44,152 nucleotides of DNA from Rhodocyclaceae bacterium (GTDB taxonomy: Bacteria > Pseudomonadota > Gammaproteobacteria > Burkholderiales > Rhodocyclaceae). The position numbers and the translations under genes were made by a program. This document shows, one piece after another, positions 1-44,152 of the stretch (position 1 is its first letter; each line of letters opens with the position of its first letter). The notes below the pieces were generated by a model. It was not told where the DNA came from and searched no databases. It saw only the letters and a program-made list of their open reading frames with translations. The stretch is taken from contig JANJVS010000084.1 of the NCBI GenBank assembly GCA_024709955.1, positions 1 through 44,152 on the forward strand, in the 5' to 3' direction.

Positions 1-2
1 AC

Positions 3-755
3 TCGGCCGAGCAGCTCAACCACGCGGCGCGCTATTTCCCGGCGGTCGGGCTGATCGTCGGCGCCATCGGCGCGGCCGTCACGCTCGCGGCCGCGCTGGT
101 CTGGCCGCCGGCCATCGCCGTGCTGCTCGGCATGGTCGCCACGCTGCTCGCCACCGGCGCCTTCCACGAGGACGGCCTGGCCGACACCATCGACGGCTTC
201 GGTGGCGGCTGGACGCGCGAGCAGGTGCTGACGATCATGAAGGACTCGCGCATCGGCAGTTACGGCGCCATCGGCATCGGCCTCGCGCTGCTGACGAAGT
301 ACACGGCGCTGACGGAACTCGTGCAACTCGGCGCCACCGGCGTCGTCCCGCCGGTCCTTACCGTCTCGCCAGAACCGACTTTTGCGGCCATGCTGATCGC
401 CGGCCACGCCGTCTCCCGTTTCGCCTCGACGACGCTGATCTACTTCCTCGACTACGCAAGAGATGACGACAGTTCGAAATCGAAACCCCTCGCCACGCGC
501 ATGGGTAAGGGCGAGCTCGCCCTCGCCGCGCTGTGCGGTCTCGCGCCCTGCGCGCTGCTGCCGCTGCCGCAGGTGGCCGTCGCCCTCGGGCTGGTCGCGC
601 TCGTGACCTGGCTCGCCGCGCGCCGCTTCGTGCGCCGCATCGGCGGCTATACCGGCGACTGTCTCGGCGCGACGCAGCAGCTCACGGAGATCGCGTTCTA
701 TCTGGGACTGCTGTGCACCGGACCGCTCCAGGCAAGGTTCGGTGTCGGGGGCTGA
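3..755 (+). CDS. cobS: Adenosylcobinamide-GDP ribazoletransferase CobS (5'-truncated by window)
   Basis: Integral-membrane enzyme that joins adenosylcobinamide-GDP and alpha-ribazole (phosphate) in the last assembly step of cobalamin. The frame is open from base 3 and the true start lies before the window. Visible family signatures are [12 protein letters not shown], then [20 protein letters not shown] (acidic Mg-binding HEDGLAD/D) and KDSRIGSYG, with several hydrophobic membrane segments. The ending [19 protein letters not shown] is also typical. Odd: the segment around 340-390 ([11 protein letters not shown]) seems extra compared with usual CobS and coincides with a copy of the window's 25-bp dispersed repeat (359-383). 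The next gene is a CobC-like phosphatase 3 bp downstream, consistent with a cobalamin operon. The assignment is firm; the insertion is inferred from memory of the family, without an alignment. Confidence 0.93.
359..383 (+). repeat. 25-bp dispersed repeat, copy 1 (inside cobS)
   Basis: TACCGTCTCGCC then AGAACCGACTTTT matches copy 9 at 21 of 25 positions, and the match runs on through GCG. It is read in the same frame as the copy in dsbD (LTVSPEPTF). Confidence 0.75.
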
Positions 756-758
756 TCG

Positions 759-1292
759 GTGCGCCTGTACCTGATCCGCCATCCGCAGCCTGCCGTCGCG
801 CCGGGCATCTGCTACGGCAGCACCGATCTCGCGCTGGCCGGCGATCCGGCGCTGGATGCGGATGCGCTGCGCGGCCTGCTGCCGGCGGACGCGCCGCTCT
901 ACGCCAGCCCGCTCGCGCGCTGCCGCCTGCTCGCCGAGCGGCTGCATGCGGCGCCGATCTTCGACGCGCGCATCCGCGAGATCGACTTCGGCGATTGGGA
1001 GATGCAGCCCTGGGACGCCATCGACCGCGCCGCCATCGATGCCTGGGCGGCCGATCCCTTCCATTTCGTGCCCCCCGGCGGCGAGGCGGTGGCGACGCTG
1101 CGCGCGCGCGTCCTCGACTTCCTCGCCACGCTACCAGATGAGGCGGTGCTGGTCGCCCACGCCGGCGTCATCAAGATCTGCGCCGCCGAACTCGCCGGGG
1201 AGCGCGACTGGTTCGGCCTGCGCTTCGACTACGGCGCGGCCAGCCTGATCGAGGACGGCCGCTTCGCCTGGCGCAACCGGCGCGGCGGGTAG
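759..1292 (+). CDS. cobC: Histidine phosphatase family protein, CobC-like alpha-ribazole phosphatase
   Basis: Predicted to dephosphorylate alpha-ribazole-5'-phosphate (or the cobalamin 5'-phosphate made by CobS). The 177-residue product begins MRLYLIRHPQP, where RHP takes the place of the commoner RHG phosphohistidine motif. It continues with a YASPLARC segment, the acidic FDARIREIDFGDWE block and the second catalytic His in LVAHAGVIK. The GTG start at 759 lies 3 bp after the cobS stop, so the two genes are probably cotranscribed. The family is clear; the alpha-ribazole specificity rests on the cobS neighbour. Confidence 0.88.
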   Translation: MRLYLIRHPQPAVAPGICYGSTDLALAGDPALDADALRGLLPADAPLYASPLARCRLLAERLHAAPIFDARIREIDFGDWEMQPWDAIDRAAIDAWAADPFHFVPPGGEAVATLRARVLDFLATLPDEAVLVAHAGVIKICAAELAGERDWFGLRFDYGAASLIEDGRFAWRNRRGG

Positions 1293-1322
1293 AATGACGC
1301 GTCACTTCCGCGCGTCACGATC

Positions 1323-2480
1323 ATGCCCATCCTCCTGCGCCGCAGCCTCATCGCCCTCGTCGTCCTCGCCGCCGTCGCCGCCGCCGGCTGGTGGCTGACG
1401 CGCCCGAAGCCCATTCCGGTCAAGCTGCACACGGTCGCCGCCGGCAAGGTCGAGGCGACGCTGGCCAACACGCGCGCCGGCACCGTCGAGGCCTGCCAGC
1501 GCACCAAGCTGTCCACGATCATGGGCGGGCGCATCGAGATCCTCAGCGTCAAGGAAGGCGACCGCGTCAAGAAGGGCCAGTTGCTGCTCAAGCTCTGGAA
1601 CGACGACCAGCAGGCGCAGCAGGCGCTCGCCGGCACCCAGCTCGAACTCTCGAAGCGGCGCGTCGTCGAGGCCTGCACCGTCGCCGCCAACGCGCGGCGC
1701 GAGGCGACGCGCGTCGCCGACCTGCGCCGGCGCGGCTTCGTTTCCGAATCGAGGGAGGATGCGGCGCGCACCGAGGCCGAGGCCAGGGAGGCCGCTTGCG
1801 CCACCGCCCGGGCCGACGTGGCCCAGTCGCAGGCGCGCCTGGCCGCGACGCGCGTCGAGCCGCGCCGCATCACGCTGATCGCGCCCTTCGACGGCACGGT
1901 GGCGAAGATCGTCGGCGAGATCGGCGAATACTCGACGCCCTCGCCCCCCGGCGTGCCGACGCCGCCGGCCATCGACCTGATCGACGATTCCTGTCTCTAC
2001 GTCAAGGCGCCGATGGACGAGATCGACGCGCCGAAGATCCACGCCGGCCAGACCGTGCGCATCCGCCTCGACGCCTATCCGGACCGGGTGTTCGACGGCA
2101 AGGTGCGGCGCGTCGCGCCCTACGTGACGGCGGTGGAGAAGCAGGCGCGCACCGTCGATGTCGAGATCGACTTCGCCGCGCCGGAGAAGAGCGCCGGCCT
2201 GCTGGTCGGCTACAGCGCGGACGTCGAGATCCTGCTCGAAGCGAAGGACAACACGACGCGCGTGCCCACCGCCACGCTGCAGGACGGCAACCGCGTGCTG
2301 CTGCTCGAAGCCGACGGCAAGCTGGCGGCGCGCCAGATCAAGCCGGGACTCGCCAACTGGGAATTCACCGAGGTGCTCGACGGCCTGGCGCCCGGCGACC
2401 GCATCGTCGTCTCGCTGGAGAAGGAAGGCGTCAAGCCCGGCGCCCGCGTCGTCGAGGAAAGCCCCGCAGAAAAGAAATAA
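1323..2480 (+). CDS. HlyD/MacA-family periplasmic adaptor subunit
   Basis: Membrane-fusion (adaptor) protein of a tripartite efflux system. The 385 residues start with one N-terminal membrane anchor (about residues 6-24, Ala/Val-rich). A lipoyl-type half domain follows (GGRIEILSVKEGDRVKKGQLLLKLWN), then an alpha-helical hairpin rich in Ala, Glu and Arg, the second lipoyl half (APFDGTVAKIVGEIGEY), and beta-barrel and membrane-proximal domains near the C terminus. The stop overlaps the ATG of the ATPase gene by one base (TAATG), so translation is probably coupled. Substrate unknown. No outer-membrane TolC-type gene is present in the window. Confidence 0.9.
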   Translation: MPILLRRSLIALVVLAAVAAAGWWLTRPKPIPVKLHTVAAGKVEATLANTRAGTVEACQRTKLSTIMGGRIEILSVKEGDRVKKGQLLLKLWNDDQQAQQALAGTQLELSKRRVVEACTVAANARREATRVADLRRRGFVSESREDAARTEAEAREAACATARADVAQSQARLAATRVEPRRITLIAPFDGTVAKIVGEIGEYSTPSPPGVPTPPAIDLIDDSCLYVKAPMDEIDAPKIHAGQTVRIRLDAYPDRVFDGKVRRVAPYVTAVEKQARTVDVEIDFAAPEKSAGLLVGYSADVEILLEAKDNTTRVPTATLQDGNRVLLLEADGKLAARQIKPGLANWEFTEVLDGLAPGDRIVVSLEKEGVKPGARVVEESPAEKK

Positions 2481-3157
2481 TGTCCCTGATCGAGCTCTCC
2501 GCCATCGAGCGCGTGTTCACGCTCGGCGACAGCGAGGTGCATGCGCTGCATGCCCTCGACCTGGCCATCGCGGCCGGCGAGTACGTCGCGATCATGGGCC
2601 CCTCGGGCTCGGGCAAGTCCACGCTGCTCAACCTGCTGGGCCTGCTCGACCGCCCCGACGCCGGCCGCTACCGGCTCGAAGGCCGCGACGTGACGACGCT
2701 CTCCGCCGACGAGCAGGCGCGCGTGCGGCGCGAGCGCATCGGCTTCGTCTTCCAGAGCTTCCATCTCGTGCCGCGCCTGACCGCCGCCGAGAACGTCGCC
2801 CTGCCGCTGATGCTCGCCGGCGTCGCGCCGGCCGAGCGCGCCGTCCGCGTCGCGCGGGCCCTCGCCGACTTCGGCCTCGCCGACCGCGCCGGCCACCGGC
2901 CCGACCAGCTTTCCGGCGGCCAGCGCCAGCGCGTCGCCATCGCGCGCGCCACCATCATGCGGCCGGCGGTGATCCTCGCCGACGAACCGACCGGCAACCT
3001 CGACCGCGCCACCGGCGAGGAGGTGGTGCGCCTGCTCGAAGCCCTCAACGCCGGCGGCGTCACGCTGCTGATGGTGACCCACGACGCCGCCCTCGGCGCG
3101 CGCGCGCGCCGCCGCGTCGTCATGCAGGACGGCCGCAAGATCGCCGACGGCGCATGA
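2480..3157 (+). CDS. ABC transporter ATP-binding protein, MacB/LolD type
   Basis: Cytoplasmic ATPase of a MacB/LolD/FtsE-type transporter. The 225-residue product starting MSLIELSAIERVF has Walker A GPSGSGKS, a Q-loop in FVFQSFHLVPRLTA, the ABC signature LSGGQRQRVAIARA, Walker B VILADEPTGNLD and the switch His in MVTHD. An upstream in-frame extension exists, but ATG 2480 fits the domain and overlaps the adaptor stop. Its 3' end overlaps the permease start by 4 bp (ATGA). It probably serves the permease at 3154 and possibly also the detached permease at 7828. Confidence 0.95.
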   Translation: MSLIELSAIERVFTLGDSEVHALHALDLAIAAGEYVAIMGPSGSGKSTLLNLLGLLDRPDAGRYRLEGRDVTTLSADEQARVRRERIGFVFQSFHLVPRLTAAENVALPLMLAGVAPAERAVRVARALADFGLADRAGHRPDQLSGGQRQRVAIARATIMRPAVILADEPTGNLDRATGEEVVRLLEALNAGGVTLLMVTHDAALGARARRRVVMQDGRKIADGA

Positions 3158-4356
3158 CGCCCCTCGACACCCTGCGCTTCGCCACGCGCGCCGCCACCGG
3201 CTATCCGCTGCGCACCTTCCTCATGGTGCTGGCGATGAGCATCGGCGTCGCCGCCGTGGTGGTGCTCACGGCGCTGGGCGACGGCGCGCGGCGCTACGTG
3301 GTGAATGAATTCGCGTCGCTCGGCAGCAACCTCGTCATCGTCCTGCCCGGCCGCTCGGAGACCGGCGGCTTCAATCCGGCCAACGCCGTCACCAGCACGC
3401 CGCGCGACCTCACGGTGGACGACGCCCACGCCATCACGCGCGCGCCGGCCGTGCTGCGCACCGCGCCGCTCACCGTCGGCACCTCGGAGGCCGCCTGGGG
3501 CGGCAAGCTGCGCGACGTCACCATCGTCGGCACCACGGCGGACTACCTCAAGCTGCGGCGCATCGACCTGGCCCTCGGCCGCTTCCTGCCGGCGGAGGAC
3601 CCCAACGCGGCGGTGGCGGTGATCGGCGCGAAGATCCAGAGCGAGCTGTTCGGCGCCGAGCCGGGGATCGGCAAGGTGCTGCGCATCGGCGACCGGCGCG
3701 TGCGCGTCATCGGCGTGCTCGGCGCCACCGGCCAGGGTCTCGGCATGAACGCCGACGAGGTGGTGATCCTGCCGGTGGCCGTGGCGCAGGCGATGTTCGA
3801 CACCAACACGCTGTTCCGCATCCTCGTCGAGGCCAAGGGCCGGCCGCTGATCGAGCAGGCCAAGACGCAGACGCTGGAGATCGTCAAGGCGCGCCACGAC
3901 GGCGAGGAGGACGTCACGGTGATCACCCAGGACGCCATCCTCGCCACCTTCGACCGCATCCTCGGCACGCTGACCTACGGCGTCGCCGGCATCGCCGCGA
4001 TCAGCCTGGCGGTGGCCGGCATCCTGGTCATGAACGTGATGCTGGTGGCGGTCGCCCAGCGCACCGCCGAGATCGGCCTGCTCAAGGCGCTCGGCGCGCC
4101 CGGCGGCGCGATCCGCGACGCCTTCCTCGCCGAGGCCGCGCTGCTCTCCGCCACCGGCGCGCTGCTCGGCTACGCGCTTGGCCAGCTCGGCGCCTTCGGC
4201 CTGCGCACCGCGATGCCGGCGCTGCCCGCCTATCCGCCCGACTGGGCGGTGATCGCCGCCCTCGGCACGGCGCTGGCGACCGGCCTGCTGTTCGGCGTCA
4301 TGCCGGCGCGCCGCGCCGCGCGGCTCGACGCGGTGCAGGCGCTGGCGAAACGCTGA
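3154..4356 (+). CDS. ABC transporter permease, MacB/FtsX family
   Basis: Inner-membrane permease of the efflux or lipoprotein-processing ABC type. The 400 residues show the MacB layout: one N-terminal membrane helix (about 20-45), a large periplasmic domain (about 45-270), then three C-terminal helices. Family blocks include AQRTAEIGLLKALGAPGGAI and the closing PARRAARLDAVQALAKR. The start overlaps the ATPase gene by 4 bp. The stop is 3 bp from the stop of the convergent response-regulator gene, with no obvious terminator between. It is a paralogue of the permease at 7828. Confidence 0.93.
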   Translation: MTPLDTLRFATRAATGYPLRTFLMVLAMSIGVAAVVVLTALGDGARRYVVNEFASLGSNLVIVLPGRSETGGFNPANAVTSTPRDLTVDDAHAITRAPAVLRTAPLTVGTSEAAWGGKLRDVTIVGTTADYLKLRRIDLALGRFLPAEDPNAAVAVIGAKIQSELFGAEPGIGKVLRIGDRRVRVIGVLGATGQGLGMNADEVVILPVAVAQAMFDTNTLFRILVEAKGRPLIEQAKTQTLEIVKARHDGEEDVTVITQDAILATFDRILGTLTYGVAGIAAISLAVAGILVMNVMLVAVAQRTAEIGLLKALGAPGGAIRDAFLAEAALLSATGALLGYALGQLGAFGLRTAMPALPAYPPDWAVIAALGTALATGLLFGVMPARRAARLDAVQALAKR

Positions 4357-4359
4357 GTT

Positions 4360-6150
4360 CTACCGGAACGCCGGCGAGTTGAGCAGATTGCGCCACTCCG
4401 TGGCGATCTTCGCCATCTTGACGTTGCCGGGGTCGTGCTTGCCGACGTAAGCCAGCGTGCGGTCCATGCGCTCGCTGTAGCGGCGGTGGTCCGGCGGCGC
4501 GATGCGCGCGCGGCCCTGGGTGATCTCGTGATAGAACTTGATGATCGCGGTGGCGGCGTTGAGATAAACGGCGACGCTGCGGTTGGTGTCGGCCAGGCGC
4601 AGGAATTCCTCGATCGCCTCCTGGTACTTGCCGTGCTTGGCGAGATTCACCGCCGCGACGTTGAGGTTGCGCAGTTCCTCGGTCGCCTTTTCGCGCAGCC
4701 TGGTCGCCAGTCCCTGCATCCCGGCTTCCTTCATCGTCGTGTCGATGCGATCGATCATCGAGGTATTGCCGAGGTGGTCGGAATACAGGGCGAAGGCGCA
4801 TTCCTCGGCCATCTTCTCGTCGCCCATCTCGGCGGCGGCGGTCAGCATCGCCATGTATTCGCTGGTGTCGATGGCGGTGTCGTCGAGCTTCGACTGCGCC
4901 ATCATTTCGCGCATCTGCGCGTAGGCCTGCTTCGCCTCGTCCTTCTTGCCCGCCGCCTTGGCGATCGAGTAATTGACCATCTGGCGCGCGAACTGGAATT
5001 CCGGGTCGGACTTGTGGAAGTCGCGGATGTTGGCGCTCAGGTTGTCGAGCCGCTCGCGCGCCGCCTTGCTGCCCGAGGCCATCAGCAGGTTGGCGTATTC
5101 GCAGAAGTCGCCGGGACGGATGAAGGTCGAGCCCTTGCCGTGCTGGTGCATCAGCGCGAAGGCCTCGATCGCCGAGTCGATGTCGCCGGTGGCGGTCGCC
5201 ACGCGCACCACCTCGCGGTGGCGGTGCAGGGCCTTCGGGTTCTTCTGCAGCACCAGCTTGAGCAGGTCGCGCGCCTCCTCCAGCTTGCCCTTCTGCTCGT
5301 GCACCTTGGCGAGCAGGTCGTGGGCCTGCAGGAAGTCCGGATTGTTGGCGACCAGGTCTTCGAGGATCTCCTGGGTCTCGTCGTGGCGGTCCATGTGGAA
5401 GAAGGCGCGCCCCTTGCCGAGCTTGGCCCAGGGCAGGCGCGGAAACTCCTCCAGGATCGCCTCGTAGTGGTCGTGGGCATCGCGGTAGCGCTCCAGCGCC
5501 AGCAGGCATTCGCCGGCGATGCGGCGGAAGCCGATGGCGAAGCGCGCGCGCGATTCGGTCATCTTCTCGCAGACCTCCAGCGCCTCGGCATGGCGTTCGG
5601 CGTCGAACAGCTGGGTCGCCGCCTTGAGCGTGCTGCGCCGGTCCCAGGCGCGCTGGATGCGATCCATGAGGATCGCCGGGGTGATCGGCTTGATCAGGTA
5701 GTCGTCCGGCGCCAGCTCGGCGGCGGAGAACACCTGCTCGTACTTCTGCTCGCCGGTGATCATGATCCACAAGGTCGCCTGCGGTAGCAGGCGGCTGCGC
5801 CGCACCTCCTCCAGCAGTTGCTGGCCGTCGCGCGTGTCCGACAGGATGTAGTCGCACAGCACGACGTCGTAGCCGCCCTTCTGCCGGATGCGGTTGAGCG
5901 CGTCGAAGTAGGTGTCGGACTGGTCGATGCGCTTGCCGCCCGCGTCGGCGAGCGCCGTGCGCAGCCAGGCGCGCATGGTCGGCGAATCCTCGATCACCAA
6001 GTAGGAAAGCTCCGCGTAGGGCACCGGCCCCGGCCGCGCGCCGCGCGGCGCGCCTTCCGCGGCAGCAGCGGGCGCGGGCTCGTCGATGCCCTCCACCGTC
6101 GCGGCGAGCAGATCGTTGAGGTCTTCAAAGCTCAGCAGGTCATTCGACAT
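4360..6150 (-). CDS. Response regulator receiver protein with TPR-like repeats
   Basis: Single receiver domain plus a long helical-repeat region. The start MSNDLLSFEDLNDLL (ATG at 6150) is preferred over an in-frame ATG nine codons upstream. The receiver spans about residues 45-165: acidic pair in VIEDSPTMRAW, phospho-acceptor Asp in VVLCDYILSD, Thr in MITGEQ, Lys in YLIKPITP. Residues from about 185 on carry TPR-like helices (for example RDAHDHYEAILEEFPRLPWAKLGKG and the stretch DFLQAHDLLAKVHEQKGK). There is no DNA-binding output, so it probably works through protein contacts. No cognate kinase is adjacent. The gene is monocistronic and convergent with the permease gene. Confidence 0.88.
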   Translation of the reverse strand: MSNDLLSFEDLNDLLAATVEGIDEPAPAAAAEGAPRGARPGPVPYAELSYLVIEDSPTMRAWLRTALADAGGKRIDQSDTYFDALNRIRQKGGYDVVLCDYILSDTRDGQQLLEEVRRSRLLPQATLWIMITGEQKYEQVFSAAELAPDDYLIKPITPAILMDRIQRAWDRRSTLKAATQLFDAERHAEALEVCEKMTESRARFAIGFRRIAGECLLALERYRDAHDHYEAILEEFPRLPWAKLGKGRAFFHMDRHDETQEILEDLVANNPDFLQAHDLLAKVHEQKGKLEEARDLLKLVLQKNPKALHRHREVVRVATATGDIDSAIEAFALMHQHGKGSTFIRPGDFCEYANLLMASGSKAARERLDNLSANIRDFHKSDPEFQFARQMVNYSIAKAAGKKDEAKQAYAQMREMMAQSKLDDTAIDTSEYMAMLTAAAEMGDEKMAEECAFALYSDHLGNTSMIDRIDTTMKEAGMQGLATRLREKATEELRNLNVAAVNLAKHGKYQEAIEEFLRLADTNRSVAVYLNAATAIIKFYHEITQGRARIAPPDHRRYSERMDRTLAYVGKHDPGNVKMAKIATEWRNLLNSPAFR

Positions 6151-6433
6151 GGCGCATTCGACACGGGACAAATGCAAATGGGAACCGGCGTTCGGAACGC
6201 GCGGAAACGCCTTGACCAGCCGCCCCGCCCGCCTGGCCCGCCCCGGAATAACCCGGTCGCGGTCAAGGGTTTGGATATTACATCAGGGTTACGCATCCGC
6301 CAGTCCTTTCGCGCAAGGCCGGGGAAACACGTCACGCCGGGGGAAAATACCCCGGCATTTCCCACGGTAGCCATGCGCCAGCGGTTCCGCTAGGCTGGCC
6401 GTCCGCTTCTTCACACCGTCCGTCCGCCCAGCC
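6151..6433. promoter_or_regulatory. Divergent intergenic region with a GC-rich hairpin
   Basis: This is the upstream region of both the response regulator (leftward) and the secreted unknown (rightward). A perfect 7-bp stem (GCCGGGG 6336-6342, CCCCGGC 6350-6356) encloses a GAAAATA loop. It is followed only by ATTT, so it is a weak terminator at best and could instead be a regulator site. No convincing -35/-10 pair was identified. Confidence 0.35.
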
Positions 6434-7063
6434 ATGACCAGCCGCACCATCCCGCGCCTCCTGCTCATTCCGGCCTGCTGCATCGTTTTCCCGGCCGCCG
6501 CGCAGCAACCCGACAGCTCCGTCATGGCGCGCCTGAGCTCCTGCGACACGGCCACCGTCCGCGCCGCCGCGGACGAACTGCTGCGCGATCCCGGGACGCT
6601 CGACGAACCGCTCGTGCTTTTCCACGCGGCATCGGCCACCAGCATGCTCGGCGAGCATGAACATGCGGCGTTTCTCTTCCTCGCGGCGCGGCTGCGCACC
6701 TCGCGGCAGATTCTCTTCGAGAAGGGCGAGCGTCCCCAGCTGCTCGCCGCCATGAACATGACGGTCGGGCCCCTCGTCCTGCCGGCGCTCGCGGCCGATC
6801 CGGCAATGGCGCGCCGCGTGGTCGACCGCACGCAGGACTGGGATCGCGCCACGCCGGACCCCTACCTGCGGCGCGCAGCCGCCAGCGGCAGCGACCTCAA
6901 GGAAAAGCTGGCCATGATCGACGCCGCCATCGAGCGCCTGCCCGAACAGTTGCGCTATGAAGTCAAGATGCGCGAGGCGGGCGAACAGGCCGCCCGCAAG
7001 GTCGAGGCCATGCGCGCCGAACGCTGCGGCCGGGGCGCGCCCGTCGCGCCCAGGAACCCCTAG
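6434..7063 (+). CDS. Secreted protein of unknown function
   Basis: A 209-residue product not recognised as a named family. It has a plausible Sec signal peptide (MTSRTIPRLLLIPACCIVFPAAA followed by QQP). The mature part is mostly helical and Ala/Arg/Leu-rich, with a pair of Cys (C36 region SSCDTA and near the C terminus ERCGRG) that could form a disulfide. The segment HAASATSMLGEHEHAAFLFLAARLRTSRQ resembles a single helical-repeat unit. It is transcribed away from the response regulator, so co-function is possible but unproven. The 3' end is 11 bp from the convergent yaiI-type gene. Confidence 0.65.
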   Translation: MTSRTIPRLLLIPACCIVFPAAAQQPDSSVMARLSSCDTATVRAAADELLRDPGTLDEPLVLFHAASATSMLGEHEHAAFLFLAARLRTSRQILFEKGERPQLLAAMNMTVGPLVLPALAADPAMARRVVDRTQDWDRATPDPYLRRAAASGSDLKEKLAMIDAAIERLPEQLRYEVKMREAGEQAARKVEAMRAERCGRGAPVAPRNP

Positions 7064-7074
7064 GCGCCGGCATA

Positions 7075-7524
7075 TCACCGCGGCCGCTTGACCAGAAACC
7101 GGTCCAGCGCATTCGCGAAATTCTGCCGGTCGGCCTGGCCGAAGGCGGACGGGCCGCCGGTCTCGACGCCGCTGCTCCTCAGCGTGTCCATGAAGTTGCG
7201 CAGGTCGAGCAGCTCGCGAATGTTCTCCCGGCCATAGAGCTCGCCGCGCGGATTGAGGGCGTGGGCGTCCTTGTCGACGACGGCGGCGGCCAGCGGGATA
7301 TCGGCGGTGACGACGAGGTCGCCGGCCCGCACGGATGCGGCGATGTATTTGTCGGCGACGTCGAAGCCGCGCTCGACCTGCACCGCGCCGATCCACGGCG
7401 AGGGCGGCACGCGCAGCCACTGGTTGGCGACCAGGGTCAGCCGCAGGCGCTGGCGGTCGGCGGCGCGGTAGAGGATTTCCTTGATGACGCCGGGACAGGC
7501 GTCGGCATCGACCCAAATCTGCAT
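7075..7524 (-). CDS. YaiI/YqxD family protein (DUF188)
   Basis: A 149-residue protein of the YaiI/YqxD family, a PIN-like fold of uncertain biochemical role. It shows the family signature [22 protein letters not shown] at the start, then [15 protein letters not shown] and the C-terminal [13 protein letters not shown], all with conserved acidic residues. ATG 7524 is chosen because the diagnostic WVDADACP begins there; an in-frame ATG 21 codons upstream would add unrelated sequence. It diverges from the S4-domain gene with about 60 bp between starts. Confidence 0.93.
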
Positions 7525-7586
7525 AATGGCGCCCTGGCGCTCGGTTGTCGGCAGCGCCGCATTATGGCCGAGGAAAGGAAGCGCCA

Positions 7587-7814
7587 ATGGGCGAAGTGGT
7601 GACGATCGAGCTGCGGGAAGAGTACATCGAGCTGTGCAAGCTGCTCAAGCTGGCCGGCGTGGCCGACAGCGGCAGCCAGGGCAAGCAGATGGTGGCCGAC
7701 GGACTGGCGACGGTGGATGGCCGGCCCGAGGGCCGCAAGGCGGCGAAGATCCGCGCCGGCCAGGTGGTCGAATGCCTCGGCACGCGCATCGCGGTGCGCG
7801 CCGGCCAGGGCTGA
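7587..7814 (+). CDS. RNA-binding S4 domain protein (YbcJ-like)
   Basis: A 75-residue single-domain protein with the S4 fold: [32 protein letters not shown], then [12 protein letters not shown]. This matches YbcJ-type small S4 proteins, which bind RNA. ATG 7587 has a good ribosome binding site (AGGAAAGGAAG, about 8 bp upstream). An upstream in-frame start at 7545 lacks that support. The stop is 13 bp before the permease at 7828. RNA target unknown. Confidence 0.88.
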
Positions 7815-7827
7815 GCGTACCCGCGCC

Positions 7828-9027
7828 ATGTTCGTCCGCGATCTCGTCACCCTGTCCGCGCGCGCGCTGACGGCGCACCGGCTGCGGAGCTTCCTCACGC
7901 TGCTGGGCATCGCGGTCGGCATCGCGGCGGTGATCCTGCTGACCAGCATCGGCGAGGGCGTGCATCGCTTCGTGCTCGCCGAGTTCAGCCAGTTCGGCAC
8001 CAACGTGATCGAGATCGCTCCCGGCCGGACCAAGGCGAGCGGCGGGCCGGGCGGGCTACAGACCACGGTGCGGCTGCTGACGCTCGACGACGCGGAGGCG
8101 CTGCAGCGCGTGCCGGGCATCGTCGCCGTGACGCCGAACGTCTGGGGCAACTCGGAGGTGGCCGCCAACGGCCGGCTGCGGCGCACCATGGTGCAGGGCG
8201 TCGGCCCGCAGATGGCCGAGATCATGCAGATGAAAGTGGGCGTCGGCGCCTTCCTGCCGGAGGAAAGCCAGGAGCACGCGCGGCCGCTGGCGGTGCTCGG
8301 CCCCAAGCTCAAGCAGGAGCTGTTCGGCAACGAGCCGGCCCTCGGCCAGCGCCTGCGCATCGGCGGCATGCAGTTCCGCATCGTCGGCGTGATGGCGGCG
8401 AAGGGCCAGTTCCTCGGCATGGACATGGACGACACGGTGTACATCCCCACCGCGCGCGCGCTGGAGCTCTACAACCGCGAGGGGCTGATGCGCATCCACC
8501 TGAACTACCGCGAGGGGCTCTCCGCCGCCACCGTGGCCGCGGACATCAAGTCGGCACTGGCGGCGCGCCACGGCCGCGAGGATTTCACGCTGACCACCCA
8601 GGAGGACATGCTGCGCACGCTGTCGAAGATCCTCAACGTGTTGACGGCGGCGGTCGGCGCGCTCGGCGGCATCTCGCTGCTGGTGGGCGGCGTCGGCATC
8701 GTCACCATCATGACCATCGCGGTGACCGAGCGCACCAACGAGATCGGCCTCCTGAAGGCGCTCGGCGCGCGCGAGCGCACCATCCTCGGCATCTTCCTCG
8801 GCGAGGCGGTGGCGCTCTCGGCCGTCGGCGGCCTGGTCGGCCTCGCCCTCGGCATCGGCGTCGCCCAGTTGCTGCACCTCGCCCTGCCGGCGCTGCCGGT
8901 ACGGACGCCGCTGTCCTTCGTGCTGCTCGCGGAAGGCGTGGCGATCACGATCGGACTCGCCGCCGGCGTGCTGCCGGCGCGCCGCGCCGCGCGGCTGGAC
9001 CCGGTCGAGGCGCTGCGGGCGGAATAG
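7828..9027 (+). CDS. ABC transporter permease, MacB/FtsX family (second copy)
   Basis: A 399-residue permease with the same architecture as the one at 3154: N-terminal helix (SFLTLLGIAVGIAAVILLTS), periplasmic domain, three C-terminal helices. Shared blocks include TERTNEIGLLKALGARERT and the end PARRAARLDPVEALRAE. ATG 7828 is 13 bp after the S4 gene; a longer frame from 7717 is only the S4 gene read out of frame. No ATPase is next to it, so it probably uses the ATPase at 2480. Together the two permeases and the adaptor would make the common adaptor-ATPase-permease-permease set, here split by 3.5 kb. Confidence 0.9.
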   Translation: MFVRDLVTLSARALTAHRLRSFLTLLGIAVGIAAVILLTSIGEGVHRFVLAEFSQFGTNVIEIAPGRTKASGGPGGLQTTVRLLTLDDAEALQRVPGIVAVTPNVWGNSEVAANGRLRRTMVQGVGPQMAEIMQMKVGVGAFLPEESQEHARPLAVLGPKLKQELFGNEPALGQRLRIGGMQFRIVGVMAAKGQFLGMDMDDTVYIPTARALELYNREGLMRIHLNYREGLSAATVAADIKSALAARHGREDFTLTTQEDMLRTLSKILNVLTAAVGALGGISLLVGGVGIVTIMTIAVTERTNEIGLLKALGARERTILGIFLGEAVALSAVGGLVGLALGIGVAQLLHLALPALPVRTPLSFVLLAEGVAITIGLAAGVLPARRAARLDPVEALRAE

Positions 9028-9073
9028 TCCGGCGCCGGCCACACCCCGGAAAAGTCCTTTCGGATGAATATCT

Positions 9074-9145
9074 TTGTGCATCGCACAATTTTCTTGACAT
9101 TGCGCGGGGCGGACATATAATGACCTTGAATGCTGCACCGCACAA
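9074..9145 (+). promoter_or_regulatory. Phasin promoter with two operator-like motifs
   Basis: -35 TTGACA at 9094-9099 and -10 TATAAT at 9116-9121 are separated by 16 bp, an excellent sigma-70 match. A perfect inverted repeat TTGTGC-ATC-GCACAA (9074-9088) lies just upstream of the -35. A related motif, TGCACCGCACAA (9134-9145), lies in the leader and matches 11 of 12 bases of 9077-9088. The arrangement suggests a repressor flanking the promoter. For a phasin the natural candidate is PhaR, whose reported sites are rich in TGC/GCA, but this is an inference. Confidence 0.7.
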
Positions 9146-9191
9146 TGCGAATTCCGAATCATCACGGCTTGACCAATTTAGGAGATCGACC

Positions 9192-9725
9192 ATGTTCGCC
9201 ACCCCGGAACAACTGAGCACCGCCAACAAGGCCAATGTCGACATGATGTTGACGTTCGCCAACACCGCCTTCGCGAGTGCCGAGCGCCTGGCCGCTCTCA
9301 ACCTCAACACCGCCCGCCAGATGCTGGAAGACAGCTTCGGCAACGCCAAGGCCCTGATGTCGGTCAAGGATCCGCGCGAGCTGGTCGCCCTGCAATCCGC
9401 CATGGCGCAGCCCGCCCTGGACAAGGCCATCGCCTATTCGCGCGGCCTCTACGAGATCGCCAGCCAGACGCAGGGCGTGCTGGGCAAGCTGATCGAGGGC
9501 CAGGTGAGCGAGATCAATTCGAATGTCGCGAGCGCCCTCGACAAGGCCGCCAAGAACGCCCCGGCCGGCGCCGACGTCGCCTTCGCCGCCGTCAAGTCGG
9601 CCATCGCCGCGACCAACAGCGCCTTCGACAAGATGAACCAGGCCGCCAAGCAGGCCGCCGAGATCACCGAGGCGAACGTCGCCGCCGCGGCCAACGCGAC
9701 CTTCAAGGCGATGAAGGCGGCCTGA
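9192..9725 (+). CDS. phaP: Phasin family protein (PHA granule-associated)
   Basis: Small amphipathic protein that coats polyhydroxyalkanoate granules. The 177 residues are almost wholly helical. The family start TPEQLSTANKANVDMMLTFANTAFASAERLAALN matches the phasin_2 type, and the C terminus is Ala/Lys-rich. ATG 9192 has a ribosome binding site (TTAGGAGATCGACC). A longer frame from 9120 would begin inside the promoter's -10 region and is rejected. The strong promoter and terminator agree with a highly expressed single gene. No PHA synthase gene lies in this window. Confidence 0.93.
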   Translation: MFATPEQLSTANKANVDMMLTFANTAFASAERLAALNLNTARQMLEDSFGNAKALMSVKDPRELVALQSAMAQPALDKAIAYSRGLYEIASQTQGVLGKLIEGQVSEINSNVASALDKAAKNAPAGADVAFAAVKSAIAATNSAFDKMNQAAKQAAEITEANVAAAANATFKAMKAA

Positions 9726-9754
9726 GCGCCGTCCGCGCCAACGTCTCCTCCTCA

Positions 9755-9810
9755 CCGGCCCTGAAGGCCGGCGTTTGCCCCGACCGCGACCCGGCCGGGG
9801 CTTTTGTTTT
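9755..9810 (+). terminator. Intrinsic terminator after phasin gene
   Basis: Two hairpins follow the stop: CCGGCC/GGCCGG (9755-9760 with 9766-9771), then GCCCCG/CGGGGC (9777-9782 with 9796-9801). The second is followed directly by the T-rich run CTTTTGTTTT, a classical Rho-independent terminator for the rightward transcript. Confidence 0.85.
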
Positions 9811-9821
9811 GCAGCGTCCGT

Positions 9822-12563
9822 TCAGTGCGCCTCGTCCCAGTTCGCCCCGACGCCGACCTCGGCGATGAGCGGCACGGCGAGCTTGGCGACGCCCGCCATC
9901 AGCGGCGGCAGGGCGGCCCTGACGGCGGCGAGCTCGGCTTCCGGCACTTCGAGGATGAGTTCGTCGTGCACCTGCATGATCAGCTTCGCCTGGAGTCCTT
10001 CCTTGTCGAGCCAGCCCTGCACGGCGATCATCGCCAGCTTGATGAGGTCGGCGGCCGTGCCCTGCATCGGCGCGTTGATCGCGGCGCGCTCGGCGCCCTG
10101 GCGGCGGCCGACGTTGCTCGATCGTATCTCCGGCAGCCAGAGGCGGCGGCCGAAGACGGTCTCGACGTAGCCGTGCTCGCGCGCGGCGGCGCGCGTCTCT
10201 TCCATGTAGCGCGCCACGCCGGGGTAGCGGGCGAAATAGCGGTCCATGTAGGTCTGCGCCGCCGTGCGATCCACGTCGATCTGCTTGGCGAGGCCGAAGG
10301 CGGACATGCCGTAGATGAGACCGAAGTTGATGGCCTTGGCGGCGCGGCGCTGCTCGTTGCTCACTTCGAGCGGCGTGATGCCGAACACCTCGGCGGCGGT
10401 GGCGCGGTGCACGTCCTCGCCGCGCGCGAAGGCGCCGAGCAGGCCGGCGTCGTTGGACAGGTGCGCCATGATGCGCAGCTCGATCTGCGAATAGTCGGCG
10501 CTGACGAGACGGTGGCCCGGCGGCGCGACGAAGGCGGTGCGGATGCGGCGGCCTTCCGGCGTGCGGATCGGGATGTTCTGCAGGTTCGGGTCCGACGAGG
10601 CCAGGCGGCCGGTGACGGCGACGGCCTGGGAGTAGCTGGTATGCACGCGGCCGGTGGCCGGGTTCACCATCTTCGGCAGCTTGTCGGTGTAGGTGCCCTT
10701 GAGCTTGGCGAGACTGCGATGCTCCAGCAGGCGCTTGGGCAGCGGGTAGTCCTCGGCGAGCTTCTGCAGCACTTCCTCGTCGGTGGAGGGCGTGCCCGAG
10801 GGCGTCTTCTTCACCACCGGCAGGCCGAGGTTGGCGAACAGGATCTCGGCGAGCTGCTTGGGCGAATTGAGGTTGAAGGGCTGGCCGGCGAGCTGGTGCG
10901 CCTCCGCCTCGATCTCCATCAGGCGGCGGCCGAGGGCGTCGCTCTGCCGGGCGAGCGCCGCCGCGTCCACGAGCACGCCGCCGCGCTCCATGCGGAAGAG
11001 GATTTCGGCGACCGGCAGCTCGATGTCGCGGTAGAGACGGTCGAGCTTGTCCTCCGCCGCGAGGCGCGGCGCCAGGGCATGATGCACGCGCAGGGTGACG
11101 TCGGCGTCCTCCGCCGCGTACTGGGCGGCGCGCTCGACGTCCACCTGGGCGAAGGAAATGCGGTTCGCGCCCTTGCCGGTGACGTCGTCGTAGCTGATGG
11201 TCGCCAGGCCGCAATGACGCGCAGCGAGCGAACCGAGTTCGTGGGGCCGGTCGGATTCAAGCACGTAGGATGCCAGCAGCGTATCGTCGGCGACGCCGGC
11301 GAGACGGATGCCGTGGTTGGCGAAGACGTGGCGGTCGTACTTGAGATGCTGACCGACCTTCTGGTGCGCGGCCGATTCGAGCCAGGGTCGTAGCTTTTCC
11401 AGCGTGGCGGCCAAGGGCAGCTGGTCGGGCGCGCCGGCATAGTGGTGGCCGAGGGGCAGATAGGCCGCCTGGCCCGGCACGATGCAGAAGGAGATGCCGA
11501 CCAGCCGGGCGTCCAGCGGGTCGAGGGCGGTGGTCTCGGTGTCGAGGGCGACGAGCTCGGCGGCGTCGAGGCGCGCCAGCCAGTCGGCGAGCCGCGCCTC
11601 GGTGAGAATGCACTCGTAGCCCGCGCGGTCCGGCTCGGCGAGGGTGTCGAAGGCATGCGGCGCGCTCGCGGCGGCCGCTGCCACCGTCCCACCAGCGCCG
11701 ACTTTTCGCGCCGGTGCTTCGGGTGCCTCGCCATCGAGCTCGCGCAGCCAGGTCTTGAATTCGAGCTCCGTATACAGGGCGGCGAGCCGGTCCTTGTCCG
11801 GCTCCGCCGGGGTGAGTTCGACGGCGGGCAGGTCGAGGTCGCGGGCGACGGTGACGAGCTTTTTGCCGAGCGGCAGGAAGTCGAGATGCTTCCTGAGGTT
11901 CTCGCCGACCACGCCCTTGATCTCGGCGGCGTGGGCGACGATGGCGTCGAGCGAGCCGTACTGCTCCAGCCATTTCACGGCGGTCTTGGGGCCGACCTTG
12001 GCGACGCCCGGCACGTTGTCCACCGCGTCGCCGACCAGGGCGAGGTAGTCCACGATCCGCCCGGGCGGCACGCCGAACTTGGCGGCGACGCCGGCGACGT
12101 CGAGCTTCTCGTCGGTCATGGTATTGACCAGCGTGACGCGCTCATCGACGAGTTGGGCGAGGTCCTTGTCGCCGGTGGAGATCACGCAGTCCTCGCCCGC
12201 AGCGGCGGCGCGCGCGGCGAGGGTGCCGATCACGTCGTCGGCCTCGACGCCCTCGACGCACAGCAGCGGCCAGCCCAGCGCGCGGATCGCCGCGTGCAGC
12301 GGCTCGATCTGGGCGACCAGGTCGTCGGGCATCGGCGGTCGGTGAGCCTTGTAGTCCGGATACCAATCGTCGCGGAAGGTCTTGCCCTTGGCGTCGAAAA
12401 CGATGGCGCGCCTGGCGGCGCCGGGGTAATCTGCGGCCAGGCGCCGCAGCATGGAAAGCACGCCATAAACCGCGCCGGTCGGCGCGTTGGCGCGGTTGCG
12501 CAAGTCGGGCAGCGCATGGAAAGCGCGGTATAAATACGACGATCCGTCGACAAGCAGAAGCAT
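9822..12563 (-). CDS. polA: DNA polymerase I
   Basis: A 913-residue repair and replication polymerase with all three domains. The 5'-nuclease domain covers about residues 1-285 (MLLLVDGSSYLYRAFHALP, VEADDVIGTLA, helix-hairpin-helix around GVAKVGPKTA). The 3'-5' exonuclease starts near 310, with D341 and E343 in ALDTETTALDP, so proofreading is probably active. The polymerase domain has the O-helix region RRAAKAINFGLIYG, motif A DYSQIELR and motif C QVHDELILEV. Odd: residues about 287-294 (KVGAGGTV), in the linker between nuclease and exonuclease domains, are encoded by a copy of the 25-bp repeat. No clear Shine-Dalgarno precedes the ATG, which is 9 bp from the divergent LOG gene. Confidence 0.97.
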   Translation of the reverse strand: MLLLVDGSSYLYRAFHALPDLRNRANAPTGAVYGVLSMLRRLAADYPGAARRAIVFDAKGKTFRDDWYPDYKAHRPPMPDDLVAQIEPLHAAIRALGWPLLCVEGVEADDVIGTLAARAAAAGEDCVISTGDKDLAQLVDERVTLVNTMTDEKLDVAGVAAKFGVPPGRIVDYLALVGDAVDNVPGVAKVGPKTAVKWLEQYGSLDAIVAHAAEIKGVVGENLRKHLDFLPLGKKLVTVARDLDLPAVELTPAEPDKDRLAALYTELEFKTWLRELDGEAPEAPARKVGAGGTVAAAAASAPHAFDTLAEPDRAGYECILTEARLADWLARLDAAELVALDTETTALDPLDARLVGISFCIVPGQAAYLPLGHHYAGAPDQLPLAATLEKLRPWLESAAHQKVGQHLKYDRHVFANHGIRLAGVADDTLLASYVLESDRPHELGSLAARHCGLATISYDDVTGKGANRISFAQVDVERAAQYAAEDADVTLRVHHALAPRLAAEDKLDRLYRDIELPVAEILFRMERGGVLVDAAALARQSDALGRRLMEIEAEAHQLAGQPFNLNSPKQLAEILFANLGLPVVKKTPSGTPSTDEEVLQKLAEDYPLPKRLLEHRSLAKLKGTYTDKLPKMVNPATGRVHTSYSQAVAVTGRLASSDPNLQNIPIRTPEGRRIRTAFVAPPGHRLVSADYSQIELRIMAHLSNDAGLLGAFARGEDVHRATAAEVFGITPLEVSNEQRRAAKAINFGLIYGMSAFGLAKQIDVDRTAAQTYMDRYFARYPGVARYMEETRAAAREHGYVETVFGRRLWLPEIRSSNVGRRQGAERAAINAPMQGTAADLIKLAMIAVQGWLDKEGLQAKLIMQVHDELILEVPEAELAAVRAALPPLMAGVAKLAVPLIAEVGVGANWDEAH
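11682..11706 (+). repeat. 25-bp dispersed repeat, copy 2 (inside polA)
   Basis: CACCGTCCCACC then AGCGCCGACTTTT matches copy 9 at 24 of 25 positions. It lies antisense to polA and encodes KVGAGGTV in the interdomain linker. Confidence 0.9.
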
Positions 12564-12572
12564 GAGGAGATT

Positions 12573-13301
<729 letters not shown>

Positions 13302-13334
13302 CTAAAATCGCCTTTGCTTTCACGAGTATCCCCC

Positions 13335-13700
13335 ATGCGCCCAGCCCTCCGCCGCACCCTCCTCGCCCTGTTCTGCGCCTGCGCCCTGTTCTGCGCCTGC
13401 GCCCTGCCGGCCGCCGCGCAGAACCGTCCGCCCGACCTGCAGCCGATCCCCGAGCCGCCCCCGCCGCCGCCGGGCATGGCCGACGCCGAGCTCGAACCCC
13501 AGGTCACCATCAAGAAGCGCGGCGAGGACAAGGTCGAGGAATACCGCATGAACGGCAAGCTCTACATGATCAAGGTGACGCCACCCCACGGCACGCCCTA
13601 CTACCTCGTCGACCCCAAGGGCGACGGCGGCTTCGTGCGCGAGGACCTCGGCGGCGAACGCTCGCTTTCCGTGCCGATGTGGGTCATCCACTCCTTCTAA
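13335..13700 (+). CDS. DUF2782 family secreted protein
   Basis: A 121-residue product with a Sec signal peptide and a Pro-rich stretch (IPEPPPPPPG). The conserved DUF2782 core follows: EPQVTIKKRGEDKVEEYRMNG, then MIKVTPPHGTPYYLVDPKGDG. The gene is often found beside polA in betaproteobacteria, as here; function unknown. ATG 13335 is chosen because the signal peptide starts MRPALRRTLLALF. Odd: an 18-bp exact tandem duplication (13368-13403) repeats LFCACA in the signal peptide. Confidence 0.88.
   Translation: MRPALRRTLLALFCACALFCACALPAAAQNRPPDLQPIPEPPPPPPGMADAELEPQVTIKKRGEDKVEEYRMNGKLYMIKVTPPHGTPYYLVDPKGDGGFVREDLGGERSLSVPMWVIHSF
13368..13403 (+). repeat. 18-bp tandem duplication in signal-peptide coding sequence
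   Basis: CTGTTCTGCGCCTGCGCC occurs twice, back to back (13368-13385 and 13386-13403). It lengthens the hydrophobic core of the DUF2782 signal peptide by six residues without changing frame. Confidence 0.95.
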
Positions 13701-13709
13701 GCGCAAATC

Positions 13710-14510
13710 ATGCAGGCGCGACGCTTGCCCGCCGAGCGCGGCACCTGGTGGCTGCTTGAAGGCTTCCGCCTGTTCCGCCGCAACCCGCCGCTGATCACGG
13801 CGTTGACGCTGACCTATCTGGTGCTGGTGCAGGGCATGGTGTCCGTGCTGCCCGGCATCGGCCCGATCCTGCTGCCGCTGGTGCTGCCCGCCCTGACGCT
13901 GCTGGTCGCCAACGGCTGCCGGCTGGTGGACGAGGGCCGCGCGCCGAGCAAGGAGACCCTGCTGCTCGGCCTGCGCGGCAACGGCACCGCCATGCTGCGC
14001 CTCGGTGGCCTGCAGCTGGTGGGGGCGGTGCTGCTGGTGCTGGTCAATCTCGCCCTCGGCGACGGCAACGCACCCGATCCCTTCGCCAGCTTCGACACTG
14101 CAGACGGCGGCGTCACCGCGCCGCCCGATCCGGCACAGGAAGCGGCGATGCTCTGGGCGCTGCTGCGCCTGATGCTGCTCTCGCTGCCGCTGATCCTCGC
14201 CTTCTGGTTCGCCCCCTTCCTCACCGGCTGGGACAAGGTGGCGCCGCTCAAGGCGCTGTTCTTCAGCGTCGTCGCCAGCTGGCGCAACTGGCGCGCCCTG
14301 GGCATGTTCGGTCTCGGCGCCGTCGTCATCGCCGGCATCGTGCCGGGCTTCATCCTGATCGTCACCAGCCAGATCGCCGGCCTGGCGCTCTCGGTCGCCT
14401 TCGTCGCGCTGCGCATGGTGCTGATCTTCCTCGTCGCGCCGGTGCTCACCGCCAGCATCTACGTCAGCTACCGCGACATCTTCCGCCCCGCCGTGGACGA
14501 GAATGCCTGA
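13710..14510 (+). CDS. BPSS1780 family membrane protein
   Basis: A 266-residue polytopic membrane protein matching the BPSS1780-type family of betaproteobacteria. It starts MQARRLPAERGTWWLLEGFRLFRRNP, and the WWLLEGFRLFRRNP block is characteristic. Several hydrophobic helices follow, with a loop around residues 110-145 rich in Asp, Pro and Ala. The reading frame overlaps the nadD start by 8 bp, so it is probably cotranslated with the nadD-rsfS-rlmH group. Function unknown. Confidence 0.85.
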   Translation: MQARRLPAERGTWWLLEGFRLFRRNPPLITALTLTYLVLVQGMVSVLPGIGPILLPLVLPALTLLVANGCRLVDEGRAPSKETLLLGLRGNGTAMLRLGGLQLVGAVLLVLVNLALGDGNAPDPFASFDTADGGVTAPPDPAQEAAMLWALLRLMLLSLPLILAFWFAPFLTGWDKVAPLKALFFSVVASWRNWRALGMFGLGAVVIAGIVPGFILIVTSQIAGLALSVAFVALRMVLIFLVAPVLTASIYVSYRDIFRPAVDENA

Positions 14511-15177
14511 GGCGACGGGCGGGAATTCCGGACCCCTGGGCATTCTCGGCGGCACCTTCGATCCGGTACATGCCGCCCACCTCGCGCTGGCGCGGGTCGC
14601 CCGCGATACCCTGGGCCTCGCCGAGGTGGTCTGGATTCCCGCCGGCCAGCCGCCGCATCGCGCCGCGCCGCGCGCCGCGCCCGCCGAACGGCTCGCCATG
14701 GTGCGGGCCGCCATCGCCGGCGAGCCGCGCTTCCGCCTCGACGCCAGCGAGGTGGCCAGCACGGCCGCGAGCTACACCGTGCATACCCTGCTCCGGCTAC
14801 GCGCTGAACAGGGGCCCGACCGGCCGCTGGTGCTGCTGATGGGCGCCGACGCCTTCCGCGGCCTGGCGTCCTGGCACCGCTGGCAGGAACTGTCCGGCCT
14901 TGCCCACATCGCGGTGGCGACGCGCCCCGGTTTCCCCCTCGACGCCTTCGCGCCGCCGCTGGACGCGGAAGTCGCCGCGCGCCACGCCGGCGACCCGGCG
15001 GCGCTGGCCAGCGCGCCGGCCGGCCGCATCGTGTTCTTTCCCCTCGTCGCCGGCACGGTCTCGGCCACCGAGGTGCGCGGCCTGCTCGCCGCCGACGCCC
15101 CGGCGGAGCGCCTCGCACCGTTGCTGCCGCCGCCGGTTCTCGACTATATTCAACGACATCGCCTCTATCGCAACTGA
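14503..15177 (+). CDS. nadD: Nicotinate-nucleotide adenylyltransferase
   Basis: Makes deamido-NAD from nicotinate mononucleotide and ATP. The 224-residue product has the nucleotidyltransferase signature [12 protein letters not shown] and the [10 protein letters not shown] substrate segment. The C-terminal SATEVRGLL corresponds to the ISSTxIR motif. It overlaps the preceding membrane-protein gene and is followed 3 bp later by rsfS, the usual nadD-rsfS-rlmH order. Confidence 0.96.
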
Positions 15178-15180
15178 TCC

Positions 15181-15543
15181 ATGGACATCCGCAAGCTGCA
15201 GAAAATCGCCGTCGACGCCCTCGAAGACATCAAGGGCAAGGACATCGAGGTCATCAACACCAAGAAGCTCACCTCCCTCTTCGAACGCATCATCATCGCC
15301 AGCGGCGATTCGACGCGCCAGGTCAAGGCGCTCGCGCGCAACGTGGCGGACAAGGTGCGCGAGGCCGGCGGCGAGATCATCGGCGTCGAGGGCGAGGAGG
15401 TCGGCGAATGGGTGCTGGTGGACCTCGGCGACATCGTCGTCCATGTGATGCAGCCAAACGTGCGCAGCCACTACGACCTCGAATCGCTCTGGCGCGTCAC
15501 GCCCAGGCAGGCGGCCAAGCGCGCACTGGCGGCGGAACCGTGA
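15181..15543 (+). CDS. rsfS: Ribosome silencing factor RsfS
   Basis: A 120-residue protein that binds ribosomal protein L14 and blocks subunit joining in slow growth. Typical features are the N-terminal [40 protein letters not shown] and [16 protein letters not shown]. Its stop overlaps the rlmH GTG by 4 bp (GTGA). Confidence 0.96.
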
Positions 15544-16010
15544 AGCTGCTGGTGGCGGCCGTCGGCACGCGCCTGCCCGACTGGATGGACGCCGGCTTCG
15601 CCGAGTACGCGAAGCGCATGCCGCGCGAGCTGCCGCTGGAACTCGTCGAGATCAAGCCCGAGCCGCGCACCACCGGCAAGCCGGTGGAAGCCATGATGGC
15701 CGCCGAGGCCCGGCGCATCGAGGCGGCCCTGCCGTCGCGCTGCCGCCGCATCGCCCTCGACGAACGCGGCGACGCCCCCGACACCCGCGCGCTGGCCCAG
15801 AAGCTCGACCAGTGGCTGGCCGGCGGCGACGACGTCGCCTTCCTCATCGGCGGTCCGGACGGCCTCGACCCGGCGCTCAAGCAGGGCGCCCACGAGCGCC
15901 TGCGCCTGTCCTCCCTCACCCTGCCCCATGGCCTCGCGCGCGTCGTGCTCGCCGAGGCGCTCTACCGCGCCCACAGCCTGCGCAGCGGCCATCCCTACCA
16001 CCGGGACTAG
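15540..16010 (+). CDS. rlmH: 23S rRNA (pseudouridine(1915)-N(3))-methyltransferase
   Basis: SPOUT-class methyltransferase for pseudouridine 1915 in helix 69 of 23S rRNA. The 156-residue product starts at GTG 15540 ([28 protein letters not shown]). The SAM-binding knot is visible as FLIGGPDGL and [19 protein letters not shown], ending in the conserved HPYHRD. Position directly after rsfS with a 4-bp overlap supports the start. Confidence 0.96.
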
Positions 16011-16021
16011 CGGAAAAACTC

Positions 16022-16639
16022 ATGGTGACTCTCGAACCCCGCATCTACCTCGCCTCGCAAAGCCCGCGCCGGCGCGAGCTGCTGACCCAGATCGGCGTGC
16101 GCTTCGACCTGCTGCTGTTCCGCGGCGGCGGCCGCGAGGACCAGGAGACCAACGAGGACGTGCTGCCCGGCGAGGCGCCCGAACCCTACGCGCTGCGCGT
16201 CGCCGCCGCCAAGGCGCGCCACGGCGTGCGCCTGCTGCAGCTGCGCCGCCTGCCGGCGCGGCCGGTGCTGGCCGCCGACACCACCCTCGACATCGACGGC
16301 GAGATCGTCGGCAAGCCGCGCGACGACGCCGATGCCGCCGCCATCCTGGCGCGGCTCTCCGGGCGCGCGCATCGCGTGCTCACCGCCATCGCCATGGCGC
16401 ATGGCGACCGGATCGAACAACGGCTATCCACCAGCGAGGTGCGCTTCCGCGCGCTGACGGCCGACGAGATCCACCGCTATGTCGCCAGCGGCGAACCGCG
16501 CGACAAGGCCGGCGCCTACGGCATCCAGGGCCGCGCCGCGATGTTCATCGAGGAAATCCGCGGCAGCCACTCCGGCATCGTCGGCCTGCCCCTGTGCGAG
16601 ACCACGCTGCTGCTGCGCGAATTCGGCTATCCGGCGTGA
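16022..16639 (+). CDS. maf: Maf family nucleotide pyrophosphatase
   Basis: House-cleaning nucleoside triphosphate pyrophosphatase of the Maf family, 205 residues. Motifs are LASQSPRRRELL near the N terminus, the catalytic Asp in AADTTLDIDGEIVGKP, and DKAGAYGIQG near the C terminus. YhdE-like and YceF-like members cannot be told apart by eye. ATG 16022 is 12 bp after the rlmH stop. The 3' intergenic region carries a composite repeat element. Confidence 0.92.
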   Translation: MVTLEPRIYLASQSPRRRELLTQIGVRFDLLLFRGGGREDQETNEDVLPGEAPEPYALRVAAAKARHGVRLLQLRRLPARPVLAADTTLDIDGEIVGKPRDDADAAAILARLSGRAHRVLTAIAMAHGDRIEQRLSTSEVRFRALTADEIHRYVASGEPRDKAGAYGIQGRAAMFIEEIRGSHSGIVGLPLCETTLLLREFGYPA

Positions 16640-16665
16640 GGTCGATGGAATATTTCGGCGTCCCG

Positions 16666-16792
16666 CACCGTCCTACCAGCGCCGACTTTTGGTTGCGGCC
16701 GCTGCGCTTAACGTTTGCTGCTCCGCCGTTAGCCTCCACCGAAAGTCGGGGTTTCTGCCCGCGGATTCACCGCCCTACCAGCGCCGATTTTC
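16666..16792 (+). repeat. Composite repeat element A (two 25-bp repeats around a core)
   Basis: Two direct copies of the dispersed repeat, 16666-16690 and 16768-16792, flank a 77-bp core. The core contains GGCCGCTGCGCTTAAC, TTAGCCTCCA and CGAAAGTCGGGG. A small inverted repeat TAACG/CGTTA (16709-16713, 16727-16731) lies in the middle. The element fills the maf-rng gap and ends 9 bp before the rng ATG. It matches element B at 25960-26082, which lies on the opposite strand. Confidence 0.85.
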
Positions 16793-16801
16793 AAACCCAT
16801 C

Positions 16802-18256
16802 ATGAATGAAGAATTCCTCATCAACTTCACGCCGCAGGAGACGCGCGTCGCGCTGATGCAGCAGGGCGCGGTGCAGGAACTGCACATCGAGCGCACCGGC
16901 GGGCGCGGCATCGTCGGCAACATCTATCTCGGCAAGGTGGTGCGCGTGCTGCCCGGCATGCAGTCGGCCTTCATCGAGGCCGGCCTGGAGCGCACCGCCT
17001 TCCTCCACGTCGCCGACATCTGGAGCGAGAAGAACGGCGACAAAACCGTCCGGCCGATCGAGCGCCTGATCGCCGAGGGCGAGACGCTGATGGTGCAGGT
17101 GCTCAAGGACCCGATCGGCACCAAGGGCGCGCGCCTGTCCACGCAGATCTCGCTGGCCGGCCGGCTGCTGGTCTACCTGCCGCAGGAACACCACATCGGC
17201 ATCTCGCAGAAGATCGGCGACGAGGCCGGCCGCGAATCGCTGCGCGAACGCATCCAGCGGCTGCTGCCCGCCGACGAGCAGGGCGGCTACATCGTGCGCA
17301 CCATGGCGGAAAACGCCACCGACGCCGAGCTCGCCGCCGACATCGCCTACCTGCGCCGCCTCTGGCAGGAGATCCGCCATCGCGCCCAGTCCTCGACCGC
17401 GCCGGCCCTGCTGCACCACGACCTGACCCTCGCCCAGCGCGTGCTGCGCGACCTCGCCGGTCAGGACACCGGGCGCATCGTCATCGACTCGCGCGAGACC
17501 TTCCAGAAGCTCTCGCTGTTCGCCCAGGAGTACATGCCCCAGCTCGCGCCGCTGCTGTCCCACTACACCGGCGAGCGCCCGCTGTTCGACCTCTACGCCG
17601 TCGAGGAGGAGATCCAGAAGGCGCTGGCGCGGCGCGTGGACCTCAAGTCGGGCGGCTACCTGATCATCGACCAGACCGAGGCGATGACCACCATCGACGT
17701 CAACACCGGCGCCTTCGTCGGCGCGCGCAACTTCGACGACACCATCTTCAAGACCAACCTGGAGGCGGCGCAGACCATCGCGCGCCAGCTGCGCCTGCGC
17801 AACCTCGGCGGCATCATCATCGTCGACTTCATCGACATGGAATCGCCCGAGCACCAGGCCGCCGTGCTGGCCGAGCTCAACAAGGCGCTCGGGCGCGACC
17901 ACACGCGGATTTCCGTCAACGGCTTCACCCAGCTCGGCTTGGTCGAGCTGACCCGCAAGCGCACGCGCGAATCCCTCGCCCAGATCCTCTGCGAGCCCTG
18001 CCCGACCTGCGGCGGCCGCGGCGTGGTGAAGACGGCGCAGACCGTCGCCTACGAGATCCTGCGCGAGCTGCTGCGCGAGGCGCGCCAGTTCGCCGCGCGC
18101 GAGATGCGCGTGCTCGCCGCGCCCGCTGTCATCGACCTGTTCCTCGACGAGGAATCCCAGGCGGTGGCGATGCTCTCCGGCTTCGTCGGCCGGCCGATCT
18201 CGCTGCAGGCCGAGCCGAGCTACAACCAGGAGCAGTACGATATCGTCTTGATGTAG
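16802..18256 (+). CDS. rng: Ribonuclease G
   Basis: Endoribonuclease of the RNase E/G family, acting in 16S rRNA 5' maturation and mRNA decay. The 484-residue length suits RNase G rather than RNase E. An S1-type domain lies near residues 35-125 ([23 protein letters not shown]). The catalytic domain includes [11 protein letters not shown] and IVDFIDM with metal-binding Asp residues. The Zn-link is [11 protein letters not shown]. The repeat element just upstream forms the leader, and no clear Shine-Dalgarno is seen before ATG 16802. Confidence 0.96.
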
Positions 18257-18285
18257 GACCCCCACCCCAGAGAGAGGAGACCGCC

Positions 18286-19149
18286 ATGAACGACAAGAGC
18301 AAGAATCCCGATTTCGACAGCCTCGTGCCCGCCGTCGGCTTCACGCGCCGCGGCTTCGTCGCCACCGCCCTCGGCGCCGGCTTCGCCCTCGCCGTGCAGC
18401 CGGTGATGGCCCAGACGGCGATCAAGACCGACGCCGCCGGCCTCGACGCCGGCGAGATCAAGATCGGCGAGCTCGCCGCCTATCGCGCCCAGCCGGCCGG
18501 CGGCAAGAACCTGCCGACCATCCTCGTCGTCTCGGAAATCTTCGGCGTGCACGAGTACATCGCCGACGTCTGCCGCCGCCTCGCCAAGCTCGGCTACCTC
18601 GCCATCGCGCCCGAGCTGTTCGCGCGCCACGGCGATCCGCGCAAGCTCTCCAATGTGCAGGACATCCTGTCGAGCATCATCGGCAAGGTGGCCGACAAGG
18701 AAGTGATGGCCGACCTCGACGCCTGCGCGGCCTGGGCGCAGGCCAACGGCGGCGATCCGGCGCGCCTGGGCATCACCGGCTTCTGCTGGGGCGGCCGCAT
18801 CACCTGGCTCTACAGCGCGCACAATCCGAAGATCAAGGCCGGCGTCGCCTGGTACGGTCGCATCGACGGCGAGGTGAACGACCGCACCCCGCGGTGGCCG
18901 CTCGACCTTGCCGGCGAAATCAAGGGCGCGGTGCTCGGCCTCTACGGCGGCAAGGACCAGGGCATCCCGCTGGAGGACGTCGAGGCCATGCAGTCCGCGC
19001 TGGACAAGGCCGGCGGCCGCTCGCGGATCCACGTCTATCCCGACGCCCCGCACGCCTTCCACGCCGACTACCGGCCGACCTACCGCAAGGAGGCGGCCGA
19101 GGACGGCTGGCAGCGCCTGCAGGCCTGGTTCAAGCAGCACGGAATCTAA
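18286..19149 (+). CDS. Dienelactone hydrolase family protein with Tat-type signal
   Basis: A 287-residue alpha/beta hydrolase. The N-terminal segment [18 protein letters not shown] resembles a twin-arginine signal followed by VMAQ, so export is likely. The hydrolase has the Cys nucleophile in GFCWGGR, an acidic residue in the GGKDQGIP region and the His in [11 protein letters not shown]: the Cys-Asp-His triad of dienelactone hydrolases. The ribosome binding site AGAGAGGAGA precedes ATG 18286. Substrate unknown; no aromatic-degradation genes are nearby. Confidence 0.9.
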
Positions 19150-19656
19150 ATGCCCGGGCTGAACAAGATCACCACCACCTATTCGGAAACCGAGGACCGC
19201 CTGCGCCTCGTCGGCGAGGATGCCGCCGGCGAGGCGGTGGTGCTGTGGCTGACGCGGCGCCTCGTCAACCGGCTGGTGCGCCAACTCGTCGAATGGCTCG
19301 AAGCGGAAGACGGCGGCGCGCTCGCGGCCCTCGGCCCGGAACTGCGGCAGTCCTGGGCCCAGGAGAAGGCGGTGCGCCAGCTGGAGCCCAGCGCTCCGGT
19401 GCGCGCCCGGGGCGATGCGCCGAAGCTGCTGGTCGCATCCGTGGACCTGAGCCGCGACCAGCGGCGCTACGTCCTCCGCTTCCGGACCGCCGACGACACG
19501 GCCCCCTCCCTTTCCCTCTCCAGCACCGAACTGCGCCAGTGGCTGGGCATCGTGCATCATCTCTACCTGGCCGCCGACTGGCCGCGCGACCCCTGGCCGG
19601 CGTGGATGGAAGAAACGGCCCCCGTCGAGCAGCGACAGCCCGCGCTGCTCCATTAG
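19150..19656 (+). CDS. Conserved-looking hypothetical protein
   Basis: A 168-residue product that I do not recognise. The start MPGLNKITTTYSETEDRLRLVGED abuts the hydrolase stop, so it is probably cotranscribed with it. It has no signal peptide or membrane helix. The middle is Arg/Leu/Glu-rich and may form helices (RLVNRLVRQLVEWLEAED); the second half looks like beta strands (RRYVLRFRTADD, LSLSSTELRQWLG). The 3' end faces the convergent histidine kinase gene 48 bp away. Confidence 0.7.
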   Translation: MPGLNKITTTYSETEDRLRLVGEDAAGEAVVLWLTRRLVNRLVRQLVEWLEAEDGGALAALGPELRQSWAQEKAVRQLEPSAPVRARGDAPKLLVASVDLSRDQRRYVLRFRTADDTAPSLSLSSTELRQWLGIVHHLYLAADWPRDPWPAWMEETAPVEQRQPALLH

Positions 19657-19704
19657 CGCCGGTTCCGCCAGGAGCCGTGCCCCGCGTCGGGCCGGGATGC
19701 GCGG

Positions 19705-21972
19705 CTATGGCGCGGGCGCCCGCGGCCGCGCCAGCCACTTGAGCAGCGTGGCGAACAGGATGTCCGGATCGATCGGCTTGGCGATGAAATCGTCCATGCC
19801 GGCCTCGAAGCAGCGCGCCTTGTCCTCGGCGTAGGCGTTGGCGGTCATGGCGATGATCGGCAGGCCGCCCAGGCCCGGCAGCCGGCGGATCTCCCGCGCC
19901 GCCTCGATGCCGTTCATCTTCGGCATCTGCATGTCCATCAGGATCAGCGCGTAGTCGTGGGCGCTGGCCATGCGCAACGCCGCCGCACCGTCGGCGGCGA
20001 CATCCACCACCATGCCTGCGTCGGTGAGCAGTTCCAGCGCGAGTTCCTGGTTCACCGGTTCGTCCTCCGCCAGCAGGATGCGCGCGCCGCGGTAGCCGCC
20101 GGCGAGGACGCGCTCGGGATCCGGCGTCTCGGCCGGGGCGTGGGCGACGTCGCCGCCGCCCTTGCGCAGGCGGGCGGTGAACCAGAAGGTGCTGCCCCGC
20201 CCCGGCGCGCTCTCCATGCCCACCGTGCCGCCCATGATCTCGGCGAGGTGCTTGGTGATGGCGAGGCCGAGGCCGGTGCCGCCGTACTTGCGCGTCGTCG
20301 AGCTGTCGGCCTGCTCGAAGGCGTCGAAGATCTTCTCCGCCGCCTCGGGAGCGACACCGATGCCGGTGTCCTCGACCACGAAGCGCAGCAGCACGTCGGT
20401 CTCGCTTTCCTCCTCCTGGCGAATGCGCAACACCACCGAACCCTTCTCGGTGAACTTGACCGCGTTGGTCGCGTAGTTCAGCAGGGCCTGGGTAAGGCGC
20501 GTCGGGTCGCCGCGCAAGTGCAGGTCGATCGGCTCGACCTCGGCCGTCAGGCGCAGACCCTTGGCAGCGGCGCGCTCGGCGAGCATCGAGATGACGTAAT
20601 CCGGCAGGCTGCCGACGGCGACATCCACCTCCTCCAGGGTGAGCTTGCCGGCCTCGATCTTCGACAGGTCGAGGATGTCGTTGATGACACTCAGCAGGTG
20701 CTGGCTGGCCTGGTCGATCTTGTCGAGCTGCTCCGCCTGGCGCGCGCTGACGCCGCCGCGGCGCACCAGATGCGCCATGCCGACGATGGCGTTCATCGGC
20801 GTGCGGATCTCGTGGCTCATGTTGGCGAGGAAGGTGCTCTTCGAGACGTTGGCGGTCTCGGCGGCGCGCATTGCCTGCTCCAGCTGGCGCGTGCGCTGCT
20901 GGACGAGGACCTCGAGATCGCGCGCGGTCTCCGCCGCCGCCTCCAGCCGCGCGCTCATGACCTTCTGGCGTTCCTCCTCCAGCGCCCGCGTGTTCGCCAC
21001 CAGCGTGCCGGCGGCCTCGACGATGGAACCGATCTCGACGATCGCGCTGCCGGGCAGTTCGGGAATCTTCTCGCCATGCAGGGCCTGATCGAGGATGTCG
21101 GTGGCCTGCACCAGCGGACGGATGAACAGGCGATGCATGCCCCAGGCGAAGATGCCCAGCAGGGTGGTCAGGAAGGCCAGGCCGGCAAGACCCACCAGCT
21201 CGACCCGGCTGGCCTGCTCCTGGATCTCGGAGAAGCGTTCGTGGGTTTGCAACTGGGCCTGGGTGGCCAGGGTATCGGTGACGCTTTTCAGCTGGTGGGT
21301 GATTTCATCCCAGGTCTTGGCGTTGCCGCGGTCGATGGCGACGATCTCGCGGCGCAGTTCGAGCAGGCGCTTGGCCTGCACGGCCAGCCGGGAAGGGGCG
21401 CCAGCGCGCAGCACCGTGTCGATCTGCCGGCCAAGTTCGTCGAGAGCCGCGACAGAATCGCCGTTCATCGCGCGGATCAGCAGCTCCTTGAGGGGTTCGC
21501 CGCGCAAGGCCACGGCCGGCAGGGCATCGATCTCCAGCAGCAGGGCGAAGGCCTCGCCATTGAGCGCGTCGCGGCGGTCGCGGCTCGTCGCCATCTCGGC
21601 GAGCGCCGCCAGCGTGCGGCTGCCAACCTCGCGGACCTTCGGGTCGGAACGGAAACCCGGCTCGTTGAACACCAGCGTCTGCGCGCTCAGGCGCGCCTGG
21701 CGGCGCTTGACCGGATCGGCGGAATTGAGCAACTCCTCGCCGAACAGGATCAGGCGTTCGACGTCGCGCGAGATCTCCTGGCGCGCGACGATCGCCGGCA
21801 GCACGTTGTCGCGCGTGTCGGCGGCGAGGCTGGCGATGCGCACCTGGCTGGCGACCACGGCCCCCAGCACCAGCACCGCGATGCCGAGAAACAGCAGGGT
21901 GGCGCCAGTCAGCAGATGGCGCAGGCGGAAGGCACGGCGCGGACGCCCGCCGCCGACGGCGGCGTCAGGCAT
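19705..21972 (-). CDS. Hybrid sensor histidine kinase / response regulator
   Basis: Membrane-bound hybrid kinase of about 755 residues. One N-terminal helix ([22 protein letters not shown]) and a second near residue 270 ([20 protein letters not shown]) bracket a helical periplasmic sensor. A linker and coiled coil follow. The HisKA domain has the phospho-His in [18 protein letters not shown], and the ATPase domain has NAVKF, DTGIGV and [11 protein letters not shown]-terminal receiver has Asp in [13 protein letters not shown] and Lys in FIAKPID. ATG 21972 is used; a GTG at 21999, 4 bp after the upstream stop, is an alternative. It is cotranscribed with the solute-binding protein gene, its likely signal input. 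Confidence 0.9.
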
Positions 21973-22003
21973 GCCGATGCGTTCCGCGGCGCCGCTCACG
22001 GCC

Positions 22004-22765
22004 TCAGAAGACGCTGGAAGCGAAGTAGGCGTTGTTGATCCTGGCGAAGCTGCCGTCCTGCATGATCGCGTCGATCGCCGCATTGAGGCGCTTGCGCAGG
22101 TCGTCGCGCCCCTTGGCGAACGGAATCGCCACGTCGCCGCCGAGGCCCTGGCCGTCGATCGGGCCGCCGATGAACTCGAAGCGCGCGCCCTCCTTGGTGG
22201 TGAGGAAGGCGTAGTGGCTCACGGTCGAGCCGAAAATCAGGTCCACGGCACCGCTGGCCAGCGCGTTGTTGCGCTCGGTGTTGGTGGCGAAGACGACGAT
22301 GTTGGCGTCGCCATGATTTTCGCGCAGGTATTTCTCCTGCACCGCGCCTTTCTGGACGCCGATGCTCTTGCCCTTGAGCGCCGCCGCGGAAACGGTCGCC
22401 ACCACGCCGGGCTTGCCGACGAACATCGAGGAGGAACGCCAGAAGCGGTTGCTGAAATCCACCAGCTTCTCGCGCTCCGCCGTGCGCAGCACGTTGGCGA
22501 CGACGAAATCGAAGCGCCGCTCGACGACGCCGGGAATGAAGTCGGCGAAATTGGTCGTGACGAAACGGCATTCGCTGCCCATCGCGCGGCAGATGGCGCG
22601 CGCCACATCGACCGAGAAGCCGGTCAGCTCGCCGCGCTCGTTGGTCCAGCAGAACGGCCTGTCGTTGTTGTTAACCCCGACCACCAGCGGCTCCGCCGCC
22701 AGCAAGATGCCGCTCGCCAGCAAGCCCAGCATGGCCGCTAGGGCCCGCCCGATCATGTTTCCCAT
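22004..22765 (-). CDS. Family 3 extracellular solute-binding protein
   Basis: A 253-residue periplasmic binding protein of the amino-acid (SBP_bac_3) type with a signal peptide ending [11 protein letters not shown]. Mature blocks include [41 protein letters not shown] and a C-terminal [15 protein letters not shown] 22765 is chosen because GGGGAGGTG sits just before it; GTG 22774 and ATG 22756 are also in frame. No permease or ATPase genes accompany it. The histidine kinase directly downstream suggests a sensing role rather than uptake. Confidence 0.87.
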
Positions 22766-22915
22766 GGTTCCCACCTCCCCGCCGCAATCGTCGCCGGGAA
22801 ATCCGGCATCCCTGTTTTCGTGCAGACCGGCGGAAATATATGACTATTGGCGGGAAAATACCACTGGCAGCATATCGGGAATTACCCCCCAACTCCGCGC
22901 CACGGACAGGCCGTG

Positions 22916-24082
22916 CTACCTGCGGCCGATCGGCAGGTAGTCGGCGACATTCTCCCAGCGGCCGTTCCGGATCTGGGCGACGCGCACCTGCCTGAGCGCC
23001 AGGTGGTCGTCCGCCGTCACGGCGAAGGGGGGACTGCCGAAGAAGTCGCGCGGCGTGCGCACCTGCTCCAGCGCGGCGGCGACCCGCGCCGGCGTCGGCT
23101 GCGGGCCGGCGGCCCGCAGGGCGCGCACGAAGAGGTCGGCGCCCGCCCAGGCGAATACGTCCCAGGTGTTCGGCTCGGCCTTGAACTGCCGGCGGTAGCG
23201 TTCGATCCAGTCGGCCAGCGCGCGGTTGGCCGCCGCCGGATAGGGGTGGGGCAGCAGGACCACGCCGTAGAGACCCTCCATCGCCGCGCCGCCGAGCTCA
23301 TGCACCTGGGCGGTATAGCCGGACGCGGTGACCAGCATCGGCACCCGCCAGCCGCCGCGGCGCGCCTCGGTATAGGCGCCGATGGTCTCGCGCACCACGG
23401 TGGCGAGCACGACGAAATCGCAGTCGGCGGCCTTGAGCCGGGCGATCTGCGAGGAGAAGTCGGTGGCGCCGCGTTTGTAGCTGGTCTGCTCGCACCACTT
23501 GAGGCCCAGTTCGCCGAGCAGGCCGTCCATGCCGCGCAACACCTCGCGCCCCATGTCGTCGTCCTGGTAGAGGATGCCGACGCGCTTGAAGCCGTGCTCC
23601 GCGATCAGCTGGCGCGCGGCGGGCGGCACCGAAAGCGCGTAGGAGGGGCTCATGCCGAACTTGAGCGGATGCAGCGGCTCGTACACCTCCTTGAGCGGCG
23701 CGGCGGGAAACAGGTGCAGCACGCCGGCGTCGAGGAAGCGCGGCATGGTCGCCATCACCACCGGCGAGCCGAGGTTGTGCAGCGCGGCGAGCACGCCCGG
23801 TCCGCCGAGCAGCTTCTCGGTCGCCAGCACGGCGCGCTTGGGATCGTAGCCGGTGTCCTCGACCAGCAGCTTCAGCCGGCGCCCATGCACGCCGCCCCTG
23901 GCGTTCTCCTCCTCGAAGCGCATCAGGGTGCCGTTGCGGAAATGCACGCCGAGGGCGGCGATCGGGCCCGACAGGTCCTGCAGGCTGCCGACGCGGATCT
24001 CGGTCGGCGTGACGCCGGGCACGGCCGGCGCCGCCCGGGCGCCGAAGGCCAGGCAGGCGAGGAAGACGAACAGCAGGCGCAT
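22916..24082 (-). CDS. Branched-chain amino acid-type ABC transporter substrate-binding protein
   Basis: A 388-residue periplasmic binding protein of the LivJ/Peripla_BP_6 type with a signal peptide (MRLLFVFLACLAFGARAAPA). Blocks: TEIRVGSLQDLSGPIAALG, VHGRRLKLLVEDTGYDPKRAV, GILYQDDDMGREVL and WDVFAWAGADLFVRAL. It follows livM on the same strand with a 42-bp gap and is the last gene of the transporter operon. Ligand unknown; family members bind branched amino acids, amides, urea or aromatic acids. Confidence 0.9.
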   Translation of the reverse strand: MRLLFVFLACLAFGARAAPAVPGVTPTEIRVGSLQDLSGPIAALGVHFRNGTLMRFEEENARGGVHGRRLKLLVEDTGYDPKRAVLATEKLLGGPGVLAALHNLGSPVVMATMPRFLDAGVLHLFPAAPLKEVYEPLHPLKFGMSPSYALSVPPAARQLIAEHGFKRVGILYQDDDMGREVLRGMDGLLGELGLKWCEQTSYKRGATDFSSQIARLKAADCDFVVLATVVRETIGAYTEARRGGWRVPMLVTASGYTAQVHELGGAAMEGLYGVVLLPHPYPAAANRALADWIERYRRQFKAEPNTWDVFAWAGADLFVRALRAAGPQPTPARVAAALEQVRTPRDFFGSPPFAVTADDHLALRQVRVAQIRNGRWENVADYLPIGRR

Positions 24083-24124
24083 CGCGGCTCTCCCTGAACA
24101 GAAGTGCCGAAAGTATAACGGACG

Positions 24125-25060
24125 CTATAGACGGCGCCGCAGGACGCCGGCCAGCCCGGCGGGCGCGTGGCGCAGGCTCAGCACCAGCGCGAAACCGAAG
24201 GCGAACAGTTCCAGTCCGGCCGGTGGCAGCGCGGTCGGCAGCAGGTCGCGCAGCAGGGCGATCAGCTGCGGCAGCGCGATCAGGAAGACCGCGCCGAGCA
24301 CGATGCCGGCGCGGCTGCCGAGGCCGCCGATCACCAGCATCATCAGCAGTTCGATGGACATCACCCAGTCGAACTGCTCGGGGCTGACGAAGCGCAGCTT
24401 GTGCGCGTAGAGCGCGCCGGCGACGCCCGCCAGCGCGGCGGCGAGGGCGAAGGCGAGCGTCTTGAGCCGCGCCGGCGCGACGCCGAGGATCGCCGCGGCG
24501 ACGACATCCTCGCGCAACGCCACGAGGGCGCGGCCCGCGCTCGACGCCAGCAGGCGGCCGAGAACCCAGAGCGCCGCCAGGGCCAGCGCGAGCGCCAGCC
24601 AGTAGAGGCCGCGCTCGCCGAGCGTCCCGGCGAGCAGGCTGCGCGCCGGGGCCACGACCAGGCCGGCGTTGCCGCCGGTGAGGGATTCCCAGCGCGCCAT
24701 GATCTCCTGGACGATGAAGCCGAAGGACAAGGTGGCGATGGCCAGATGGATGCCGGCAAGCCGCCGCGCCGGCCAGGCCGCCGCGACGCCGGCAAGCGCG
24801 GCGACGGCCGCCGCCACCGGCAGCGAGGCCTCCAGCGGCCAGCCGCGCGCCTGCAGCAGCGCCTCGGCGTAGGCGCCGATGCCGATGAAGGCGGCGTGGC
24901 AGAGCGAGAGCTGGCCCGCGTAGCCGGCAAGCAGCATGAGGCCGGCGCCGGCGATCGCGTATATGGCGACGAAGCTCAATTGCGACAGGCCCCAGGGCGA
25001 GAGCAGCAGCGGCGCGGCGGCAAGCGCCGCCAGCAACGCCCCGGCGCGCGCGCGCCGCAT
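24125..25060 (-). CDS. livM: Branched-chain amino acid-type ABC permease, LivM family
   Basis: A 311-residue polytopic permease. Family signatures are LMLLAGYAGQLSLCHAAFIGIGAYAEALL near the N terminus, GRALVALREDVVAAAILGV and VIGGLGSRAGIVLGAVFLIALPQL. ATG 25060 shares a base with the livH stop (TGATG), so translation is coupled. A longer frame reaching 25717 is an out-of-frame reading of livH and is rejected. No ATPase genes (livG/livF) are nearby. Confidence 0.9.
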   Translation of the reverse strand: MRRARAGALLAALAAAPLLLSPWGLSQLSFVAIYAIAGAGLMLLAGYAGQLSLCHAAFIGIGAYAEALLQARGWPLEASLPVAAAVAALAGVAAAWPARRLAGIHLAIATLSFGFIVQEIMARWESLTGGNAGLVVAPARSLLAGTLGERGLYWLALALALAALWVLGRLLASSAGRALVALREDVVAAAILGVAPARLKTLAFALAAALAGVAGALYAHKLRFVSPEQFDWVMSIELLMMLVIGGLGSRAGIVLGAVFLIALPQLIALLRDLLPTALPPAGLELFAFGFALVLSLRHAPAGLAGVLRRRL

Positions 25061-25935
25061 CAGGCGTTCTCCTGCGCGCGGCCGCCGAACAGGCCGGCGG
25101 GCCGCCACAACAGCACGGCGAGCACCAGCACGTGGGCCGCCACGTCCTTGATGCCGTCGGGAGCATAGAAGCCGGCGAAGGACTCGACCAGGCCGAGCAG
25201 CAGGCCGCCCGCCACGGCCCCCGGCACGCTGCCGAAGCCGCCGATCACCGCCGCTGGCAGCGCCTTGAGGCCGATCAGGCCCATGTGGGCATGCACGAAG
25301 GTGACCGGCGCCAGCAGCACGCCGGCGACCGCCGCGACGCCGGCCGCCAGCGCCCAGGCCAGGCCGTGCATGCGCGCCAGCGGGATGCCGACCAGCCGCG
25401 CGCCGAGGGGATTCTGCGCCGTCGCGCGCAGCGCCTTGCCGAGCGTGGCATGGCGGAAAAAGATGAATAGCGCGAGACCCAACAGCGCGGTCACCCCGAT
25501 CACGACGAGATGGTCGGCCGCCACCGGCGTGCCCGCCAGCTCGACCGCGCGACCGGCGAAGGGCGTCGGCAGCGCGTGGGTTTCCGTGCCCCAGCCCGGC
25601 AGCATGGTCACGCCGCCCTTGAGCATGAAGCCCAGGCCCAGGGTGGTCATCACCACCGGAATGTGCGGCTGGTCGATCAGCGGCCGCAACACCGCGCGCT
25701 CCGCCAGCAGGCCGCACAGCGCCACCGCCAGCGCCGCGCCGGCGAGGGCCAGCGGCCAGGGCCAGCCGACGGCGGCAAGCGCGAGTCCGGCGAAGCCGCC
25801 GAGCATCATCAGCTCGCCCTGGGCGAAATTCACCACCCCGGTCGCCTTGTGGATCAGCACGAAGCCCAGCGCCACCAGCGCATAGACGCAGCCGGCGGCG
25901 ACGCCGGCGATGGCGAGGGACAGGATCTGGCTCAT
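25060..25935 (-). CDS. livH: Branched-chain amino acid-type ABC permease, LivH family
   Basis: A 291-residue polytopic permease and the first gene of the leftward operon livH-livM-binding protein. Signatures: VYALVALGFVLIHKATGVVNFAQGELMMLGGFAG at the N terminus, the EAA-like GKALRATAQNPLGARLVGI and PAAVIGGFGSVPGAVAGGLLLGLVES. The upstream region carries composite repeat element B, so any promoter lies in or beyond that repeat. Confidence 0.9.
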   Translation of the reverse strand: MSQILSLAIAGVAAGCVYALVALGFVLIHKATGVVNFAQGELMMLGGFAGLALAAVGWPWPLALAGAALAVALCGLLAERAVLRPLIDQPHIPVVMTTLGLGFMLKGGVTMLPGWGTETHALPTPFAGRAVELAGTPVAADHLVVIGVTALLGLALFIFFRHATLGKALRATAQNPLGARLVGIPLARMHGLAWALAAGVAAVAGVLLAPVTFVHAHMGLIGLKALPAAVIGGFGSVPGAVAGGLLLGLVESFAGFYAPDGIKDVAAHVLVLAVLLWRPAGLFGGRAQENA

Positions 25936-25959
25936 GCGTTATTCAACCATGCCGCGCCA

Positions 25960-26082
25960 AAAAGTCGGCGCCGGCAGCACGGTGAGTCCCAACAGGCTTC
26001 CCCCGGCTTTCGTGGAGGCTAACCGGTTGAAAACCGGTTAAGCGCGGCGGCCGGAACAAAAGTCGGCGCCGGCGGCACGGTG
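25960..26082 (-). repeat. Composite repeat element B (two 25-bp repeats around a core)
   Basis: Read on the minus strand, copies at 26082-26058 and 25984-25960 flank a 73-bp core with GGCCGCCGCGCTTAAC, TTAGCCTCCA and CGAAAGCCGGGG. This is the same order and spacing as element A (copy starts 98 bp apart here, 102 bp there). The core carries a perfect 9-bp hairpin TAACCGGTT/AACCGGTTA (26020-26028, 26032-26040). In element A only the outer TAAC/GTTA arms are kept. It fills the gap between the clpX-like stop and the livH start. Confidence 0.85.
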
Positions 26083-26097
26083 GAGCCGCCGTCCCGC

Positions 26098-27108
26098 TCA
26101 GCGTTGCGGCGCCGCTCCGATGTAGCGCGGGTTGTCGAACAGCGAATTGAAGACGACCTGCTTCACTTCCGGATGGTCGGGCACGAGGTAGAGCGCCGGG
26201 GTGAGCATTTCCTCGAAGATGCCGCGCAGGCTGCGGGCGCCGACGCGGTATTCCATGGCCAGGTCGGCGATCTGCTCGAACACCGCCGGCTCGATCCTGA
26301 GCTCGACGCCGTCCGCGGCGAGGATGGCGCGGAACTGGTTGTAGATCGAGTTCCTCGGCTCGGTCATGATGCGCACCAGCATGTCGCGCGACAGCGGCGC
26401 GAGGCGCGCGACGATCGGCAGGCGGCCGGCGAACTCGGGGATCAGGCCGAACTGGAACAGGTCGGTCGGCTTGACGCGCGCGTTGAGGCGGTCGAGCACC
26501 TGCTGGTTGTCGGCGTCGTCGGTGGAGATGAAGCCGAAGGCGTGGGTGTCGGCGAGAATCTCGTCGATGCCGACGAAGGCGCCGCCGCAGATGAACAGGA
26601 TCGAGGCGGTGTCGATGTAACGCGCGTCCTTGAGCTTGACCGGCGCGCCCTCCATGATCTTGAGCAGCGCGTGCTGCACGCTCTCGCCGGCGGGGCCGCG
26701 CCGCTGGCGCTCCTCGCCGCCCTCGGCCGGCGCCTTGAGCTTGTCGATCTCGTCGATGAAGACGATGCCGCGCTGCGCCTTGGCGATGTCGCCGCCGGCC
26801 TTCTCGATGAGGCGCTGCAGGATCGCCTCGATCTCGTCGTTCACGTATTCGCTCTGCGCCAGCGAGGTGGCGTCGGCGGTGACGAAGGGCACCTGCAGCG
26901 CGCGCGCCAGGGTCTCGCACAGCAACGTCTTGCCGGTGCCGGTGGGGCCGATCAGCAGCACGTTGCTCTTGACGATCTCGTGGCGGTCCAGCGTCGCCAG
27001 CGCCAGCTTCCTGAAGTGAGTATGGACGGCGACGGCGAGCTGCTTCTTGGCCTCGTCCTGACCGACGACGTGCTGGTCGAGGAATTTGACGATCTGGCTG
27101 GGAGTCAT
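26098..27108 (-). CDS. ClpX-like AAA+ ATPase lacking the zinc-binding domain
   Basis: A 336-residue AAA+ protein clearly related to ClpX: SQIVKFLDQHVVGQDEAKKQLAVAV, Walker A GPTGTGKT (54-61), Walker B GIVFIDEIDKLKAP, PEFAGRLPIVARLAPLS with sensor and arginine-finger regions, and GARSLRGIFEEMLTPALY. It starts where the AAA module of ClpX starts, so the N-terminal Cys4 zinc domain is absent. The pore loop reads SEYVNDE where ClpX has the GYVG loop. The ClpP-docking IGF loop appears to be replaced by HAFGFIS. No clpP or tig gene is nearby. Probably a divergent paralogue rather than the housekeeping unfoldase. Confidence 0.87.
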   Translation of the reverse strand: MTPSQIVKFLDQHVVGQDEAKKQLAVAVHTHFRKLALATLDRHEIVKSNVLLIGPTGTGKTLLCETLARALQVPFVTADATSLAQSEYVNDEIEAILQRLIEKAGGDIAKAQRGIVFIDEIDKLKAPAEGGEERQRRGPAGESVQHALLKIMEGAPVKLKDARYIDTASILFICGGAFVGIDEILADTHAFGFISTDDADNQQVLDRLNARVKPTDLFQFGLIPEFAGRLPIVARLAPLSRDMLVRIMTEPRNSIYNQFRAILAADGVELRIEPAVFEQIADLAMEYRVGARSLRGIFEEMLTPALYLVPDHPEVKQVVFNSLFDNPRYIGAAPQR

Positions 27109-27158
27109 GGCGGACGATTGTATCCATGAACGCGGGGCGCGTCCCGCCGCGCGCTTCC

Positions 27159-27201
27159 TTGACCGCGATCAAGCGTCCCGGCGATCCGCCCCGCATATAC
27201 C
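27159..27201 (+). promoter_or_regulatory. FNR/Anr/Dnr-type box and -10 for the redox cluster
   Basis: TTGAC-CGCG-ATCAA (27159-27172) matches the FNR-family consensus TTGAY-N4-RTCAA. An AT-rich CATATACC (27194-27201) lies 21 bp downstream as a likely -10. Transcription would then start near 27207, which puts the box centre at about -41.5, the class II activator position. It is about 130 bp upstream of the ATG at 27300. The site suggests activation at low oxygen or by nitric oxide. Confidence 0.6.
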
Positions 27202-27299
27202 TGCGACATGATGCCGCGCGACATTCCGTCACTTCCCCTGCCATTCCATCGGCGTAGGCTGCGCGCCGGTTTATCACTTCAGGACGAGGGGAGCGCAAA

Positions 27300-29486
27300 A
27301 TGGAATTCCGTTTCAAGCCGGCCGCGGTCGCGGTGGCGATGGCCTTTTCGATGTCGGGCGCCATGGCGGCGCTGAGCGTCAGCGGCAGCGGCGCCACCGG
27401 CACGACGCTGAGCGTCAAATACGCCGCCGCCGAAACCCGCGGCGACAAGCTGTTCGTCGCCGCCGTGGTCGGCGGTTCGCAGATCTACTTCTTCGACGCG
27501 AACGGCGCGGCGCAGGCCTACCAGCCCGGCCAGCCGACGCCCTACCGGCAGGGCTATGTCAAGGGCAGCAAGCAGGTGACGCTGGTGACGCTCGACGTGC
27601 CGGCCTGGGTCGACGGCAGCGTCGACTTCTATACCGTGCTCGGCCACAGCGGCGGCGACGTGCTGACGGACACCTCCGCCCTCGACCTCGGCACGCTGGA
27701 ACGCGTCACCGTCCAGGCCGGCCCGCGCGGCGCGAGCTTCGTCGCGCGCGGCAAGGTGCTCGACGACGCGGCGAGCGGCGCGCTGGTCTGCATCGACGCC
27801 AACTTCAACCGCCAGTGCGACGCCGGCGAGGCCCAGGCCACCGCCGGCGCCGATGGCGGCTTCGCGCTGGCCACCACCGACACCGAGGCGACGCGCAAAT
27901 CGATGATCGCGGTAACCTCCGCCGGCTACGTCCTCGAGGCGCCCGCCGGCTACTACCAGGTGATCTCGCCGCTCACCACGCTGGTGCAGAACGAGATCGA
28001 GGTGGACCGGGGCAGTACCGTGCCCAAGGCCGCCAGGATGGTCGGCGTCGAGATCGGCGTCGACCACGCCATGCTGACGGCGGACTACGTCGCCGCCCAG
28101 TCGAATGCCGCCACCAGCGCCAACGCCGCCACGGCGGAGCGCATGGCGCGACTGCTGTCGCAGGTCTGGCGGCAGGTGGCGAGCGAAACCGGACTGGCCG
28201 CCGAGACCGACGCGCGCCGCCGCGCCGCGATCGTCCAGTATTCGCGCAACCTCACCTACAAGAAAGGCTGGGTGTTCCACGAAGCGCTCAGCCAGGCCGG
28301 ACAGGATCCGGCCCAGGCGCTGCGCAAGTTCGCCACCATCGACGGCACGGTGCTGACCGACAGCCTGCGCGACGGCAAGATCGCCATGCTGGCGCAGCAG
28401 CGCTACAGCCCGGAATGGACCACCAAGCCGGTCACCGACACCTACATCGGCAATCCCTGGGCCGCCCTCGCCTACGATCCGACCACCAACCGCATCACCC
28501 TCAACATGAGCCTGATGCAGGACGGCAAGATCAAGAAAATGGACATCACCGACGCGCGCTACACCACGCCCGCGCTGGCGGCGCTGCAAAGCCTGACCCA
28601 GGTCGAATACAACCTGCAAGGCGCCAACTACGCGGTGAATGCCGACGGCAGCGTCACCGTCACCGGCAAGCGCGGCGGCTACGCCACCGAGACCCTGTCG
28701 TCGGTGGACGAGCTGGACATGGGCGGCATGACCATCAAGCTCGGCGAGCTGATTTCCTTCTCGCGGCCGGTGAATGAAATTCCCGAGGCCTACAACATCG
28801 CCGTGACCTTCCAGCCCGGCGACAAGATGTGGCGCGAGCATCACGACAAGACCAGCGCGCCGCTCGACAAGACGACCTTCTCCACCAAGGCCTCCGGCTT
28901 CGCCTCGCTGGAAGCCTACATCCTGGCGAAGAACGGCGAGTTGTCTTCCTACCAGACCTTCGGCGACTACGAGGTTTACTTCAAGCCGACCGACACCGCC
29001 GCGCCGCTCAACGGCGAGATGTGGGCCTACAACAAGAGCTCGCAGAGCCGCTTCAAGGTCGGCACCTATGCCACCCGCGTCGAGAACGGCCGCACCTACG
29101 TCGTCGTGCAGGCGACCACGCTCAAGGGCGTGACCGGCGCGACGCCGACCACGGTGATCTATTTCGACGCGGCGGGCGGCGCCATCAAGTACGCCTCCTG
29201 GCGCGAGTACGTCATGTACTGCCTGTGCTGGCAGCGCAAGTTCAACCTCGCGGCGGCGCAGCGCATCATGGACGCGCTCAAGGCCGCCGAGAGCATCCTG
29301 ATCACCCCGGCGACGGTCGCCTCGACGCAGACCTCGACGCACGCGGTCTCCGGCACGCGCGCCATCATGCTTGCCCAGGAACCGACCGCCGAGCAGGTAG
29401 CGCTGCTCAAGCAGGTAGTCTGCGGCGGCTGTGCCGGCGGCGACTGCGGCGCCTGTCCGGTGGGGGACGTGGTCGGCCTGCGCTGA
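27300..29486 (+). CDS. Large secreted protein with N-terminal domain shared with two downstream cytochromes
   Basis: A 728-residue protein of unknown function with a signal peptide (to about residue 23, SGAMAA). Residues about 24-135 form a domain repeated in the next two proteins (GGSQIYFFDANG, QPGQPTPYR, DFYTVLGHSGGDVLTD, ALDLGTLE). Then follows a loop VCIDANFNRQCDAGEAQ (about 160-176), like the D-x-N-x-N calcium-loop and SdrD-B-type modules of surface proteins. The long C-terminal part is unrecognised. It contains GVTGATPTT (residues 610-618), loosely like a flavinylation site but lacking the usual Asp, then YCLCW. The C terminus has CGGC-AGGD-CGAC, two CxxC motifs without heme His. A strong terminator follows. 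Confidence 0.75.
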   Translation: MEFRFKPAAVAVAMAFSMSGAMAALSVSGSGATGTTLSVKYAAAETRGDKLFVAAVVGGSQIYFFDANGAAQAYQPGQPTPYRQGYVKGSKQVTLVTLDVPAWVDGSVDFYTVLGHSGGDVLTDTSALDLGTLERVTVQAGPRGASFVARGKVLDDAASGALVCIDANFNRQCDAGEAQATAGADGGFALATTDTEATRKSMIAVTSAGYVLEAPAGYYQVISPLTTLVQNEIEVDRGSTVPKAARMVGVEIGVDHAMLTADYVAAQSNAATSANAATAERMARLLSQVWRQVASETGLAAETDARRRAAIVQYSRNLTYKKGWVFHEALSQAGQDPAQALRKFATIDGTVLTDSLRDGKIAMLAQQRYSPEWTTKPVTDTYIGNPWAALAYDPTTNRITLNMSLMQDGKIKKMDITDARYTTPALAALQSLTQVEYNLQGANYAVNADGSVTVTGKRGGYATETLSSVDELDMGGMTIKLGELISFSRPVNEIPEAYNIAVTFQPGDKMWREHHDKTSAPLDKTTFSTKASGFASLEAYILAKNGELSSYQTFGDYEVYFKPTDTAAPLNGEMWAYNKSSQSRFKVGTYATRVENGRTYVVVQATTLKGVTGATPTTVIYFDAAGGAIKYASWREYVMYCLCWQRKFNLAAAQRIMDALKAAESILITPATVASTQTSTHAVSGTRAIMLAQEPTAEQVALLKQVVCGGCAGGDCGACPVGDVVGLR

Positions 29487-29506
29487 CCTCCGGTCGTATT
29501 TCATCC

Positions 29507-29538
29507 GCCCTGGCCGCCCGTCGCGGCCAGGGCCTTTT
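29507..29538 (+). terminator. Intrinsic terminator between the large secreted protein and cytochrome genes
   Basis: An 11-bp perfect stem GCCCTGGCCGC / GCGGCCAGGGC (29507-29517, 29523-29533) with a CCGTC loop is followed by CTTTTCATTT. It lies inside an otherwise tightly packed same-strand cluster, so it may act as an attenuator that lets the first gene be made in excess. Confidence 0.75.
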
Positions 29539-29558
29539 CATTTACGGGAGGAAATGAA

Positions 29559-30203
29559 ATGACGAAACAAACCTTGCGGCGCCTCGCCGCGACGGCCCTG
29601 TGCCTCGGCGCGATGGGCAGCAGCCTGGCGCAGCTGAGCGCCGGGCACAGCGGCGCCAACCCGGGCGACACGCTGCAACTCCATCTGAACCTCGCCGCCG
29701 CGCGCGGCGACAACCTGTATCTCGCCGCGCAACTGGGCGGAAACTTCTATTTCTTCGACGAGGCCGGCGGCTTGTCGCCCTACGTTCCGGGGGCGCCGAC
29801 GCCGCGCCGGCGCGCCGGCGGAAGCGCCGGGCAGCAGAGCGTGCTTGAGATCGCCGTGCCCGAAGGGATCGACGCCGCGGTGACCTTCCATGCGGCCTAC
29901 GGTCCGGGTGGCGGCGACATCCTGACGACGCCCGGGGCCGTCGACATGGCCACCCTGCAGTCGACGGTCGTCGACCTGACGCCGATTCCCGGCGGACCGT
30001 CCTATGCCGCCAACTGCCAGTCCTGCCACGACTACGACCCGACCGCCAACTTCAACAACATCCAGGCCGGCCGGGACGCGGCGAAGATCCAGGCGGCGAT
30101 CGCCGCCGACAAGGGGGGCATGGGACAGCTGGCCTTCCTGAGCGCGCGGGAGATCGCGGCGATCTCCTACTGGATCCAGAACCCGCGCTTCGACTGCCAT
30201 TGA
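29559..30203 (+). CDS. Secreted cytochrome c with shared N-terminal domain (1)
   Basis: A 214-residue protein with a signal peptide (to about residue 24, SSLAQ). The shared domain spans about 25-140: GGNFYFFDEAG, VPGAPTPRR, FHAAYGPGGGDILTTPGAVDMATLQ. A C-terminal monoheme module follows with C153-Q-S-C156-H157 and a likely axial Met in GGMGQL (M188). It ends YWIQNPRFDCH. The ribosome binding site GGGAGGAAATGAA precedes ATG 29559. It presumably carries electrons in the periplasm; partner unknown. It is closely paralogous to the next gene. Confidence 0.82.
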   Translation: MTKQTLRRLAATALCLGAMGSSLAQLSAGHSGANPGDTLQLHLNLAAARGDNLYLAAQLGGNFYFFDEAGGLSPYVPGAPTPRRRAGGSAGQQSVLEIAVPEGIDAAVTFHAAYGPGGGDILTTPGAVDMATLQSTVVDLTPIPGGPSYAANCQSCHDYDPTANFNNIQAGRDAAKIQAAIAADKGGMGQLAFLSAREIAAISYWIQNPRFDCH

Positions 30204-30222
30204 CCCCGCGGAGCAGACAGCC

Positions 30223-30903
30223 ATGAACACCACCCGATCCAAGGCGGGCCGGCCGGCCCGCGCCGCCCTCGCCCTCGCCCTCTGCGGCCTGCTCGGCATC
30301 GCCGCCGCCGCTTCCTCGGCTTTTGCCCAGTTGAGCGCCAGCGCCGGCTCGGTGAGCGCGGGGCAGAACCTCACCGTCACCCTCGACCTGGCGAACGCCC
30401 GCGCCGACAGCGGCTATGTCGCGCTGATGTTCGGCGGTGGCATCTACTTCCTCGACGAGAACGGCGCGCTCCAGCCCTACCAGGCCGGCGCGCCGACACC
30501 GCGGCGCCTGGCGCAAGGCGGCGCGGGGCGGCATACCCTGTTCTCCATGACCATTCCCGCCGGCCTCGCCGGCCAGGCCGATTTCTACACCGCCTTCGGC
30601 CAGTCCGGCGTCGATGTGCTGGCCACGCCGGGCGCGCTGGACATGTCCTCGCTGCAGCACGTCGGCGTGACGCTGACGGCCGCCGCCGCAAGCGCCGACG
30701 GCAAGGCGCTCTACATGCAGCACTGCGCCGTCTGTCATGGCGGCAACCCGCTCGCCAACACCGACAACATCCTGGCCGGCCGCGATGCGGCGAAGACGCG
30801 CCAGGCCATCGTCGAGGACACGGGCGGCATGGGTTACCTGCAGTCCTTCATCACCGACGCCGAGCACGCGGCCATCGCCGCCTGGATCGCCAACCCGACG
30901 TGA
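30223..30903 (+). CDS. Secreted cytochrome c with shared N-terminal domain (2)
   Basis: A 226-residue protein with a signal peptide ending SSAFAQ. The shared domain spans about 37-150: GGGIYFLDENG, QAGAPTPRR, FYTAFGQSGVDVLATPGALDMSSLQ. The heme module has C168-A-V-C171-H172 and a likely Met ligand in GGMGYL (M203). It starts 19 bp after the preceding cytochrome and probably arose by tandem duplication. The N-terminal domain could bind a partner or cofactor common to all three paralogues, but its fold was not recognised. Confidence 0.82.
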   Translation: MNTTRSKAGRPARAALALALCGLLGIAAAASSAFAQLSASAGSVSAGQNLTVTLDLANARADSGYVALMFGGGIYFLDENGALQPYQAGAPTPRRLAQGGAGRHTLFSMTIPAGLAGQADFYTAFGQSGVDVLATPGALDMSSLQHVGVTLTAAAASADGKALYMQHCAVCHGGNPLANTDNILAGRDAAKTRQAIVEDTGGMGYLQSFITDAEHAAIAAWIANPT

Positions 30904-30920
30904 AGGCAGGGGGAAAGAGC

Positions 30921-31457
30921 ATGAACACGACAAGAAACATGATGCCGTCCGTCTCGGCCGCCCTGCTTTGGCTGGCCCTGGTCGTCGCCCCGGCCCATGC
31001 GCTGGCGCCGGCGGCCGGCGCGCCGCCGCTCGCCGGTCCGTATCTCGACAAGGCCGGCGGCCTGACGAACCAGGACCTCAAGGGCAAGGTGGTCTATGTG
31101 GACTTCTGGGCCTCCTGGTGCGGCCCCTGCCGCGCCTCCTTCCCGGTGCTCGACAAGCTCTACGGCCAGCACAAGGACAAGGGCTTCGTCGTCGTCGGCG
31201 TCAACCAGGACGACCGCCCCGAGGACGCCCGGCTGTTCCTGGCGCGCATTCCCGCCTCCTTCCCGCTGCTCGCCGATCCCGAGCACCGGCTCGCCGAGGC
31301 CTTCGAGGTCAAGGGCATGCCGAGCGCGGTGCTGATCGACCGCAAGGGCATCGTGCGCCATGTGCACCGCGGCTTCCGCGCCGGCGACGAGCGGGAAATC
31401 GCGGCGCGCATCGAGCAACTGCTGGAGGAGCAGCCATGCGGCGCGCAACTCTGCTGA
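30921..31457 (+). CDS. TlpA-like thioredoxin-fold protein
   Basis: A periplasmic thiol-disulfide oxidoreductase, 178 residues. It has a signal peptide (MNTTRNMMPSVSAALLWLAL, ending near AHA) and the active site WASWCGPC (C67 and C70). DFWASWCGPCRASFPVL, then VVGVNQDD and the cis-Pro region KGMPSAVLIDRKG are typical of TlpA/ResA. Two further Cys lie at the very end (CGAQLC). ATG 30921 follows GGGGGAAAGAGC. The coding region overlaps the DUF4266 gene by 22 bp. It probably keeps cytochrome or envelope cysteines reduced; the Cys-rich neighbours are possible clients. Confidence 0.9.
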   Translation: MNTTRNMMPSVSAALLWLALVVAPAHALAPAAGAPPLAGPYLDKAGGLTNQDLKGKVVYVDFWASWCGPCRASFPVLDKLYGQHKDKGFVVVGVNQDDRPEDARLFLARIPASFPLLADPEHRLAEAFEVKGMPSAVLIDRKGIVRHVHRGFRAGDEREIAARIEQLLEEQPCGAQLC

Positions 31458-31645
31458 TGCTGCTGGCGCTCGGCGCTGCCGGCTGCGCCAACGTCAAGCC
31501 CTACGAGCGCGGCTATCTCGCGCGCCAGGACATGCAGTTCGATGCCGATCCGGTCGATGCGCGCTTCAAGCAGCACATCTACGGCAGCAAGGAGGCCGCG
31601 CGCGGCGGCTACGGCGTGGGCGGAGGCGGCTGTGGCTGCAACTGA
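31436..31645 (+). CDS. DUF4266 family small lipoprotein
   Basis: A 69-residue protein with a lipoprotein-type signal (LLMLLALGAAGC, Cys17). The family core is VKPYERGYLARQDMQFD, then RFKQHIYGSKEAARGGYG, and it ends in a Gly/Cys tail GGGGCGCN. It overlaps both neighbours: 22 bp with the thioredoxin gene and 14 bp with the DUF3570 gene. The codons for the Gly-rich tail also supply the GGAGG ribosome binding site of the next gene. DUF4266 genes are, to my knowledge, regular partners of DUF3570 genes; function unknown. The tail could bind a metal or be modified. Confidence 0.85.
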   Translation: MRRATLLMLLALGAAGCANVKPYERGYLARQDMQFDADPVDARFKQHIYGSKEAARGGYGVGGGGCGCN

Positions 31646-32771
31646 AACCGCGGCGGCCCGCCTGCTGGCGGGCGCGGCCCTGGCCCTGCCGCTGACCGCC
31701 ATGCCCGTCCAGGCCGGCGAGTTCGCCGCCACCCAGATCGGCTACAAGCACCTGCGCTACGACGAAAAGGGGCGCATGCACGTCAACGCGCCGCACGTCT
31801 GGTTCGAGACCAGTCCCGACGAGGACACCCAGATCGGCGGCAGCGCCACCGTGGACACGCTGTCCGGCGCCAGCGTCCAGTACGTCAGCAACCGCGGCGG
31901 CGTCCCGGTGCACACCCTCTCGGGCGCGTCGATCCGCGAAACCCGCCGCGACGGCGAGCTGCATCTGCGCCGCAACTGGGGCGAGAACAATTTCGGCCTG
32001 GCCCTGTCGGCATCGCGCGAGACCGATTACGTCTCGCGCTCGGCCTCGGGCGACGCGCGCATCGACTTCAACGAACGCAACACCACCCTCGCGTTCGGCC
32101 TGGGCGCGACCGAGGACGAGATCGGCAAGCACGGCAGCGGGCTATGGCACGACCGCCGCACCTACGACGCGCTGGCCGGCGTCACCCAGGTCCTGTCGAA
32201 GTTCGCCATCGTGCAGAGCAACCTGACCTACTCCCACGGTCGCGGCCATTTCGACGATCCCTACAAATACACCATCAGCTTCCTCGGCGTCGGCGCGCCG
32301 GTGGTGCAGCAGGACCGGCGGCCCGACGAGCGCCGCGCGCTCGCCTGGCTGACGCGCTACCGCCACTACCTGCCGGCGGCGCACACCGCGCTGGCGGCGG
32401 ACTACCGCTACTACCGCGACGACTGGGGCATCCGCGCCCACATGCTGGAACTGTCGGCGACCCGCGAGCTGTCTCCGGCCCTGCGCATCGTGCCGCAGCT
32501 GCGCTACTACAGCCAAAGCGCCGCCGACTTCTTCGCCGAAACCTTCAATGCGCGCGGCGCCACCGGGTCGAGCGACGCGCGTCTCGGCGCCTTCGGCGCC
32601 TGGACCGCGGGCGTCAGCCTGGCGTGGACCATCGACGCCCATTCGAGCGTCGATATCGGCGCCTGGTCCTACCGCCAGCGCGCCGCCTACCGCCTCGGCG
32701 GCAAGGGCACGGCGAACTTCCCCACGCTCGACGCGCGCTTCCTCATGCTGGGCTACACGCTGTCCTTCTGA
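31632..32771 (+). CDS. DUF3570-type outer-membrane protein with flavinylation-like motifs
   Basis: A 379-residue product from GTG 31632 (GGAGG 5 bp upstream). It has a signal peptide (LLAGAALALPLTAMPVQAG) and then alternating amphipathic strands ending in LMLGYTLSF, a C-terminal Phe typical of outer-membrane beta barrels. It fits DUF3570. Two copies of a motif stand near the N terminus: DTLSGAS at residues 75-81 (31854-31874) and HTLSGAS at 94-100 (31911-31931). The first matches the D-x-x-[ST]-G-A-[ST] sequence to which ApbE enzymes attach FMN in NqrC and RnfG. The ApbE gene starts at the stop codon. Covalent FMN on this protein is an inference. Confidence 0.8.
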   Translation: MAATETAAARLLAGAALALPLTAMPVQAGEFAATQIGYKHLRYDEKGRMHVNAPHVWFETSPDEDTQIGGSATVDTLSGASVQYVSNRGGVPVHTLSGASIRETRRDGELHLRRNWGENNFGLALSASRETDYVSRSASGDARIDFNERNTTLAFGLGATEDEIGKHGSGLWHDRRTYDALAGVTQVLSKFAIVQSNLTYSHGRGHFDDPYKYTISFLGVGAPVVQQDRRPDERRALAWLTRYRHYLPAAHTALAADYRYYRDDWGIRAHMLELSATRELSPALRIVPQLRYYSQSAADFFAETFNARGATGSSDARLGAFGAWTAGVSLAWTIDAHSSVDIGAWSYRQRAAYRLGGKGTANFPTLDARFLMLGYTLSF

Positions 32772-33715
32772 TGGAGCCGCTGCGCCATTGCTTTGCCGCG
32801 ATGTCCTGCGCGCTGGAGCTGCAGGTGTTCGCGCCGGCCGAACTGGCGGCGCGCGCCTGCCGCGCGGTGGAGGACGAGGTGCGCCGCATCGAGGCCAAGT
32901 ATTCGCGCTACCGCGCCGACAGCCTGGTCGGCCGCATCAACGCGGCCGCCGGCGGCGCGGCGGTGGCGGTGGATGAGGAAACCGCCGCGCTGCTCGACTT
33001 CGCCGCAACCTGCCACCGGACCAGCGGCGGCCTGTTCGACATCACCAGCGGCGCCCTGCGCCAGGCATGGAAGTTCGAAACCGGCCGGCTGCCGACGGCG
33101 GAGGAAATCGCCGCCGCGCGCGCCCGGATCGGCTGGGACAAGCTGCGCTGGGAAGCCCCGCTGATCGGGCTGCCGCTGCCCGGCATGGAAATCGACCTCA
33201 GCGGTCTCGGCAAGGAGTACGCCGCCGACCGGGCTGCCGCGCTGCTCCTCGCCCACGGCTGCAGCGCCGCCCTGGTGAACTTCGGCGGCGACGTCTGCGC
33301 CACCGGGCCGCGCCCCGACGGCACCCCCTGGCAGGTGGGCATCCGCCATCCGCGCCGCCCCGGCGAACTGCTCGCCACGTTGCCGCTCCATCGCGGCGGG
33401 CTCGCCACCAGCGGCGACTACGAACGCGGCATGACCGTCGGGGGCCGGCGCTACGGCCATCTGCTGAATCCGCTGACGGGCTGGCCCGCCGAGGGCATGG
33501 CCTGCGCCACGGTGCTCGCCGACACCTGCCTGGTGGCGGGCGCACTGGCCAGCTGCGCGATGCTGCACGGAGCCGGCGGCCTGGATTTCCTCGCCGGCTG
33601 CGGCGCGCCCTACCTGGCGATGGACGCAAACGGCGGCTGCGCGGCGCGCGACGGCGACGGCCTGGCCGCGACGGCGGACGCTAGAATGGGCGCATGCCAA
33701 CCCTGCTCGTGCTGA
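32771..33715 (+). CDS. apbE: FAD:protein FMN transferase, ApbE family
   Basis: Transfers FMN from FAD to Ser/Thr of target proteins. The 314-residue product has YSRYRADSLVGRIN, GGLFDITSGALRQAWKFE, EIDLSGLGKEYAADRAAALL, VNFGGDVCATG, YGHLLNPLTGWPAEG and the Asp-rich segment LADTCLVAGAL of the Mg/FAD site. Odd: it begins almost at the catalytic domain with no signal peptide or lipobox, although most ApbE act in the periplasm and the presumed targets are exported. It ends CQPCSC. The start overlaps the DUF3570 stop by one base, and the stop lies 22 bp inside cutA. Confidence 0.9.
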   Translation: MEPLRHCFAAMSCALELQVFAPAELAARACRAVEDEVRRIEAKYSRYRADSLVGRINAAAGGAAVAVDEETAALLDFAATCHRTSGGLFDITSGALRQAWKFETGRLPTAEEIAAARARIGWDKLRWEAPLIGLPLPGMEIDLSGLGKEYAADRAAALLLAHGCSAALVNFGGDVCATGPRPDGTPWQVGIRHPRRPGELLATLPLHRGGLATSGDYERGMTVGGRRYGHLLNPLTGWPAEGMACATVLADTCLVAGALASCAMLHGAGGLDFLAGCGAPYLAMDANGGCAARDGDGLAATADARMGACQPCSC

Positions 33716-34020
33716 CCAACCTGCCCGACGCCGCCAGCGCCCGCGCGCTCGCGGCGGCGCTGGTGGCGGCGCGGCTCGCCGCCTGCGTGAATATCCTCGC
33801 CCCCTGCCGCTCGGTGTATCGCTGGCAGGGCAAGATCGAGGACGCCGAGGAGGTGCCGCTGCTCGTCAAGACCACGGCGGAGCGCTATGCGGAACTGGAA
33901 GCGGCGATCCGCGCGCGGCATCCTTATGAACTTCCGGAGATCGTCGCGGTCCCAATCGAGCGCGGCCTGCCGGCCTACCTGGCCTGGGTCGCCGCCGAGA
34001 CCTCTCCCGCCACCGACTAA
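33694..34020 (+). CDS. cutA: Divalent-cation tolerance protein CutA
   Basis: A 108-residue trimeric CutA1 protein. Signature blocks are TNLPDAASARALAAALVAARLAACVNIL, SVYRWQGKIEDAEEVPLLVKT and HPYELPEIVAVPI. Its role is uncertain: linked to copper tolerance, and in some reports to anchoring of disulfide-metabolism proteins. It is followed 6 bp later by dsbD, a common pairing. The start lies inside the apbE 3' end. Confidence 0.95.
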   Translation: MPTLLVLTNLPDAASARALAAALVAARLAACVNILAPCRSVYRWQGKIEDAEEVPLLVKTTAERYAELEAAIRARHPYELPEIVAVPIERGLPAYLAWVAAETSPATD

Positions 34021-34026
34021 GCCACC

Positions 34027-35886
34027 ATGACCATCCGCCTGCTCGCCCTGTTCTGGCTCATTTTCGCCAGCCTGTTCGCCCACGCCGCCGAACCCCTCGA
34101 ACCCGAGCAGGCCTACCGCTTCTCCGCCCGCATCATCGACGCCAAGACCATCGAGGCGCGCTGGACCATCACCCCCGACTACTACCTCTACAAGGAAAAG
34201 ATCTCCTTCAGCGCCGAGCCGGCCACGGTCAAGCTCGGCACGCCCGAGCTGCCCAAGGGCAAGGAAAAGGACGACGAGTTCTTCGGCAAGGTGCACATCT
34301 ATCGCGGCAACGAAGCCGTGGCGCGCATTCCCGTCGTCGCGGGCAGCGGCAGCTTCACGCTCAAGGCCGCCTCCCAGGGCTGCTGGGACGGCGGCGTCTG
34401 CTATCCGCCGATGACCCAGGAGGCGAAGCTCAGCCTCGCCGCCGCGCCTGCCGCCACCGTGCCACCAGTCCCACAGGGATTCCCTGCGGTCACGCCGAGT
34501 TTTTCGGCCGCGAAGACCGAGCCGGCGATGTCCGTGCCGGCCGCCGAGGCCGCGCCGCCACCCGCTGCCGCGGCGGCCGACCAGGGCGACGAGAGCGGCC
34601 GCATCGCCAAGCTGCTCAAGGGCGCGAGCTTCTGGGTCGCGGTGGCCAGCTTCTTCGGCTTCGGCCTGCTGCTCTCCTTCACGCCCTGCGTGTTCCCGAT
34701 GATCCCGATCCTCTCCGGCATCATCGTGAACCACGGCCACGCCGTGACCCACCTGCGCGCCTTCGTGCTCTCCCTCGCCTACGTGCTCGGCATGGCCGTC
34801 ACCTACGCGGCGGTCGGCGTCGCCGCCGGCTTCTCCGGCACGCTCTTGTCCGCCGCGCTGCAGAACGCCTGGGTGCTCGGCGCCTTCGCGCTGGTGTTCG
34901 TCGTGCTGTCGTTCTCGATGTTCGGCTTCTACGAGCTGCAGCTGCCCGCCGCGCTGCAGTCGAAGCTTTCCGACACCGCCAACCGGCAGGGCGGCTCGCT
35001 GTCCGCCATCGCGCTGATGGGCGCCTTGTCCGCCCTCATCGTCGGCCCCTGCGTCGCCGCGCCGCTGGCGGGCGCGCTGCTCTACATCGCCCAGACCAGG
35101 GACGCGCTGCTCGGCGGCGCCGCGCTGTTCGCCATGGCCCTCGGCATGGGCGCGCCGCTGCTCGTCGTCGGCGTGTTCTCGCGCTCCTTCCTGCCCAAGC
35201 CGGGCGGCTGGATGGAGGCGGTCAAGAAGTTCTTCGGCGTCGTGCTGCTCGCCACCGCGCTCTGGCTCGTCTCGCCGGTGCTGCCGGGCTGGGCGACGAT
35301 GGCCGGCTGGGCGGCGCTCTTGATCGTACCGGCGATCTACCTGCACGCCCTCGACCCGCTGCCGCCTCACGCCGGCGGCTGGCAGCGCTTCTGGAAGGGC
35401 ATCGGCGTCGTGCTGCTGCTCGTCGGCGCGGCGATGCTCGTCGGCCTGCTCGGCGGCGCGCGCGATCCGCTGCAGCCCCTCGGCTTCCTGCGCGCCGGCG
35501 CGGCCAACGCCGCCGTCGCCCACGGTCCGGCCTTCGAGCGCATCAAGTCGGTCGCCGAGCTCGACGCACGCCTCGCCAATTCCCAGAAGCCGGTGCTGCT
35601 CGACTTCTACGCCGACTGGTGCGTGAGCTGCAAGGAGATGGAGAAATTCACCTTCGCCGACCCGGCGGTCGCCGCCAAGATGGGCGAGTTCACGCTGCTG
35701 CAGGCCGACGTCACCGCCAACAACGAGGACGACAAGGCGCTGCTCAAGCGCTTCGGCCTGTTCGGCCCGCCCGGCATCATCTTCTTCGACAAGGCCGGCC
35801 AGGAGATCGCCGGCCTGCGCGTGGTCGGCTACCAGCCGGCGCAGCAGTTCCTGCCGGTGCTGGGCCAGGCGACGGCCAAGCGCTGA
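34027..35886 (+). CDS. dsbD: Thiol:disulfide interchange protein DsbD
   Basis: Inner-membrane electron shuttle that carries reducing power from cytoplasmic thioredoxin to periplasmic thiol proteins. The 619 residues comprise a signal peptide (ending LFAHAA) and the alpha domain with the Cys pair in GCWDGGVCYPP. A linker follows (about 140-195), then eight-helix membrane domain Cys in FTPCVFPMIPILSG and GPCVAAPLAG. The C-terminal thioredoxin domain has CVSC in ADWCVSCKEMEKF. Odd: linker residues about 143-160 are encoded by a 25-bp repeat split by a hairpin. Its likely clients include the TlpA-like protein and cytochromes just upstream. Confidence 0.96.
   Translation: MTIRLLALFWLIFASLFAHAAEPLEPEQAYRFSARIIDAKTIEARWTITPDYYLYKEKISFSAEPATVKLGTPELPKGKEKDDEFFGKVHIYRGNEAVARIPVVAGSGSFTLKAASQGCWDGGVCYPPMTQEAKLSLAAAPAATVPPVPQGFPAVTPSFSAAKTEPAMSVPAAEAAPPPAAAAADQGDESGRIAKLLKGASFWVAVASFFGFGLLLSFTPCVFPMIPILSGIIVNHGHAVTHLRAFVLSLAYVLGMAVTYAAVGVAAGFSGTLLSAALQNAWVLGAFALVFVVLSFSMFGFYELQLPAALQSKLSDTANRQGGSLSAIALMGALSALIVGPCVAAPLAGALLYIAQTRDALLGGAALFAMALGMGAPLLVVGVFSRSFLPKPGGWMEAVKKFFGVVLLATALWLVSPVLPGWATMAGWAALLIVPAIYLHALDPLPPHAGGWQRFWKGIGVVLLLVGAAMLVGLLGGARDPLQPLGFLRAGAANAAVAHGPAFERIKSVAELDARLANSQKPVLLDFYADWCVSCKEMEKFTFADPAVAAKMGEFTLLQADVTANNEDDKALLKRFGLFGPPGIIFFDKAGQEIAGLRVVGYQPAQQFLPVLGQATAKR
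34455..34504 (+). repeat. 25-bp repeat split by a palindrome, copy 7 (inside dsbD)
   Basis: The left part CACCGTGCCACCAG (34455-34468) and right part GCCGAGTTTTT (34494-34504) match the ends of the dispersed repeat. Between them lie 25 bp with the palindrome CAGGGA-T-TCCCTG (34474-34486), extended by CC/GG outside one mismatch. The whole stays in frame in the DsbD linker. Confidence 0.7.
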
Positions 35887-35888
35887 GC

Positions 35889-35913
35889 CACCGTCTTGCC
35901 AGCGCCGACTTCT
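35889..35913 (+). repeat. 25-bp dispersed repeat, copy 8 (left edge of island)
   Basis: CACCGTCTTGCC then AGCGCCGACTTCT matches copy 9 at 22 of 25 positions. It begins 2 bp after the dsbD stop and has the same orientation as copy 9 at the other edge of the Fic/NTPase island. Confidence 0.85.
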
Positions 35914-36018
35914 TCGCCGCCTGGATCATGTAGCCGGCCGCGCCGAGCCCATGCCGAATGCCGACGAATGACGGTTTGATGATAGGCTTTGCATCCAATA
36001 CGGAACTTGAGACGCGTC

Positions 36019-36177
36019 ATGCAACTGACTCCCAAGCTAAAGGACCAGATCGCCCAGGCCGTGCGCAATTCGATGCGCATCGAGGGGTACGCGCCGACCA
36101 AGTCACGGGAAGTCAAGGCCCAGGCCAAGATGCTGATGGAACGCCAGCGTGTCCAAGTATCGGTTCGAGGCAAGTGA
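36019..36177 (+). CDS. Class I Fic antitoxin (VbhA/FicA-like small protein)
   Basis: A 52-residue protein starting MQLTPKLKDQIAQAVRNSMRIEG. It carries the inhibitory motif [ST]xxxE[GN] as S18-M-R-I-E22-G23. In VbhA-type antitoxins this Glu blocks the ATP gamma-phosphate site of the partner Fic enzyme. The remainder (SREVKAQAKMLMERQRVQVSVRG) looks helical. It overlaps the fic gene by 29 bp, the usual arrangement for such pairs. An in-frame ATG at 35989 would add ten residues without obvious support. Confident from motif plus partner. Confidence 0.85.
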   Translation: MQLTPKLKDQIAQAVRNSMRIEGYAPTKSREVKAQAKMLMERQRVQVSVRGK

Positions 36178-36790
36178 CATCTACCTGCCGGGTACGGAAA
36201 TCCCGGCCAACCGCCTGGACATCCAGGACGCCGAACTGCTTGGCGAAATAGAAGAATCACTCCTGCAGCAGGCCTATCAGGTCTTCGTCGCCGAACTCGC
36301 ACCCGCGACCCGTTTCGACGAAGCCTATTTTCGGGAGCTGCATCGGCGGACGTTCGCCACACTCTACGACTGGGCAGGCGTTTATCGCACGGTGGATATG
36401 GCCAAGGGCGATTCCCTGTTCTGCCGCGCCGTGTTCCTGGAGCCCGAGGCCAAACGTATTTTCGGCGAACTCGAAGCCGAAAATTACCTCAAGGACGCAC
36501 GCGCCTGGCCGACGGCGCGCTTCGCGGAACGACTGGCCTACTATCAGGGCGAACTGATCGCCCTGCATCCCTTCCTCGAACTGAACGGCAGGATCACGCG
36601 ACTCTTCACCGACCTCATCGCCATGGCCAACGGCTACGGTCCCATCGACTATGGCCGTTCGCTCGACGACAGCGTGCCGAATGCCTACATCCGTGCCTCC
36701 ATCGCCTGCGTCCAGCGCGCGGATGTCGAACCGCTGCGACAGATCATTCTTGCCGGTCTCGTCAAGGCAGATGCTTCGCCCGAACGCTGA
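36149..36790 (+). CDS. Fic family protein (putative AMP transferase toxin)
   Basis: A 213-residue Fic-domain protein from a GTG start. The catalytic motif reads HPFLELNGRITR (H140, N146, G147, R148), where the common form is HPFx[DE]GNGR. The anion-hole Gly is therefore Leu. The flap region is VYRTVDMAKGDSLFCRAVFLE and the N-terminal lobe YLPGTEIPANRLDIQDAELL. Family members transfer AMP (sometimes other nucleotides) to target proteins such as topoisomerases. The antitoxin overlaps its 5' end, and the NTPase gene starts 12 bp downstream. Confidence 0.9.
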   Translation: MSKYRFEASDIYLPGTEIPANRLDIQDAELLGEIEESLLQQAYQVFVAELAPATRFDEAYFRELHRRTFATLYDWAGVYRTVDMAKGDSLFCRAVFLEPEAKRIFGELEAENYLKDARAWPTARFAERLAYYQGELIALHPFLELNGRITRLFTDLIAMANGYGPIDYGRSLDDSVPNAYIRASIACVQRADVEPLRQIILAGLVKADASPER

Positions 36791-36802
36791 GTCGCCGTAA
36801 CC

Positions 36803-39718
36803 GTGCGTATCAAATATCCATGGAAACGCTTCTGGGTTGCCCGCGATAGCAGCTATTCATCGGATGGCGGCTTTCTCGCGGACCCGGAAAGCGAGTATGC
36901 CTGGGCTTACCCCAATCGCGCCGTCCCCCTGGCGGAACTACGGGAGAAGCCGGCCCTGATATTGCTGGGCGAAGCCGGTATGGGGAAAAGCCGATCCCTC
37001 ATCGACGAACGCGATGCCCTTGCCGATTCGCTGCCGGAAGGCACACGCCTCCTGTACCGCAACCTGAACACCTTCGGTAGCGGTGAATTGCAGCGATTGG
37101 GTGACGAACTGTTTCGCGGCCCGGATTATGAGGCGTACCAACAGGGTGCCCGGCTCGTCGTCCTGCTCGACAGTCTCGACGAAGCCCTCAACGACATCCC
37201 GAACTTGAACAAATGGCTTGCCGAACAGTTGCGCCAACGGGTCACTCACCCAGAACGCTTCTTTTTGCGCATCGCCAGCCGTACTGCCGCCTGGCAAGAC
37301 AGCCTTGAAGTAGCGGTCAAGGACATCTGGGAGGCGGATCAGGCGGAAAACCTCGGCGTTTTTGAAATATGTCCATTACGCCGCGTCGACGTTGCGATAG
37401 CCGCCGACACCCGCAGTCTTGACGGTAACACCTTGCTGGAAGAAATACGGCGACGCGAAATCGAAGCGCTCGCCAGCCGCCCGGTGACCCTGGAATTTCT
37501 TTTCTCGCAATGGAGCAAAGACGGTTCGCTTTCCGACAGCAAGGCCGAACTGTATGAAAAAGGGATCTTGGCGCTTTGCGAGGAAAACAACCCGGAGCGG
37601 CGTTCTCGAAGCTATCTGATTGACCCGAGACAGCGCATGACGGTCGCCGGCCGACTGGCCTGCGCCCTAATCTTGTGCGGTCACTCGGCGCTCTGGACGG
37701 GACGGATTCAGGACACCCCGACCGGCGACTGCGCACTGGCCGATCTGACCGGCAAGGAGCGCCAAAGCGGCGGCGAGTTTCGCGTTGACGAGGGAGTGCT
37801 CCGCGAGGCACTGGAAATGTCCGGGCTATTCACCGGACTCGGCCGCGAACGAATGGGGTTCGCGCAGCAGTCTTTTGCCGAATTCCTCGCGGCCTGGTAT
37901 CTAAAAACTACCGGCACTGAAACCCATCAACGACTGCGGCCCCTCCAATTCGCCGACGGCGGCAAGCTGGTTCCCAAGCTGCACGAAACGGCCGCATGGC
38001 TCGCCTCCCTTGACCGGCCGGTATTGGAATACCTGATCGACCGGCAACCTGAATCGCTTCTGCATGTGGATGGCGCGGCATTGACGAATGCCGACAAGGT
38101 AAGCCTCGTTCAATCGCTGCTGGAGAAGATCGAACAACAGACCCTGTTTTCCCATGACCTGCCGCAGCGCGCGCTGCGCAAACTGTCCCATCCGGGTCTC
38201 GCCGAGCAATTACGCCCATGGATTCTCGATAAGAAGCGATACCGTCATAGCCGTGACTTCGCGCTGGACATGGCACGCTGGTGTGGCGTGCTGGAACTCG
38301 CCGGCGACCTCGTGAAGATTGCACTCGACGGCGAGGAAGACTACTACCTGAGGATCGCGGCCACCCACGTGATCGTAGGGCTCGATGATGGCCCGACCCT
38401 CGCCGCCATCAAGCCGCTCGCGCTAGGCGCCGCCGGGCCGGACCCCGACCGGCGGCTGAGGAAAATGGCGCTCCATGCCTTGTGGCCAAACCATCTCACC
38501 GCCGAAGAGTTTTTTGCTGGTCCTCTCGGGACAGACGATGACCGTTTCGTCGGCGATTTCGATATCAGCATTTCCGACGGTTCGTTCTTCAAGACGCTGA
38601 ACCCCTCTCACATGCCGACCGCCTTGGCCTGGGCAACGCGCCATGTCGTTCATCCTGGTTACGGCACGGGCAAGCTGAAAGCTGGACTGGCGCATGCCGC
38701 CTGGTCGTTCATCGATGAACCGGAAGTGCTTGATGCTGTGGTTGAGACGCTGCTTATATTCTTGAATCAACATGAGCATCTGTTTCTCGACCCCGACGCA
38801 CCGCAGGTTGATGATCCACTTGCGGATACAAGAAAGCGGCGGCTACTACTGAGACGGCTGCTGAGCGTGATACCACCCGACAAAGTAGGCTCGTTGGTTT
38901 TCTCTGACCATATCGCACGCCAGGATGATCTCCCCTGGCTGCTTGATTTGCTCGATACGACACTCTCGAAGACGGAGTATCGCTGCGCATCGCAGTTGAT
39001 CGGCAATCTACTCCGATCCGATGCGCCTCTGGATATCACCAACCGCATTCTCGCCCGTTGCGGAATTGCTCTGAAAAGACCGGAGAAGAGTCCGGATATT
39101 GTCTTGCGAAAGGCAGTCGCTTGGCTGGTACATCCCATGCGATTCAAAACATCGGCGACTCAACGAGCGCGCGAAAACTGGTGCGACAGCCAGGAGCGCC
39201 GAAAGAAGCGTCAATCAGTTCTGCTTGATCCACCGCCAGAGGAAAGGGTACGTACCGCACTCGAACGATGCGAGAGAGGTGATCATGCGTCATGGCCGAA
39301 GTTGGCCTTTGAATTAACGCTAACGCCGGACGCGCGCAACTATGCTTGGCCGAAAAATCCTGATGAGTTGCCGGGTTGGCAAGCGGCTGCGGATGATATG
39401 AGGAGCCGTATCGGGGGTGCTGCAATGGAATACCTCCGCCATGCCTCACCTGATAGGGACAAGCTGTATTCATCCAACTCGTTTTTCTTCGAGGATGTCG
39501 CCGGACTATTCGCCTTCGAGGTGTTGAGCCAGACCGCTCCTGACCGTCTCGCTCATCTGGAAGGCGAACATTGGGCGGAGTGGGCGCCGTTGATCATGGG
39601 CGGCTACCATGAGAAACAGGGCTGGTTGCAGGCGCTCCGTCGCGAAGCCTATCGCTACGCTCCGGAAGCCGTAGTCGACGCTGCGCTACGCTACGCTACG
39701 CTACATCGACAAAGATGA
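36803..39718 (+). CDS. NACHT-like STAND NTPase (N-terminal part, frameshifted before nuclease domain)
   Basis: A 971-residue frame from GTG 36803. Walker A is GEAGMGKS (56-63) and Walker B LLDSLDEA (121-128), with the D-x-x-D-E arrangement common in NACHT-type NTPases. Sensor-like RIASRTAAW and FAQQSFAEFLAAWYL (winged-helix end of NACHT modules) follow, then several hundred residues of helical, HEAT-like sequence. The frame ends abnormally in the tandem CTACG tract (ALRYATLHRQR, then stop). Sequence continuity resumes in the next frame. GC content is visibly lower than in surrounding genes, suggesting horizontal transfer. By analogy with Avs-like proteins it may sense phage and trigger a nuclease; this is an inference. 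Confidence 0.82.
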   Translation: MRIKYPWKRFWVARDSSYSSDGGFLADPESEYAWAYPNRAVPLAELREKPALILLGEAGMGKSRSLIDERDALADSLPEGTRLLYRNLNTFGSGELQRLGDELFRGPDYEAYQQGARLVVLLDSLDEALNDIPNLNKWLAEQLRQRVTHPERFFLRIASRTAAWQDSLEVAVKDIWEADQAENLGVFEICPLRRVDVAIAADTRSLDGNTLLEEIRRREIEALASRPVTLEFLFSQWSKDGSLSDSKAELYEKGILALCEENNPERRSRSYLIDPRQRMTVAGRLACALILCGHSALWTGRIQDTPTGDCALADLTGKERQSGGEFRVDEGVLREALEMSGLFTGLGRERMGFAQQSFAEFLAAWYLKTTGTETHQRLRPLQFADGGKLVPKLHETAAWLASLDRPVLEYLIDRQPESLLHVDGAALTNADKVSLVQSLLEKIEQQTLFSHDLPQRALRKLSHPGLAEQLRPWILDKKRYRHSRDFALDMARWCGVLELAGDLVKIALDGEEDYYLRIAATHVIVGLDDGPTLAAIKPLALGAAGPDPDRRLRKMALHALWPNHLTAEEFFAGPLGTDDDRFVGDFDISISDGSFFKTLNPSHMPTALAWATRHVVHPGYGTGKLKAGLAHAAWSFIDEPEVLDAVVETLLIFLNQHEHLFLDPDAPQVDDPLADTRKRRLLLRRLLSVIPPDKVGSLVFSDHIARQDDLPWLLDLLDTTLSKTEYRCASQLIGNLLRSDAPLDITNRILARCGIALKRPEKSPDIVLRKAVAWLVHPMRFKTSATQRARENWCDSQERRKKRQSVLLDPPPEERVRTALERCERGDHASWPKLAFELTLTPDARNYAWPKNPDELPGWQAAADDMRSRIGGAAMEYLRHASPDRDKLYSSNSFFFEDVAGLFAFEVLSQTAPDRLAHLEGEHWAEWAPLIMGGYHEKQGWLQALRREAYRYAPEAVVDAALRYATLHRQR
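39686..39704 (+). repeat. CTACG tandem repeat, 3.8 units, at the frameshift point
   Basis: Three complete CTACG units and CTAC. One additional unit, or two fewer, would join the NTPase frame to the downstream frame. With two fewer the protein reads VVDAALRYIDKDDL, a natural-looking helix. A 5-bp unit changes frame with each slip, as in phase-variable genes. Confidence 0.9.
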
Positions 39719-39917
39719 CCTTCGGGAACACGGCCTTTCTTCGTTATACGAATACGATTTTCTTTGGGGGCCGGCCTTCGTTGAGGGCCTCGTCTGCCGG
39801 CTAGATGAGGCCCGATACAAAACCCAATCGCGGCGGACGATTCTGGAAGCCCTCCTGAAACGTGGCGAACCCGTCGGCCGCCAGCGCGCACTTCATTTCC
39901 TCGCGCAGATAGACGAC

Positions 39918-40976
39918 ATGGCACTTCGCAGTGATGCCGCCGCATTGCTGCTGATCCACGATGGCGCCAGCAGTTGGCCGGCCTTATCGGCATTGCTCGC
40001 AAAGGAACCTGAATTTTCCGAGTCGTTTATTGGGCAAGCCGCTCATGACATGCGTTGGCACCAGCCGCAAGAGCCCACGTATTCGCTTAACGAGGAGCAA
40101 CTGGCGGAGTTGTACTTATGGATGGAAACTCGTTTCCCAGCCGCCCAAGACCCGGTGCATCAAGGTGGTTATTCGCCCTCGATACGTGACCACATCAAGG
40201 AATTTCGCGACAGTCTCATCGGCAACCTGAAAGCGGCGGGAACCTGGCCTGCGGTCGAGGCGCTGGAGCAGATCGCCGCCGCGCTACCCGACCGCGACTG
40301 GCTGAAATGGAGTTGCTTCCAGGCCAGGACCAACGCGATGAACACGCAATGGCAGGCATTGCGCTTGGACGAATTACTGGGCCTCCTTGGCGATCCCGCC
40401 GCACGGGTCATACGGACTGCGAGCGAGCTGCAAGGCGTCGTTCTGGAATCCCTGGCCCGCTTGCAGCTAAGCCTGCACGGCATGACTCCGCTGGCACCTT
40501 TCCTTTGGGACGAAGCAAGCGGAGTACCCAAAAGCGAGGGGCGCCTGTCGGACTTCATCAAGTTCCATTTGTCCAACGACCTCAATCGGCGCGGCGTGCT
40601 GATCAACCGTGAGGTCGAGCTTCGCAACTGGCCGGATAAGGGGCGGGGAGAAAGCCTCGACTTGCTGATTCAAGCGGTTCGGCATGGAGAGAAGCCAATC
40701 GACGTGATCATCGAGGTCAAACGCTGTTGGAATAGGGCGCTTGATACGGACATGGAGTCACAACTTCGTGATCGCTATCTGATTGGCTCACATCACAGTC
40801 ATGGCGTCTATCTCGTCGGCTGGTATGGCCGTGTTGGTGGCGGCAAAAGCTGCCAACTGGAATTGCACGAACTTCGTGAGAAACTGGACGAACAAGCCCG
40901 GTCGTTGAGTTCGGGCGCTGTTCATATCGAAGCTGTCGTGATGGACCTCAGCCTTCCGAAGAGTTCATCCACTTGA
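39918..40976 (+). CDS. C-terminal part of the NTPase gene: helical repeats and PD-(D/E)XK-like nuclease domain
   Basis: A 352-residue frame from its first ATG. The frame is open without stops back to the CTACG tract near 39693, so it is almost certainly the severed C-terminal part of the preceding gene. Residues 1-190 continue the HEAT-like helices. The end has REVELRNW, then ESLDLLIQAV (D248) and IDVIIEVKR (E266, K268), matching the D...E-x-K core of PD-(D/E)XK nucleases. Full length would be roughly 1,390 residues. Whether it is translated separately is unclear; no good ribosome binding site is seen before ATG 39918. Confidence 0.75.
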   Translation: MALRSDAAALLLIHDGASSWPALSALLAKEPEFSESFIGQAAHDMRWHQPQEPTYSLNEEQLAELYLWMETRFPAAQDPVHQGGYSPSIRDHIKEFRDSLIGNLKAAGTWPAVEALEQIAAALPDRDWLKWSCFQARTNAMNTQWQALRLDELLGLLGDPAARVIRTASELQGVVLESLARLQLSLHGMTPLAPFLWDEASGVPKSEGRLSDFIKFHLSNDLNRRGVLINREVELRNWPDKGRGESLDLLIQAVRHGEKPIDVIIEVKRCWNRALDTDMESQLRDRYLIGSHHSHGVYLVGWYGRVGGGKSCQLELHELREKLDEQARSLSSGAVHIEAVVMDLSLPKSSST

Positions 40977-40997
40977 AATTGCCGGGAATGTAGTCGG

Positions 40998-41022
40998 CAC
41001 CGTCCCGCCAGCGCCGACTTTT
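40998..41022 (+). repeat. 25-bp dispersed repeat, copy 9 (right edge of island)
   Basis: CACCGTCCCGCC then AGCGCCGACTTTT, used here as the reference copy. It lies 21 bp after the nuclease-domain stop and about 55 bp before ribE, directly oriented with copy 8. Confidence 0.9.
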
Positions 41023-41076
41023 GCGCGGGGGGGTGTTAGCATCCGCCCCGTCCGTTTTCCGCAGAAGGAACCAACC

Positions 41077-41667
41077 ATGTTCACCGGCATCGTCGCCGCC
41101 ACCGGCAAGATCACCCAGCTGCAGCCCCTCGAAGAGGGCCTGCGTCTCACCGTCGAGGCGCCCGCCCTCGGCCTCAAGGACGTCGCCCTCGGCGATTCCA
41201 TCGCCCACAACGGCGTGTGCCTGACGGTCGTCGCCAAAAAGAAAAATGCCTATCAGGTCGATGTCTCGAAGGAGACCCTCGACTGCACCGTCGGCCTCGA
41301 CATCGAGGGCGGCGAGGTGAATCTGGAGAAGGCGATGCGCCTGTCGGATTTCATCGGCGGCCACCTCGTCTCCGGCCACGTGGACGGCGTCGGCGCGGTG
41401 GTCAAGTTCGAGCCGGTCGGCGAGTCGCACCTGTTGGTGATCGCGGCGCCGAAGAAGCTGGCGAAGTACATCGCGCGCAAGGGCTCGGTCACCGTCGACG
41501 GCGTCTCGCTGACGACCAACAAGGTCAAGGGCCGTCAGTTCTCGATCAACCTGATCCCGCACACCGTCGCGGTGACGACCCTCAAGCGCCTGCATCCCGG
41601 CGCCAGGGTTAACCTCGAGGTCGACCTCATCGCGCGCTACGTCGAGCGCATGCTCAACGCCGACTGA
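41077..41667 (+). CDS. ribE: Riboflavin synthase alpha chain
   Basis: Converts two molecules of 6,7-dimethyl-8-ribityllumazine into riboflavin. The 196-residue product has two lumazine-binding repeats: MFTGIVAATGKI with NGVCLTVV and SDFIGGHLVSGHVDGVG in the first, and KYIARKGSVTVDGVSLTTN with NLIPHTVAVTTL in the second. The ribosome binding site AGAAGGAACC precedes ATG 41077. No FMN riboswitch fold was recognised in the short leader, and ribB/ribH genes are not in the window. Confidence 0.96.
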   Translation: MFTGIVAATGKITQLQPLEEGLRLTVEAPALGLKDVALGDSIAHNGVCLTVVAKKKNAYQVDVSKETLDCTVGLDIEGGEVNLEKAMRLSDFIGGHLVSGHVDGVGAVVKFEPVGESHLLVIAAPKKLAKYIARKGSVTVDGVSLTTNKVKGRQFSINLIPHTVAVTTLKRLHPGARVNLEVDLIARYVERMLNAD

Positions 41668-41672
41668 GCCCC

Positions 41673-42362
41673 ATGGCGGACATCGAGAAACTGCGCCGCC
41701 GCGCGCCCCACAACCGCGTCTATCAGCATTTCCTCGACCGCGGCCAGGCCGGCCGGGCCAGGGCCTTCCTCGCCGGCGAGATGGTCGTCTCCTTCGGCAC
41801 CGCCGGCGCGCTGCTCGGCCTGATGGGCGCGCTGATCTGCGCCGTCGGCGCCTGGCTCGGCGTCATCCCGCCGGGCCTGGCCGGCAGCCTGCTGCTGTTC
41901 GGCGTCGTGAACATGGCGGCGGCGGACACGGCGGGCTACGCCATCTGGCGCATGATGCGCGCCGACCCGGAGCTGGCGCGGGACACCCGCCCCGACTTCG
42001 GCCCGATGGTCTGGATCCTCGCCAAGGAAGGGCTGCGTTTCGCCCCCTGGAACCTGCACGCGACCCTGGCCGGCCGGCACGGCCGCTGCCAGGCGCGGCT
42101 GCGCCTCAACCGGCGCGGCGAGGCCGGCCTGCGACTCGACTTCTCCCTCGCCGCCGAGGAGGCCGGCATCACCAGCCGCAGCCTGCTCGGCCGCTGGGAG
42201 CAGGCCGACGCGGCGGGCTACGTCCTGCGTTTCGGCGAATCCGCGCTGCGCCTCGAACGCCGCAAGTCCGGCGAGTGGCGCTTCGCCGCCGGCGCGGGCC
42301 GCGACGCGCTGGCCGCGGCCTGGGGCGCGCCCCTCGACGAACTGACGCTGCAGCCGGCCTGA
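41673..42362 (+). CDS. Membrane-associated hypothetical protein
   Basis: A 229-residue product not recognised. A basic N terminus (MADIEKLRRRAPHNRVYQHFLDRGQAGRARAFLAGE without signal) is followed by two adjacent membrane helices (about 38-60 and 65-85: GTAGALLGLMGALICAVGAWLG and GSLLLFGVVNMAAADTAGY). A soluble, Arg-rich, beta-looking C-terminal domain follows. It starts 5 bp after ribE, so it is probably cotranscribed. The 82-bp gap to the convergent gene holds a 14-bp palindrome (42386-42399) but no T-tract terminator. Confidence 0.7.
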   Translation: MADIEKLRRRAPHNRVYQHFLDRGQAGRARAFLAGEMVVSFGTAGALLGLMGALICAVGAWLGVIPPGLAGSLLLFGVVNMAAADTAGYAIWRMMRADPELARDTRPDFGPMVWILAKEGLRFAPWNLHATLAGRHGRCQARLRLNRRGEAGLRLDFSLAAEEAGITSRSLLGRWEQADAAGYVLRFGESALRLERRKSGEWRFAAGAGRDALAAAWGAPLDELTLQPA

Positions 42363-42444
42363 GGGCGGCGCCGCGCGCGACTCCGGCGGCGGCCGCCGCA
42401 TTCCGGCGGTGCCGCCACTGGCCCGCCCCACGGCGGCCGGAACA

Positions 42445-43851
42445 TCACGGGCACCCGGCCTGCGTCAGCCAGTCGCCAACGTCGCCCAGGTCGGCGGGCG
42501 TGCCGCCGGCGGCGAGGTAGTACAGCCGGTAGTCGCTCCCCTTGGCGGCCAGGTAGGCGCGTGAACCGCTGTAATAGCGGTAGCGGTAGTCGCCCGCCGT
42601 GGCGGAGACGGCGCCGGCGGGGGAAAGGAAGGCGCCGTAGCGCTGTTCCGCCCAGTCGAACAGGCAGTCGGCGCGGGTCTGGGCGCCGCTCGACAGGCCG
42701 GCGGCGAGATGCTGGGTCGGCTTGTACTCGCGGAACAGCGCGCTGCCCCAGGTCCAGACGCTGCCGTCGTCCCGCATGGCGAATTTCGCCAATACGCCGC
42801 CCCAGAGCCGCGCGAAGCCGCTGCCGATCTGGAAGGGCACGTAGTACGACTGCCAGTGCGCATTCTGCGCGTCGTCGGCGCCGAGATCCCCGCCCCGGTT
42901 GTCGCCCCAGGCCCAGAGCGTACCGTCGGTCTTGAGGGCGAAGCTCTGGGCGTAGCCGGCGGCCACGGCGGCATAGCCGTCGCCGATCTTCTGCGGCTGG
43001 CCGGCCCAGTGGTTGTTGTTCGTGCCCAGCTGGCCGCCATCGTTGTAGCCCCAGTTCCACAGCGAGCCGTCCGCCTTCACCCCCATGGCGAAATTGGTGC
43101 CCGCCGCGACCTGCGCGAAGCCGCTGCCGATCTGCGTCGCGGTGGCCTCGCAGATGATCATGGCATTGGCCGGGTTGCAGGCATTCGACCGCCCCGTCCC
43201 CAGCTGGCGATAGGCGTTGTCACCCCAGGCCCACAGGCTGCCATCATTCCCGAGGCCATAGAAGCTGCTGCCATGGTTCGCGATATCGGCATAGGCGGTG
43301 CCCACCCGTTTCGGAGTGGTCGAGGCGGTGCTGGAGACCGTGCCGTCGCCGAAATTGCCGAGTTCCGAAATGCCCCAGGCCCACAGGCTGCCGTCCGCCT
43401 TGCTGGCGAAGTTGGTATTGCCGAAACCCCAGATGCGCGCGAAGCCGCCCTCGCTGCCGATCTGGGCGCCGGAGGAAAGGTTCCAGAGCGTGCCGTCCGT
43501 CTTCAGGCCGATGTCGCCGCTGATGGCCTGATAGCCGCCGCCCACGCTGCTCTCCAGCCCGTCGCCCCAGCGGCTCAGCGCATGGACCGTGCCGTCGCTT
43601 TTCAGGGCATGGGCGGTGTTGTACTCCTCGATCCAGGCGAGCTGCTTCACGTCGGCGGCCACCTGCGCGCCGCCGGACTGGCTGAGCGACCAGAGGCTGC
43701 CGTCCGCCCGCAGTACATAGGCGGCATTGGTGGTGGCCAGGGCCACCTGCGGTTCGACCGCGCCGGCGGCGGACGCGGACAGGGCAAACAGCGCGGCGCA
43801 GCCGAGCCGCAGCAGGCGCCGGCAGGCGCCGGCGGACAATTGAAGACGCAT
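42445..43851 (-). CDS. Secreted RCC1-repeat (beta-propeller) protein
   Basis: A 468-residue exported protein with a signal peptide (LLRLGCAALFALSASAAGA). Repeated units follow, such as ADGSLWAWGISELGNFGDG, NDGSLWAWGDNAYRQLGTG, ADGSLWNWGYNDGGQLGTN and TDGTLWAWGDNRGGDLGAD, the RCC1/ATS1 pattern expected to fold as a propeller. The C-terminal 70 residues (CLFDWAEQRYGAFLSP, YRYYSGSRAYLAAKGSDYRLYYL, ending QAGC) form a separate small domain that I have seen at the ends of other betaproteobacterial secreted proteins. ATG 43851 is preceded by TGGAGTGG. Function unknown; probably surface or periplasmic binding. Confidence 0.85.
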   Translation of the reverse strand: MRLQLSAGACRRLLRLGCAALFALSASAAGAVEPQVALATTNAAYVLRADGSLWSLSQSGGAQVAADVKQLAWIEEYNTAHALKSDGTVHALSRWGDGLESSVGGGYQAISGDIGLKTDGTLWNLSSGAQIGSEGGFARIWGFGNTNFASKADGSLWAWGISELGNFGDGTVSSTASTTPKRVGTAYADIANHGSSFYGLGNDGSLWAWGDNAYRQLGTGRSNACNPANAMIICEATATQIGSGFAQVAAGTNFAMGVKADGSLWNWGYNDGGQLGTNNNHWAGQPQKIGDGYAAVAAGYAQSFALKTDGTLWAWGDNRGGDLGADDAQNAHWQSYYVPFQIGSGFARLWGGVLAKFAMRDDGSVWTWGSALFREYKPTQHLAAGLSSGAQTRADCLFDWAEQRYGAFLSPAGAVSATAGDYRYRYYSGSRAYLAAKGSDYRLYYLAAGGTPADLGDVGDWLTQAGCP

Positions 43852-44152
43852 CGGAACCACTCCATTCTTGTTTTTGGCAGAGGGGATGCCGGCATGCGGG
43901 GACGCCGCCGACAGCCGGACCCGCAAGGGCCGCGGCGGCGGCATTCTATGCGTGCCGAATGCGATCGTGGCTAGGGCCTGTTATAAATAAGGCGACGAGT
44001 GCGACCGGGGGCGTTTTGGGGGCGGGGCGCGTTGTCGGGGGTCCGCCTCTGCCTGTCTCCAGCTGTTTTGGCTACTACACCCTCGCCCCCCCCACCCCCC
44101 CCCCCCCCCCCCCACCCCCCCCCCCCGTCGCACTCGTCGCCTGAATGAGAAC
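43852..44152. other. Terminal non-coding stretch with inverted repeat and C-tract
   Basis: This is the upstream region of the RCC1-repeat gene followed by an odd structure. AGGCGACGAGTGCGAC (43990-44005) is repeated inverted as GTCGCACTCGTCGCCT (44127-44142). Inside, a G-rich left part and a C-tract of about 40 bases, interrupted by two A's (about 44086-44126), face each other. No gene is seen. It may be a small mobile-element remnant or a contig-end artefact. Confidence 0.6.

What the first reader, a model, noticed from the sequence alone, without database searches (positions are those of the whole stretch)
359..41022. Nine-copy 25-bp dispersed repeat family
The sequence CACCGTSYYRCC followed by RGCGCCGACTTTT occurs at 359, 11682, 16666, 16768, 25960(-), 26058(-), 34455 (split), 35889 and 40998. 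Whole copies match the 40998 copy at 20-24 of 25 bases. They sit in intergenic gaps and inside three coding genes, on both strands. No transposase is present. I do not recognise this as a named REP, ERIC or RPE family.
Basis: seen in the sequence. Interest (0 to 1): 0.85.

Follow-up and report, generated by a model that had tools for sequence, protein, structure and literature searches.

The report
Genome-wide 25-base signature sequence
A group of bacteria related to Rhodocyclaceae and Sulfuritalea carries the same 25-base signature hundreds of times per genome; it does not seem to jump around as a repeat element but to have been written into existing genes and kept there, much like the self-recognition tags that two other bacterial families use for taking up DNA.

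Summary
Confirmed and extended. The genome holds 698. In 297 family genomes, 38 in 7 of 68 genera carry 159-761 copies, the rest 0-40. R pieces are the most over-represented 12-mers here (GCGCCGACTTTT: 61 seen, 0.26 expected); 402 kb of genus-mate G005 holds no copy and no substitute motif.

It does not behave as a mobile repeat: no target duplication, no terminal inverted repeats, no peak of clean 25-bp empty sites. Coding copies arise in place: in polA (HRLVSADYS) codons match R with 2-4 mismatches in 26 R-rich rows, 8 in G005. Orthologous copies outlast their flanks, strands are equal, low-GC DNA is depleted.

Best reading: a self-recognition tag working like DNA uptake sequences, which the papers I saw ascribe only to Neisseriaceae and Pasteurellaceae. 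Against: no TIGR00426 (ComEA, label recalled) match over cut-off in 21 genomes of the R lineage, no receptor identified, DprA not found in two carriers, no uptake data. Main rival: binding site of a chromosome-structuring or repair protein.

The parts
359..383 (+). R copy in cobS (TACCGTCTCGCCAGAACCGACTTTT), frame encodes TVSPEPTF
   Evidence: (3 mismatches), CobS by Pfam, frame
10490..10514 (-). R copy in polA codons for HRLVSADYS (motif A, name recalled), 2 mismatches
   Evidence: 26 R-rich rows have 2-4 mismatches here, G005 8
11682..11706 (+). R copy, antisense, in a variable linker of polA (encodes KVGAGGTV)
   Evidence: relatives carry R in the same linker in either orientation
16666..16690 (+). 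R copy 1 of a composite R - hairpin - R between the maf and RNase G genes
   Evidence: Maf by Pfam
16691..16767 (+). spacer of the composite with hairpin element (GCTTAAC ... GTTAGCCTCCACC) and an inverted AAAGTCGG
16768..16792 (+). R copy 2 of the composite, just before the RNase G start at 16802
25960..25984 (-). R copy, second of a composite upstream of a branched-chain amino-acid permease gene
25985..26057 (-). hairpin spacer of the second composite
26058..26082 (-). R copy, first of the second composite, after an AAA+ ATPase gene
34455..34503 (+). R copy in dsbD interrupted by a 24-base insert at 34469-34492 (bounds read by eye)
   Evidence: sequence; DsbD by Pfam
35889..35913 (+). R copy two bases after the dsbD stop codon
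40998..41022 (+). R copy upstream of a lumazine-binding (riboflavin synthase type) gene; with the preceding AGTCGGC it could form a terminator-like hairpin (read by eye, not folded)

Best explanation
R is a 25-bp, asymmetric, genome-wide recognition sequence that accumulates in place (by substitution inside existing coding and intergenic DNA, helped by spacer turnover) and is kept close to consensus by a continuing bias. The most likely source of the bias is self-DNA recognition during horizontal exchange: a cell-surface receptor prefers DNA carrying R, recombination replaces the local allele with an R-bearing one, and R-like sites climb to consensus genome-wide, as for DUS in Neisseriaceae and USS in Pasteurellaceae. 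Shown here: abundance, strand symmetry, in-place origin at several sites, conservation at orthologous sites, lineage restriction with sub-types, absence from a genus member that probably lost it, scarcity in low-GC DNA. Inferred, not shown: that the recogniser acts in DNA uptake, and that drive rather than local function maintains the copies.
For: Top over-represented 12-mers of the genome sample are R pieces (GCGCCGACTTTT 61 vs 0.26 expected). Mismatch spectrum is bimodal: 50/35/25/10/10 places at 0-4 mismatches, then 41 and 208 at 5 and 6 (704 bp). In genes 22 exact copies vs 0.05 in the mean of 20 synonymous shuffles; at up to 3 mismatches 54 vs about 15, so peptide choice explains part. 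In-place origin: polA HRLVSADYS (26 R-rich rows, 23 distinct genomes, 2-4 mismatches; G005, same peptide, 8; 66 other public polA rows 5-14); an ABC transporter ATPase gene next to comEC (orthologs lacking R gapless in 8 of 8 and 9 of 9); an aldehyde dehydrogenase gene (6 of 6). Footprint: of 101 sites (up to 1 mismatch), 51 gave 205 gapless ortholog pairs; fixed R positions 84.7% identical, degenerate positions 75.8%, adjacent flanks 70.1% and 66.4% (the query side is chosen for R, which favours R positions). Strand balance 363/335 here and 216/218 in the one-contig genome G017. Coding orientations equal: 27 sense, 27 antisense of 54. 4 copies in 66 kb of 2-kb windows below 65% GC vs 106 in 378 kb above. 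Distribution: 38 of 297 family genomes rich, bimodal; the 26 rich rows of a polA tree fall in one starred clade of 29. Sub-types: CACCGT here, TGCCGT in G002 and G017, CGCCGT in G026, AGCGTCGAC in L052/G116. The 14 R-rich genus members whose comEC was read each hold 1-3 R copies in it, G005 none (examined after the fact, few orthologous sites).
Against: TIGR00426 (ComEA; label recalled) reaches its cut-off in 18 of 61 genomes, among them 7 of 16 R-poor family members, but in none of the 19 genus members nor in carriers G019 and G026; of these 21, 17 ring once below cut-off in an open frame of 620-1723 aa and 4 not at all. DprA (PF02481) is not found over cut-off in carriers G019 (99% complete) and G014 (95%); ComEC (PF03772) not in carrier G018 (83%). 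ComEC and DprA are as common in R-poor genomes, so their presence proves nothing. No pilin group near the 50 GspH-type loci read separates R-rich from R-poor genomes. Inverted R pairs, reported as common for DUS, are rare: one pair within 100 bp among 112 sampled copies. The motif is longer than DUS. Carrier G026 has no R in comEC and carrier G019 one. Several intergenic copies sit in spacer DNA absent from relatives (maf-rng), so not every copy arose by substitution alone. G005 evolves fast (polA branch 0.73), which alone could erode R. Low-GC depletion may partly reflect the motif's own composition.
Confidence: 0.5

Rival explanations
1. R is the binding site of a lineage-specific chromosome-structuring, segregation or repair protein; hundreds of sites are selected for that role, not for DNA exchange.
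For: In-place origin and conserved footprint fit any recognition site. No ComEA-type match over cut-off in the R lineage. Strong enrichment outside genes: 50 of 112 sampled copies intergenic although 90% of the sample is coding by my gene caller.
Against: Known chromosome-architecture motifs are strand-biased by replichore, regional or palindromic (recalled, not tested here); R is asymmetric and strand-balanced, and the 100 listed forward-strand copies of G017 fill its first 1.18 Mb at about the genome average (counted by eye). Selection on ~700 single sites, including synonymous codons of polA, would have to be strong. Complete absence in G005 and near absence in G307 (34 copies) show it can be lost.
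Confidence: 0.27
2. R is a non-autonomous mobile repeat (REP- or MITE-like) spread by an unseen enzyme; coding copies are old inserts.
For: At the maf-rng junction 11 of 18 relatives have touching or overlapping genes, while the window has the composite, G007 and G012 a solo R and G016 a 3-mismatch R. Seven direct pairs 97-105 bp apart flank a hairpin element. The polA linker carries R in opposite orientations in different species.
Against: No target duplication, no terminal inverted repeats, no peak of clean 25-bp absences, gapless orthologs lacking R in polA, an ABC ATPase and an aldehyde dehydrogenase.
Confidence: 0.13
3. R is a tag for another biased exchange route (gene transfer agent or phage packaging, conjugal transfer), giving the same molecular drive without competence.
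For: Would explain drive-like spread without ComEA. Exact R occurs in 93 stretches of the viral contig collection, which were not examined further.
Against: No packaging or transfer gene was sought; the viral hits may be host-derived or integrated DNA.
Confidence: 0.06
4. Chance or protein-level artefact of GC-rich coding sequence.
For: Some peptides recur (KVGAGGTV, TVPPAPTF), and synonymous shuffles keep about 15 of 54 near-matches.
Against: 0 expected in shuffles, reversed control 0 against 698, 22 exact vs 0.05 after synonymous shuffles, about half the sampled copies noncoding.
Confidence: 0.01

Closest known systems
DUS of Neisseriaceae
   Same: Short asymmetric over-represented word, both in and between genes, dialects between related taxa, some family members lack it (PMC3630211 passages; here)
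   Different: DUS is 10-12 bp (recalled), R is 25 bp; DUS are often inverted pairs at terminators (same passages), R rarely; DUS receptor ComP is known (PMC12616744 passages), none found here; uptake not tested
USS of Pasteurellaceae
   Same: Many copies per genome; a core plus a T-rich end resembles the extended USS layout (layout recalled)
   Different: Unrelated sequence (Hin-USS AAGTGCGGT); no competence regulon or PpdA/ComN equivalent was identified here
REP/BIME, ERIC, RPE repeats (features recalled)
   Same: Dispersed, hundreds of copies, some inside genes (RPE)
   Different: R is not a palindrome, arises in place at the coding sites tested, shows no clean empty sites
HIP1 of cyanobacteria (recalled)
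   Same: Over-represented motif evolving in place in genes
   Different: HIP1 is a palindromic octamer; R is asymmetric, 25 bp

Membership tests
DNA uptake sequence (DUS/USS) | Short word highly over-represented genome-wide, both strands | tested here: met
DNA uptake sequence (DUS/USS) | Accumulates in place, in genes and between them | tested here: met
   insertion-bearing spacers also occur
DNA uptake sequence (DUS/USS) | Dialects among related taxa | tested here: met
DNA uptake sequence (DUS/USS) | Scarce in foreign DNA | tested here: inconclusive
   scarce in low-GC windows, confounded by GC; viral contig hits not analysed
DNA uptake sequence (DUS/USS) | Competence machinery present | tested here: inconclusive
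   PF03772 in 55 of 61, PF02481 in 59 of 61 (57 over cut-off), but TIGR00426 over cut-off in none of 21 R-lineage genomes
DNA uptake sequence (DUS/USS) | Dedicated receptor, a minor pilin such as ComP | tested here: inconclusive
   GspH-type pilins in 53 of 61 genomes; no pilin group at 50 loci read tracks R
DNA uptake sequence (DUS/USS) | Motif raises DNA uptake or transformation | not testable with these tools
   needs cells
REP / MITE / insertion element | Target duplication or clean empty sites | tested here: not met
REP / MITE / insertion element | Palindrome or terminal inverted repeats | tested here: not met
   the sequence itself; flanks not inverted
REP with RAYT transposase | Linked RAYT gene | not tested
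   no Y1 transposase search was made
Known RNA family (Rfam) | Match at gathering score | tested here: not met
   0 matches in the window

The most novel reading that the evidence does not exclude
A third, independently evolved DNA self-recognition system: a 25-bp uptake tag in a Sulfuritalea-related clade of Rhodocyclaceae-type bacteria, with sub-types, at least one probable nested loss (G005), and an import route that does without a recognisable ComEA.
Probability: 0.42. Interest if true: 0.9.

Novelty: new variant of a known kind. Interest (0 to 1): 0.74.

Why it matters
In the papers seen, uptake sequences are described for two bacterial families, and why they exist is debated. A third lineage, environmental, with a much longer motif, sub-types and probable losses would give independent tests of drive versus selection, predict genetic exchange in these environmental bacteria, and offer a computable marker of DNA origin (R-bearing tracts inside R-poor genomes). 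If the binding-site reading is right instead, it is a lineage-specific chromosome-wide recognition system of unknown role, not met in the papers searched.

Tried and rejected
Mobile repeat: rejected for the coding sites tested. Promoter or terminator cassette: the composite R-hairpin-R looked promoter-like, but its middle is a hairpin with a variable stem seen also in R-poor genomes, and three composites folded only modestly better than shuffles, z -0.6 to -2.5. Integron attC: GCTTAAC/GTTAGCC resembles the R boxes, but the second box fails GTTRRRY and the hairpin is too short (recalled criteria). Substitute motif in G005: none among 12-mers seen at least 8 times in 402 kb. Competence genes as a discriminator: ComEC and DprA near universal; ComEA went against the hypothesis (gene names of these models recalled). 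GspH-type pilins as receptor: no group tracks R; only 50 of the listed loci were read, and G005's own GspH protein fell in no large group that I could tell. (R in comEC) took the wrong strand for G017 and was redone with strands. In one search some sites were given the wrong reading frame (the same comEC site reads AVLPAPTF in G003 and KSRRWQDG in G000), which adds gapped rows; therefore also holds some genic sites. Literature: nine searches showed no paper on this motif; the literal 13-mers occur in four plant papers only. Seen: passages of PMC12616744 and PMC3630211; every other paper as a search listing or abstract start.

Full report
OBSERVATION. The 25-mer is real and far beyond chance: 9 whole matches in the window at up to 3 mismatches, none in 100 shuffles, plus one interrupted copy at 34455 read by eye. 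In the whole genome (3,512,931 bp in 237 contigs) there are 363 + 335 matches with a reversed-pattern control of zero. In 425,704 bp of the same genome, 112 copies (up to 4 mismatches, with full flanks) show a conserved block of 25 positions; positions 7-10 and 13 are the most variable and flanks show little or no conservation. Working consensus: NRCCGTNNNNCCRGCGCCGACTTTT.

WHO HAS IT. Of 61 genomes (own included) 29 have any match; in the same genus 17 of 18 others carry 87-670 copies and one, G005, none (stricter pattern). In a sample of 297 genomes of the family, counts are bimodal: by my count of the table 38 genomes in 7 of 68 genera have 159-761 copies, all others 0-40, most of them at the level of the reversed-pattern control (0-4). 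Through named loci, rich genomes (149-761) include MAGs labelled Rhodocyclaceae bacterium, Sulfuritalea sp., Sulfuritalea hydrogenivorans and Propionivibrio dicarboxylicus: 14 of 30 tested; the other 16, among them Azoarcus, Thauera, Methyloversatilis, Accumulibacter and Herbaspirillum, have 0-8. Some handles are the same genome or nearly so (L041/G010, L044/G008, L057/G006 have identical polA; L050/G026 and L052/G116 share hit places). A quick polA tree puts the 26 R-rich rows in one starred clade of 29, with R-poor L047, L045 and G005; G005 sits inside the genus beside G006 but on a very long branch, so its place is unsure. The tree needs three changes of the label; one origin and later losses is a simple story but not shown. 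L052 is not in that tree.

NOT A SIMPLE MOBILE REPEAT. Direct flank duplications and inverted flanks are at chance. In orthologous genes lacking R (6 or more mismatches), 172 of 374 comparisons align without any gap around the R codons; the rest have gaps of 1-20 codons, largely in variable linkers, 15 of them a lone 8- or 9-codon gap. These rows are not independent, and a few sites were read in the wrong frame. 78 sites were assigned to genes and 62 not; sites without an ortholog in the fetched regions gave no comparison. The 56 unassigned sites with enough flank show broad length changes; no comparison differed by exactly one R length, three came within 4 bp. The maf-rng junction shows that R-bearing spacer DNA can appear where relatives have none: 11 of 18 relatives have touching or overlapping genes, the window has the composite, G007 and G012 a solo R, G016 a 3-mismatch R.

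IN-PLACE ORIGIN. The clearest case is in polA. The peptide around ADYSQ is nearly conserved, yet in 26 R-rich rows (23 distinct genomes) its codons match R with 2-4 mismatches, in G005, whose peptide is identical to the window's, with 8, and in 66 other public polA rows with 5-14 (16 of those 66 genomes were shown R-poor, the rest were not counted; five genus members had no polA in the fetched stretch). So 10490(-) is a genuine in-place copy. An ABC transporter ATPase gene beside comEC (8 of 8 and 9 of 9 orthologs lacking R gapless) and an aldehyde dehydrogenase gene (6 of 6) behave the same. In own-genome genes there are 22 exact copies against 0.05 after synonymous shuffling, and 54 against about 15 at up to 3 mismatches. 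Coding copies use the frames giving KVGAGGTV (18), TVPPAPTF (15), HRPASADF (10) and KSALAGR (9); PSRQRRL occurs twice and the sixth frame never, of 54, as expected if proteins limit where R can form.

KEPT, NOT DECAYING. In 445,704 bp 50/35/25/10/10 places have 0/1/2/3/4 mismatches before background begins. At 205 gapless ortholog pairs from 51 of 101 sites the fixed positions are 84.7% identical, degenerate positions 75.8%, immediate flanks 70.1% and 66.4% (the query side was chosen for being R, which favours R positions). In G005 401,761 bp hold no copy at up to 3 mismatches and no other outstanding 12-mer (top z 6.2 against 54 here).

PLACEMENT. 54 coding, 50 intergenic and 8 gene-edge copies in a sample that is 90% coding by a simple home-made gene caller. 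Strands are balanced genome-wide. 4 copies lie in 66 kb of 2-kb windows under 65% GC, 106 in 378 kb above. Intergenic copies more often follow a gene pointing at them (33 versus 16, one more at a locus end), so some may serve as terminators; this was not tested. In comEC the 14 R-rich genus members examined have 1-3 copies each (up to 3 mismatches), G005 none, carrier G019 one, carrier G026 none, R-poor G036, G028 and G021 none (looked at after the fact).

MECHANISM. These are marks of a recognition sequence maintained by a continuing bias. DNA uptake sequences are the only described system I know that does this on hundreds of asymmetric, strand-balanced sites with dialects and losses (features partly from passages of PMC3630211; partly recalled). 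I put 0.5 on an uptake-like role. Against it stand the ComEA result (none of 21 R-lineage genomes over cut-off although 7 of 16 R-poor family members are), DprA not found in carriers G019 and G014, ComEC not found in carrier G018, no pilin group that tracks R and the absence of any uptake data. A chromosome-structuring or repair protein is the main rival (0.27).

NOVELTY. Nine literature searches listed no report of this motif or of uptake sequences in Rhodocyclales; most subscription papers and all preprints are outside that library. Membership in the DUS/USS class is not claimed; 'works like' is.

Noticed in passing
window 16691-16767 and 25985-26057; L201-L210: A short hairpin element (GGCTnCGGCCGC ... 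GCTTAAC-stem-loop-GTTAGCCTSCRCC) with a variable, apparently compensating stem; 15 exact pattern matches in this genome, present also in R-poor genomes (15 of 61 genomes), seemingly inside other hairpins, including what look like tRNA anticodon arms in L205 and L207 (read by eye). In this genome's sample it sits between two direct R copies 97-105 bp apart seven times.
   Followed up: partly
window 34469-34492: 24-base in-frame insert (core CAGGGA-T-TCCCTG) that splits an R copy in dsbD.
   Followed up: no
polA linker, L041-L055: The PolA linker is a haven for repeats: R in either orientation, a GGGGACAGACCACGGTTTT inverted repeat around R in L046, and a CCCTCTCCCC/GGGGAGAGGG-type repeat in L054 and L055.
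   Followed up: partly
G005 (L185, L311, L376-L395): The R-free genus member has lower GC (0.61 versus 0.68) and a very long polA branch (0.73), so R absence goes with fast evolution.
   Followed up: partly
G153:C1 1.46-1.50 Mb; G127 contigs 66 and 104; G093:C12: In some R-poor genomes the few R copies cluster (5 of 7 in G153), as if in tracts imported from R-rich donors, or contaminant contigs.
   Followed up: no
R-lineage genomes: TIGR00426 (ComEA, label recalled) over cut-off is absent from all 19 genus members and from carriers G019 and G026, while 7 of 16 R-poor family members searched have it.
   Followed up: partly
window 36000-41000: Lower-GC stretch (0.58-0.63) with a 971-aa open frame (36803-39718) that my codon model did not call as a gene and no whole R copy between 35914 and 40997; may be acquired DNA.
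   Followed up: no
window 42745-43513: Six imperfect 40-nt direct repeats 102-174 nt apart inside a called gene on the minus strand, like a repeat-domain protein.
   Followed up: no
window 43980-44152: Imperfect 48-nt inverted repeat with C/G runs at the window end, possibly a contig-end assembly effect.
   Followed up: no
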